A DNA stretch of 64,000 nucleotides from Echinarachnius parma (lineage: Eukaryota; Echinodermata; Echinoidea; Clypeasteroida; Echinarachniidae), in assembly GCA_037951105.1 (NCBI GenBank), contig JBAMJV010008256.1, forward strand, positions 124,001 through 188,000, given 5' to 3'. The notes beneath the pieces are model-generated. The model did no database searches, was not told the origin of the DNA, and was given only the letters and a program-made list of their open reading frames with translations. This document shows positions 1-64,000 of the stretch, piece after piece; within the stretch, counting starts at the first letter, position 1, and every line of letters starts with the position of its first letter. The translations under genes and the position numbers were made by a program.

Positions 1-2039
1 GGCACCCCACATTTAATTAAAGACATGGGAGAAGTTGAACCATTATGATGCACGAACTGACGACGGTCACTCAAATAATCATGAAACCAATTCAATTGAG
101 TTCCTCGAACACCATCATTTTCTAACTTGCCTAAGAGTATATTATGATTTATTGTATCAAATGCTTTAGCAAAATCAACAAAGACACCTACAGTAACTCG
201 ACCTTCATCTTGAAAACTGAATTAACTGATTTATTAAACTAATCAACGATAACTTTGTACTATGCTTTTCCCTAAATCCATACTAATGTTTAACAATAAA
301 TCATATTTTCCCAAAAATTTACCTATACGAATATTCACTAACTTCTCAAATTTTTTACTTAAAATAGGCAAGACCGATATAGGCCTATAATTACCTGGGT
401 CAATTCTTGTACCTTTCTTATACACCGGACTAACTCTGGCTATCTTCATAGAACGTGGGAAGACACCCAGTTGAAACGACATATTAAAAATATATGAGAG
501 TGGCTGTGACACATAATACACACCTTCTTTCAATAGATTAACAGGGATATTATCACTACCACAGGACTTTTTCATATCGCAATTCAAAATTACATTTTCC
601 ACCTCAGCATGAGTAATTAGTGACCAATAAAAATAATGTCTAAGAGGTTCATCTAAGTAATCCTTATAACTATGTTCACAATGCAACTCATCAATCTTTT
701 CTGCCAACCGTGGCCCAACCGACACAAAGAAATCATTAAAAATATCGACTATTTCCTGGGGCTCTTTATAATCCTGAAGTGTGCCGTCTACTTCAACTTG
801 CAAGTTATCAACTACTTTCCTAGTCTGATCCTGTTTACCAAGCAATTCATTAACAGTTTTCCACGTTTTACTCGAATTACCCTCATACTTTTTAAACATA
901 TGACCATAATATAACTTCTTTGCATTCCTTAGAACAGATGTTAACAAATTCCTATACCTCTTATACTTAGTATAAGCATTATCATTGAATTTTGATTCTA
1001 AAACCTTAGAGTAAAGTTTGTGTTTGCGTTTTATACATTTCATTATCGACTTTGTAATCCAAGGTTTACTCACATTCTTTTTATTTTTCCTATCCACAAA
1101 TGGAGCATGTTCATCACACACATTTCCAAATACTTTTAAAAACCTTTCATATGCACTATCCACGTCTCTACAATTATATACTTCTTGCCAGGATGTACCT
1201 GCAAGGTCAACAATAAACTTAGCCTTATCAAAATTTCGATAATCTCGTACTTTTACTGAACATCCTAACACTTTCCTACAGCTCAAATTTTCAAAGAAAG
1301 CACATATAGGGAAATGATCTGATAGATCTGTTAATAAAATACCTGCATAATTATTACCAGCACTATAATTTGTATAAATGTGATCTATCAAAGTTTCTGT
1401 AAACTCAGTTTTCCGAGTTGAATACACAATAATCTGTTCTAAACCAAAGCATTGTAATCTTGTCACAAATTCGTCAACTACATTGTGAGATATATTAAGC
1501 AAATCAATATTAAAGTCACCCATTAAAACACAATTACGTCTATCCAGCTTTAATTTATATAATGTATCAACCAAACTTTCTTGAAATTCTTTCAAGTCTG
1601 TGTTAGGTTTCCTATAAATTATGCCTACAACAACAATTTTGTCATCCACAGAAAGATTAATCCACATAGACTCGGCATGGCGCACATTCATTTCAACTAT
1701 CTCATATATTAACTCAGACTTAATATATGCAGCAACGCCTCCTCCTCTGCCAACTACACGACTTTTATACTCAAAATTATAACCATTTATTCCAAATCTA
1801 GCATCCTCATGTAGTTGCCAAATTTCTGAAAGGCCAATAATACTAAATTTATGCTTCAGCACAAAATCATAAAAAAAATTAAAATTATCAAAATGTTTAC
1901 TTAGGGATCGAATATTAATATGCGAAAAACTTAACGATTTTTTGGGAAAATCATTAAATATAGAATTGAATTCATCTGGACTGAGACTAAAAGACTGGCA
2001 TGATGATAATACAGACTCTGTATTATCAAACATGATCAT
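1..2039 (-). pseudogene. Retrotransposon ORF2: endonuclease-reverse transcriptase, frameshifted and truncated
   Basis: The open frame 2039-243 (598 aa) begins with an apurinic-like endonuclease domain: INIRSL near residue 42, the catalytic-site GLSEIW, then MGDFNIDL and the LSDH motif. The RT domain follows, with KSCGSDNIP, a VSPVYKKG block and NYRPISVLPILSKKFEK. The frame closes at 243 in a divergent segment. RT homology resumes in another frame around 1-200, where VDFAKAFDTINH and the GVP that normally precedes QG can be read at the very edge. At least one frameshift therefore lies near 195-290. The YADD catalytic box is outside the window. It would nick target DNA and prime reverse transcription if intact. 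Confidence 0.85.
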
Positions 2040-2072
2040 GAAGTTTTTTCTGCATTGTATTGTTTGCGAGTT

Positions 2073-2975
2073 TTAATTAATTTTGTCAAGGTCAGCCTCA
2101 GAATTGATGACGATGGCCAGTGTTTCGGTAGACTTCTTCACAAGGACCTTGCCGTTCGAGGTCCACAGGAACCTATACCCCTTCTCCTTCCTCGTCCTGT
2201 TGGCCTTGTACAAGAGATCTTTTGTGGCGGCAAGCAAGTTCTCCTTTACGAAGATGTTGCCATCTCCCCTCAGGCCAAGACCGAGTTGGTTCACTTTTAC
2301 CTCTTTGAGGAGCTTGCGCTGGGCGAAAACCTTGTCCCTCACCCTGCGAGTGACAACGCGGACAATGATGGGGCGAGGCTGGGTCCTTGGTTGCCGTTGA
2401 TGGACCTGCCGGATGTGGTCTGGCTGGCCCAGTCGATGGGCGACATCGATGTCGCTGACGTCAATGTCCCTCTCCACCTGCTTCAAGACTTGGAGGGCCA
2501 CTGCCCCGACATCCTCCTGCTGGGTTTCAGGGATGCCAGCGATCTCGATGTTCTGCCGGCGCCCATACGCTTCTAAATTGTTCACCTGCGTCTCGAGTGC
2601 TGACACTCTGCTCTTCAGCTCTCCATTGTCTTTTCTCAGCGAAACGTTAGCAGTGTGGAGCTCCTCCACCCTTTTCGTCAGTTCATCAAACTTCGCGCTG
2701 AGGAAGGAGATTGATCCCACAACCTGCACTTGACCACTTCGCACATCTGTCAAGTCTCCCCCCATCACAGTCAGTTTATTCATTATGTCGCCAAGAGAGG
2801 GCAGTGTGCCAAGAGGTAATGAGCTGCTGGGTCCTGCAGATGACCTTGTAACATGTGCATGTGCATTGTTAGGGGCAGACCCTTCATCAGTTTTTGCATT
2901 GCAGTTTATACAAAGCACTTCACCCTCCTCATTCATACGGACTCCCTTCTTAGCAGGACACTGAGAACACTTCAT
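2073..2975 (-). CDS. Retrotransposon ORF1 protein (zinc ribbon, coiled coil, L1-ORF1-like)
   Basis: This is a 300-residue protein starting at an ATG. Cysteines 3, 6, 22 and 25 form a C-x2-C...C-x2-C zinc-ribbon-like pair. Residues of about 85-140 are a leucine-rich heptad coiled coil (FDELTKRVEELH and on), followed directly by NLEAYGRRQNIEIAGIP. That is the signature start of the RNA-binding half seen in L1-type ORF1 proteins, and a basic C-terminal region follows. Known relatives trimerise and bind the element RNA as a chaperone. It lies 33 bp upstream of ORF2, as in two-ORF retrotransposons. This frame is uninterrupted although its ORF2 is broken. GC content is clearly higher than in the surrounding DNA. 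Confidence 0.8.
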   Translation of the reverse strand: MKCSQCPAKKGVRMNEEGEVLCINCNAKTDEGSAPNNAHAHVTRSSAGPSSSLPLGTLPSLGDIMNKLTVMGGDLTDVRSGQVQVVGSISFLSAKFDELTKRVEELHTANVSLRKDNGELKSRVSALETQVNNLEAYGRRQNIEIAGIPETQQEDVGAVALQVLKQVERDIDVSDIDVAHRLGQPDHIRQVHQRQPRTQPRPIIVRVVTRRVRDKVFAQRKLLKEVKVNQLGLGLRGDGNIFVKENLLAATKDLLYKANRTRKEKGYRFLWTSNGKVLVKKSTETLAIVINSEADLDKIN

Positions 2976-4070
2976 GATAGTTGGTCACAGTTATAGTCAA
3001 AATTAAGAGAAAGCTGTAAAACTTGCCTGAGCACCTGCTACACAATAACACAAATATATACAGATGGGACTGAAGCTGGAGGTGTGGTTGCTCAGAGATA
3101 AGAACATGAACTCAGACCAGTTCAATAAACACAAAGTCACTGTAAAAAGTTGTCAGTATAGCTCGACAGGATCCTGGTTTAGCAGAAACTTAAATAAATT
3201 AAACAAAGCAGCAACACATTTCAGGAGAAAAATCAATTAACTTTGCTGTGCAATAGACTGCAGCATAACATGTGGCTCCATAGCTGGAATATAATTACTA
3301 GTTTCCTCCTGTAGAACAACAGAGGGTTCTTACCTCTACAGGAAAGCTGATTCCTTTATCATAGATCTCGAACAGTTGCATAAAATTTACCCTTTTAACT
3401 TAAGGATTTCTTCGAAAAAATTAGTGTGGTATATCGATAAACGCACATAATCAAAACTATGCACCTGAATCAAATCCAGGATTTCACTATACCGTTAAGT
3501 CCGTTATGTTCCCGTAACATTACCAAGTAATATGCATGTATCATACATTACTAGTAAGGGTGTGATAATAAGAAGGATATAATTATGTTTAGCCCTCACA
3601 AACAATTGGGATGTATGTTAGTACATATCTTTCTGATAAAGATATTATTGTAAATAAATCTACTCAATATTTCTAACCAAATTATTACAGTTTTGTGATA
3701 TATAACCACATAATTATATTTAAAATATTAGCATTTGTAAGAAATGAAATTGTGTTGAAAATAGCTATCATTTTATTTTTGTTTTGTGCATTCTCTAAAT
3801 CATTCTTGGAGAAAATTAGTCAGTTTTGTTTAAACATTACACAAGAAAATAAGGAAAACGTAAGCCAAAATATGTACATAAATTCAAGATTCTATATTTT
3901 TTAGGGAAAGCAATACGTATTTTAAAGACATTCGAAGTGTTCTTGAAGGAATTAACTGGAGAAATAAGTAAGACAATTTGGAGAGGAAAATAAAACGACG
4001 GCATAATCGAAGCAAAGACACGTTGAATGTAAACATAATTATATTTGATTAAAAGAAGGCAAAGAAAATG
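2976..4070. other. Gene-free stretch: retrotransposon 5' flank
   Basis: No supported gene. The first few hundred bases are probably the 5' untranslated part of the retrotransposon; the boundary could not be placed. The rest is AT-rich DNA with only short chance frames. Confidence 0.5.
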
Positions 4071-4143
4071 GGATTGCAACGGGATTCGAACCCGAGACCT
4101 CCGGATTGCTAGACCGGTGCTCTACCGACTGAGCTATAGAATG
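4071..4143 (-). tRNA. tRNA-like sequence, nominal anticodon AGC (Ala), degenerate
   Basis: On the - strand a 73-base cloverleaf can be drawn. The D arm is intact (GCTC...GAGC), the T loop is TTCGAAT, and the anticodon loop CTAGCAA gives anticodon AGC. Both internal Pol III boxes match consensus (TAGCTCAGTCGG; GGTTCGAATCC). However, the acceptor stem has two mismatches out of seven, the anticodon and T stems each have a T-T mismatch, and the G3-U70 alanine identity pair is absent. I read it as a decayed tRNA or the head of a tRNA-derived SINE. Related remnants lie at 9552-9622 and 22676-22735. Confidence 0.5.
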
Positions 4144-4248
4144 ATCGAATCCTGAGATTATTATTCGAAATCAGCAATTGTTAGTTTATTCTTACTTTGA
4201 CATTCTCTCTACTTGTACCTATTCAGTTTATGTGAACTGTGTTATCCT

Positions 4249-4810
4249 TAAAGGGATAGTTGAGTTCTGGTAAGGAGAGTACAGTTTTGGTGAAACGGAA
4301 TTTTAGTAACCAAAACCTGCATCATTACATTACAAACTAATAGTTATAACTAGAAAGGAACACAAAATTATAAATGACGTAGTAAAGATCATGTTATCAT
4401 TCAAAAAGAGCCGTTAAAATGTAAGAGGGCGCTCTCTAAACACTCATCGGTTTCAACCATTTTGAATAAGATATTGTGCATGTGATGTGTTGGTCAAATA
4501 GTGATTAGATAGAGAAATAACCAACAACTATTTAAATACCTATTTTGTAACTTTTTGAAAAGAGGAAGCATTTTTTTGAATTTTTAACGGCTGGTTCAAA
4601 ATGCTCTAATAAACCCGGGGCCCCAGCTTTATTACAAATTGTTATATTTATGGATATTTCAGCCGTCTCTGAACCGATTTTGATCAAACAAAGATGATTT
4701 TATTATTTAAATATTATGCTCTTTCAAATTTTACACTCAGTTTTTCATTACCTCACAAAAAAAATAAGTAGTCTAGCGCCCTCTCTTCCAAAACTCAACT
4801 ATCCCTTTAA
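4249..4810. mobile_element. MITE, AAAGGGATAGTTGAGT family, copy A
   Basis: About 560 bp bounded by inverted termini: TAAAGGGATAGTTGAGTT at the left and AACTCAACTATCCCTTTAA at the right. The interior is AT-rich and non-coding, with GCGCCCTCT-type subterminal blocks and a near-identical inverted relative at 32780-33319. It fits a non-autonomous DNA transposon; no transposase is present. Confidence 0.75.
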
Positions 4811-5350
4811 AGGGGTAGTTTAGTTTTGGTAGAGAGGGCGCTGCACATCACAATTTTTTTGTGAGGTAATGAAAAACTGAATGTCGAATTTGAGAGAACA
4901 TGCAATTTTAATGGCAGAATAAACTTTATTTGGTCAAAATCGACCCAGAAACGGCTGAAATATCAATAAATATATCTGATCTTATAATTATTTGGGGCCC
5001 AAATAATTAGATGATTTTTAGAACAAAAAATTAAAATGCTTGCACTTTTTCAAACATTTTCAAAAGCGTTTTTTAAATAGTTGTTGATGATCTCGCTATT
5101 TAATCATTATATCAATAAAACATCACATGCATAATTTTGTATGAAAAATGGTTGAAACCAATGCCTTTTAAAAAAGCGCCCTCTTGTGTTTGAATAGCTC
5201 TTTTTGAATGATAACAGGCTTTTTACTTAGTCGTTTGTAATTTTGTATACCTTTCGAGCATGGTGGAGTTATAACTATTATTTTATAATGTTGCTGTGCA
5301 GGTTTTAGCTACTTAAGTTCAACCTTACCAAAACTAAACTACCCATTTAA
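4808..5350. mobile_element. MITE of the same family, copy B, abutting copy A
   Basis: Begins where copy A ends (shared TTTAA) with AAAGGGGTAGTTTAGTTTTG and finishes at AAACTAAACTACCCATTTAA. The interior resembles copy A but is diverged (AGAGGGCGCT, GTGAGGTAATGAAAAACTGA). The two copies lie head to head with no spacer. Confidence 0.7.
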
Positions 5351-5383
5351 TACATTGTTGATGTGTAAATGATGTTCGGTAGC

Positions 5384-5769
5384 TTAAAGGGACTTAGTAA
5401 CATTGTCCAAATCCTCAAAATAAAATTTTAATTCTAGCGGTTCCCTTATACCTTGTTGTATTCGTATTAACAATAAAATCATGGGACAGGTTTCGGTTTT
5501 TCAAATTTCCCTTTCGTTACAAAGATATGTATGATTGAAGTATTCAGATAAGAAAAACTCCGGGCGAGTTTTTCTTCCGTGTACAAAGTGAGTGCAGTGA
5601 GTTACTGAATATCACTTTGCATTTTCGCTCATTACTTGGCCATACAATGTCCATTTGACTTGAATTTTTCACACAATACTCTGTGGACATATGAGATAAC
5701 AACAATATACATTGCATCAACCATTCGTCACTTTTTGCACATGTCAACAAAGTTACTAGATCCCTTTAA
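5384..5769. mobile_element. MITE, TTAAAGGGACTTAGTAAC family
   Basis: A 386-bp element with inverted ends TTAAAGGGACTTAGTAAC (5384) and GTTACTAGATCCCTTTAA (5769). The interior is non-coding. A related copy lies at 24401-24787, and a diverged segment occurs in every spacer of the 2462-bp array (about 52640-52915). Confidence 0.7.
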
Positions 5770-6924
5770 TATGATTTGTACGGGAATCAAAATAAAAACA
5801 AAAGGAAAAAAGTCTAGCCTATGAACATAATCGTAAAAGAAGAGAACAACAACTCGTTATTGTTTGTAAATATTATTATTGCGATAAGAAGGTAACATTC
5901 ATTTTGAATAACTGTGTATGAAAGAGGTAAAGATTAACATAGATATGTTCAGCTTATGGATGAACATATTCACATGTTTGTTTTTACTGCACGAATTCAA
6001 TCATCATATCGAAGAAACTACGGTACCATCGTAGAATGTTGTTTTTCCTACCTTTTTTATTGTATGCTATGCCTTGTGTGTTTGTTTCTGTATGAATGTG
6101 TATTTTGCAATTGTAGATGTGCAGAAGCAAGACTGAGGGCAGAACAAACAAATTTTTGGAAGTATTTGGTCACGCCTTATAATGAAATTCGCTCAAAGTG
6201 TAATTAATGCGAATGTCATTTACAGGCGTGACAAAATATTTGAAATAGTTATTATGGTTATGTTTTGATATAATTTATTTGGTTCCTGACATTTTTGGCC
6301 TCCATGAATTCAAAACGAACTTTCGAAAGTGCAATAAATCTGTTATGTAATTGGTCGTCAAAGGAGACATAAACCCTTATCAACGCAACGTTTTCCATGA
6401 TCCTTATACTTATGAAGCAACATGTTATAATATGACAATACAAAGACACAATTAAAATGAAACCAAATAAATTCCCGTCTTTCACATTATTATAGAATAT
6501 AAACATAAAAGTACAAACTAAAAGAGAAATAGGTTCAAAAAGCCATATCAAGTTTAATAATAAAATATATGATATTTATAGGGCATTAAATGAAGCAGTA
6601 TCAACCACTTGATTATAATGATTGTTGGGGTACGAAAAAATAGCCAATAAATCCAGGACGTATAGACATTGAGAATCGTCGACCATACAATTGATACCTT
6701 GGCAAACATAAATCATTGTCTACAAGATACGAAAATCCAGACCATAAATCTTGGACAAGTATACAGTTTTGCTATCCGTTACCTCATTCAATATACTTCA
6801 ACTAGACTTATATGAAGTAGACTAAACGTAATTTTCTTTATTTCACGACATTAACCAGACTGGTTCGAATCCATAGCGGATACATTTCAAACAATTTTTT
6901 GCTAAATTCAATAAACTGACAAAC
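5770..6924. other. Gene-free stretch upstream of G1
   Basis: AT-rich spacer with no supported gene. A tract rich in TGT/TGTG near 6050-6120 vaguely resembles the segment repeated upstream of G4, G5 and G6 (about 29880, 35990, 41210), so part of it may be decayed duplicated upstream sequence. No promoter element could be assigned. Confidence 0.4.
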
Positions 6925-9028
6925 ATGATGATAATGAGGTATGTTTTGTTGGCAGCATTGTTACTGCTTCTTTTCGGTCATCCATGTTTCTCACTGTCAG
7001 TTCAGTGTGATAGGAATCGTGAACTAGAGACCAATGGGACGGCTGTCAGTGTACAGTGTATTGTGGATCAATACTTGACCGATTATAGCACATTCGTATT
7101 GAAACGACCCGATGGTACAGGGATTGGATATTGCGTTTTCATGAGCTGCAATACAAGTAACTGCAATTCGTGGTGTTCCAATAGAATCGATAACACAAAC
7201 CGTTTCACAATTGAATTATGTGGATTCTTGTGTCTTTCCTTCGATATCAAAGGTCCACTGATTGAAACGGATACAGGTGAATATTACATTTCTGTAGAGC
7301 AATATCCTAAACTCCCTGCGTGGAACCTCACATATGCCACAGCTAGTAATGTAACTGACAAAACCATTACTAACGAATCTGATATCCGCTCTGTAACCTC
7401 GTGGACATCCACAGCCAGGGTTTCAAGCGGCGTCTTTGATCCCCATCCCGGAGCTACACAACAATGGGGTGACGAAAAGCTCTCCACTGTTTCTTTGACG
7501 TCAATAACTACCGATTCGTCTAAATTATCACAACAAACAATGCAGAGCCATACATCAGACGGGAGTGAAGGTAGACACACATATTATACATTAACGGCAG
7601 GCAAGGTAGTTTACATTGTAATTATCGTGACACTATCCGTGGCACTTTTTTGCAGCATCGGAGCAGCACTTTATCTTCTAGCGCGTAAACACACACAAAG
7701 GGAATCCCCGAATCGTGATGACCAGAACCTAGCTGTTGCCCTGACTCGAACCAACACAAGTGAGGCGATAGACATGGCTTCCATGACACCCCAGCTTTCG
7801 TTACAATATCCCAGTGCCGATAACAGTGCAAATGAGCCAGAATCATTTGTGTCACGGTCGATTCATCATACGGGACCAGAGTTGCCTCCAAGGACCTTCC
7901 CTGGTGCTCCTAGTAAGAATCCATCCCCGGATGACTGCGTGCCATACGAAGAGAGTGGGACCTTCTTGAGAACGACGGCCTCTACCCGTGAAAATCGCCT
8001 CGACATTGGCCAGACTAATGTTAGTGGGACTGCGTCGTCAATCGATATTGCGACACTTGGTGCTGTTGGTGGAGGCGTAGATTTGGAGAACATGTACTGC
8101 ACGGTAAATGATTGCAAACAGAACGAAAACGCCGGTTTAATGGCTAGTGGTCATACCATACCGACTCTGACAAGCAATAATATGTCGGTAGAGTGCAACA
8201 CTGCTGATGATGAAATGTTGTGCATGTTGTATGCCAAACCAGAGAGGAGAAGCAGTGTGCAGCGCCAGAAGTCCTGTGATAACTTTCCCCTGAACGTTTC
8301 CGAGGAAATGGATGATTCTGACTATGACATTCTGAAACCCAATGTTGTTAAAGATACAAGTTGCATATTGACTTGGCCAATAGTTGGTCAGCAATATTTT
8401 CTCCACCTTGCATGTTATAAAATAGCGTGAAACTGTATTCTACGGTCAAAATGCAGCTTTGTATCGCAACAAAGTGTGTTGACCTATGCGTAAATAACTA
8501 ATGATAAGTCACAATAACTACTTTAACGCTATGCTAGGAAAAATTACTCGTTTGTTGATCGGCTTTTGGCTTTCTTGTCCTGCGATGTCTGGTGGGAACC
8601 AAACTGCAGCTCTTATTGCAAACGGATACGACTATACCGCAAACACGCCAGGGATTTCAGACGTCCGCGCCCGTTCTACACTTAGCAATGAGCACGACAC
8701 TGACAACTCGCTTCTTGCTGCATCAGATCCTGGAGAGAATAGCGATGCGATGTCAGCAGGGACTGCGAACAGTCACCTCCCTTGCTATCCGGGTACCATT
8801 CCTCATCAAATAGGTGACTCCGGCAATCGCGCTGCTCTCGGCCATTCTACATGGATGCCAGCAGCGACTGGTGATGATGAGCGAGGGAGGGTTGATCTAG
8901 CAGCAAGCGGTACAGCCATGATAGTGGTTCCGGATCCCGTGGGCAGAGATCCCGGCCAACTTTACCTGGATGAGTTCTTTGACTCGTCTGACTATGCGCT
9001 TCTGAGACCGCGCATGGATCAGGAATAG
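6925..9028 (+). CDS. G1: Ig-like eight-cysteine receptor with long tyrosine-motif tail
   Basis: Unrecognised type I membrane protein, modelled as two exons, 6925-8386 and 8610-9028 (626 aa), joined by a 223-bp phase-1 intron (G|GTCAGC...CTGCAG|CT). Seen in the sequence: signal peptide 1-23; ectodomain 24-136 with cysteines at 28, 45, 70, 75, 80, 84, 99 and 103 and DTGEYY at 116-121, like the end of an Ig V-type domain; Ser/Thr-rich stalk about 138-222; membrane span about 228-252, then RK-rich stop-transfer; tail with ELPPR (319-323), Y391 in YCTV, Y436 in LYAKP and Y467 in SDYDIL. The last exon ends in YLDEFFDSSDYALL. SDYxxL fits the ITIM consensus and a YxxL sorting signal. The start is the first ATG of ATG ATG ATA ATG, directly before the hydrophobic signal. 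An immune-type or recognition receptor is inferred from architecture only. Confidence 0.75.
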
Positions 9029-10036
9029 CCTGATATGTTTGCCCCGTAATCAACCGTGAATGCATTGATACATAATGTGAAAGTATATGAAAATTTCCAG
9101 TAATCGCCCGGACATTCAGCCATGTCTTTCCCAGAGCAAAGGCGTTATCATATGAACATGCAGGAACAGGGGACCAGGTTACGAGTTATCAAACAACGGC
9201 TTGATGAAGCCAACCATGTACAAAGCTAATGTTTGGTAATCAGTTAGGACATACTGATACAGTCCATTTCATTTGATACTAGATTGTAAACAAATGAAAA
9301 GTTCAGACGTATTGTTTATTACATGTTTACAAATTGAAGTAGGAATATCAAACGTTTTTGTTTGCACGCTTAGTATACGCTTCGATAAATAATACTTTTA
9401 TCAACAAAATTAAACAAAGACAATCGGCTTAATTCATGAGAACAATAACCTTAAATATCCAGTTTGCTATACCGGTACTTTTACTACACATCCACACAAG
9501 CATTACAAATGTTACTTGAGATGATTCCATTTATCATTTTGAAAGAGCCTTTTGGCTCAGTTGTATAAACCACATATCTTGCCTCCCAGTAGTCTCATGT
9601 TCAATTCCCGCCGAAACCCAGTCATATTTTTTTTATTAATTTTAACTTTTTAATTTTTTTTATTTTGGCATGGTCAGATACCGTCTGTTTGAAGTAGTAA
9701 CATAACAAAATATCAATATACAAACTGTGCATTAGTATATCGCGTATGGCACTGACAAACTTATAATGTTTATAATTATTGTATGCAATAATGTTGAATA
9801 CGTTCAGTCTACTAGTAGGAATGAATAGTTATTATGCCAATTTCAATAAATACTAAACTAATCGTGGTATGATTTTGTCAATTTAGAGAGTCCCTATCCA
9901 GTGGAATAAATCAGAGGTAAGTTGCTATTATGGAAAGCATACCGTTTCATTTGATATGGTCCACCCTGTATACATTGAACTTTATGAACTTAGACTTAGA
10001 CTTATCAAATTACGATTGACATTTAAGTTATGTTGC
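9029..10036. other. 3' flank of G1
   Basis: No gene. The sequence is homologous along its length to the 3' flank of G2 (about 22140-22920): shared blocks include the post-stop region near 9100-9230 and TAATTATTGTATGCAATA near 9770. The duplicated unit therefore includes the flanks. It contains one tRNA-like remnant. Confidence 0.55.
9552..9622 (+). tRNA. tRNA-derived remnant
   Basis: TGGCTCAGTTGTATAAACC and, further on, TGTTCAATTCCCG resemble decayed A and B boxes at tRNA-like spacing. Stems do not pair well and no anticodon can be called. Aligned with the tRNA-like sequence at 4071-4143, it looks like a decayed relative on the opposite strand. Confidence 0.3.
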
Positions 10037-10055
10037 AAATAGCACATGCAGTAGA

Positions 10056-11285
10056 TTGTCGATTGGTTTAGTAGGTACATGTGTTTATAATAATCAATTT
10101 GTTCGTACAATGCATATTGAGTACAATAGATTTTCTATAGATGATCAGTTATTTTTTAATACATTTTTAATGATGATAAGAGGTGAGACAATATCATATT
10201 CAAGTATGAAAAGAAAACGGTGTATGAAAAATGAAACTAAATTAGAAAAAGAAATTAGTGATTTAGAAAATAAGATTATTTATGTTTTAGATAATAAAGA
10301 TATTATTGAAGAATTGGAAGATAAAAAAAATAGTTTGGAAGATTTAAGAAAACAAAAAGTCGATGACGCAATTCTTCGTTCAAAGTTACAATGGATGGAG
10401 TTTGGTGAAAAACCCTCAAAGTTCTTTTTGAACTTTGAACAAAATCGTATTAATAGACAAATTAAAACACTGATTGATGATCAAGGTAATACAATTCAAA
10501 ATCCAAATGTTTCATTTGAAGTACATCGTTTTTACTCTAAATTATATAAGCATAAACCTGTATCCGACTTTGATTGGGATCTTTTTCAATCAAGAAACAT
10601 CCCGAAATTGAATGTGCAGATGAAAGATTCTTTAGAAGGTCCTTTGGTAATTGACGAGGTTTTTCAAGTTATTACAAATATGAAAACTAATAAATCCCCA
10701 GGAATGGATGGTTTTACAGTTGAATTTTTAAAGTTTTTTGGGGGCAGTATAAAGTATTTTTTACTTCGATCATTGAATTATGCATATTTTAATGGTCATA
10801 TGACTGAAGCGCATAAAATGGGAGTGATTACATTAATACCAAAAGGAAATAAAGACAGAAAAGTGTTATCAAACTGGAGACCTATTTCTTTATTAAATGT
10901 TATATATAAAATAGCTTCATCTTGTATTGCAAACCGGATTAAACAAATATTACCTTTTGTGATTAATGAAAGTCAAAAGGGTTTCATGTCTGGACGATTT
11001 ATTGGGGAAAATATACGTCTTTTGTTTGATTTGATGTTATACACGGATTTAAATGATATTCCTGGACTTTTGTTGATAATAGATTTTGAAAAAGCCTTCG
11101 ACTCAATATCACACGACTTTATTTTTCAGGCTCTGGACTTTTTAAATGTTGGTGATTCCATAAAATCATGGATTAAACTTTTTCATGAGAATGCATCGTC
11201 ATGCGCTATGGTCAATGGTCATATGACAAACAGATTTAATATAGAAAGAGGATGTTGTCAAGGTGACCCTCTGTCTCCTTATTAG
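10056..11285 (+). pseudogene. Tx1/L1-like reverse transcriptase fragment
   Basis: An open frame of 409 codons that opens at a TTG; the first ATG is at codon 19. A lysine/glutamate-rich coiled segment (about 50-110) precedes GEKPSKFFLNFE, the classic pre-RT block of L1-type elements. RT motifs follow: SPGMDGFT, TLIPKGNKD, NWRPISLLNVIYK, SQKGFMSGRFIGENI, LLIIDFEKAFDS and finally GCCQGDPLSP, where a stop occurs. The YADD active site that should follow within about 40 residues is missing, so the enzyme cannot work. The sequence after the stop matches a much later part of such proteins, indicating an internal deletion near 11285. Confidence 0.85.
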
Positions 11286-11299
11286 TATCAAAGTTAAAT

Positions 11300-12580
11300 T
11301 ATTTATTTTTATCATTACCGAACCCCTCTGATGAAATTATGAAATTATTACAAAAGTCATTTTTTGAATTTATTTGGAATCATAAACCTGACAAAATAAG
11401 TAGGAAACAAATGATACAACCCTATCATTTGGGAGGAGCCAAAATGATAGATATATACTCACATGTTCATTCATTGAACATATCATGGATGAGAAGATAC
11501 TTTTTTGGTAATATAGATTCTTTTATTGATAATTTAATGCATACATTTATGCCCAAAAATTGTTAATTGAACCCTACTTTTGGTGATGTTCACTTTTTAA
11601 GATTGTCAATAGGTGCAACTAACCCGTTTTGGAAAAATGTTTTTTTGGCTTATAGTATTTTACAGTCTAAAAGTTGTCGCGATATATCTTGTCAGCCTCT
11701 ATGGTTTAATAGTCATATTCAGGTGAATAACGTGTGTGTATTTTAAAGGTCTTGGTACGAAAAGGGTATAATATGTATTAATGATTTGTTAGATGAAGAT
11801 GGAACTTTTTTGTCACTCAATGAATTTAAATTGAAATATCAAATTACAGTTAATTTTTTGCAATACTTTGGCCTATGTGAAGCTATTAAATCTGGTTTCA
11901 ATAACCGTTGTGGTATTTTTGTGAAAATGGAACAGCCTTTAAGATTAGATTTAATTTCCCTTATTTGTCAATTTCGAAAAGGATGCTCGCATATATATGC
12001 TTTATTATTACAACAAAAAAGGGAAGAATGTAAAAGCTATACAAAATGGAAAAGGTTTTTTAATATTGATGAATCCATATGGCAGAAGTATTGTGCTCTT
12101 GCATTTAATTGTTCTATTGATGTTAATTTACGTTGATTTCAATTTACAATATTACATAGAATTTTGTTTACAAACGACATATTGTTAAAATTGAACATGG
12201 TTGAAACTGAATTATGTTCCTTTTGTAATGCTCATACTGAAACAATTACTCATTTATTTTGTGATTGTCAATTTGTTAAAATTATATGGGCAAAACTAGA
12301 AAGATGGATTAACATAAGTGCTGGTTGTAACATACATTTTACAAATGAAAATATATTGTTTGGATTAAGAGGTTTAAATAATAGAGCAATAAACTGTTTA
12401 TTGTTCGTTAGTAAGCAAATAATATTTCGAAGTAAACTAGTGAATAAAATACCTGTATTTTCTCAGTTTAAATCAGCTTCAATTTCATATTATAAAAATG
12501 AAAAATATATATTTAGTTTGAAAGGTCATGGTAAATACTTTGATAAAAAAATGGTTTTCCTTGAGAAGTATGTTTTCTGA
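11300..12580 (+). pseudogene. Tx1/L1-like ORF2 C-terminal region, broken
   Basis: Several short frames (11339-11566, 11786-12136, 12164-12580) read in order as the C-terminal domain of an L1/Tx1 ORF2: FFEFIWNHKPDKISRK, GGAKMIDIYSHVHSLNISWM, then a cysteine-histidine motif (LCSFCNAHTETITHLFCDC) near the end. At least two frame breaks and internal stops separate them. This motif is typical of the C-terminal zinc-like region of L1-clade proteins. Confidence 0.75.
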
Positions 12581-12871
12581 TATTGTTTAATTAGTTATAT
12601 TTATACAAAGAAACTATACGACGGTTCATCTATGGTTCATTTATTGTTATTGTTGTGTTATTATGATATGCTTGTAAATGTCATGCTATGTTTAATTTTG
12701 TTTTACTTATACCAATAAATGCCCTGTGGAGGGAAAAAAAAAGAAGAAAAAAAATATTGCGTACAATTTTAAACATTTGAGCAAGGAAATAGTAAGAACA
12801 TTTTCACCATGTTTGTACAACCATAACAATGCAGACATTGTGTAGTTAGCACACACTCTTGTTGGTCTGTC

Positions 12872-12908
12872 TTATATATATATATCTATATATATATATA
12901 TATATATA
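12872..12908. repeat. (TA)n microsatellite
   Basis: A run of TA dinucleotides interrupted by single C and G bases, shortly after the retrotransposon A tail. Confidence 0.9.
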
Positions 12909-15113
12909 CGTATCTAACTGGCTGAAATTAAACAATAATTATAGTACATGTTTTCCGTAACATGACCTACGCAATTATACGATTTGAAGACGTCATTAAA
13001 TACTAGCACACTAAGAGAAATGTTTGTATATGGTTGATTTGTGTTTCCTTTTGTTTGTGTTCAGTGTTCGTGTGTGAATTGAAAGTACCAAATTATGTAC
13101 ATGTTGGTAATTTCCAAATGCCAAATAATCATAAATAAACACATGGGACATTTTAAAATTAGATTGTACTTTACTCTATACAATGTGTTACTTACTTATT
13201 CCCGGCTGATAATCACATTCGCATATAAACATGATAAACGGTAACCTAATAAACATGATTCAAACTGAAAGTGAATAAAGTACTAATTCATTGGGTGTGC
13301 CTACAAATAACAAATAATCATCTTTGAATGCCTCATAATGCACATCAGAGACAATTTTTATCATTTTGCTTGTACATTGTAATATAATATCCCCTTGTTT
13401 GCATTTAACCGACTTCCAGAATATTGGGTGTAGCCGAATAGGAGAAAATATTTTCAGGACTTATGGCCTGATAATTAATAAGTTCTCAAGAAGTGACGAA
13501 AATATGTTCAATGAGCATCTTTTTGCTCAATATTCCAGCCCGAACTGGTTCATCATTTCCTAAATAACAAAGAATAGCATGTTTAAACCCAGTTAAACAT
13601 CTTACTTCACTTACTAAAAGTCAGACCCGGCTTAAAATCTGCGATTTCAGGGGCGGGCCAAATGACGTGATTAAGGCGGAAGTGGCATTTGTTTATTCAG
13701 GAACATGCGATCTTCTGCCTGCAATGATGAGACGCGCCTGTTGTGAAGTGCAGACAGTCTTTGGGGATTTTCTAGTTAGCTATAAATAACGATCTATCAA
13801 GCTAGGGATGTAATCGACAAATATACACGATAACACTGTTTGACACATTTACGAATAACCAGTTGACACAACTATCGGGCTAGGTATATCCTAATTTGCC
13901 ACGGTTTGTGCAAACGTTATCCATTTGATTACCCGTAAACATGTAAGGTTGGTCTAAGGCGTTTGTTTCGCTCCCAAAGTCTACATAAAGGCAGAGACAG
14001 ATTGGAACAATAGGGCATTGGTATCAACTAATCATTTCGTTTCGTGTAATTACGATGAAATTACGATGAAATGTGCATATGAACTTTAGTACTACAATGC
14101 TAGAGAAGGCTAGTACTCGAACCTCTTTCTGACGATGGTTAGACTATTACCGGAAGACATAAATCACAAAGACGTTACAACACGCTCACAGTATTTATTT
14201 GGTCCAAGAAGTCATGAAACAGAAACTTCCATAGATACAAGATTGACAAATTAAAGGCACACTTAAGTATTGGTACTTCCCGACAAAAAATACATTCTTA
14301 TATTGTTTTGCTTGGTTTTAATTCCATTTGGAAGTTCTTTAATTAAAACGTGTGAACTGGGAACCATCACCATTCAAATGCTTTTATAGACGTGAAATTT
14401 TATTTCAAAATATTTTCTTTGTTATCGTCTATCGAGACAATGCCTTTACTTTAAAAAAAAATACATAACATGCTCTTACACTTCTTTAACAAAACTCAAA
14501 TGACGTTTTAGGATAGTTGATGAGTATTTAACAATTGTATATACAATGGTTTGAACTAAATAACATGAGAGAGCGCCCTCTTCAGTTGTCACAACTGTTT
14601 TAAATGATAACAGGCTTAAAATCATTTGCAATTGTGTATACATTTAGAGCATTGTGGGGGTAATTACTATTAGTTTTTAATGAAATAGTGCAGGTTTTGT
14701 TTTTTTAATTTCCGTTTAACCAAAACTCAACTATCCCTTTAAATGGAAATCAGTCACAACTCCAAACGCGCAAAAACAGTAGTTTCCATGCAGAGTTTAT
14801 TCATGTTAGACCATTGGTAATAACATAATTAGGAGCGGCTTTAATCGAAATTGAAATTAATACATAAGCATGTATCAAGATACGTACGTAGATTACATCA
14901 TAAAAGAACCCAAATAACTCTGACTCGAATTGCCACCTTATAATGCGCTTTTACTCATTGGTGCAGCTGGTCACTCTTAATTATTCATTCAGTAGTGTCA
15001 GAAGAAATATTCGCACTGTTTATCTATCTTTAACATTGTTTTCCCGCGAGCGAATACAAGTATTAATCTGCCACGCGATAAAGCTCCAGGACTAAATAAA
15101 CCAAGCAAGCAGA
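12909..15113. other. Gene-free stretch upstream of G2
   Basis: No supported gene. About 14255-14425 is a copy of a dispersed repeat also seen at 27630-27800 and 41325-41400 (AAAGG...TTAAGTATTGGTA start). About 14560-14743 is the right half of the AAAGGGATAGTTGAGT MITE family, ending AACTCAACTATCCCTTTAA. The remaining sequence is AT-rich and unremarkable. Confidence 0.55.
14560..14743. mobile_element. Solo right half of AAAGGGATAGTTGAGT-family MITE
   Basis: Contains the subterminal GCGCCCTCTT block, TTTAAATGATAACAGG and the terminal AACTCAACTATCCCTTTAA seen in the full copies at 4249 and 32780. The matching left terminus is not found nearby. Confidence 0.6.
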
Positions 15114-16095
15114 ATGACACATGCAGTCAGTGTCGTGTATGCAACAATAGTAGTGTTTCTTGCCATTCAAACATGTCGTTCAGTGTTTTTCCAGTGTGAG
15201 AGAAGAAATGATCTGGAAACGAATCAGAACATTATCCACGTGCGCTGCATCGCCAAACAATACTTGAGAGAACACGACCAAATCAAATTGTATCGATCTA
15301 ATGATGAAGCGATTGGGTATTGTTATACCGGATTTTGCAGGCCAACCTTGGATCATTGCTACATAGGGTGTAAGACTGATGAAGTTCATAAAGATCATTA
15401 ATTGATCCGTGTGGACTAAAATGTGTTTGCTTCAGCATTAGACAGCCACTTATGTCAACAGATTACGGTGAATACTACATTTTTGTAAATTCATCTGATA
15501 AAAGTCTTGCTTTAAACCTAACCACAACGCTAACTACAACAACGCCGACCTATAACCGATCTACCGCCCCTGTAACATCAAATATAAAGTCCCCATGTCA
15601 GCAACAAACATGCACAATTCATCCATCAGTGGATTCAGCCTACAATGGAGTCAAACACAGCTACAATGAAACTAGTGTACACAATGTAGGTGTGAAAGTC
15701 ATTATCCTAACTCCATCTTTAGTACTCCTTTGTAGCATCGGATCAGGACTCTATATTCTAGCTCGAAAACTCACCCAAAGGAAAAGACTGAACCACGACC
15801 AACAAAGTATCATAGAAACCCTATCACGACCAAATACGATAGAAACGATAGATATGACTTCCCTGACATTGCAACATCAAGTAACACCTTTTACAAGTAT
15901 ATTTGCCAATCCGAACACCGCCAGTCCGTTGACCCGTCATCATCAGATAAATGACCAGGCACCGGAGTTACCGAATGAAGCGAGCGAGTTTAATTTCAAC
16001 ACCTTATCCACTACTGACATACATTGCTCTCTGATGGGCCAAGACAATTGCCAAGGGACTTCAAATATAATTGATATCGCGACACGTGGTGTTGC

Positions 16096-16594
16096 CAGGG
16101 GCGTAGACAAGGGGGGGGGGATGAGGGGGATGCATCCCCCCACCTCTCAAGGTGGGGGGGGGGGGGGGGATGACGTGTACAATCATCCCCCCCCCCCAGG
16201 TTTTAGGGAAGGATATATTTTTTTCTGTATGTATCTGTATACGAGTGGGAAAGAAAACATTAGTTGTATGAGCTAAGACTTGTTAATTCTAACGTTAACA
16301 AAGTAATTTATACATCCATTTTCAATTTTTGCTGCGCGCTTCGCGCGCGAACAGATTATCTCAGTTTGTTGTGTAACTTACGTATGGTCTTGGGTGAGTA
16401 TTTTTTTTCTGTATACCGGGCCACGTAGTTCCAGTGTAGGCTGCCATTGTTCTGGCTATTTGTGTGACGTGCACCAAATTGCACCATTTCAAGTATATTA
16501 TATAAATGCAAAATCTTCTCCGTGGGAGGGGGATACCACCTCCCAAACCCTCCCTATTTGGCTCTGACCCAGCCCTCGGTAGCTTCGCCCCTCG
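16096..16594. mobile_element. Short inverted-repeat element with G/C runs, inside G2
   Basis: The left end CAGGGGCGTAGAC and right end, read in reverse, GAGGGGCGAAGCT are imperfect inverted repeats. The interior has long G and C runs (16110-16200), a GCGCGCTTCGCGCGC palindrome near 16335, and no coding capacity. It sits where G2 is interrupted. The host sequence in intact copies reads GGAGGCGTAGATTTG here, so the left boundary is uncertain by several bases. Confidence 0.5.
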
Positions 16595-17027
16595 GGAATT
16601 ATTCTTGGCAATAGGCTAAGTTGTTAGATCATACATAATGTGGCATAATTATGGTGATGTTGGAACTGTGTATGACGCTTCCGGCCCGCCTGGTCACGAC
16701 CATCTTAACATCCAACCCCCCCCCCCCCTACTGAGCCACTTTGTCTCGAAATATTTCGTCAAGTGGTCTCGGCCGCGAACAAATTGGTCTTGTTTTTGTT
16801 TTTATTTTTGTTTTATTCAGTTTATTGACAATATAAAAAACAGCCAATGGAAAACAGAAAAGGCAGAAGCCCAAACAAATGTCTGTTTCCCTAATTACAC
16901 ATTTAACATCAATAAATACAACAAGTATATAAAACAGCAAATGAATGCTTATTGCATAATAATATTTATAATTGTACAATTAAAACATATTGAAGATTTA
17001 CACACTCTCAATTAACCGGTATAAAAG

Positions 17028-19484
17028 CTATACAATATTTAAATTCAACTTCAGTGCCCTTTTAAAAGACATAAGGGAAGGGCTATTTATAATATACTGT
17101 GGGAGTTTATTCCAATCACGAGCTGTGTTAACATAAAATGAATTCATATAATAATCTGTTCTAGCAAAAGGTACGTTTAATTTCAATAAATGGTCATTTC
17201 TTCCAATCCTAGATGCATATGTAAATTTGTGTGTATAGTTTACCAGCATCAAATTATTTTGTAATTTATAACAAGCAACCAATCTATAGTACAATCTTCT
17301 TTTTTCTAAGGTACATAATCCCATTTGATTTAATAAATGTTCATATGAGGTTTCCCAGTCACTACACATCATCCTAACGCAACGCTTTTGAATACGTTCA
17401 AGTGTAATTCTATGACTTTCACAATGTGGGTCCCAAGCAATACAACAATATTCTAAGCGGGATCTTATAATAGCCTCATACAATTGCTTTAAAATATGTG
17501 GGGGACAATTAACAAATGATCTTCGTAACACACCTATAAGCTTATTACAAACTTTATATAATTCCTGACAATGAAATTTCCAATTCAGAGTATCATTTAT
17601 AACAATGCCAAGATATTTTTCAGTGTGCGTTATATCTAGTTCATATCCATTCAATTTATAATTAAAATCTATTGTTTTATTCTTACGAGACATCTTCATA
17701 ACTTTACATTTCGAAACATTAAAATTTAACAACCATATTTTACTCCAATTACTAAGTTCATCTAAATCTTTCTGAAGTAAACTGCAATCTTCTACACACT
17801 TAATTTTGTTATATACAATACAATCATCTGCATACAAACGAATAACAGATTTTATATTGTCAGATAAATCATTAATATAACAAAAGAAAAGAATTGGGCC
17901 TAATATAGTCCCCTGAGGGACACCAGACGTAACATGGATCCAGTCAGAGTATTCTCCATTTAAAACAACACGTTGTGTGCGATTCTTCAAAAAATTCATA
18001 ATCCATTGTAAATTTCGTGTTAAAACTCCACATGTCTTGAGTTTATTACATAACAAATAATGAGGGACAGAATCGAATGCTCTCGAAAAATCAAGGAAAG
18101 CAATGTGTATATCTGCGCCAGAATCTAAAAAGTTCGCCCAATCATGAATAGCTTCAATTAATTGAGTTTCGCATGATCGCTTTTCGCGAAATCCATGCTG
18201 ATTATCATCGAGTATATCATTCAGCGAAAAGTGATCGACAAGTCGTTTACGCACAATTCTTTCTAATGTCTTACATACAATAGATGTTAACGAAATAGGA
18301 CGGTAGTTAGCGGGGTCCTCTTTTTCTCCCTTTTTATGAAGCGGACACACGTTCGCTGTGCGCCAGTCAACCGGTAAATCGCCGCATGAAAGAGACAAAT
18401 TAAACAATTTACAAAGAGATGGGGCTAACTGTTCCGCCGCTTCTTTCAGTATGCGTGGGGCTATTTCATCTGGACCTTGTGCTTTACTAGAATCAATTTC
18501 TTTTAACAATTTATACACTTCTACTTCTGTACATTGAATATCAGACATAGGCGGAAAATCACAGTGTGTATCATCATTATCAAATGACTCATCACTAGTT
18601 TGTTCATTATCTATTCTAAAAGCAGATTCAAATTGTTTATTCAAAAGTGTTGCTTTCAATTTATCATCTGTTACTATATTATCATTAACTCTTAAACATG
18701 AAATATGTTTAGGTTCTTTCTTTTTCAATTTTACAAAAGTCCAAAATGCTTTAGAATTGTTTTGCACATCTTTACAAACAACATTATTTAAGTACTCAAT
18801 ATAACTCGTTTTTATTTTCTTTTTAACTTTACGCCGCAAACGTTTATATTTTTTCCAATAACCTTTACTTTTCGACTTTTTTGCACGTTTAAATAATATA
18901 TTTCGTTTTCTTATAAGTTTCTTAACATGTTTATCTACCCAAGGTACACGTACTTTATCATCAATGTTGCCCGTTGGTACATTTTCATTCACAATAGTTA
19001 ATACAGTCTGCTTCCATGATTGCCATGAGTGTTCAATGTCATTATCAATAATTAAATTACATAGAGATGCATTATCTAAATCTGTTCGTAATTGCTCATA
19101 ATTACCCTTTGAATAAAAATAAACCTTTCTTTTGGTCACATTCCTGTGTACTTTTAAATCATACAAGAAAACAATGGCTTCATGATCACTTACACCAGGA
19201 ACAACATTAATACTGCGCATATGAGATGGGTTTGTTGTAAAAATTAAGTCAAGTGTATTACTTGTGCTGTCTGTAATCCGTGTCGGTTCAGACACATGTT
19301 GATAAAGAAAATTATTATCAATAATGTCTAAAATGGTTCTAGTAATTTCTGAATTATCTGACTTTACTACATAACCATCATTCCATTTAACACTCGGTAA
19401 ATTAAAATCACCTGCTAAAATAATCTCACGGCATGTTTTATTAAATTGAGACACTAAAAACAAAGATTTTCGAAGTTCATTCAT
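17028..19484 (-). CDS. CR1-like endonuclease-reverse transcriptase (downstream of the in-frame stop)
   Basis: This 818-codon open frame covers the second half of the endonuclease (LAGDFNLPSVKWND, VSDHEAIVF) and a complete RT: SKAQGPDEIAP, CPLHKKGEKEDPANYRPISL, NQHGFREKRSCETQL, AFLDFSRAFDSVP, SGVPQGTILGP and LYADD (17824-17835). A C-terminal region with WDPHCESHRITLERIQKRCVR and ARDWNKLP follows, as in CR1/Rex-type proteins. The first ATG is at 19484 but the natural protein begins upstream, since four codons separate it from the TGA that ends the upstream frame. All visible RT motifs are intact, so the copy is fairly young, although 5' truncation and the stop make it inactive. Confidence 0.85.
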   Translation of the reverse strand: MNELRKSLFLVSQFNKTCREIILAGDFNLPSVKWNDGYVVKSDNSEITRTILDIIDNNFLYQHVSEPTRITDSTSNTLDLIFTTNPSHMRSINVVPGVSDHEAIVFLYDLKVHRNVTKRKVYFYSKGNYEQLRTDLDNASLCNLIIDNDIEHSWQSWKQTVLTIVNENVPTGNIDDKVRVPWVDKHVKKLIRKRNILFKRAKKSKSKGYWKKYKRLRRKVKKKIKTSYIEYLNNVVCKDVQNNSKAFWTFVKLKKKEPKHISCLRVNDNIVTDDKLKATLLNKQFESAFRIDNEQTSDESFDNDDTHCDFPPMSDIQCTEVEVYKLLKEIDSSKAQGPDEIAPRILKEAAEQLAPSLCKLFNLSLSCGDLPVDWRTANVCPLHKKGEKEDPANYRPISLTSIVCKTLERIVRKRLVDHFSLNDILDDNQHGFREKRSCETQLIEAIHDWANFLDSGADIHIAFLDFSRAFDSVPHYLLCNKLKTCGVLTRNLQWIMNFLKNRTQRVVLNGEYSDWIHVTSGVPQGTILGPILFFCYINDLSDNIKSVIRLYADDCIVYNKIKCVEDCSLLQKDLDELSNWSKIWLLNFNVSKCKVMKMSRKNKTIDFNYKLNGYELDITHTEKYLGIVINDTLNWKFHCQELYKVCNKLIGVLRRSFVNCPPHILKQLYEAIIRSRLEYCCIAWDPHCESHRITLERIQKRCVRMMCSDWETSYEHLLNQMGLCTLEKRRLYYRLVACYKLQNNLMLVNYTHKFTYASRIGRNDHLLKLNVPFARTDYYMNSFYVNTARDWNKLPQYIINSPSLMSFKRALKLNLNIV

Positions 19485-19496
19485 AATCTCTACACT

Positions 19497-21065
19497 TCAT
19501 AATCTATAAAATACACCCAAATACATTGACTTCATATTCTTGCCTTTTCGAAGTCTATAAAATACACCCAAATACATTGACTTCATATTCTTGCCTTTTC
19601 GAAGTAATTCCACCCATACTATTTCACAGTCTGATTCCAAGTCTGTTCTCCTTATAACATTAAGGTAATTTTTACATGCAATCAATATTCCACCAACGTG
19701 TCTCTTTCTATCTTTTCTGAAAGTTATATATGATGATGGAAAGATTTCACAAGACTTGATATTTTCATCTAAATGAGTTTCTGTTACAAAAATTACATCT
19801 GGGTCTTCAAATTCAATTATAGTATGTATTTCATTAATTTTATTTACTATACTGCATGTATTGAGAGAAATACACTTAAGGCTACACAGTTTTTGCCTTA
19901 GTCTTTTATTGTTATCACAATCTGTGGCGGTCTCTTCTTTGCCGATTTGCCAAAATTGACAAAACTTTTCTTTATGTCCTAGATTTTGACATTTTCTACA
20001 TTGTAATTGTATGGCGTGTCTGCAGGATTGGGCTCGATGATTCGGCTCGCCGCATTTTTCACAGCCAATATAATAGGATCGGATTGGCGAATGCGGCTGT
20101 GTTGGCGTTGGACGTGGTCGTGGTGGTGGCGGTTGTGGTCGTGGGGCTCGCAGTACGGATGCGTATGTCGTGTTATGCGGAATTGATGGATAGTAGACCT
20201 CTTGTGGGGGAGGGGCCCACAATGGAGGGAACGTACTCGGCATATATGTTGACGGAGCATATGTATGACGACCAGGTGGTATATGTGTCTGATGACTGGG
20301 TGGGGCGTGCACATATTGATAGCGACCGAGTGGGGCACACACCTGTTGCTGATAACTGGTTTGAGCATGCATTTGTTGCTGATGACTGGGCGGGGCTTGT
20401 TGATGTTGTTGGTGACTGGGCTGGGCTTGCTGATGTTGCTGATGACTGGGCGGGGCTTGCTGATGTTGCTGATGACTGGGCGGAGCTTGTTGATGTTGCT
20501 GATGACTGGGCGGGGCTTGCTGATGTTGCTGATGACTGGGCGGAGCTTGCTGATGTTGCTGATGAGTGGGCGGGGCTTGCTGATGCTGCTGATGACTGGA
20601 TGGGGCTTGCTGATGCTGCTGATGACTGGATGGGGCTTGCTGATGCTGCTGATGACTGGATGGGGCATGCTGGTAACTGGATGGGGCATGCACCCGCTGT
20701 TGATGACTGGGTGGGGCATGCGCCTGTTGCTGCGCCTGTTGCTGGCGACGGGGTGGTGCATACAGTTGTTGCTGGTTACCGGGATGTACCTGCACCTGTG
20801 ACTGGCGTTGGGGTGGGGCGTGTGCATGCATCTGGCGGGCTGTAGCAGGATCGACGGTCCCAGGGGGTGGCGGCTGGGCAGGAGCCGACTGGGGGCGATG
20901 CCCCTGTGGTATTGCACTCCCCGGGGGTGTAGGCTGATTGTAAAATCTTTGTTTTTGTTCATCCGCATCTTGACGCAACAGTCTCACTTCCATCGCCAAG
21001 TTGTCAAGTCGTTCATTTATACATTTACACTTCATGCAAATACATTCAACTTCGCTGCACTTCAT
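19497..21065 (-). pseudogene. CR1-like ORF1 (zinc knuckles, Gln/His/Pro repeats) fused to endonuclease start
   Basis: The segment begins with a cysteine cluster (CSEVECICMKCKC) and continues with a Pro/Gln/His-rich region of ten APPSHQQHQQ-type decapeptides. Two CCHC knuckles follow (CEKCGEPNHRAQSC and CRKCQNLGHKEKFC), then directly the start of an AP-type endonuclease (LNTCSIVNKINEI, DVIFVTETHLDENI). A tandem duplication of about 51 bp (19503-19606) repeats RKGKNMKSMYLGVFYRL just before the TGA stop. Without this stop the frame runs on into the RT. The ATG at 21065 is internal: the same frame is open to about 21400 and encodes an acidic, Asn/Ser-rich stretch. CCHC knuckles in retrotransposon ORF1 proteins bind element RNA. 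Confidence 0.8.
20370..20690. repeat. 30-bp minisatellite inside the retrotransposon ORF1
   Basis: About ten head-to-tail 30-bp units (core GCTGATGACTGGGCGGGGCT) encode APPSHQQHQQ on the - strand. Units differ by single bases and keep the frame. Adjacent partial units continue to about 20750. Confidence 0.9.
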
Positions 21066-22390
21066 CGCACATAAAAGGCAGCGATTAACGACAACACTTT
21101 CATTGATAGTTGACGACTTTTCTTTTCGTTCATTGTCCTCATCTTCACCATGTTCACTTTCTTCTATCTCTAGTAGACTAGATTGTTCAAGTTTGGAACT
21201 GAGTTCTATGGACTTATTGTGTGTGGAATTGAGTTCACTGTTGTCGTATTCTATCCATGGTGTGTCCGAGCTATTGTGATTATGCTGGTTGTAGTTGAGG
21301 CAATAATGACGAGCAATCTCTTGGTTTAGGTTGGGGTAAATTGTACATAGTTCAGTTTGTAAATATTCAATTTCGTCGAGAACTGCATGTTTAACGTCGT
21401 ATTAACATACCATCTTCAATCATCGAGGATCTTTCAGTAAACTTAAATACAGCCGATGATATTATTAATAGGTTGTACGCTAAACCAGACAAGAGAAGGA
21501 GGGCGCAGAATAGGAAGTCCAATGATAACTTGCCGTTCCCTATTTCTGCGGAGGTTGACGAATCTGACTATGACGTTCTTAGACAAAACTTCGGAAAAGA
21601 AACAGTTTGCATCCTACGACATGTACAACGTGGGAAAGATATGAACCCAAACACATCTGTCATTGCAGATGAAAACGGCGCGAACTAAAATTTACCGGAT
21701 ATTTCAGACATTCGCTCTCACACTGATGTGAACGATGGCTACCCCACTAACGCCACGTGCCTCATTGACTCAGATCCCGGAAAGAATCGCGAAGCGATGT
21801 CAGCAGGTAATGAGGACAGTCATCTCCGTTGTTATGAGGCTGACATTGCCCCTCCAACATGCCAAATAGGTAATTATTATGGCAGTTGCGCTGACCTACA
21901 CCCGACTGCATTGTTTTCATCAGCGACTTATGATAAGCATGGAAGGGTTTTCCATGGCAGCGAGCGGAGTGTCACCAGGAGCCATGGGCAGAGATCCCGC
22001 TCAGGTGTATCTGGATAAGTTCTTCGACTCGTCTGATTATGACCTGCTGAAACCGTGCATGGTCTGATGGATCAGGAATGAGCTTTGCGCCCTTACCGAC
22101 CCCGGCAAGATTTCACCTTTTACAAACGTTAACCTATACCGAATGATAGCATTTGGATACTGTCGCTAATCGCGCGGACAGTCATGTCTTCCCAAGTATC
22201 CAGGAGCAGGGGAGTTGTCAGCATGGAACATTCAGGCACGATCTGGAAAGGATAGGGTCATGGGCTCTCTGACTTGTTTGACAACGATGTATAAGGGCCA
22301 AGCATGAAACGGAGATGAAATGCAATGTAATGTAATGTAATCAGTTAGTGATCAGTCAAGATTAGAGTGTGAAAATGGACATGGGCCCGT

Positions 22391-22534
22391 TGCAGAAACA
22401 GATCGATTGGAAGTTACACTAAATTGTAAGTCAGACAATTTGCGCGTTTTAACCAATCAGATTTGCGCATTTAGAACACATGATCTGACTTACAAGTAAT
22501 CGTAACTTACAATCGATTGTATATCTGTCTGCAG
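22391..22534. mobile_element. Short hairpin MITE
   Basis: Imperfect inverted repeats: TGCAGAAACAGATCGATTGG at the left and AATCGATTGTATATCTGTCT before GCA at the right. The total is about 144 bp, with further internal pairing (TGTAAGTCAGA with TCTGACTTACA). Confidence 0.65.
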
Positions 22535-22675
22535 AAAACCTGTGTGTTACATTACACTCAAATAATATTTATTAGATTAACAATTGAATGTATCAGATTG
22601 ATCCGTCAGTGCACGCTTGGATAAATAAGACTTATATCAAGGACAATTATCGAAGCAATTTGGGCTTAGTCAGCG

Positions 22676-22735
22676 ATAGAATCCTAGTCCTCCAGATTGC
22701 ATGACAGGTGCTTTAAATACAGAGCCACACTGAAC
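22676..22735 (-). tRNA. tRNA-derived remnant
   Basis: Aligns over about 58 bases with the tRNA-like sequence at 4085-4140 (shared CCTCC-GATTGC-GAC-GGTGCT), but with a decayed B box and no usable stems. It lies in the 3' flank of G2, at a position comparable to the remnant downstream of G1. Confidence 0.3.
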
Positions 22736-22927
22736 ATTGAACGTCAGATCGACCTTGTTCATGTTTACATATTTAATTTGTTCATGGTCATATTCCCTTT
22801 GTTTTTTTTACCTAAATAGATATACATGTATTATATTATTATAGAACTTTACAAACTGTACATTACCACATCATAGCAGTTGTATACACAATATATAATT
22901 ATTGTATACAATATTGTTGAATACTAC

Positions 22928-23850
22928 TTTGAAGGGATACAATTATGGTCATACTGAATTTTAGTAACCAAACATGCACCATATTATTACAAATTAATAT
23001 AGGTTTTCCCGCTCAATTTCGCGATTGTGTCAATCGAATTGATAATAGGAGCAAACGAATTCGCGCGATTTGCGATCGCCGTACCAAAGCAGCATTCGAA
23101 TTCGTAAATAGTCGTTCAAAATCATGAAGGAGCAACTGAATTTGCACAAAGAGCATACCTTTTCATCAATGGTCAATCGAATTCGCGAAAGGGCAGTTGA
23201 CAGTTGGCTGCACATTCGCGAATTCGAATGCCCATAAATGAACGTCTGTGCCTATTCACGAAAGTGTGTGCGTATGCATGAATTCGTATGCACTTATTCG
23301 GAATTTGGAAGACCGATACCAACGATTGCGCGGCAACGCGCGAATTCGAATGACCCTAAATGAATTCGATTGAAAAAATGCAAAATTGAGCGGGAAAACC
23401 TATACTTATAACTTCACCATGCCCAAGAGGAAAACACAACTAACACACGGCTTAGTAAAACATACAGCCGATAAAACACAAGAGTGTACTTTTTAAAAAC
23501 ATATAGGTTTCAACTATCTAAACAGAATTGGAATGTGATGGTTTGTTAAAATAATAATTCGATTCAATAGAAAAATCATCAGCGACCTTTTTAGAGAAAC
23601 CTATTCGGTACATTTTTGACAAATGTAGGCATTATGTTTTTTTGGTTTTTTTAATCATCGAATAAATGTGGGCCACACATTTATTCCGATGGATTGTTTA
23701 GCTTTTTCTCAAAAAATTAGATTAAACAAATGTGATTGCGTCGTTCAAATTGTGTGCTCTTTCAAATTGTACACTTAGTTGTCATTACCTTGACACAATA
23801 ATTATGTCTCAAAGCGCCCTCTAAACCGAAACTTAATTGTCCTATTTAAG
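22928..23850. mobile_element. Diverged AAAGGGATAGTT-family MITE carrying a nested element
   Basis: The left part (22928-22997, GAAGGGATACAATTATGG...TTTTAGTAACCAAACATGCA) and right part (23405-23850, ending GCGCCCTCTAAACCGAAACTTAATTGTCCTATTTAAG) together reconstitute one family member. They are split by the element at 22998-23404. Confidence 0.55.
22998..23404. mobile_element. TA-flanked MITE with long terminal inverted repeats
   Basis: A 407-bp element with 22-bp perfect inverted ends that start TATAGGTTTTCCCGCTC. TA at both ends fits a Tc1/mariner-type target duplication. The interior is built from recurring AATTCGCG / GAATTCG / CGAATTC half-palindromes. No coding capacity. Confidence 0.75.
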
Positions 23851-24400
23851 CCATTTGCAATTACGTTTTGTTAAAATAATGATTAAATTAATAGAGAAAT
23901 CATCAAAAAGTACTTAAAAAAACTTTTGTGAATTTTTGAAAGGTGTAAGCAATTTTTGTTTCCAACGACTAGGTCAACATTTTTGAATTATTGTGGGGCA
24001 CACAAATATAACCACTTCTTATTATTGTGAGGTTATATTTATGGATATTTCAGCTCTATCTGAACCGGTTTTGATGTAAGAAAAAGTTCTTTCTGCCATT
24101 AAAATTGTATGCTCTTGCAAATTTGACACTCAGTTTTTCATTACCTCACAAATTATTTTTTGTTGCGCCCTCTATACCAGTGTGCTTAGTTATTATATTC
24201 AAACTATATAATAACAATATATTCAACTTTACACACATGCAGGACAAAACTAGTATGTGCATTCAAAGGGATCTAGTAACTTGCTTGGCATGAGCATAAA
24301 GTGGTGAATGGTTGTAACGAGAAGAAAGATGTTAAGAACCACTTGTAGTGAGTTGTATATTCAACTCTACAAACAGGCAGAACAAAACTAGTATGCGCCT
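23851..24400. repeat. Further MITE fragments
   Basis: About 23870-24180 is another partial copy of the GCGCCCTCT-bearing family (AGAGAAATCATC, GGATATTTCAGC, TTTTTCATTACCTCACAAA). About 24262-24300 is a half copy of the AAAGGGATCTAGTAAC family. Confidence 0.5.
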
Positions 24401-24787
24401 TTAAAGGGATCTAGTAACTTCTAGGCATGTGCACACAGTTTTGAATGGTTACTAACAATGTTTATTGTGTGATCTGATATGTCCACTATATGTAATATGT
24501 GAACAAAAATGAAAAATGTATATGTTATATGACAGAATAATGAGGGGAAATGCAATGTGATATTCGCAAACTAGTTGCACTAACTTTGTAGACAGTTATA
24601 ACTTTCCAGGAGATAGTTAAACAACCGAATATTTAAATCGTAGATATCTTTTTAACGAGGATAAATTCGACAAATCAAACCTGTTCCATATTATATTGTT
24701 TACACACATTTAACAAGGTATGAGAGAACTACTAGATTTCTGAGTAAATTGTGTGGATTTGGACGATGTTATTAGATCCCTTCAAAG
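24401..24787. mobile_element. MITE, TTAAAGGGATCTAGTAAC family, second copy
   Basis: Left end TTTAAAGGGATCTAGTAACT and right end GTTATTAGATCCCTTCAAAG as imperfect inverted repeats. Same family as 5384-5769 and similar in length. Confidence 0.6.
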
Positions 24788-25499
24788 TTCAACACATACA
24801 TAAAATGCAGATAACCGCATCTACTAAACGGCTAACTTGGCGCTAAATATACCTCTTCCTTACTTTAATAGTAGACCTAAACCAATACCTCACATTTACG
24901 CCAATAACTGTTATCATTGTTATAGACGGTTAATTCACCTGTGTCGCGCCCTTGATCCCAGAACTAGCCATGTTGTCATTGCATGTCGATAGGTGGTACG
25001 TACTATACCTTTGCTCCTGACGATAATACACTGTTGATAAAATACATATACCTTTAAATAAAAAAGTATAAAAACCTTACAAAACAATTAACCTATATAT
25101 GTATTTTCAAAGCCGTGAAACCAAAAATTGTCAAAGAATAATAATTGCATTCGAAGTGGAAACAATCATGTCAACAACCCTAAGCATATGTCAATCACAA
25201 GTCCTTATATGAAAATAACTCACAAATAAAAACATAAAAAACAAAGTGATGAGTGGCGTTTTAGAGGATACGAAATGGAAAGTAATATATCACGGCTGAA
25301 AGGAGGTTTGTGGACTAAACTTGCACAAGGGGAGTCTTATTTCAGGCTAGTAAACACAGTCTTAAAGATTAATTTTAACAATAATCACCCGACTCGTTCA
25401 AAATATGCTCCTCTTACTGCTCAGCTTACTTTGATCCCTACTGGGAACTAGGCAACAATTTAAAGCCTATGGACAGGACAGACACAATTAAAAGCAAGA
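24788..25499. other. Gene-free stretch upstream of G3
   Basis: AT-rich, no supported gene or repeat. Sequence immediately before the G3 start resembles the 5' leaders of the other copies (purine-rich, AAGCAAGAATG). Confidence 0.4.
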
Positions 25500-27279
25500 A
25501 TGATGGGACGCCTGGTGCACGTCGTCCTTGCTACAATAACAATATTTATTGTAGCAAAGCCATGTATTTCAGTGTCTTTTCAGTGTAAAAGGCAAGGAGA
25601 ACCAGAAACGAATGGGACACTTATTAGTGTTCGCTGCATTTCCACACGATACTTGACAATACACGACAATATCAAATTGTATCGATCTAATGATGAAGCG
25701 ATTGGGTATTGTTATCCCAGCCGTTGCCTACCGAGTTATTGTTTCTTTATGTGCAAGACCACGAATGATGTTGGAGATCATTTTGAATTTAAAGATTGTT
25801 TAAATGTTTTGTCCTGAGTATTGCGGATCCACTGTTTGACACTGATTATGGTCAATACTTTATTTATGTCGATCCTAATGATAAAGTTCTTGTTTTGAAC
25901 CTAACTAAGCCGTCAACAAAAAGTCCCCCAACTACGGCAGAATCGTCGACTAGTGAACATGTTTATTCATCTAATTCATCATCTCCACGCTTGGTTACAT
26001 TTACACGTAAGAGTTTAATTGATTCTGGAATAACAGGACTGACAAGAGACCAAATACGATATATCGCTTATGTAACCTCGGAAGGAAAGTCCGAATACCC
26101 ACATAACACATTCCCGATTCAATCGTTGACCAACAATGCAGTTGAACAGAACGACAATAACCTATGGGTCGCCAACGAAGTTTCCGTTATCAGAATATGT
26201 ATAGTATGTGTGGCACTCATATGCAGCTTGGGGACAAAAGTGTATCGTATACTGCGAAGAAACACTCGAGGTGAAAGACTTTACCATGAGCAACAGATTC
26301 ATTCACTTGCCCTGATACAAACAATTCATGAAGATGCAGTAGATATGTCTCCATGACATCACAGCCTTAACTAATATCCTTGCTGGCACTCCTTCCAGAG
26401 GCCCAGGTAGGAGAGGATCTCAGGTTTCCATGCCGTATTCGGTTCATCACCAAACACCGGAGTTGCCCCTACGTATCTGCCCTGGAAATCGTAACAAAGA
26501 CATATTGGAGGCGGACGATTGCATGTCACAATTATGATGGGATTGCGGCAAACTTCACCACTACAAACACACATGTTGATTACCTCCGTGAGCAACATAA
26601 TCATTTACTTGCCCTTGAACCTTAAAGTGATAATCCCTATAGCAGCTCACTGGGAAAGCTAAACTGGGATAGACAAACAAACAATATATGAAGATGTGGT
26701 AGATATTAGATTAAGGTTCACATATTCCTTTTGAAGCTTGATCGTTACACCCATCTGCTGATAAGCAAACAAATGTGAAATGTATCAAGTCCACTTTACA
26801 CCAGGCATCTCCACGCCTTTGACGACTGAATTTTAACAACTTTGTCCTACAATGGCGGGTGGTATCCAAGCAGGATCTTTTGTGGAAGACGAGTTAGCTG
26901 CAAGTTCACCTCGACTTACAGACATTTGCGTTCCTTCTGATGTCAAGAATCCAAGCAATGCCATACACCTACATGCATCCGATGCTGGGGAGAATGACGA
27001 CGGTCTGTCAGCGGATTTTGACTACAGCCATCTCCGTCGCATTCCAGGAGATATCCTTCATCCAAGATATGATGACGGCATTCGCTATGCTAATGAACAG
27101 CAGACCATGCTTCCACTGGCGATTCGTGATTATCTTGAACAAGGAAGGGTTTCACTGCAGGCATGTGGAAGGGTGAATCGGAACCCATGGGCAGAGATCG
27201 GGGCCAACATTACCTTGAGGAATTCTTTGACTCCTCTGACTACGAGCTGCTGAACCCGCGCATGGATACACAGTTATAG
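25500..27279 (+). pseudogene. G3: receptor-family pseudogene with multiple frameshifts
   Basis: The 5' part 25500-25817 encodes a signal peptide (TITIFIVAKPCISVSFQC), seven of the eight ectodomain cysteines and NDEAIGYC. A 4-base deletion near 25798, just after the seventh cysteine, ends the frame. Homology continues in another frame (25796-26356) with DYGQYFIY, the stalk, a membrane span (about 26185-26255) and basic RRNTRG. A further 1-base deletion near 26355 follows, after which HHQTPELPLR is still readable near 26445. The YCTV, LYAKP and SDYxxL part is gone. The last exon remains recognisable from about 26880 and ends in another frame as YLEEFFDSSDYELL before the stop at 27279. Clearly non-functional. 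Confidence 0.8.
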
Positions 27280-27629
27280 AGATGTTTAATTTGCAAGCAT
27301 GACCTTCTCTGACCATGACCAGAGTAAATCATGCGCGAGGAAGTAGAAGATGATCTGCACGGATACTTTGGCTCCTCTGAATTTGAGCTGCTGTAGCTGC
27401 ACACGGGATGAAGAATATAACATTCAATTTGTGACTTTTACAACATCATCACATGCTGATGAAAGTTTTCATGATACATTTTTGTCTCATGAAACAATTA
27501 TTGTAAAAAGCATTTTCTTATTTTCACCGAATTTTCATCTTTACTGCGGTTTTATAACACATCAAAAAGCTTGACTTTCCTTGATAATTACATATACATT
27601 TTAAACACTGGTACATAATTTTCTTAAAG

Positions 27630-28150
27630 GAAGCGTTGAGTATTGGTATTTTCCGAAGTGCCCCCCAAAAATTAATTGTAAATGATTTGGGTGATTTCAA
27701 TTCCATGTGAAAGATCATTTAAAAAAACATGGGAAATAATAATAATTCCCATTCAAATGCTCTCATTGCTGTGAAATTTGCTTTCAAAATATAATATAAA
27801 AGTGATTGACGTCCGGCCATCACTTTAAGAGAATGCTAGCGCGAAGCGCTAGCGTTCTTGGTCATCCTATGCTTACCGCGCATGTACAATGTGTATCGCA
27901 AGCGCCGTTCGCATCGGCGGCCCTCGCAATCATCTTTTGTTCAAAATCTGTACAAAGGCGTACTCTAGAGTTAATTTGACTCTTGAGTTGTAACGGCTCT
28001 TTTTGAATGATAACAGGAGTTTTACTTTGTCGTTTGTAATTGTGTATACTGTTCGAGCATGGTGGAGTTATAACTATTAGTTTGTACTGTAATGGTGCAT
28101 GTTTTGGTTACTAAAGTTAAGTTTGACCAATACTCAACTATCCCTTTAAT
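27630..28150. repeat. Dispersed repeat fragments with a perfect hairpin
   Basis: 27630-27800 matches a repeat also at 14255 and 41325. 27835-27853 is a hairpin of GCTAGCGC / GCGCTAGC with a GAA loop. 27975-28150 is a right-half copy of the AAAGGGATAGTTGAGT MITE, ending ACTCAACTATCCCTTTAAT. Confidence 0.6.
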
Positions 28151-30596
28151 GCGATCTGTATAATACTAATATGCATTGTAATGCTCATTTCATACAAAAA
28201 CTGTATCTTATTGCATTTGCTAACTTTATTGTTCAATGTCATTGATCGATTTATTGCTTGATTTTATTTTATTTCAACATGATAAAAATGTAATTCATGT
28301 ATTCTAACACAAAACACATCAACAGTTATGATACTTATGCTACGATCTTTATCTGGTTAATTGGAGACATTTGTAGTTATTGTTGGCAAACAAATAAGGC
28401 AAATCATTATTATTTTTGCTATGAAATGATGTATATATTATATTGAAAGTGAACAGCGTAATATAATATATACATTAAGTAGTTAAATCAGGGGATAATA
28501 TTTAAGTTATGAAATTTGTACATGGGGAATTTGTGTAAAATATGCACCAGTATTTCAACATTATCGGAACGCACACATGCACCTTTCGGATTCGGTATTG
28601 ATAAAGTACTCTGTAAGCAAGCGAAACAATTTATAAATATACCTTATGTTTTAATCATTTGTTTTAAGTTGCAGACCTGCAATACAAATTTAAGGAAATA
28701 GTGTAAATTAGTTACTAAATCCTTTTAATGCATGGAAAAATGTATTTATTTGTTTGTAAAATATACATTAATTTCTTGGGCTGACTTTGATTTTAATGTT
28801 GTTATTTGTTAGCTCAATTTGTCAATCTATCATATACATTATTCCAAAGATTGTATGTATTATGTGTTATCAAACTGAATATTGAAATAATTTACTGAGA
28901 ATAAATTGCATTTCATTTAATTTGTACATAAGTGCATGATTGTCAGACTTGATTTGACTTATTTTGTGTTACTGTTTAATGAAATTGGATAACAAGGTTA
29001 TGCCAAAGTTAATTCTGACATTAATTACGTCGTGTATATATACCTATTGGATTATGTAAATGTAAAGCAGAATTACAATACAAATCCAAGCTGAATCAAT
29101 TACGAAAGGTTTTGTCACAAGGGTTGTTATGTTACTATTGAAACACCGAGTCTTTGGATTTCATTGTCCTGTTTTTTTGTTTTTTTGTTTTTTTTGGTGG
29201 GGGTTTTATCTTTATTTGTCAGTGTGTTCTATTTTTGCATTCAGTTAAAATCACCTGCAATGATATACAAATATGATGATTATTGAACATGCGATCATGT
29301 AAACTGTAGCTAAAACACAACTAGAGAACGTAAATATAGTAGAATTGTAAGTGTAATATACTTATAATCGATTATGAATAATTAAGGTAGGTTTAACCAA
29401 AGCCAAATACTAAGTATAAACTGTAAAAATATTGTGTTAAAATTACTCAATACAATTTCATCAACATTTTGCCTTAATTATTTAAAGTAAAACATTACGT
29501 CATAACAACTTAGACGTATTACGTAATCAAAATAGTTGGAATTGCGTAAAATACAATAAGGAAGTTAATAAGGAATATTAGGCACAAATGTGTAAAATAC
29601 ATTTTTGAAATGAAATACTGCTTTTATATAAAAAGTTTTCCTCCATTTAACCCACTCATTTGGTACGCAGTATTCTTCATTCCTAAACCTTAGTTCCTAT
29701 AGCCTTCGCTTTATTATTCGCTCTTCCTATATCGTAAACATGCATGCTCAACTTATATAATGTTGTATCCTAGATTCGACATTTCCACTAATTAATTAAA
29801 CCCTCACACATTTGGCTGCAAGGTATTTAATAATATTTCACTATTATGATGAATTACAATTCAGCACAATATTAAACTTCTCCTTTCCTGTCCATTTATT
29901 TTATCTGTATGTTTGCTTATGCGTGTGTGTATTGTTTGTGAGAAACCCGCATTCAATGTTGAAATGTGATGAAATGAAAGACGAAATAAATAAAATATTC
30001 TTAATCGGCTTTACAACACTAACACTACTACGAAGCATATCTCGCATTTATTAACCAATAAATCAAAGACTGATACCAACATTTCCAAACACATCTTACG
30101 TCGAAACTCGTCAATCAGACCGAGTCCTTACATAATTATGATAAGTGCCCATAACTATAAATCACTCACAACACAATTAAAGAAAGCACATATCTGACAG
30201 AACTCACTACAATTATGAATTATGTAATGTGCCTATAAGTACAGGTCATACATGGAAATAAGGAACATAGCGAATAAAGAGTTGTTTTCGAAAGAATACG
30301 AAAGTGGTAGTAACAAATCATGGCTCAGAAAAGATGACTTAAATATTTCGACTCCATTGGAATATCATAACTCTTGATTTAGGTGACACATCCGACCACA
30401 ACACATAGAGAAGCTGACATGAGTTTGCTATTTGCCGGGTTGGGTAAATGTTCTTTCTCATTCGCCATGTTGGTCGACAAGCCTGCACGCTCAATCTAAT
30501 GGCGCCAAGCCTACCAAGACTCCTAATTTAACAAATTATGACCTGCATTGAATATATTCAACTTTTAGACCTCAAGGAAAGAAACAAGCAAGCCTG
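28151..30596. other. Upstream segment of G4, duplicated before G5 and G6
   Basis: No gene. Long stretches match the DNA upstream of G5 (about 34250-36100) and partly G6 (about 41140-41300). One example is the block with ATTACAATTCAGCAC followed by a pyrimidine-rich tract and GTGTGTGTAT (29850-29935, 35950-36030). The genes therefore duplicated together with about 2-4 kb of upstream DNA. The 5' leader just before the ATG (CTTTTAGACCTCAAGGAAAG) is also shared with G6. Confidence 0.6.
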
Positions 30597-32658
30597 ATGG
30601 AGTGCTCTATGTGTGTCGGTGTGACAGTATTTATACTGTGCCTCATTAGTCAGTCGTGTATGACAATGTCATTTCAGTGTGAGAGACGTAATGAAGAGGA
30701 AACGAATGGGACAAGTATTAGTGTTCACTGTATCGCAGATCAGTACTTGGACATTGGGAAATTAGCACTGAACAAATCTAACAATACAACGATTGGGTTC
30801 TGCGCTTTCCGTGGCTGCAGACCAACTTCATGCTACGCATGGTGTGAAACTCGAATCGAACATGTCAATCGTTTTAATATTGAACTGTGTGGACTCAAAT
30901 GCTTAGCGTTCCGTATCAAAGTTACTCTGATTGAAACTGATTATGGCGAATACCATTATGTAAACGCTACTAATAAATACCTTGCTTTAAAACTCACCAA
31001 AGATTCCGAGAGTTATGCAACTAAAAAGACTTCAACCAATGGAAACGTTTTCCACTCCGTAACTTCACAAACACCAGCTACCGATGCTTCTGGCAGTGTT
31101 CTTGTTTCTGAGACCTCACAAATGAAGGCTGGCGAAAGAAATACTACCGTTTCTACGCTGTCAATGGGCACAGAAGGTTATGATTCCACACAAGATACAT
31201 GTAGGGACGATACATCGGCCAATGGCGAAGTTAAAATGAAAGTCGGTAACGTAGTCTTCTTAGTGATTATCGTCATATTATCTGTGGCTCTCATTTGCAT
31301 TGGATCAGGACTCGGTCATCTTGCGCGTAAACGTTCGAGAAGTGAACGACTTAATAACGACCACCAAAATCTTCCAGTTGCCCTATCACAATCTAACATA
31401 AGAGAAGCAATAGACATGTCTTCAATCGCAACCCAACCACGAAATGCCTGTCCTGTCACCAATAATCTACCGAGAGGTAACTGTAGGAATGAACCTGATA
31501 TATTCATGTCGGGGCCGCCTCATCACCAAGGACCAGAGTTGCCTCCCAGGATATGCCATAGTGACCCTAACAAGAAACTATCACCGATGGATAACTGCAT
31601 GCCATATGGAGCAAGTGGGAACAGCTGCAATATAATGCCCACTGCAGGCGTAAACCTTTCTCAAATCGGCAAAGACAGCGAACAAGGGACTTCTGCGGTG
31701 TTAGATGTTCAAACACTCGGTGCTGACAGTGAGGGCCTACATAATGATAACACATACTGCACGGTGGATGATGTAGATGGTTGCAACAAATATAAAGTCA
31801 ACGGTCTCGAGACCAGTGGTCGTCAGAACTCGAATACCCTACCCACTCCAACCGTAGAGGATTTATCAGTAGACTGCAATACAACCGACGATGGAGTCCT
31901 GAGTTCCCTGTATGCCAAACCAATGAAGACATGGAAAGTCAAGAATATCGCAACCTCCAGCTGTTCTCCACCTGTGGGCGATTCTGACTACGATGATCTC
32001 AGATCAGTTTCGGGGATAGAAACAGTTTGCATTGTGTTGTTGCTAATAATTGGTAACTGTTGTACTTCAACGTGTTTCTGTCAAACCTTCATTTGTAAAA
32101 AGATATATTTCATTTGGGGTTGTATTTTCGTGTTAGAACATGGTATTGACACAAATGTGCAGCATCAAAAAGAAATATGTAATTGATCATGCCCGCTGTA
32201 CGTCAGGCATCTTCACTCTAAGGACGACCGACCTTTAACAAATGTACCATACAACGACGGGTGGAAACCAAGAAGGAGATTTCGGCGAAGGCGAAGCAGC
32301 TGCAAGTTCACCCGGACTTACAGACATTTGCGTTCCTTTTGACTTCAATAATTCAACTAACGCTAGCCGCCTTAATGCATCAGAGTCTGCAAATTCTGAC
32401 TACAGCCATCTCCGTCGATTCCCGGGTGAAATCAATCCTCCAAAAAATGATGATGGCCTTCGCCCTGAATATGACCAGCAGTTCATGCTCACCTCTCCGA
32501 CTGGTGATTTTCTTGAGCAAGGGACGGCCTCTCTACAGGCAGATGGAAGGACATCATCAGCACCCTCGGGCAGAGATCGCTGCCAACATAACCTGGAGGA
32601 GTTCTTTGACTCATCTGATTATGAGCTGCTAAAGCCTCACGCGGAAACAAAATTATAG
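30597..32658 (+). CDS. G4: eight-cysteine receptor, long tyrosine-motif tail, intact
   Basis: Modelled as exons 30597-32052 and 32279-32658 (611 aa), with a 226-bp phase-1 GT-AG intron (TTG|GTAACT...GGAG|AT). It encodes a signal peptide ending near SCMTMSFQC and an ectodomain with all eight cysteines and ETDYGEY. The stalk is Ser/Thr-rich, the membrane span lies at about 31250-31320, and a basic RKRSRSER segment follows. The tail holds GPELPPR, TYCTV, LYAKP and SDYDDL; the second exon ends in LEEFFDSSDYELL. G5 is the closest relative. By hand count the ectodomains agree at about 60% and the GTSAVL-to-SDYDDL part of the tails at about 80%, so the extracellular part has diverged faster. Function unknown; a cell-surface recognition receptor is inferred. 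Confidence 0.75.
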
Positions 32659-32779
32659 ACATATACAAAGCGTGAATTTGTTTATATTCTCCGAGTGATA
32701 ACGTTTAGTACAGCGATTACGACTTTCTGTATTATTTCAATATAGTTTCATTCTTTTATATGCATTTTCAAATTCTGTA

Positions 32780-33319
32780 TTAAAGGGAGTGTTGAGTTTT
32801 GGTAGGGAGGGCGCTAGACTAATTATTTTTTTGTGAGGTAATGCAAAACTGAGTGTAAAATTTGAAAGAGCATAATATTTGCATAATAAAATCATCTTTG
32901 TTTGATCAAAATCGGTTCAGAGACGGCTGAAATATCCATAAATATAACAATTTGTAATAAAGCTGGGGCCCCAGGTTTATTAGAGAATTTTGAACCAGCC
33001 GTTAAAAATTCAAAAAAATGCTTACTCTTTTCAAAAAGTTACAAAATAGGTATTTAAATAGTTGTTGGTTATTTTTCTATCTAATCACTATTTCAACAAA
33101 ACATCACATGCACAAACCGATGAGTGTTTAGAGAGCGCCCTCTTACGTTTTAACGGCTCTTTTTGAATGATAACATGATCTTGACTACGTCATTTGTAAT
33201 TTTGTGTTCCTTTCTAGATATAACTATTAGTTTGTAATGTAATGATGCAGGTTTTGGTTACTAAAATTCAGTTTCACCAAAACTGTATTCTCCTTACCAG
33301 AACTCAACTATCCCTTTAA
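32780..33319. mobile_element. MITE, AAAGGGATAGTTGAGT family, inverted relative of copy A
   Basis: About 540 bp with ends TAAAGGGAGTGTTGAGTTTT and AACTCAACTATCCCTTTAAA. It matches the copy at 4249-4810 closely in the opposite orientation, including the doubled terminal block with CAGTTT(C)ACCAAAACTG. Confidence 0.75.
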
Positions 33320-33500
33320 AGACATTCCATAAACCACGAACATACTATCTACATCAGTTAGTTAGTTAAAGTTAGTTTAAGTTAGTTAAATCTTAGTTTT
33401 CACACGACTAACGAAAAACAATGATGCAAGAAAAAAAAAATCGCTTTGGAAATCTCTTTTCGAGCTTATTCATTTTCTATTCAAAATCTGTGTACATATA

Positions 33501-33548
33501 CAGTGGCGGATCCAGGGGGGGGGGGGGGTTAGGGGGTTTAAACCCCTC

Positions 33549-33580
<32 letters not shown>

Positions 33581-33781
33581 TTGGGCTGCCAAGTGAAAAT
33601 GTATCAGTGAAAAAAGTGAAAAGAAATCACTTACGGGGGTTCAAAATAGCAACAACAAAAAAATCGCCGAGAGGGGGGACACCCCCCTCTCGGACTCTCC
33701 CCCCACTCGCCGCTACGCGGCTCGTGGACGATTGGGTAAACCCCCCCCCCCCCCCTTACAGAAAAGCTAGATTCGCCCTTG
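33501..33781. mobile_element. Short inverted-repeat element with very long G and C runs
   Basis: The left end CAGTGGCGGATCCAG and the reverse of the right end, CAAGGGCGAATCTAG, pair at 11 of 15 positions. Flanks are TA-rich. The interior contains a C run of nearly 40 and several shorter ones, the GCCGCTACGCGGC palindrome, and no plausible gene. It is the same general kind as 16096-16594. Confidence 0.6.
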
Positions 33782-34405
33782 ATATATATATATATATGCA
33801 TTATGTTTTATCACTTTACCAAGTAAACAGAACCTTTAAATGAATAACGTTGACTGTACTTAACCACAATTAATCCAATGTATGGTTTGTGCATATCAAG
33901 TTCAAGCAAAAATGGTTTGCTCGACTACTTAAATGCGATAGCTTATAATTTCGGGCGTTAAAATACTAATATAATTCTACGGAAATGTATGTCCAAGTTC
34001 TTACTTTTTTAGACAGGCTCTCACATGTTGATAACTTTTCGATGAAACAACAATCTCGCAACTTGTATGATTTGGTATGGAAAAGGTGGATAGTATCTTG
34101 AAATGCTATGATACGGTCAGCTTGCCTGCCTCGAAATAATGTACGTCCAAGTGATCTCTTATTATCATTATTATACATATATTCAAAGCACTGATGCCCA
34201 CTATTCTTACTGTGATTTGTATAAATAATAACATGCATTGTAAATTATAATGCTTTCTTTTGTACAACTATATTATTGTTTTCTTAGTTAATTGTTCAAT
34301 GTAATTCAACAATAGGTGTTTTAACAAACACGACATCAAATGTCAGTTACCTTTGTTCTATATTGTGCGATCTTCATTTGGTTATTTGATAACAATTTTC
34401 TTCTT

Positions 34406-34563
34406 TCGTTAATAATATCGCTAATGATATTCGTTTGTCTCGCAATGTAAGGTCAACAAGGAATCTAAAGAGATCACGACGTTTCGTGCGGCGCTGCAAC
34501 ACTTCGTCAGGTGATACAAATATGCTGTAAGCAAACAAATATCATTAGCGATATTATTAACGA
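34406..34563. mobile_element. 158-bp hairpin element with 32-bp termini
   Basis: TCGTTAATAATATCGCTAAT at the left end is repeated inverted at the right end. The arms are 32 bp and I find one mismatch. The loop includes CACGACGTTTCGTGCGGCGC and AACACTTCGTCAGGTGATA, more GC-rich than the surroundings. Confidence 0.7.
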
Positions 34564-36850
34564 TACTATTTCCGCAATGAGTAATATAATTATTTTGTAA
34601 TTTTCTTCCTTTTCGCAATTAAATTAGACAAATAATGTATATATATTCTGGCAATAGAGGGATGTATGAACTATGATTAGTGTATTATAATAAATCTGCC
34701 TGTAGTTATATCTTTGGGTATTATGCAAAAATGGTATTTTGTGGTATTTTTTGTAGTTTTCTCGGCAATCGAAACTCCAATCGACTCCAAATTTGGCATG
34801 GTGATATATGTCCATGGTCCATGCAATATTGCACAGTTATTTTTTTTGTTTTAATTATAATATGCTAATTAGAGCTAATTAATTATGCGAAAATTGCATT
34901 TTTTCGTATTTTTGCATTTAAAAAATATTTGTTATATATTTTTTTGATGGAATAAAATATTAACCATTTGTAGCCCAAAATTAAATAATTGCAGTGATCA
35001 GAATAACAAATAATGAAGATTTTGTCTATTCTAGGAAAAAGTCAATTTCCATAGGATTTGTACACAAATCACAAAATTTAGCAATTTTCGGGCCGACGCT
35101 AACTTACAAAAGGTCACGTAACTTTATAACGGTACACCCGGTTGTCGCAAATTTGATATCAAAAGTTGTGAAGTAGCACCGTAAAATATTTAAGCGTTGC
35201 GAAGTAATCGCGAAAATAGAGGAGGGGAGGGGGGCTAAATCAGCCCCCCCCCCCCCCCCAGTCTTTTTAGGGTTAAAATAATATATACTTGATGTGTTAT
35301 CTGACATGATTTACTGACAATAAACAGCATCTAATTTTAAGTCATTCATTTCATTTAATATGAATGCACAATGCTCAGACTGCATGCTACTTATATCTGT
35401 GTATAGGTGTAATTAAATTGGATAACAATGTGAGCCCTAAGTTAATTCTGACGTGACTTACGTAACATAATTGGAGCATGTGAGGCAAAATTCATTCAGC
35501 TAAATTAAATATAAATAATTTAGTCAACATGGTAATAATGTTACTATTTGAATACAAAGGTATTGATTTGATTTTTCCTGTTGTTAAGTTTTTGAGTTGG
35601 GGATTTATCTGAATTGTGTCCGTGTGTTTTAATTGTTGGAGACATTTTCATTAAATAAGTTGACCTGCAATGTTATAACACGATGATACATGTGATCATA
35701 TACATTGTAGCTAAAACACACAAACTAAGTGTACATGCATGTAATTTAGTAAGGCTGTACGTGTTGTACGTATACATATTTACTCAATTTTGAATAATAC
35801 ACATGTAGTTAGGTCCAACCAAAGTGAAGTAGTAAGTAGTGAATGTAATGTTCTGCTGTAAATTATTCATGTTTGTCTATTGCTATTAAATTAAAGAAAT
35901 TCTCACACATTTCGCCGCACGGTATTTGTACAAATCACTATTATCATAAATTACAATTCAGCACACTATTTCTCTTTCTTTTTTCCTCTTTATTTATTTC
36001 CTATGCATGTTTGTTTACACGTGTGTGTATAGTGTTTATGAAAACATCGTATTCAATGCTTAATGTGATAAAAGACACAAAAAAAAAACTTCACACGAAA
36101 CTAATACCACTTTTAAACATCCTAACAGATAATCAGACAATGATATAAATATATACATCAAAGTGTGACATTGTTTGTTTGTTTGTTTGTTTGTTTGTTT
36201 GTTTATTTATTTCCGAAATCACAACAATAAATACAGCAATGAAGTGCAACAGGGGATGACCCAATTCAGCAGAATCAAAAAAACAAAACCGCTGTTCTTC
36301 TTTGGGGTCCCAAGGAAGAACAGAAAGGCAAACCCTCTTAAATGACAACTAGTCAATCGGACCAGGTCCTTTCAAATGCAAAATGCCCATAAATATCCAT
36401 CCTTATCGAAAGTACCGACTCACACTTCAATAAAACCACTGAAAGCATGATTTATGTATTGTGCCGATTAATACAATCCGCGCACGAAAGAAAAGACAAA
36501 GCAATTATATAGTCGTTTTTGAATGATACCAAAAGCGATATTAATTAATCAAGGCCCTTAAATGGTAACTTTAAACTAGTGCTGAAAGGCAATTCGTTGA
36601 ATATAAATTGTTCATTGAAAGTACGTAAATATTGATTCCGATGACACGTCCAAACATAAACAAAAGACTGAGGCCAACGTTTGCTGCTTGTCAGTTTCCG
36701 AAAATGTTCTTCCTGAATCGTCAGCAAGTATCGGACTGCTCACTCAATCTAATGGCATCAAGGTTACCAAACCTCCTAAAGAAATAAACTATTTGTTGCG
36801 ATATTCTGCTCTTAGAATTTAAGAAGTCATTTAAAGGAGCAGCAATAACG
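34564..36850. other. Upstream segment of G5
   Basis: No gene. It includes a G/C-run tract at 35221-35260, duplicated upstream sequence shared with G4 (about 35330-36100), and the TTTG microsatellite at 36171. The 36590-36850 part precedes the G5 start and shows no assignable promoter. Confidence 0.5.
36171..36210. repeat. (TTTG)n microsatellite
   Basis: About nine uninterrupted TTTG units, ending in TTTA repeats. Confidence 0.95.
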
Positions 36851-38858
36851 ATGGAATGCTCTGTATGTGTTGTGTTGGCAGCAGTTGTATTATGCTTCAC
36901 TGTTCAGTCATGTTTGTCACTGTCATTTCAGTGTGAGAGACATAATGAAGAAGAAACAAATGGGAAATATATCAGTATTCACTGTATCGCAGACGCGTAC
37001 TTGGTTTCTGGGAAAGTAGAACTGAACCGATACGATGGTACGGCGATTGGAGTTTGTACTACCCGCGGCTGTGGGCCAATTGCTTGCTACACTTGGTGTG
37101 CCACTCGAAGCGAACATGCAAATCACTTCAAACTAGAACTATGCGGACTCAAATGTTTTTCATTCAGTATCGAAGGTCAGCTAGTTGAAGATGATTATGG
37201 CGTATACTATTTTGCTATAGCAGACAAACAATACCTTGTTTGGAACCTCACCCCAGAGTCAATGAGTCGACAAACTGAAAAGACTTCAACTCCCGAAAAA
37301 GTGTCCCCCTCCGTTCCTTCACCAGCATCCACAGCAGATGTATCTACCAGTACTCTTGTTTCTGGGACATCACAAATGAAGGCCGATGAAAAACAATCTA
37401 CCGTTTCTACGCTGTCAACGGGTACAGATTTGTATGATTCCACACAAGATACATGTAGGGACGATACATCGGCCAATGGTGAAGTTAAAACAGAAGTCAG
37501 TGACGCAGTCTTCATAGTGGTTATCGTCATATTATCCGTGGCACTCCTTTGCATCGGAACAGGACTCTATCTTCTTGCGCGTAAACGTACAAGTAGTACG
37601 AGTGACGACATCCAGAATCTCCCAATTGCACTGACACGATCTAACACAGGAGAAGCGATAGAAACTTCCTCAATCACAACCCAACCACGAAATGCCCGTA
37701 CTGACACCAGTAATCTATCGAGAGGTAGCGGTAGGAATGAACGTGATACATGTATGACTGGGTCGATTCATCACCAAGGACCGGAGTTGCCTCCCAGAAT
37801 ATACCATAGTGGCCCTAACAAGAAACGATCCCCGGTAGATGATTGCGTGGCATATGGAGAAAGTGGGATCAACTTCAATATAATGCCCACTGCAAGCGTA
37901 GAACTTCCTGAAATCGGCAACGACAGCAAACAAGGGACTTCTGCGGTGTTAGATGTTCGAACACTCGGTGCTGACAGTGAGGGCCTACAGAATGATAACA
38001 CATACTGCACGGTAGATGATCTAGATGGCTGCAACACATATAAAATCAATGGTCTCGAGACCGGTGGTCGTCAGAACTCACATAACCTACCAACTCCAAC
38101 CGTAGATGATTTATCAGTAGACTGCAATACAATCGATGATGAAATCCTGAGTGCCCTGTATGCCAAACCAGTGAAGACAAATAAAGTCAAGAATATCGCA
38201 TCCTCCAACTGTTCTGCAACTGTCGACGACTCTGATTACGATGATCTCCGACAAAATTCGGGGAAAGATACAGTTTGCATTGCTAAGTTGCTAATATTTG
38301 GCCAGTCTTGTAATCCATGCATTCTGTCAAACCTTGATTTATATGACGATATAATATTACATTTAATTTTGCATTTTATTATTGCAACATGGTCATGACA
38401 TATATTTGCTGATAGAATAGGAAACGCGAAGTTGATTGTGCCCATTTTACGCTAGGCATATCTACTATTTGGACGACCGATCTTCAGAAATATGTACTAC
38501 AGCGCCGGGTGGAATCCGAGAAGCAGCTGTCGTCGAAGGCGGAGCAGCTGCAGATTCATCCGAACTTACAGACATATGCGTTCCATCTGATTTCAAGAAC
38601 CCTACCCACGCCAGCCGCCATGATGCATCACAGTATGGAAGGAACAACGACGTTTTGTCTGCAGGTCCTGACTTCAACCATCTCCGTCGCAATCCGGGTG
38701 AAATCTTCCCCCCAAGAAATGATGGCGGCCGTCGTCCTGACCATGACCAGCAGTCCATTCGTCCGTCGGGAAGAGATCAGGGCCAACTTTACCTTGAGGA
38801 GTTCTTTGATTCGTCTGACTATGAACTGCTGAAGCCGCGCATGGACACGGCATTGTAG
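36851..38858 (+). CDS. G5: eight-cysteine receptor, long tyrosine-motif tail
   Basis: Exon 1 is 36851 to about 38300 and exon 2 is 38527-38858 (about 593 aa). The signal peptide ends near CLSLSFQC. The ectodomain has all eight cysteines and DDYGVYY. The membrane span lies at about 37500-37575, followed by RKRTSS. The tail has GPELPPR, TYCTV, LYAKP and SDYDDL, and exon 2 ends YLEEFFDSSDYELL. The family donor codon is GGC here instead of GGT, so splicing would need either a GC-AG intron (38301-38526) or the GTAATC donor three codons later at 38310, also phase 1. Everything else is open. Exon 2 is shorter than in G1 because part of the variable middle is missing. Paralogue of G4; same inferred role. 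Confidence 0.72.
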
Positions 38859-39019
38859 AAATGTATCCATGCGTAGTAATCTGCAGCTAAGATCTAGACT
38901 AGAATGATGTCGGATTCAATTAAAATCACTTGGAGTTTTTACAGCTTTTTTGGTATCTTGCTGTTTAGCTTATGGACATATAAGTTGGAAACGGATTTTG
39001 ATTTTACAAATCTCTCCTT

Positions 39020-39472
39020 AGACCCCGTTTACAGTGCAGGGCCGGGCCGAGACGCGTCTCGGCCCTGCTTAAATTGCGGTACTCGCCCCCCCCCCCCCCC
39101 AATTTTGGTGCGTTTACAGTGGCGGTCTCGGCCCTCGCGGCTCGGCCGCCCTTTCAATATCTTGTCGTAGTGGCGCTCTGCATGTAAACAAACCATTATT
39201 TTGGAGGCACGCCGGGGTCACAGAACAAAGGCGCGTTATTTGCAATGAATTGTTTTCCCAATTTGGTACCGCATTTGGCCCTGCGTGCGTTTACAGTGAG
39301 AAAAAGCGGGGCCGAGACGCGTCTCGGCCGCGGCCGAGGCTACCTCCAGAGCGGGGCCAAATGCGCGGCCACTTTTGGCCCCGCATTTGGCCTTTTGAGC
39401 GTTTACAGTGAAAAAAAGGCCGGGCCGAGACGCTTTCTCGGCCCGGCCTTTTTTTCACTGTAAACGGGGTCT
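39020..39472. mobile_element. GC-rich foldback element built from repeated palindromes
   Basis: The ends AGACCCCGTTTACAGTG and CACTGTAAACGGGGTCT are a perfect 17-bp inverted repeat. The GTTTACAGTG module recurs inside three more times, each followed by GGCC/GAGACGCGTCTCGGCC palindromes. It is strongly GC-rich in an AT-rich region. No coding capacity. Confidence 0.75.
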
Positions 39473-40290
39473 GAGTCACTTATGACTCCAAGATAATCAT
39501 TACATGTTGATATAAATTGTATATATATGTTTATGTTTTCTTATATGAAACTAAGGTCTTATAATGCGTTTCGTAATAATCACTGTAAGTACTTGAATGC
39601 AAAATATACACTCATTATATAACATACACATGTACTATCATAATTGTGTCAATAAAGCAAATTTGTGTGAATCAAGTTTGTGTGATATAAAAAATGTGTT
39701 AATTTTGTAAAAAAAACTGTAACATTCAATTCTGCATGCAAAAAATGTATATGTAATGCATTTTACTGCTCACTTTTAGAAAAATAAAATAATGTTTAAT
39801 TATAGAATGTTCATGAATGTGTATTGCTCAATGTAAATAATTTGTTTTTTAACAGGGATTGTCGTCATTGGGGAAAACTCCCATTCAAGTCCGTTAATGT
39901 TGATAAATATGATTTAATTTGTATCTCACTAGTAGCATGAGAAAGATGCCATCAATACAATTAAGTAAACGGTATATATCCTTACAATGGCATAATGTGC
40001 ATGATACTTTGTTATATAAATGTGTATTACATTTCACGTTCTTGTTAATTTTCGCTATATTTGATTTGTTGTAATTATGTAAATCATGTGAATAAAATGA
40101 ACTTATGTGTTAATGTTTTAATAAATATAACCATAATATTATGTACAATCCTTTATTCATTAGGAAAACATGAAATTAGAAAGAAAGAAAAACAATAACA
40201 CAGTAACTGCGTAAGATGCACTTCTCAGTACTGCATATATTTAGGTGTTTTTTTTTTTAAAGTAGCTAGGTTATTAGCAGGTTAAATACT
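39473..40290. other. Gene-free stretch downstream of G5
   Basis: AT-rich spacer with no supported gene. AATAAAGC at 39653 could be a distal polyadenylation signal for G5 but is about 800 bp from the stop, with a transposon in between. Confidence 0.35.
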
Positions 40291-41056
40291 GGGCAATTCC
40301 ACGGTAACGGAAGGACATTCAGACGCAATTTTTGAAATTTAATCAAATAATTCCAGGATCCTGCTTATGATTTATCATTGTAAATAACATTTCTGAGACT
40401 CTTGGTGGGACACCTTTGATTTCCTATTTTTTTGTTTTGTTTGTTACATTACGTTTATTAGATATGGACACTAATGAGGCCGGTAACGGAAGGACGGCAA
40501 AATGGACATGGATTTTCAAGTTCTTTAGTTATGATCCAATCTCTGTGAAGTTTCAAATGCTATCATGTTATATTGGCTCATAGTCCATTCCCTAATGTTC
40601 AAAGAGTATTACAACATTTATTTGAAAAAAATATATCTATTGGTATATTAATTACAAGAAATTAATTGCTTCCCTGTTCGGTAACGGAAGGACAGAGTTT
40701 TTGATTCATTAAAAATATACTTTAGGGCTCTCAAAAAAATTAAATTTTAATGTGAACACATATTGTGATATCCAATCAACCAATTTGGTTACTTAAAACA
40801 GAAAAATAATAGAAAGGAATGCAAAAAATGAAGAAAATCTAGAAATAGGCACTGTGTAGTCCCATGTGTATGGGTTCATGTATGGTGTCTGTTTCTCCTA
40901 TCAGGAGACGCCCAATAATTTTTTTAATCATGTAAACTGAAAGATATCATTATGTGATCATGATTTATAAAAAAATTATCCAGACAAAATAAACAAGATC
41001 AGAAATAATCCTCATTTGATTTTTCCACTTTTGGCTCATTTGGCGTGGAATTGCCC
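40291..41056. mobile_element. 766-bp MITE with internal CGGTAACGGAAGGAC repeats
   Basis: Ends are GGGCAATTCCACG and CGTGGAATTGCCC (13-bp perfect inverted repeat), flanked by TACT on both sides, a likely 4-bp target duplication. CGGTAACGGAAGGAC occurs at 40302, 40481 and 40679 in the same orientation, roughly 180-200 bp apart. The rest is AT-rich and non-coding. Confidence 0.7.
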
Positions 41057-41139
41057 TACTACGATAATAAGGGTCTAAGGTAATGCTGCAACTAAAGACA
41101 ATGTTTGTATAGTGTTTAACCTAATTTAGAAACACACAG

Positions 41140-41968
41140 TTGGATGCAAGGTTTTTAATTTTACTTTAATAATAAATAATATCTCAGCACATTATATTAA
41201 ATGTCTCTTTTCGTCTTTATTCTCCGTATGCATGTGTGTATGTGTGTGTTAAGTGTTTTTGATGAAGTTGCATATAACGATACACAACAAGTATGAAAGG
41301 CAAGACAGAATATTACAGAAAGTGTTAAGTATAGGTATTTCCCGAATTGCCCTCCGATTGCCAAATCCGAAAGATCATACGATTATAAAGACAGAATAAA
41401 CTTTATTTGATCAAAATCAGTTCAGAAACAGCTGAAATATCCATAAATATATTTACATTCTAAATGTTCTTCACCGGCAATCACCGAGCGATATTTATAC
41501 TTTTTTGAAAATTTTCAAAAAATATTCGAAGACTACTTTGAACAAGAAATCAAAATAGTTTTTTTTTAAAGTCGTTGATGATGTCTCTATTGAATCATTA
41601 TCTTAATACAAATTAAATGCACAATTTTGTATTAAAAAAACGCTAAAACCAATTATTGTTTAAATAGCGCCCTCTTGAGTTGTAACGGCTCTTTTTGAAT
41701 GATATCAGGGGTTTTACTTAGTCGTTTGTAATTGTGTATATTTTTCAAGCATGGTGAAGTTTTAACTGTTACTTGTGGGGCCCCACATTTATTACAAATG
41801 GTTTTGTTTATGAATATTTCAGCCGTTTCTGAACCGATTTTGATCAAATAAGTTTATTCTGCCATTAAAAGTGTATGCTCTTTCAAATTTGACACTCAAT
41901 TTGTCATTATCTCACAACACAATTATGCTGTGTAGCGCCCTCTATACCTACACTAAACTATCCCTTTA
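41140..41968. repeat. Duplicated upstream block and MITE fragments
   Basis: 41140-41300 matches the blocks upstream of G4 and G5. 41325-41400 is a copy of the repeat at 14255 and 27630. 41385-41968 is a rearranged AAAGGGATAGTT-family MITE, with both the AACGGCTCTTTTTGAATGAT block and the GCGCCCTCTATACC terminus, ending ACTAAACTATCCCTTTACC. Confidence 0.55.
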
Positions 41969-42942
41969 CCGGGGATTACAACCGACTCAATTCATCTGCA
42001 TTCTGTGCACACTTCGAGTGGGCAGGAGATAGCTACGAGAGCACAAGCCAGCAAACACGGGCGAAATTAGCTGTACAAGTACGGCGGCGCGCATGATCAT
42101 TCATTCTGGATCTGATTGACCACATTTACTCTTCTTTTTACTATTCCTACTTAGTTGATCCATTAGTTTGGCAAAGGGAATTGATTTCCGTAATTTTTGC
42201 ATGACTGCTTTTTGGGACAACATGATAATGACAAGTGTTGATTCAACACTATAAAACAAGTAGATCGATGAGAAAATAGACTTCGGGACAGGCTACACTT
42301 TAAAATAAAAAGGTCTTGACTTGTAATATAATTTAATATGATACTCACCAATAACACATACGCACAACATATTTAGTTATTAAACCAAACGCGAAGAAGA
42401 GCAAACAAACCACTTCAAAAGTAAAATATTGAGAATAGATACAGCCATTTATGATATTTTAACAACAAAGAAATAATATTGCTATAAATTAGCTTGTTTT
42501 TCCAGGTTACTTACGAAAGTGAAATTAATAAACTACCGACTCAAGGGGGATTCGTTAACAATAAGTGCCCTAGGAAGAACATTAATTTTGATTCAAATGA
42601 CATGTCCGACCATAAAATATGAAGAGGCTTACATCAATTGTTATTTGCCAGGTTTCAAAAGCTTGCTTCCTCATTCGTTGACAAGTATCAGTCTGCCTAT
42701 TTAGTGTAACGTTACAATACGTACCCAGCTTAGCCCAACGATGCATTTCCTGCAATGAATATTATTCTACTTTTAGAGCTCAAGGACAGGTACAAGCAGG
42801 AATGGCAAATTCTCTACTTGTATAACACTGACAACCTGTATAGATGACGTTGCTGGTATGAACGGGTATAACAGAGTCTAACGTATTACAAGAAATATAT
42901 AATATATCTACATCGGCCGATAACTAAGCTGGATATATCGCA
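41969..42942. other. Upstream region and 5' leader remnant of G6
   Basis: Mostly featureless. About 42755-42812 aligns with the G4 5' leader (ACTTTTAGAGCTCAAGGACA here) and leads to an ATG, but the frame then reads only a few codons before a stop. The signal-peptide and ectodomain sequence expected next is absent; family homology resumes at about 42943. Confidence 0.55.
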
Positions 42943-44384
42943 ATGGAAATCCCCGACGTATTTTACATAGTTGTAATTTTGAGTTTATCCGTGGCACTCC
43001 TATGCAGCATGGGAACGAAGCTTCTTCGTTTAGCCCGGAAACGTAGACGAAGTGAACAACTGGACAATGACAACCAGAATATTTCAGTTCCGCTAGCACG
43101 GTCAAACGCTATCGAAGCAATAGACATGGCTTCAATGACATCACAACGTCAACTAGCATTGTTAGGCTTGGATACGATTCCTGGCAACGATAATTCTACG
43201 AGAGTTGACAAAAGGAATAAACCTGGTGAGTTTGTTAAGTCACAGACGCTTCATCACCAGGCACCGGAGCTGCCTCCAAGGACCTCGCCAGTTGGAGATT
43301 GCATGGCATACGAAGAAAGCGGATCCAACTTCAACACAATGACAACTCCGCGTGTACATCGCCCCCAAATTGATCATGATATCATCAGTGGGACTACAGC
43401 AGGAATCGATGTTGCGACACTTGGTGCTGTCGGTGGATGCCAAGAGAATGAGAATACGTACTACGCAGTGGGTGATTACCAACGCAGCGAAGGCCCACGT
43501 TTCGAGACTCATCGTGATCAGATGCGGCATAACCAAACACCTTCAACTATGGAAGATATATCGGTTGATTGCAAAACAGCCGACGAAGAGATGTGGAAAG
43601 CATTGTATGCCAAACCAGATAAGACGAGGAAGGTGAATCAACAAGAGGCCTATGACAACGCGTCCTTCAATTCTCACGCGTTCGATGACGACTCTGACTA
43701 CGACGATCTTAGACTACACAATGGAAAGGAAATATATTCCAATGCAGGGACGCCAATAAACGGTCATGACTCTTCTTTAAATAATCGTTTCAAAGCCGCA
43801 TTTGCATTTGTTATTATTATCAAGCTTTGCTTTGTATAACAAAAGCATTATATTTAGGCCGTAGTAGCTAAGATTTGACAACATGCCAAGTGTACAACGT
43901 TTGTCTCACTAAAGTAATCTTGACGTTCAGGATGGCTGACTTGTGACACTATTGTCCTACGTCGATATCGGATGGGAACCAAACGACAGCTGTCATCGCA
44001 GACAAACGCGTTGCGGCTGACACGTCACCAGGATCAGCAATGTTCAGTGACATCAGCGCTCCTTCTGATTTCAATTCTGACCATCCTACCGACGCCATCG
44101 CATCTGGGGAGAATTCTAGAGATAATTCGGAAGCGATGTCAGCAGGTTACGACCACAACCACCTCAGTCGCTTTCCAGGTGAGATTTCTACTCGAAGAGG
44201 TGATGACGGATATTCATCTTACATGTCCGTCCCTCCTCCACCGGCGACTGGCAATTCTCAAGGGCAAGGAAGGGTTGCCATGGAAGCACGTGGGACTGCA
44301 TTGGACAGAGATCATGGGCAAGTTTACCTGGAAGAGTTCTTTGATTCGTCTGATTACGAGCTGCTGAGGCTGCACCAGGAGTAG
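42943..44384 (+). pseudogene. G6: receptor copy without signal peptide and ectodomain
   Basis: Exons 42943-43762 and 43990-44384 (404 aa) are joined by the family intron (ACG|GTCATG...GACAG|CT, 227 bp, phase 1). The protein starts a few residues before the membrane span (FYIVVILSLSVALLCSMG) and retains a complete, uninterrupted tail: APELPPR, YYAV at the YCTV site, LYAKP, SDYDDL and YLEEFFDSSDYELL. Signal peptide, eight-cysteine domain and stalk are missing; the 5' leader at 42755-42812 is separated from this part by unrelated short sequence. The open, well conserved tail argues against an old dead gene, so a membrane-anchored tail-only protein is possible. I call it a pseudogene because no ectodomain exon is seen. 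Confidence 0.6.
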
Positions 44385-46353
44385 CATCCATGGCAAAGTC
44401 TTTTTAAAAGGAAATGTCCGGCTCCTCAATTCGGTACGTCCCGGACAGATATTCGGCAAGATTATCTCGACGTTACGGACTACCAGCTGCCAAACCATGG
44501 GTGTATCCTGCAATCGCGCTCTTAGTTACTAAACATGCTCAAAAGCGATGGAAAATGTTGAAGAGCACGTTAGAACAATTGGCTTGATATTATGGCTATG
44601 TATGAGCGATGGGGATTTGCGAGACATGCACATATACAGTGGAGGCCACACGTTTTGTACAGATATACCGGTCAACTTCATCGAAAGGTTTATTTCATTT
44701 GACTGTGAGGTATTGAAAACGCTAGTAAACTGAGACTCGGGTGTGTGCGATGTATATCATTATTATAAATCAACACGAAACATGAGTACAATTTATAATG
44801 TATAATGTATAATGTATAATTTTGCTGCAAAAGTACATGCCTAAACACGATTGTTGGACGATTTAGAATGTTCATGAAGTTTGAAGTTCAACTTTAGAAT
44901 GTTTGTTAAATGAATGTAAATTTTTCCAAAAGTATCAGTTATACACATTGCACATGCTATGATGGTTCAAATATTTGTTTCACAATCCAAATGTAAAACT
45001 TCTGATATTTGACGATTATAGTAAAATCACGTTTCATTTATTAACATGTCAATGTAAGTTAGAAAAGATTTGTCAAATGTTAGTGAAATTGTATAATGAT
45101 CCAAATAAAGATAAAGCTGAATGATCGAATGGTCATTGTTATTAATTATGTTTCTGATAGAATTAAGAAAATGTATGATAGTATTGAACTTCAAAATTAT
45201 GTTGCCAGTCTATAAATAGTCGGTATTAACTGTTATGTTGCAAGTGAAAATATACATATGATGAACGCACTCAAGTGCAGTGAGAATAAAGGATAATAAT
45301 TGTATGATTTGCTCATTAAGAAAACTATTTGATTAGTTGTTTGTTCTTATACACCTTAGCATAGTTCACAACATTGTCGTGTATACTCGCTGTTGATTTA
45401 ATGTAATCATATGATAATATAATTATTTTAAAGATTTATCTTTTAAAGAAAATGTTGGTTTGTGTATATATTTCCTAATGAAATAGTGTTTAATCAACTG
45501 ATAATGTAAATTAATGATGATGAAACCATATTTCACAAGTTGGTCAGGACATATCTTAGTGGTTTAAAATAAATACATGTGTACATATTTTGCAGAGGTA
45601 ATACATACCTAGAAAAAAGGGTAATGATAATTACAAGTTATGTTTAAATAGTGGCGTGGCTTTACTAGGTACAAGCACAATATAGCGATGTTAATTTATC
45701 GTTTTTAAATTTTGCTTTGAGTTTATTTATCATAATTTTGGGTCTTGTTTTCATGTCATACTCCAACATAAAAACAAACAAAATAAATAAGTGTTAGCAC
45801 AAGTCTATTTTGTCTGCTATTCTTTTATTACGTGGTTCTTTGTGTGTACGGTTGTTAAAGTGTATGTTCGTATGTGTTTGTGTTATATTTGTTGTGTGTG
45901 TGTGCGTGTGTGTGTGAATTGTGTATGTATGCATCCGTGCATGATCGTGCGTGTATGTATGCATGTATTTATGAGAGTTCAAAGATTATAGGAAATACAT
46001 ATTTAAAAGTTGCCAATCCGTTGATGTGGCATGTCACAGCTTGTGCTTCACACTTTCTAGCGGATGTTCCCCTCCCCCCCCCCCCCCGCCCCCCGCCCCC
46101 CCCCCCCCCCCAAAAAAAAAATATTAATAAATAAATAACATAACATACAAATCAACATTAAAATCAATCACACATAAACAAAAGAAAAGACAAACAGTAA
46201 TATTCAACAAAGATTTTAGTATAGTTGCAGTAAAAACAAATGTAATTTTTGGAGTAGACTTTGATTGACCGCAGGAATTTGTTCTATGTGGCAAATTATG
46301 TTCATAGTTTTGTTGTCATACAGACTATGGAAATGTTTGCCCTGCGGTGGCGA
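44385..46353. other. Gene-free stretch between the two gene blocks
   Basis: AT-rich with no supported gene. 45890-45960 is a TG-rich simple-sequence tract. 46069-46111 is a C run followed by A's. AATAAAGAT at 45104 could be a polyadenylation signal but is 700 bp from G6. Confidence 0.45.
46069..46120. repeat. Poly-C / poly-A tract
   Basis: About 40 nearly pure C with three single G interruptions, then nine A. Confidence 0.9.
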
Positions 46354-46895
46354 TACAGGGTGGCCCGAAAAACCGGAACACTTCCAAAAATATAGTAACA
46401 TAATGATTATGTCCATCGGTGTCCTTTCCCATGAAAAAAGATACCAAGAACAGTAATTTTGGATGAATATTTTTTTTGTTGTAGGACGTCGTCAGTGAGA
46501 CCATGTCAGTATCCCATTTTTGTCACTTTTTACCCAGTTACTGCCTGATAAATTGCACTTCGTGCCTGTAATAGCATCAAACAAGTATGCTCATGCACTC
46601 GGCACACTGCTGAATCACACTAACAATAGCGCGCGTATTGCTCGTTGTTCGATGATATGACGGGCAGTAAGTGAAATTTATCGAGCACTGCCTTGGCTAA
46701 AATTTACCCCCAAAAAAGGGAATCTGACATGGTGTAATTCACAGCGCCCTAATACAAAAACTACACGGCCAAATTGGCTGTTTTTTTTTTTTTATCCTTT
46801 TTTCATTTGAAAAGGCAGCCTATCCGATGGACATAATTATTCTGTTATAATGTTTTGGGAAGTGTCCCTTTCCGTTTTGTTTAGGCCACCCTGTA
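46354..46895. mobile_element. Mariner-like MITE, TACAGGGTGGCC termini
   Basis: Ends TACAGGGTGGCC and GGCCACCCTGTA are inverted, with TA at both edges as in Tc1/mariner insertions. Subterminal GGAACACTTCC and GGAAGTGTCC also pair. About 540 bp with no transposase. Confidence 0.75.
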
Positions 46896-49800
46896 AAGAC
46901 TGTTCCTGATGTACAATGACCCCTGAGAAGAAGGGGGGGCTGCATGCACGTCGTGCTGTAAATGAAAATACTTTTCAAAGGTTATTCATACATAATTGTA
47001 ACGTTTTAAGGGAAACTAACAAAATCAAGAAATGCCTAGATTGGGCGCTAAACAAGCATGTGCTCACTCACCCCAACCCACTATCATTTGGGTCACGCTA
47101 CGCCGATAAGTCCCGGGGCAGTGTTTTATTGCCGATTTCTTTACGATAAACCTAAGATTATGACAAAGCCAAGCTGTCTATGTTGAGTGGTCACTTGAAA
47201 ATCGGTAAGATATATTGCTTTCAGTTTTAGTCCATGACTTGTTAATATCACTTTCATATCCGTGAAAAACAAGTCGCTATAAATCACTTTGTTATTGACA
47301 CTTCTTAGTTTAAATGGTGTCCTATGCAAAATAACACCCACGTACTAGAAAATAAGGGTGTGCTTTGGTACAAATTGGAAATCGTGTAGAAGGGTTTAAT
47401 GTGTTTGTTTGTTCTAACTAATGAAAAATTAATGACTACATAGTCAATAACAAATTAAATAGGTAAAAATAGGTCAATGAAAACATAAATTAATTTATCA
47501 AATAATAAAAGGAACAATTGTGCCTCTAAAACGGGCGCCATGAGCTGCAGCTGCACGTCTCCTTCTTGTGGCATCGCCTGCCCAAATAAGACGCCGCAGC
47601 ACGTATTGTTTTCTGCGTTTTTCAAAGTATGAATCCGCATCTAGAATAGTCTCATTACAATGTATTTCTGATACATCATAGAATATCATCGTCAAGTTTA
47701 TCATGTTAACAAATTGTTGAAATCTCCAAGATTTTAATCAACAAGCCATTGTTACGAAAATGATCTTGAGAGGTTTTTCGAAATGTCATTGTTATATGAA
47801 AAATTATTTTGTGTATGTCCTTTATGATTATGATGTTATATGTCGGATTTGATGGGGGACAAGCAAATCAATGTTCTTAAGGGGGGAGGCGAAATCCTTG
47901 TTATTGTCCTGTTATGACTTGTGTCTGTATTGTTTATGTAAAATAATTATATTTTGTTTGGGGGGGGGGGGGGGTGGCATATGACTACGTCCCACTCTTT
48001 CCCCCTGTTTTAACGTCACTGATGGTAATTGTGAATAGTCAATATAAATACATATTTAAACACACCAAATAGAAAAGAAACAAAAAACACTCAATAAAGG
48101 GACACAATATTTCAGAATATTTTAAATTCATAGATTAAATATTTAATGTGAAAAACGATGTGGAAAAAAAACTTGTATAACCAACTATTCTCGTAATACA
48201 TACAAAATAATCTCATGTATAATTGTTACTGTAAGTATTATGGGTGAATAGCGGATTTTATACTGTAATATACTGCACAGAATATTATTTGAATAATTAG
48301 GATCTACATGGTACGGAATAATACTACTTATTGTCAAATTACAACGAACAAAACATTACCGTTTTCATTAACTTCGATCAATATATTTAAAATGTATAAT
48401 CAATCGTTACAAGTTCATCTATGCTGTACATTGAATTAATCTTTCTATTTTAAAACGTGCTGTGTTTGGTAAATATATTCTTGAACACATATTATTGATT
48501 CACATTTGAAAATAGTTTAAATATGTCTTCATTGTTATCATTATGACAATATTCGGTACATGCAATACTTGATACATTACTACACCAACCTTAATATATA
48601 CAGCATATATTGGTTAGAATTACCAGATTTCATTTAAATTAAGATCCGATTCAATCGTTACTACTATGAGATATCCAACGTATTATAAAATAGTAATTGT
48701 CGTTGTGCCATCACAATAGTTGTTATCGCACTTGTATTTTCCCTACAAATTACACCAATGAAAAGGGACATGGAGTTTGATGAGCTTTGATAATGTTAAA
48801 AACATGTGTCCACTGCTCAAATACTGACATAATGCAAATTTCCAACGCTGGGTCGCTGTATTACCTACCGCACACTCACTAACCGATTCGATTCAGATCC
48901 GACTAACAACTGCTTATATGATAGAAAGCAAGATGTGCCAAGATATGTTATAGTTAATGTACTAAATAGTAAGTCTGTTCGGAATGGAATCGTGTGGTGT
49001 GCGAAAGGTAAGGCAAGTGAATAGAATCCGGACCTACATAGGCTTCCCGTACAGTCGATGCATAACTTCCGGCTTTCCTACGATGCTGATAAGTAGTGTA
49101 TGTCTCTTATCCTGACGTAACATTTGTATAAAGTTTCGATATGGTCAGCCCGACTCCTTGAAGAGCGACATGAAGTAATACAATATCAAAACGCCGATTT
49201 TCAAATTAACCCTCTGAGTGCCGTGGTCGAATTAAGTCAAAGTATTCATAATGGAGGACAACACAATAGTTCCCTTATTGTATATGTCACCTTCATGTGA
49301 GCAAAACGTAACACAACTTTGTATTATACAGGAAAATCTTTTGTTCACATTGCCAGACTCTAACTATGCTGGTACATGGGCCTATGATTTAATAATAATT
49401 TTAGCTATTCATTATTTTATTCAAACATTTAAACAATGCAATGTATATATAACTATAAAAGTGTTCAGGGAATAACCCATGACAGCCAACGCTTGTAATA
49501 AAGGGAGTTCCACTACAAATGTAACGCTACTATTGACATATTTACACTAATTTACATAATTGAATATAACATAATCATAACCCAATCTCTTATTTCAAAC
49601 AAAACCAAAATCTGCCCAAGTGATCAAATACAACATGACATGAAGGTACCAATGTAATGTTATGATATTACCATACCATAATAGCACAACAAAAGCAAGC
49701 GTGCAAAAACGAATACAATTAGCACACAAACCAAGAAAGTCATACAATGTTTGTGTTGTGTTTATTTTCAGTACAACTATACATGTGAGGCCTAACTTAC

Positions 49801-49981
49801 ACTCTGTCCGTGTTATCATGGTTATATGGGAATCCATTTACACATACATACGGTAAACGAGTCAATCATCAATCCAGAATGCTCTCGTGACATGGGTGAT
49901 GCCCTTTACTCCACTCTTGCATATTGCATGCTGTTGATCCCTGATAGATTTGTGAGGGCGACTGCATCCAACGTGATCAGG
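46896..49981. other. Gene-free stretch downstream of G7
   Basis: No supported gene. It contains a G run at 47961-47974 and otherwise AT-rich spacer. Small open frames (for example 46916-47149 and 49251-49475) have no recognisable domains. This is the centre between the + and - strand blocks of the receptor family. Confidence 0.45.
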
Positions 49982-52078
49982 TTATTCCTGATTCACGCGC
50001 GGGCCTAGAAGCGCATAGTCAGATGATTCAAAGAAGTCGTCTAGGTAAAGCTGGCCCGAATCCCTCCCCAAGGGTTCTTGGGGCACTATCGCCCTTGCCG
50101 CCAGGTCGAAACTACCTTGCTCATCATGATCACGAGTCCCTTGTGAACGCATTGTCATGAATGTAGTCTGCCTGAGGTCAGAAGGACTACTCGAATCACT
50201 TGTTGGACCGGGGATATCACCCGGATAGCAACGGAGGTGACTGCATTCATTACCGGCAGACATCGCTTCGCTATTTTCTCCAGGATCGGATGCGATACGA
50301 CGCGAGTCATCGGTGTCTTTGTCATCCTTGAGATCAGAAGGAGCGCGGATGTGAAGAAACCCTGGTGACCTTGTCGTCGCGTCGTATCCTTCTGCGATGA
50401 GAGCTGCTGCATGGTCTCCATCCGACATCGTAGGAAAACAGTGTCAACAGCCGGTCAAAAAGCGAGTCAAGTTTTCTACCATAACTTTTACAATTGAATT
50501 TGCTATATTTCCTTAATTTTCGACACATATGTAAACAAAGTTTGTGGCGATACGAAGCTGCACTTTGATTGACAATTTCAAACTAAACAGAATGCTATTA
50601 TACACTATGTTAAGACAATATTGCTGACCAACTATTGACCATAGCACATTGCTAACTTTTTCTTTTCCGAAGTTTTGTCTAAGAACGTCAAAGTCAGAAT
50701 CATCAATATTCGCATACATGTTGGAGGACACATTATTGATGGACTTCTGGTATTGCACCCTCCTTCTATTTTCTGGTTTGGCATACAACATACTAAGCAT
50801 CTCATCATCAGATGTATTGAAGTCTACCGAAAGATCCTCGATGGTTGGAGTTGGTATGTTCTGACCACTAGCCACCAGACTGGTGACTTCATTCCGTTTG
50901 CAATCGTCAACCGTGCAGTACATGTTCTCATTCTGTACCTCTCCGCCGCTAGCACCAAGTGTCGCAATACAATTTACTGTGGAAGTCTCTTGACCATTGT
51001 CTTGGTCAATTCGAGAACGATTTACACGTGAGTTTGAAACTGCGTTAAAACCGCTCTCCTCGTAAGGCGTGCACTCATCCATCGGCGACTGCACCCTGTT
51101 AAGGTCACTATAACCGGTCCTTGGAGGTAGCTCCGGTGCCTGACGATGAAGTGAAGGATTACCAATCCCTGGGAGGGCATTGATACTTGCAAGAGATGTA
51201 AGTTGAGGCTGCGATGACAGGGATGCCATATCAAACGCGTCAATTGTGTTCGATCGTGACAGGACACCTGACATGTTTTGAAGATCACGGTTAAGTCTTT
51301 TAATTCGTGTGCGTTTTCGCGCAAAAACATACAATCCTGTTCCCATGGTACAAATTAGTGCCACAGATAACATTGGAATAATGACTTTGAAAGCAATCTG
51401 GTATAAACTCATTCCATTGTTGAGATATTTCCCTTCAATACTAGTCGATGAATGCACCGTACATGCTCCTTGGGGGCATTGGGACTGTTTTTCCGATGAC
51501 ACAGTAACAGAAGGTTGCATTCCGTCTCTAATCGGTTCTATGGTTCTAGAATCAAGGAAAGTGCTTGAAAGTTTTACTGTTGGTACAGAAGAGGAATCAG
51601 ATGATGGGGGAAAGGGTTTACGAGTCGACGTTTCTGCATTTAGTGGATTTTGTGTTGAAGGCTTAGTTAGGTTCATAGCAAGAACTTTATCAGAAGAATT
51701 AACTGAATATATATAGTATTCACCGTAATCAGTGTAAAGTACTGGATTTGTAATGCTGAAGAAAACACAGTTCAGTCCACACGCTTCAATAAAAAAATGA
51801 CCGTCAAGTTCTCTTGCAGTCTGACATCGCAGAAAACATTTACCTCCTATCAAGCAATCCGTGTGATCACAATGCCCAATTGCCTCGTCATTAAATCGGT
51901 ACAATTTGATATTTTCACCTACATTCAGGTGACGGTCGGCGTTGCAGCGAACACTGATAATGGTCCGGTTCGTTTCTTTCTCGTTGTGTCTCTCACACTG
52001 AAATGACACTGAGAGACATGGCTGAACTACAAGAAGCAGTGACACTATTGCAAAGACAATACTGACTAGGCATTTCAT
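49982..52078 (-). CDS. G7: eight-cysteine receptor, long tail, one tyrosine replaced by Phe
   Basis: Exon 1 is 52078-50629 and exon 2 is 50403-49982 (623 aa), joined by a 225-bp phase-1 intron (TTG|GTCAGC...GCAG|CT). Seen: signal peptide (VSLLLVVQPCLSVS); cysteines at 28, 45, 70, 75, 81, 85, 100 and 104; YTDYGEYY at 115-122; a stalk; membrane span about 227-252; and RKRTRIKR. The tail has APELPPR, MYCTV and LYAKP. The SDYxxL site reads SDFDVL, so this phosphorylatable tyrosine is lost. Exon 2 ends in YLDDFFESSDYALL. Its first ~195 codons and its upstream DNA are almost identical to G8 and G9, whereas the rest differs. Start chosen at the only ATG before the signal peptide. Confidence 0.75.
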
Positions 52079-53247
52079 CCTTCCTGCTTGATTTGTTTAA
52101 ATCCTAATGTTTCAAAAGTGAATTGCAAATAAGTAAGTCCTGAATCATGTTAATGGGAAAGAAATTGTCAAGTTGCAGACGCTATTTGGGGCTGACTTTT
52201 GCGGATGAACACTGCCGAAAAATGCAAAACAGTATAATGTACGGTGTGTTATAGTCAGAGAATAATGACTTCTGTGTCTCTTTAGTTCTCGAACCTTCTT
52301 GTATTCAAAATTCATGGCAATTCCTTTCTATTCTGTCCCATTTCACACGGCAAAATTGATGTGTTTTTATTTTTGGATTGTACTTGGTACCACTTTGAAT
52401 GAAATCACTCATTACTTGAAACATGGGACTATTGTTTATTGGTTTCCACTTCAACAGTGTTTTGTTACTCTTCGAGTGGTTTGGTTTCATAGCTCATTAG
52501 TTACAAAATTGCTGATGTATGTCATGTAAGTAAATTGTAAGAACCTATAATCGTCCAAGGGAAATGTATAGAACTCAATTGTTAACTGTTTAAACATTAT
52601 ATCATGCAAGGCAAGTGCAGTTGGATACAAGATGGAAATAGTAGCATTGTCCAAATCCACAAATCGTACCTAGAAATCTAATAGTTTTCTCATACATTGT
52701 TATATTTGTGTTATCTATAGAAGCACGGAGCAGTTTTGTTTTCGAATTTGCCTTTCGTAACAAGATATTTACGATTGAAGTGTTCGAATTTTAGCAAAAG
52801 TATCAACTGAAAAGGAACACGTGTGTTCAGTGTTAATGCAATGAGTTGGCGAAAATTACTTTGTATTGTATTTCCTTCCCAAGATGTAAATTGGAAAGGC
52901 TGGAAAGTCAATTAAAACACAGTACATGTATATGAAATTGAATGGAACATATAAGATGTAAAATTAAAAGAGCAATTAGATAAGTCAAACTGTAATAATG
53001 AGTAGAAGACTAGAAGATTCAATGCTCTAGCCGAGCTGACCTTGCCTATTTAGTGACTACCTGTGTCGTATACACATCCAGCCTCTCCTGCATTCTATCT
53101 CTCTTAGATTTTAGGTTGTCCAAGATGTGAATGAGAAAGGCTGGAATTTAATTAAGTTGAATTGAATTTATTCGGCAATAACACTACTAACACAGCCGGG
53201 ACCTCTGATAAGCAGCAGCTTGTATTAATGACCAAATAGATAAGCAT

Positions 53248-54540
53248 TTACAACGAAAAGAAGAACATAATTATTACAGTTGCTTTACATATCGCAATCA
53301 TACACACGCCTATTCCCAGAGGATATAAAATAAGAGGGAGCAAGTGAACGGGGGGAAATCCAGTCAGATAATATTTAATGCTGTACATGTTCTCATTCTG
53401 TACATCTCCGCCGTTAGCACCAAGTGTTGCAACACCATGTACGGTGGAAGTCCCTTGACCATTGTTTTGGCCAATTCCAGAACGATTCACACTTGAGTTT
53501 AACATTGCGTTTAACCCGCTCTTCTCATTAGGCGTGCACACATCCTTCGGCGACTGTACCCCGTGAAGGTCACTAGCCCGGGTCCTTGGAGACAGCTTCG
53601 GTGCCTGACGAAGGGAAGGATTACCAATCTCTGGGAGGGCATTGCTACTTGCAAGAGATGTTAGTCGAGGCTGCGATGACAGAGATGCCATATCTAGCGC
53701 CTCAATTGTGTTTGATCGTGACAGGGCACCTGAAATGTTTTGAAGATCTCGGTTCAGTCTTTTAATTCGTTTGCGTTTTCGCGCAAAAATATAAACTCCT
53801 GTTCCCAAGGTACAAATAAGTGCCACAGAAAATGTTGGGATAATGACTTTGAAAGCTATCTGGTATAAACTCATTCCATTGTTAAGTTGTTTACCTTCAC
53901 TGTTGGTCGATCTATGACTCGTGCATGTTTCGTCTAAGCATTGAGGATTTTCATCCGATGACACAGTAACAGAAGGTTGCATTCCGTCTCTAATCGGTTC
54001 TATGGTTCTAGAATCAAGGAAAGTGCTTGAAAGTTTTACTGTTGGTACAGAAGAGGAATCAGATGATGGGGGAAAGGGTTTACGAGTCGACGTTTCTGCA
54101 TTTAGTGGATTTTGTGTTGAAGGCTTAGTTAGGTTCATAGCAAGAACTTTATCAGAAGAATTAACTGAATATATATAGTATTCACCGTAATCAGTGTAAA
54201 GTACTGGATTTGTAATGCTGAATAAAACACAGTTCAGTCCACACGCTTCAATAAAAAAATGACCGTCAAGTTCTCTTGCAGTCTGACATCGCAGAAAACA
54301 TTTACCTCCTATCAAGCAATTCGTGTGATCACAATGCCCAATTGCCTCGTCATTAAATCGGTACAATATGATATTTTCACCTACATTCAGGTGACGGTCG
54401 GCGTTGCAGCGAACACTGATAATGGTCCGGTTCGTTTCTTTCTCGTTGTGTCTCTCACACTGAAATGACACTGAGAGACATGGCTGAACTACAAGAAGCA
54501 GTGACACTATTGCAAAGACAATACTGACTAGGCATTTCAT
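53248..54540 (-). CDS. G8: short-tail hybrid receptor
   Basis: A single open frame of 430 aa. Signal peptide 1-23; eight cysteines at 28, 45, 70, 75, 81, 85, 100 and 104; YTDYGEYY; stalk; membrane span about 227-252; RKRKRIKRL. The tail follows the family to GDVQNENMY (386), where the YCTV motif is cut. It then continues into 44 unrelated residues ending in a hydrophobic stretch with one lysine (GVCMIAICKATVIIMFFF). There is no LYAKP, SDYxxL or last exon. The juxtamembrane APKLSPR replaces the usual ELPPR. Codons 1-195 match G7, the rest matches G10, so the gene looks like a crossover product. It shares the receptor ectodomain but lacks the tyrosine motifs. Confidence 0.72.
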   Translation of the reverse strand: MKCLVSIVFAIVSLLLVVQPCLSVSFQCERHNEKETNRTIISVRCNADRHLNVGENIILYRFNDEAIGHCDHTNCLIGGKCFLRCQTARELDGHFFIEACGLNCVLFSITNPVLYTDYGEYYIYSVNSSDKVLAMNLTKPSTQNPLNAETSTRKPFPPSSDSSSVPTVKLSSTFLDSRTIEPIRDGMQPSVTVSSDENPQCLDETCTSHRSTNSEGKQLNNGMSLYQIAFKVIIPTFSVALICTLGTGVYIFARKRKRIKRLNRDLQNISGALSRSNTIEALDMASLSSQPRLTSLASSNALPEIGNPSLRQAPKLSPRTRASDLHGVQSPKDVCTPNEKSGLNAMLNSSVNRSGIGQNNGQGTSTVHGVATLGANGGDVQNENMYSIKYYLTGFPPVHLLPLILYPLGIGVCMIAICKATVIIMFFFSL

Positions 54541-55709
54541 CCTTCCTGCTTGATTTGTTTAAATCCTAATGTTTCAAAAGTGAATTGCAAATAAGTAAGT
54601 CCTGAATCATGTTAATGGGAAAGAAATTGTCAAGTTGCAGACGCTATTTGGGGCTGACTTTTGCGGATGAACACTGCCGAAAAATGCAAAACAGTATAAT
54701 GTACGGTGTGTTATAGTCAGAGAATAATGACTTCTGTGTCTCTTTAGTTCTCGAACCTTCTTGTATTCAAAATTCATGGCAATTCCTTTCTATTCTGTCC
54801 CATTTCACACGGCAAAATTGATGTGTTTTTATTTTTGGATTGTACTTGGTACCACTTTGAATGAAATCACTCATTACTTGAAACATGGGACTATTGTTTA
54901 TTGGTTTCCACTTCAACAGTGTTTTGTTACTCTTCGAGTGGTTTGGTTTCATAGCTCATTAGTTACAAAATTGCTGATGTATGTCATGTAAGTAAATTGT
55001 AAGAACCTATAATCGTCCAAGGGAAATGTATAGAACTCAATTGTTAACTGTTTAAACATTATATCATGCAAGGCAAGTGCAGTTGGATACAAGATGGAAA
55101 TAGTAGCATTGTCCAAATCCACAAATCGTACCTAGAAATCTAATAGTTCTCTCATACATTGTTATATTTGTGTTATCTATAGAAGCACGGAGCAGTTTTG
55201 TTTTCGAATTTGCCTTTCGTAACAAGATATTTACGATTGAAGTGTTCGAATTTTAGCAAAAGTATCAACTGAAAAGGAACACGTGTGTTCAGTGTTAATG
55301 CAATGAGTTGGCGAAAATTACTTTGTATTGTATTTCCTTCCCAAGATGTAAATTGGAAAGGCTGGAAAGTCAATTAAAACACAGTACATGTATATGAAAT
55401 TGAATGGAACATATAAGATGTAAAATTAAAAGAGCAATTAGATAAGTCAAACTGTAATAATGAGTAGAAGACTAGAAGATTCAATGCTCTAGCCGAGCTG
55501 ACCTTGCCTATTTAGTGACTACCTGTGTCGTATACACATCCAGCCTCTCCTGCATTCTATCTCTCTTAGATTTTAGGTTGTCCAAGATGTGAATGAGAAA
55601 GGCTGGAATTTAATTAAGTTGAATTGAATTTATTCGGCAATAACACTACTAACACAGCCGGGACCTCTGATAAGCAGCAGCTTGTATTAATGACCAAATA
55701 GATAAGCAT

Positions 55710-57002
55710 TTACAACGAAAAGAAGAACATAATTATTACAGTTGCTTTACATATCGCAATCATACACACGCCTATTCCCAGAGGATATAAAATAAGAGGG
55801 AGCAAGTGAACGGGGGGAAATCCAGTCAGATAATATTTAATGCTGTACATGTTCTCATTCTGTACATCTCCGCCGTTAGCACCAAGTGTTGCAACACCAT
55901 GTACGGTGGAAGTCCCTTGACCATTGTTTTGGCCAATTCCAGAACGATTCACACTTGAGTTTAACATTGCGTTTAACCCGCTCTTCTCATTAGGCGTGCA
56001 CACATCCTTCGGCGACTGTACCCCGTGAAGGTCACTAGCCCGGGTCCTTGGAGGCAGCTTCGGTGCCTGACGAAGGGAAGGATTACCAATCTCTGGGAGG
56101 GCATTGCTACTTGCAAGAGATGTTAGTCGAGGCTGCGATGACAGAGATGCCATATCTAGCGCCTCAATTGTGTTTGATCGTGACAGGGCACCTGAAATGT
56201 TTTGAAGATCTCGGTTCAGTCTTTTAATTCGTTTGCGTTTTCGCGCAAAAATATAAACTCCTGTTCCCAAGGTACAAATAAGTGCCACAGAAAATGTTGG
56301 GATAATGACTTTGAAAGCTATCTGGTATAAACTCATTCCATTGTTAAGTTGTTTACCTTCACTGTTGGTCGATCTATGACTCGTGCATGTTTCGTCTAAG
56401 CATTGAGGATTTTCATCCGATGACACAGTAACAGAAGGTTGCATTCCGTCTCTAATCGGTTCTATGGTTCTAGAATCAAGGAAAGTGCTTGAAAGTTTTA
56501 CTGTTGGTACAGAAGAGGAATCAGATGATGGGGGAAAGGGTTTACGAGTCGACGTTTCTGCATTTAGTGGATTTTGTGTTGAAGGCTTAGTTAGGTTCAT
56601 AGCAAGAACTTTATCAGAAGAATTAACTGAATATATATAGTATTCACCGTAATCAGTGTAAAGTACTGGATTTGTAATGCTGAAGAAAACACAGTTCAGT
56701 CCACACGCTTCAATAAAAAAATGACCGTCAAGTTCTCTTGCAGTCTGACATCGCAGAAAACATTTACCTCCTATCAAGCAATTCGTGTGATCACAATGCC
56801 CAATTGCCTCGTCATTAAATCGGTACAATATGATATTTTCACCTACATTCAGGTGACGGTCGGCGTTGCAGCGAACACTGATAATGGTCCGGTTCGTTTC
56901 TTTCTCGTTGTGTCTCTCACACTGAAATGACACTGAGAGACATGGCTGAACTACAAGAAGCAGTGACACTATTGCAAAGACAATACTGACTAGGCATTTC
57001 AT
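55710..57002 (-). CDS. G9: short-tail hybrid receptor, near-duplicate of G8
   Basis: 430 aa, differing from G8 at only two residues that I can see: CVFFS instead of CVLFS near 106, and KLPPR instead of KLSPR in the tail. Same domain order, same crossover point and same 44-residue replaced C-terminus. The extreme similarity means very recent duplication, ongoing gene conversion, or an assembly duplication. Confidence 0.72.
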   Translation of the reverse strand: MKCLVSIVFAIVSLLLVVQPCLSVSFQCERHNEKETNRTIISVRCNADRHLNVGENIILYRFNDEAIGHCDHTNCLIGGKCFLRCQTARELDGHFFIEACGLNCVFFSITNPVLYTDYGEYYIYSVNSSDKVLAMNLTKPSTQNPLNAETSTRKPFPPSSDSSSVPTVKLSSTFLDSRTIEPIRDGMQPSVTVSSDENPQCLDETCTSHRSTNSEGKQLNNGMSLYQIAFKVIIPTFSVALICTLGTGVYIFARKRKRIKRLNRDLQNISGALSRSNTIEALDMASLSSQPRLTSLASSNALPEIGNPSLRQAPKLPPRTRASDLHGVQSPKDVCTPNEKSGLNAMLNSSVNRSGIGQNNGQGTSTVHGVATLGANGGDVQNENMYSIKYYLTGFPPVHLLPLILYPLGIGVCMIAICKATVIIMFFFSL

Positions 57003-58059
57003 CCTTCCTGCTTGATTTGTTTAAATCCTAATGTTTCAAAAGTGAATTGCAAATAAGTAAGTCCTGAATCATGTTAATGGGAAAGAAATTGTCAAGTTGC
57101 AGACGCTATTTGGGGCTGACTTTTGCGGATGAACACTGCCGAAAAATGCAAAACAGTATAATGTACGGTGTGTTATAGTCAGAGAATAATGACTTCTGTG
57201 TCTCTTTAGTTCTCGAACCTTCTTGTATTCAAAATTCATGACAATTTCTTATATTCTGACCCATTTCAAACGGCATAATTGATGTGGTTTTATTTTTCAT
57301 AGCTCATTAGTTACAAAATTGCTGATGTATGTCATGTAAGTAAATTGTAAGAACCTATAATCGTCCAAGGGAAATGTATAGAACTCAATTGTTAACTGTT
57401 TAAACATTATATCATGCAAGGCAAGTGCAGTTGGATACAAGATGGAAATAGTAGCATTGTCCAAATCCACAAATCGTACCTAGAAATCTAATAGGTCTCT
57501 CATACATTGTTATATTTGTGTTATCTATAGAAGCACGGAGCAATTTTGTTTTCGAATTTGCCTTTCGTAACAAGATATTTACGATTGAAGTGTTCGAATT
57601 TTAGCAAAAGTATCAACTGAAAAGGAACACGTGTGTTCAGTGTTAATGCAATGAGTTGGCGAAAATTACTTTGTATTGTATTTCCTTCCCAAGATGTAAA
57701 TTGGAAAGACTGGAAAGTCAATTAAAACACAGTACATGTATATGAAATTGAATGGAACATATAAGATGTAAAATCAAAAGAGAGCAATTAGATAAGTCAA
57801 ACTGTAATAATGAGTAGAAGACTAGAAGATTCAATGCTCTAGCCGAGCTGACCTTGCCTATTTAGTGACTACCTGTGTCGTATACACATCCAGCCTCTCC
57901 TGCATTCTATCTCTCTTAGATTTTAGGTTGTCCAAGATGTGAATGAGAAAGGCTGGAATTTCATTAAGTTGAATTGAATTTATTCGGCAATAACACTACA
58001 AACACAGCCGGGACCTCTGATAAGCAGCAACTTGTATTGATGACCAAATAGATAAGCAT

Positions 58060-59344
58060 TTACAACGAAAAGAAGAACATAATTATTACAGTTGCTTTAC
58101 ATATCGCAATCATACACACGCCTATTCCCAGAGGATATAAAATAGGAGGGAGCAAGTGAACGGGGGGAAATCCAGTCAGATAATATTTAATGCTGTACAT
58201 GTTCTCATTCTGTACATCTCCGCCGTTAGCACCAAGTGTTGCAACACCATGTACGGTGGAAGTCCCTTGACCATTGTTTTGGCCAATTCCAGAACGATTC
58301 ACACTTGAGTTTAACATTGCGTTTAACCCGCTCTTCTCATTAGGCGTGCACACATCCATCGGCGACTGTACCCCGTGAAGGTCACTAGCCCGGGTCCTTG
58401 GAGGCAGCTTCGGTGCCTGACGAAGGGAAGGATTACCAATCTCTGGGAGGGCATTGCTACTTGCAAGAGATGTTAGTCGAGGCTGCGATGACAGAGATGC
58501 CATATCTAGCGCCTCAATTGTGTTTGATCGTGACAGGGCACCTGAAATGTTTTGAAGATCTCGGTTCAGTCTTTTAATTCGTTTGCGTTTTCGCGCAAAA
58601 ATATAAACTCCTGTTCCCAAGGTACAAATAAGTGCCACAGAAAATGTTGGGATAATGACTTTGAAAGCTATCTGGTATAAACTCATTCCATTGTTAAGTT
58701 GTTTACCTTCACTGTTGGTCGATCTATGACTCGTGCATGTTTTGTCTAAGCATTGAGGATTTTCATCCGATGACACAGAAACAGAAGGTCGCATTCCGTC
58801 TAATCGGTTCTGTGGTTCTAGAATCAAGGAAAGTGCTTGAAAGTTTTACCGACACGGTGGGTGCCGATGAGGAATGAGATGGGGGAATGCGTGTGCCAGT
58901 CGAAGCTTCTGCATTTAGTGGACTTTTTGTTGACGGCTTAGTTAGGTTCAAAGCAAGAACTTCCTCAGAAGAATTGACTGAAATATAGTATTCACCGTAA
59001 TCAGTGTCAAGCACAAAGTTTATAATGCTAAAGGAGACACAGTTCCGTCCACACGTTTCGACAAGCAAATGATCTTTAAGTTCTTTTACAGTCTGAAATC
59101 GTAGTAAACAAATACCTCTTACGCATTCTGTGTAATCACAATGCCCAATCACCTCGCCATTAAAACGATACAAGAGTACATTTTCACCTACTCTCAGGTG
59201 TCGTTCGGCGTTGCAGCGAACACTAATCATGGTTCTGTTCGTTTCTTGCTCGTTGTGTGTCTCATACCTGAATTACACTGAGAGACATGGCTGAACAAGA
59301 AGCAGTGACATTACTGTAAATACAATACTGACCAGGCATTCCAT
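58060..59344 (-). pseudogene. G10: short-tail receptor pseudogene, donor-like 3' half of G8/G9
   Basis: The ATG at 59344 opens a signal peptide (SLLLVQPCLSV), but a TAA at 59275-59273 stops it just before the first ectodomain cysteine. The eight-cysteine domain then reads from about 59230 with one key position changed (FQTVKEL replaces CQTARE), so a conserved cysteine is missing. A 2-base deletion near 58800 (CCGTCTAATC versus CCGTCTCTAATC in G7) shifts the frame within the stalk. The 3' half (58060-58778) is nearly identical to G8 and G9, including the truncated tail. The 5' half is clearly diverged from them. Non-functional as it stands. Confidence 0.8.
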
Positions 59345-60590
59345 CCTTCCTGCGTGATTTGTTTATATCCTAATGTTTCAAAAGTGAATCGCAAATAATT
59401 CAATCCTTAATCATGTTAATGGGAAACAACTTGTAAAAGACGCTATTGGAGCTGACTCTTGCGGATGAAGACTGCCGTAAAAATGCACAACAGTATAATG
59501 TACGGTGTGTTATAGTCAGAGAAATATGACTTCTGTGTCTCTTTAGTTCTCGAACCTTTTTGTATTAAAAATTCATGACAATCATTTCTATTCTGTCCCA
59601 TTTTAAACGGAATAATTGATATGTTTTTATTTTTGGATTGTACTTGGTACCACTTTGAATGAAACCGCTAATTAAATGAAGCATGGAACTATTGTTAATT
59701 GGTTTCCACTTCAACGGTGTTTTGTTATTCTTCGAGCGGTTTGGTTTCCAAGCTCATTAGTTACAAATTGCTGATGAATGTCATGTAAGTAAATTTTAAC
59801 AAACCTATAATCGTCCGAAGGAAATGTATAGAACTTAACTGTAAACTGTTTAAACATTATATCATGCAAGGCAAGTGCAGTTGGATACAAGATGGAAATA
59901 GTAGCATTGTCCAAGTCCATAAATCTTACCTAGAACTCTAATGGTTCTCTCATACATTGTTATATTTGTATTATATTACCTATTCTTTTTTTTTCGAATT
60001 TGCCTTTCGAATTTAAAAGCATCTACTAAAAAGTAATACGTGTTTACAGATTAAATGCAATGAAGTGGCGAAATCACTTTGCATTGTATTTCCTTGCAAA
60101 TATGTAAATTACAAAGGCTGAACAGTCAATGAAAACAAATAAGAATGGATGTAAAATTAAAAGAAAGCAATTAAATAAGTCAAACTGTAATAATGAGTAG
60201 AAGACTAAAAGAGTTCATGCTCTAGCCAAGTTGCCTTGCCTGGTCAATGACCAAATGTGTGGCATACACATCAAGCCTCTCCTGTAGTCTATCTATCTTA
60301 GATTCTAGGTTGTCCAAGATGTGAATGGGAAAGGCTGGAATTGAATTAAGTTGAATTGAGTTTATATGAACATTTATTTTGCAATATTTTTGAGTATATA
60401 CAAATTAAAGCCGGGACCTCTGAAAAGCAGCAGCTTGTTTTTTATGTCCAAAAATATAACCATTTACAACGAAATGACGAACTATAACAGTTACTTTAGA
60501 TATTATGATCATACACACGCATATCAAATATTAGGGAGAAAGTGAACGGGGGAAATGTAGTCAGATAATATCCATTCAACGTGACATTTT
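59345..60590. other. Diverged fourth spacer of the tandem array
   Basis: Homologous along its length to 52079-53375. It ends at CAGATAATAT (60578), exactly where in G8/G9 the replaced 44-codon C-terminus joins the receptor body, but here no receptor gene follows. The coding frame of that segment is decayed. Confidence 0.6.
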
Positions 60591-61475
60591 TAAACATTAC
60601 TCAGTTCTTATATTAGATCGCAACAATAAACATGTTATCAACCATTCATCACTTTTTGCACATTTCAACAAAATGACAAAGGTACTATATAACTTCAATT
60701 AATCTTCATATGCCTTGACATAGTGCAAATTATTTTCATAACTAAACCGAACACAACAAGTAACTACCCCCCTAAGCAAATGCTTATAATATCATGATTA
60801 ACATGATTCATCATTATCTCAAGCCATAATTTTACCACAACATTTGTACAGTTGTTATAAACATTTTGTGTGAAAATCAGAGATATCCACCATTTCATAG
60901 CTGAATGAGCACAGATTAAAGACAAAGTGACCCACTTTCAAAAGTCGCAAGAACTTGCGCATGCCTGTACATTGTTGTGAAACAGAACATGTGGCTGAAT
61001 GCATTAATTATGGTCTATGAAACAATGCTGATTGAAGTTCCATCCATTTAAATGTTGATGTTGATGGCACATGTGTTAAGGACGTTCCCCAGTTAAAGTG
61101 AAGTCCATGTCAGTTTCTTCAAACTTTCCATACCGTAACTTTGACCCATCCGAAGCCCAAATATGCAAATAAAACCATAGGTTCGTGTGCTTGTTTTTCT
61201 TCTACAGGACTCTGAAGAATATGGCAATCTGTCGTCCAGTATAGAATGATAGCGTTACAGAATCAAGGCCATGATAGGCAACAAAATGTCCAATAGCAAA
61301 CTTAAATCCCCATAATTCTTTCAAAATCCACGTAATTTTCTCCAAACTTGGGAGAATTGTAGAGAAAGGTATCCAAAACGAGGGGGGAAAATGTAAATTT
61401 GGGGGTGTATGCTCTCAATCTTGCTAGCAGCGCCCTCACGCGGCAGAAAACACCAATATCCTAAAAATCCTTCTC
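60591..61475. other. Gene-free stretch
   Basis: AT-rich; 60640-60700 resembles part of the TTAAAGGGACTTAGTAAC MITE (ATCAACCATTCATCACTTTT). No gene or other repeat seen. Confidence 0.4.
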
Positions 61476-61945
61476 AGGGTGCACGGGTGTAATTCAGGCT
61501 TTTCGACTTTTTTCTCAAAAACGCGGAGGAATAATGACGTCATTTTTTTTCAGAAAATAAATCAGAAACAATACTTAAGTTGTTATTATCTGTATTTTTA
61601 TGTTGGATTTGGCATTAAGGTAATGCTATCTTCCATAATAAGCCCAAATTCTGGATAAATCTGGTAAATGATGTCTTTTTTTTGATTATTCAGTGCAAAG
61701 CATGGAGATCTGGAATCCTGTAGACAAGACCAATACAAAATATGTATTCTTCGTTCAAGGCTCATTTTATTAATTTTCCGCTGCATCAATTTTTTTTAAA
61801 TTTTTTCTGTTGATAGATCTACCATGATATAGAGGTATATCAAAAAAATAGTAAACTTCATGCAATCGTTTATATTTTATCTTGGATTGAAATTATGGTG
61901 TTTAGTGTGTAAGCCTATGGGGATAATATTTACTACCGTGTGTCC
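61476..61945. repeat. 470-bp direct repeat, copy 1
   Basis: Starts AGGGTGCACGGG and ends ACCGTGTGTCC. Appears identical to 63503-63972, offset 2027 bp. The ends are also loosely inverted relative to each other (TGCACGGGTGTA and GACACACGGTAGTA). The 63-codon frame in it (61789-61598) has no recognisable domain. Confidence 0.85.
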
Positions 61946-63502
61946 TATAGAGAGAATACGCTATAACACATACCGTATGACGTAGGCTGCTAGTGATGTC
62001 GATTTTTGTTTTTATTTGGGTGTTTCTGACTGTTTTATTCAAAATTCGGATCAAACTAGGATTAATATTGGTAAGAATGCCTACCATAACACAATAAAAT
62101 CAAGTGAGAATCCTTTATAATACTGTTTTTCCTTCATTTTACAAGGAGGTCTTCATCTACTGCTGATTGTGGGATGCGACAATTTCAATGGACACAGAGC
62201 TATGACCTATGACTGAGTGACTAGTATGTGACTGGGCTGCAGTGAGAATCAAAATGTTCGGCTGTGAAGCTGTTAGTATACATGCTGCACTACTCTAGGT
62301 ATGTATTATATGTGTACTTTATTGATTGTAACTTTGCTTTACAGACATAAATGTACTTGAATGGCAGTGGGTATAGCTATACTAGTAATAGCAGTCAATC
62401 GGGGCTACAGAAAGACGACCTCGGTTAGTCTCGGACGGGCCTCGGACTAGGACGAAAGAGTCACAATATAATGGAGTCTAGGCATAATTATGCCAAACTA
62501 ATTTAATATATATATTTGCAGGAACTTTCAGAGATACTGTGCCTGACTTCAAAATCATAATCAGGATGAAATAGCCCACATACTTCTACATTGGGCCAGG
62601 CCTAAGCCTCAGGCTAGGGCTAGGCGAAGTGAGTTTATTAATATTATGCAGTGACGAGACTACGTACGTTCGGCTGTGTATTTCTGAATGACTGGTTTGT
62701 TGTATGTGTGCTATAATATCAACCTTCTTTCATTTTAAATTTATCATGGTTGGATAGCCTTGATGAAAAAGAGGGGAGACATCATTAATACCAAAGACCC
62801 AATTCGTTGCAGGACAAGAAGGGAGCTACAGGAGAACTAATGGCCATTTTAACTCCTCAGTCACTGACACACTCACTCTCTCCCACCCGCCCCCCCCCCC
62901 CCCCCCCCCCGGCCCGTGCTGCCCCCCCCCCCCCCAGCCTCTGTGTATCTTCATATCTGTATTATTTTAGCATTATTTATCTTTCCCTTTATCTTATCTC
63001 ATTCATCCCTCTCTCTATCTCTCTCTTCTTTTCCCATTATCTTCATATCCACATTAGGCCTACTCATGATCTGCAAATAAGTCTCTTTTTGTGCATTTCT
63101 CATCCATTTTCATTGAATTAACAGGCTCAAGTTGATAGCCTGTACTAATGCCATCCACATTCATGTTTATTGCTTTTATTTTTCATGTTTTTCTTTTTAC
63201 ATCAATTGTAAATGTCTGCTTATACTTTTTATATCAAATAAACCTGAGTAGCACATTTATGATCGGTATGTATTATCTAAACAGGATGTGATTGAATGCG
63301 AGCAAAGCGGTACTTTAAGAGGATAATCATCAAAACAGGGTGATTTTGTGTGTATAAATCAATATGCATGGGGCCAATGTTTTTCTCTTTAAAAAAATTG
63401 TCAAATTCTCTCACTCATAATAATAATATAATTGATGTACTTATAGATAATGCTTTAAAATGACAAAAAAGTTTTTCATTCTGGGGTCTTGTCATACTAT
63501 AG
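61946..63502. other. Sequence between the 470-bp direct repeats
   Basis: 1557 bp without recognisable genes. It contains C runs at 62889-62910 and 62923-62935 and a pyrimidine-rich (CT)n tract at 62970-63050. No gag, pol or transposase is readable. Confidence 0.5.
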
Positions 63503-63972
63503 AGGGTGCACGGGTGTAATTCAGGCTTTTCGACTTTTTTCTCAAAAACGCGGAGGAATAATGACGTCATTTTTTTTCAGAAAATAAATCAGAAACAATA
63601 CTTAAGTTGTTATTATCTGTATTTTTATGTTGGATTTGGCATTAAGGTAATGCTATCTTCCATAATAAGCCCAAATTCTGGATAAATCTGGTAAATGATG
63701 TCTTTTTTTTGATTATTCAGTGCAAAGCATGGAGATCTGGAATCCTGTAGACAAGACCAATACAAAATATGTATTCTTCGTTCAAGGCTCATTTTATTAA
63801 TTTTCCGCTGCATCAATTTTTTTTAAATTTTTTCTGTTGATAGATCTACCATGATATAGAGGTATATCAAAAAAATAGTAAACTTCATGCAATCGTTTAT
63901 ATTTTATCTTGGATTGAAATTATGGTGTTTAGTGTGTAAGCCTATGGGGATAATATTTACTACCGTGTGTCC
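63503..63972. repeat. 470-bp direct repeat, copy 2
   Basis: Second copy, apparently identical to 61476-61945. CTCAGGG occurs just before copy 1's TGCACGG (61474-61480) and just after copy 2 (63973-63979), as a target duplication would. Confidence 0.85.
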
Positions 63973-64000
63973 CTCAGGGACGTTTTCTGTTAGGGGTGGG

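Follow-up and report, generated by a model that had tools for sequence, protein, structure and literature searches.

A 64,000-nucleotide stretch of the Echinarachnius parma genome (the window, whose first letter is position 1) carries ten homologous receptor-like genes, which are a slice of a much larger family. The mitochondrial code, gene order and bindin of the assembly indicate an echinoderm, probably a sea urchin. This family is best explained, with about an even chance of our being right, as a very large clustered set of type I recognition receptors that share a constant tail, SH2/SH3-recruiting and probably of inhibitory type, and it resembles a self/non-self or immune sensing system that has yet to be described. 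The predicted proteins are laid out as an N-terminal hydrophobic segment, a cysteine-rich domain, a stalk rich in Ser/Thr, a single membrane span and a tail encoded by two exons, and the predicted tail carries PxLPPR, YxxV, YAKP and two SxYxxL-type motifs.

The ten copies, six on the plus strand and four on the minus strand, lie where the initial annotation had placed a ten-copy tandem family, but the complete motif set attributed to all of them is present in only three, A (6925-9028), D (30597-32658) and E (36851-38858). Copy G has SDFDVL as its fourth motif, with phenylalanine replacing the tyrosine of SDYxxL, although it is otherwise intact. Each of the four intact copies encodes two hydrophobic stretches per protein (one N-terminal, one at about 210-254), and the Ser/Thr fraction of their stalks is 0.29-0.38. 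Copies B, C and J are broken, F is without the ectodomain, and H and I are without all tail tyrosine motifs.

Copy A exon 1, 6925-8386, plus strand: intact (signal peptide, eight-cysteine ectodomain, stalk, membrane span, tail), ending at the predicted phase-1 donor; PELPPR 7876-7893, YCTV 8095-8106, LYAKP 8227-8241, SDYDIL 8317-8334
Copy A exon 2, 8610-9028, plus strand: final SDYALL 8987-9004; the predicted start is a tandem NAG acceptor
Copy B 5' part, 15114-16102, plus strand: frame break in the ectodomain at about 15392-15398; repeat sequence interrupts the tail
Retrotransposon-like element between the halves of the copy B tail, 17028-21401, minus strand: type judged by eye from ORF translations
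Copy B 3' part, 21404-22055, plus strand: LYAKP 21473-21487, DESDYD 21557-21574, SDYDLL 22032-22049; frame break in exon 2
Copy C, 25512-27267, plus strand: several frame breaks; final SDYELL 27235-27252
Copy D exon 1, 30597-32052, plus strand: intact, ending at the predicted donor; PELPPR 31533-31550, YCTV 31755-31766, LYAKP 31908-31922, DSDYDDL from 31980
Copy D exon 2, 32239-32658, plus strand: SDYELL 32614-32631; bounds are those of the ORF, the start not being a splice site
Copy E exon 1, 36851-38300, plus strand: intact, with a predicted GC donor; PELPPR 37781-37798, YCTV 38003-38014, LYAKP 38156-38170, DDSDYDDL from 38225
Copy E exon 2, 38436-38858, plus strand: SDYELL 38814-38831; bounds are those of the ORF
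Copy F, 42928-44384, plus strand: membrane span, tail and exon 2, starting at the membrane span, with no ectodomain found on searching; LYAKP 43603-43617, SDYELL 44349-44366
Copy G exon 2 ORF, 49982-50443, minus strand: SDYALL 50006-50023
Copy G exon 1, 50629-52078, minus strand: intact, the whole copy spanning 52078-49982; PELPPR 51119-51136, YCTV 50909-50920, LYAKP 50774-50788, DDSDFD 50687-50704
Copy H, 53248-54540, minus strand: ectodomain, membrane span and short tail with PKLSPR
Copy I, 55710-57002, minus strand: layout like that of copy H, but PKLPPR kept
Copy J, 58060-59344, minus strand: a stop following the signal peptide, a frame break at about 58800 and a tail cut like those of H and I

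Copies H and I retain the signal peptide, ectodomain and membrane span, while their tails diverge after ENMY and are without YCTV, LYAKP and SDYxxL. The H and I units, 2,462 bp each, are 99.88% identical. Such cut-tail copies could be decoys or decaying genes.

The clustering and duplication proposed for the window extend across the genome. Two protein searches of the 1.2-Gb assembly mapped at least 123 family places on at least 38 contigs, and exact codon patterns gave about 150, with 159 places for FFDSSDY and 149 for TDYGEYY; reversed controls gave none, which excludes chance for the 159 exon-2 motif places. Internal stops interrupt 9 of 92 stretches in one genome search and 10 of 89 in the other, frame breaks not being counted. 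Detailed analysis was carried out on 30 full-length members, the best matches to copies G and A and not a random sample. A scan of viral contigs with copy G as query returned no relatives. No description of the family turned up in the openly accessible literature searched, and its members may already stand as uncharacterised proteins in other annotations, such as other sea urchin gene sets.

The final SDYxLL, present in seven of the ten window copies (A-G), lies on a separate downstream exon, and the protein is thus not encoded by one ORF. An exon-1 tail of 197-227 residues precedes the second exon, and we accept as a prediction a phase-1 junction between the two, open and in phase in 29/30 members, with an AG acceptor in 29/30 and a GT donor in 19, GC in 10 and GG in one. 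Two other arrangements were ruled out: a donor immediately after SDYDVLR, where no GT is common to all members, and an ATG start for exon 2, which, judged by eye, D, E and others do not share.

The cysteine-rich domain, single in each receptor, spans roughly 115 residues. The eight cysteines noted initially hold for the four intact window copies, but the number varies from six to nine genome-wide (eight in 15 of the 30 members, nine in six, seven in three and six in six). The initial failure to recognise the family was borne out: neither seven window sequences (the four intact exon-1 proteins, two exon-2 ORFs and copy H) nor 27 ectodomains had a significant Pfam match, none of these sequences matched SRCR, LRR, TIR or NACHT, and a search of solved-structure sequences with copy G returned nothing significant. 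V-set (PF07686) was absent from the 11 families listed for the 27 ectodomains at E up to 10, a list from which matches above about 0.1 were mostly filtered; the one Ig-like family in it, Ig_ADGRF3, fits a single ectodomain of 27 at E 0.16. The 150 V-set places that were scored, out of 983 candidates in the genome, lie on 104 contigs, none of them among the at least 38 family contigs.

These results favour in part an independent small disulphide-rich fold that is not an immunoglobulin domain, an alternative that we consider a serious possibility though short of probable. The six to nine cysteines agree with it, as does the missing canonical B-F strand disulphide, the F-strand cysteine being absent in 30/30. 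In the profile search of solved sequences, 43 of the 44 weak matches (E 0.012-1.5) carry names of antibody heavy chains, most of them from antibodies much alike. In five alignments examined, the higher-scoring segment matches strands that do not correspond, and the segment in Ig register contributes only 3.0-5.6 bits. Alignment of the ectodomain to V-set by hhalign is likewise marginal, with a probability of 5.3%, and its score of 20.16 exceeds all of 200 column shuffles (best shuffle 19.81). Against an independent fold, signatures of the B, C, E and F strands occur in V-set order, [DEN]xGx[YF] being present in 30/30 ectodomains but the V-set-like C-strand WYR in only 3/30. Together with the antibody matches and the shuffle comparison, this order hints at a divergent V-set-like immunoglobulin fold for the ectodomain, one without the canonical F-strand cysteine and with others.

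The predicted tail is more conserved than the ectodomain (mean column identity 0.61 in the tail, 0.50 in the ectodomain, 0.40 in the stalk). P.LPPR, LYAKP and [SA][DE][YF]DxL are found in all 30 full-length members, the last with tyrosine in 29. Within the tail, the NTYCTV window and LYAKP rank at the 97th percentile of conservation and SDYDVL at the 94th, and the conserved PYEES tyrosine at only the 79th. In 20-column windows over 42 close pairs, pN/pS is 0.77 at both YCTV and SDYDVL and 0.13 at LYAKP. The ITIM-like motifs named at the outset are conserved as the SxYxxL type, a strict ITIM ([SIVL]xYxx[IVL]) occurring in 27/30 exon-1 tails and S[DE]YxLL in 28/30 exon-2 ORFs, both misses being loci cut at their end. 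The two SxYxxL motifs are located on different exons. An ITSM occurs in 1/30 members and a tandem ITAM (two YxxL/I, 6-12 residues apart, by regex over tail and exon-2 ORF) in 2/30.

The polarity of signalling is ambiguous, in that a hemITAM-like [DE]xxYxxL in the tail or exon-2 ORF of 29/30 members would allow activation equally. The receptors could be activating phagocytic or engulfment receptors, in which SxYxxL is a hemITAM-like docking site for Syk-family kinases and adaptors at YAKP and PxLPPR drive uptake by coelomocytes; we regard this as rather unlikely. It accords with YxxP and PxxPx[RK], each in 30/30 members, and with the hemITAM-bearing receptors that PMC12065747 places in the Botryllus allorecognition locus. 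The final SSDYxLL, however, lacks an acidic residue at −3 and more closely fits an ITIM. Strict ITIMs number two in 20/30 members and three in 5/30, and multiple ITIMs are the more common inhibitory layout.

Purifying selection prevails in the 30 full-length members: pooled dN/dS (261 of 435 pairs used) is 0.32-0.71 by region and below 1 in all seven regions, with the minimum of 0.32 in the motif region. Family-wide positive selection was not found in the ectodomain (dN/dS 0.42, 30 members). Such constraint would suit lineage-expanded surface receptors of a non-immune kind, serving gamete recognition, cell adhesion or tissue patterning; adhesion receptors also usually have SH3- and SH2-binding tails, and the sequence data hold no link of the family to immune cells. 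More than 100 related places, broken copies, very recent tandem duplication and a varying cysteine number are, however, typical of recognition loci, and we think a non-immune function improbable. Equally doubtful is that uncollapsed haplotypes and segmental copies account for most of the count, with a modest functional family of tens of genes. In favour of this, three pairs among the 30 members share 98-99% identity across different contigs, making some haplotype redundancy likely, and PF04998 pieces lie on five contigs (one possibly foreign or a retrocopy) where three RNA polymerase genes are expected. Against it, bindin pieces lie on one contig only, 24/30 members stay below 95% identity to the closest other member of the set, and the 159 exon-2 motifs, even halved, leave about 80.

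We infer for the inhibitory-type receptor family an immune or allorecognition role, as first proposed. Ligand binding would lead Src-family kinases to phosphorylate the tail, in which we take SxYxxL to be an SHP-type phosphatase site, YAKP a Crk/Nck-type adaptor site and PxLPPR an SH3 site. In the inhibitory reading the SxYxxL sites would recruit SHP-type phosphatases, YAKP would recruit Crk/Nck-type adaptors and PxLPPR an SH3 protein; through these shared steps many different outer domains would feed one common signalling output. The most likely site would be the coelomocytes, in recognition of microbes or self. More tentatively, and with the odds against it, the family may be a germline-encoded echinoderm system of about 100-200 receptors joining different single V-like domains to one conserved inhibitory-type tail (an SH3 site, YxxV, YAKP and two ITIMs), which would act as a missing-self or checkpoint device on coelomocytes, with cut-tail decoys.

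Should the receptors prove immune, the coupling of a large and rapidly duplicating set of ectodomains to ITIM-type signals, as in cnidarians, tunicates and vertebrates, would extend to echinoderms. With so uniform a tail, a handful of phosphopeptides would then suffice to test inhibitory signalling directly in a sea urchin. A large membrane-receptor family would also be added to the expanded echinoid immune families, of which PMC8634487 lists TLR, NLR, SRCR, IL-17 and SpTransformer. The scale of expansion and the clustering are comparable to what is described there, and SpTransformer genes too have two exons. Unlike echinoid TLR, NLR and SRCR, the E. parma family consists of membrane receptors with tyrosine motifs, and its seven window sequences and 27 ectodomains matched none of the Pfam domains of those families.

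The same genome encodes, as a single ORF on contig C9370, a receptor whose V-set domain is joined to a short stalk, a membrane span and a tail bearing LYAMP, LYSKP, YAEI and SDYTDM; unlike the tandem family, it has a canonical V-set matched by Pfam. Common descent of the two tails was considered and set aside, hhalign aligning only 15 columns around LYxKP at a score of 23.00, where 60 shuffles reached up to 22.86.

Hydractinia Alr, a cnidarian allorecognition system of 41 genes with V-set and I-set domains (PMC11999971), is likewise a large clustered invertebrate receptor family with tyrosine motifs, ITIM/ITAM-kind signalling motifs being reported for alr-locus genes (PMC12065747). Alr belongs to a different phylum, and the E. 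parma family differs from it in having a single cysteine-rich domain, a main exon almost free of introns and motifs in a fixed order along the tail. The Botryllus fester co-receptors (FcoR), with V-type Ig, sushi and two C2-type Ig domains, are also type I with long tails, which bear ITIM, hemITAM or core YxxI/L/V motifs (PMC12065747). The E. parma receptors, in contrast, have just one domain, which is unclassified, and are far more numerous. Among vertebrates, KIR, CHIR, LILR and CEACAM form inhibitory receptor clusters of comparable layout. The NITR cluster, as described in PMC2442602, likewise combines a variable ectodomain, an ITIM-type tail, clustering and motif-less members. Unlike these vertebrate clusters, the E. 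parma ectodomain has no Ig model match, and the likeness is one of layout, with no evidence pointing to common descent.

Ten homologous receptor copies, A to F on the forward strand and G to J on the reverse strand, were found within 6925–59344 through ORF lists, motif scans and six-frame translations, with boundaries set by tblastn; a profile search of stop-to-stop ORFs (40 aa or longer) revealed no additional copy in the window. The initial annotation described ten copies sharing a tail with PxxP, YCTV, LYAKP, SDYxxL and a final SDYxLL. Its count stands, and the full motif set is confined to A, D and E, in each of which every motif is present (3 of 10 copies). Copy G is intact, with SDFDVL replacing SDYxxL, H and I have a tail reduced to its first part, F begins at the membrane span, and B, C and J are broken copies. 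H and I are tandem units (52196–57119, reverse strand) of 2,462 bp each, 99.88% identical, in which the 5' 1.28 kb of the receptor gene is joined to a stretch that recurs upstream at ~59.5–60.6 kb (77–91% alike); they represent either a very recent local tandem duplication or rearrangement, or an assembly duplication. The window also contains the following features:

17028–21401, reverse strand: retrotransposon-like element inside copy B (by eye), with a Pro/Gln-rich repeat ORF and a reverse transcriptase (RT)-like ORF
243–2984, reverse strand, and 10020–12580, forward strand: retrotransposon pieces (Pfam: endonuclease domain whose RT match is under its cut-off; adjacent ORF with a baculovirus-FP-like C-terminal domain)
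10020–11285, within the forward-strand piece: RT-like frame (by eye)
4071–4143, reverse strand: tRNA match (Rfam, 51.4 bits)
~16090–16276, 33500–33850 and 46069–46111: C- or G-rich stretches, with runs of C and Gly- or Pro-rich frames

A perfect 51-bp tandem duplication (19503–19605) lies where the two ORFs of the element inside copy B meet. The C- or G-rich stretches, one of which interrupts the copy B tail (by eye), are perhaps one repeat family.

The ten copies belong to an echinoderm family, real and very large, of type I receptors that share a constant tyrosine-motif tail. In the 1.2 Gb assembly (14,790 contigs), the copy A DNA query matched at least 40 places (best 40 of 107 candidates), the copy G protein query at least 92 stretches (best 89 of 793) and the copy A protein query at least 89 places (best 89 of 868; weakest E 8e-80), with internal stops in 9 of the 92 and 10 of the 89 among the matches listed. 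Merging the two protein searches gave at least 123 places on at least 38 contigs, the fullest among the matches listed being C1486 (at least 22), C660 (at least 17) and C8243 (at least 14). Exact codon patterns, given as raw match counts, occurred at 159 genome places for FFDSSDY, 149 for TDYGEYY and 77 for VDC[NK]TxDD, and each reversed pattern at none. Since the TDYGEYY matches listed (100 of 149) include contigs beyond the 38, 123 places is a lower bound, and we estimate the family at about 100–200 genes.

Part of the haplotypes are probably kept apart in this assembly, because three pairs of members from different contigs (C10715/C660, C1486/C11965 and C11852/C3917) are 98–99% identical in protein, and because pieces of the housekeeping domain PF04998, of which three genes are expected, lie on five contigs; the presence of bindin (Pfam, 126 bits) on one contig only counts against such separation. 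Among the matches listed, C8243 and C1486 each carry a long forward run of family members followed by a reverse run, and the closest relatives of copies A (88%) and G (79%) are both C1486 members. The likeness of C8243 to C1486 reflects either diverged haplotypes or a segmental duplication.

Sequence comparisons were based on 30 full-length exon-1 proteins, comprising the four intact copies of the window and the best matches to copies G and A among the loci retrieved; loci L001 and L010 (the window again), L040–L059 (repeats) and members with fewer than 440 profile columns were dropped, a selection that skews the set towards intact, similar genes. Exon 1 spans ~1.45 kb and codes for the signal peptide, ectodomain, stalk, membrane span and the greater part of the tail; the final SDYxLL is encoded by a same-strand ORF further downstream, which is present in all 30 members. 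A phase-1 intron best fits the junction as predicted from sequence: 29 of the 30 members keep the frame open and in phase to it, 29 have an AG at the acceptor, a tandem in-frame NAG, and the predicted intron of copy A measures 223 bp by these sites. The predicted donor is GT in 19 members, GC in 10 and GG in one. GC-AG introns usually make up ~1% of introns, so the GC share here is far higher and unusual; the ten GC donors occupy one shared position (in copy E, predicted at 38301).

P.LPPR, LYAKP and [SA][DE][YF]DxL (tyrosine kept in 29) are present in 30 of 30 exon-1 tails, and N[ED][ND][MT]YxxV in 27 by regex, the remaining three having LEN or FEN ahead of YCTV. The ITIM consensus occurs in 27 exon-1 tails, and S[DE]YxLL in 28 exon-2 ORFs, both misses being loci cut at their end. 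Tail and exon-2 ORF together, the latter scored with some residues upstream of the predicted splice site, hold two strict ITIM matches in 20 members, three in five and one in five; across the same span PxxPx[RK] and YxxP occur in 30 of 30 and a hemITAM-like motif in 29. Tandem ITAM spacing (2 of 30) and ITSM (1 of 30) are rare. The SH2 and SH3 proteins that may bind these sites are inferred from what is generally known of such motifs, and the pattern, compatible with inhibition and with activation, does not settle between them.

Mean column identity is 0.61 in the tail, 0.50 in the ectodomain and 0.40 in the stalk. Ranked by conservation across all 30 members, the tail windows at NTYCTV and LYAKP both stand at the 97th percentile of the tail and that at SDYDVL at the 94th, while the tyrosine of PYEES ranks at the 79th. 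In the 261 pairs (of 435) whose synonymous distance is moderate, pooled dN/dS was 0.71 for the stalk, 0.52 for the signal peptide, 0.42 for the ectodomain, 0.40 for the two upstream tail regions, 0.36 for the membrane span and 0.32 for the YCTV-to-SDYDVLR region. In 42 close pairs, pN/pS was 0.13 in the 20-column window with LYAKP, 0.77 in each of those with YCTV and SDYDVL, and up to 1.13 ahead of PELPP. In 360 of 435 pairs the tail had fewer synonymous differences than the ectodomain, a pattern that gene conversion of the 3' half would fit. Within this set only four of 30 members have their nearest relative on the same contig; therefore the family may owe its shape to exchange between clusters or haplotypes as well as to local duplication.

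The eight-cysteine ectodomain of the initial annotation describes half of the set: 15 members have eight cysteines, six have nine, three have seven and six have six. By eye, one adjacent pair is absent in L024, L031, L035 and L036 and another in L016 and L019, as if disulphides had been lost as units; L015, L017 and L029, which lack just one cysteine of the latter pair, run against this. GTxISVxC, IxLYR (WYR in three), FSI and TDxGEYY follow in V-set-like order, and none of the 30 members has the F-strand cysteine. A profile of 27 ectodomains (three near-duplicates omitted) matched 44 solved sequences at E 0.012–1.5, of which 43 are named as antibody heavy chains and many are nearly alike; in the five alignments displayed, the in-register stretch scored 3.0–5.6 bits and a better-scoring stretch paired other strands. 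Against 15 V-sets of the same genome, hhalign gave a probability of 5.3%, E 0.0074 and a score of 20.16, compared with 19.81 for the best of 200 column shuffles and 9.94 for the reversed profile. Sequence evidence thus favours, short of showing, a divergent V-set.

V-set domains are very frequent in this genome, at no fewer than 150 places (best 150 of 983 candidates), of which at least seven lie on contig C9370, six in open frames longer than 500 aa. Among 15 loci fetched, L063 (C9370) consists of one ORF that combines a V-set, a membrane span and a tyrosine-rich tail bearing LYAMP, LYSKP, YAEI and SDYTDM; its design is similar to that of the ten-copy family, with homology not demonstrable, and the C9370 group is possibly a second undescribed receptor family. 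In the mitochondrial COX1 contig of the same genome, context assigns Asn to AAA (RMN[AAA]MSFW), Ile to ATA and Ser to AGA, as in the echinoderm mitochondrial code, and the order large-subunit rRNA, COX1, tRNA-Arg, ND4L, COX2 (the last two named by eye) is that of sea urchins and sea cucumbers. Together with the bindin gene, these features point to an echinoderm that is most likely a sea urchin.

No prior description of the tyrosine-tail family was found in the open literature searched, and as far as these searches show it is undescribed. On paper, the family would work in the manner of inhibitory receptor clusters known from other animals, membership in any of which is not shown.
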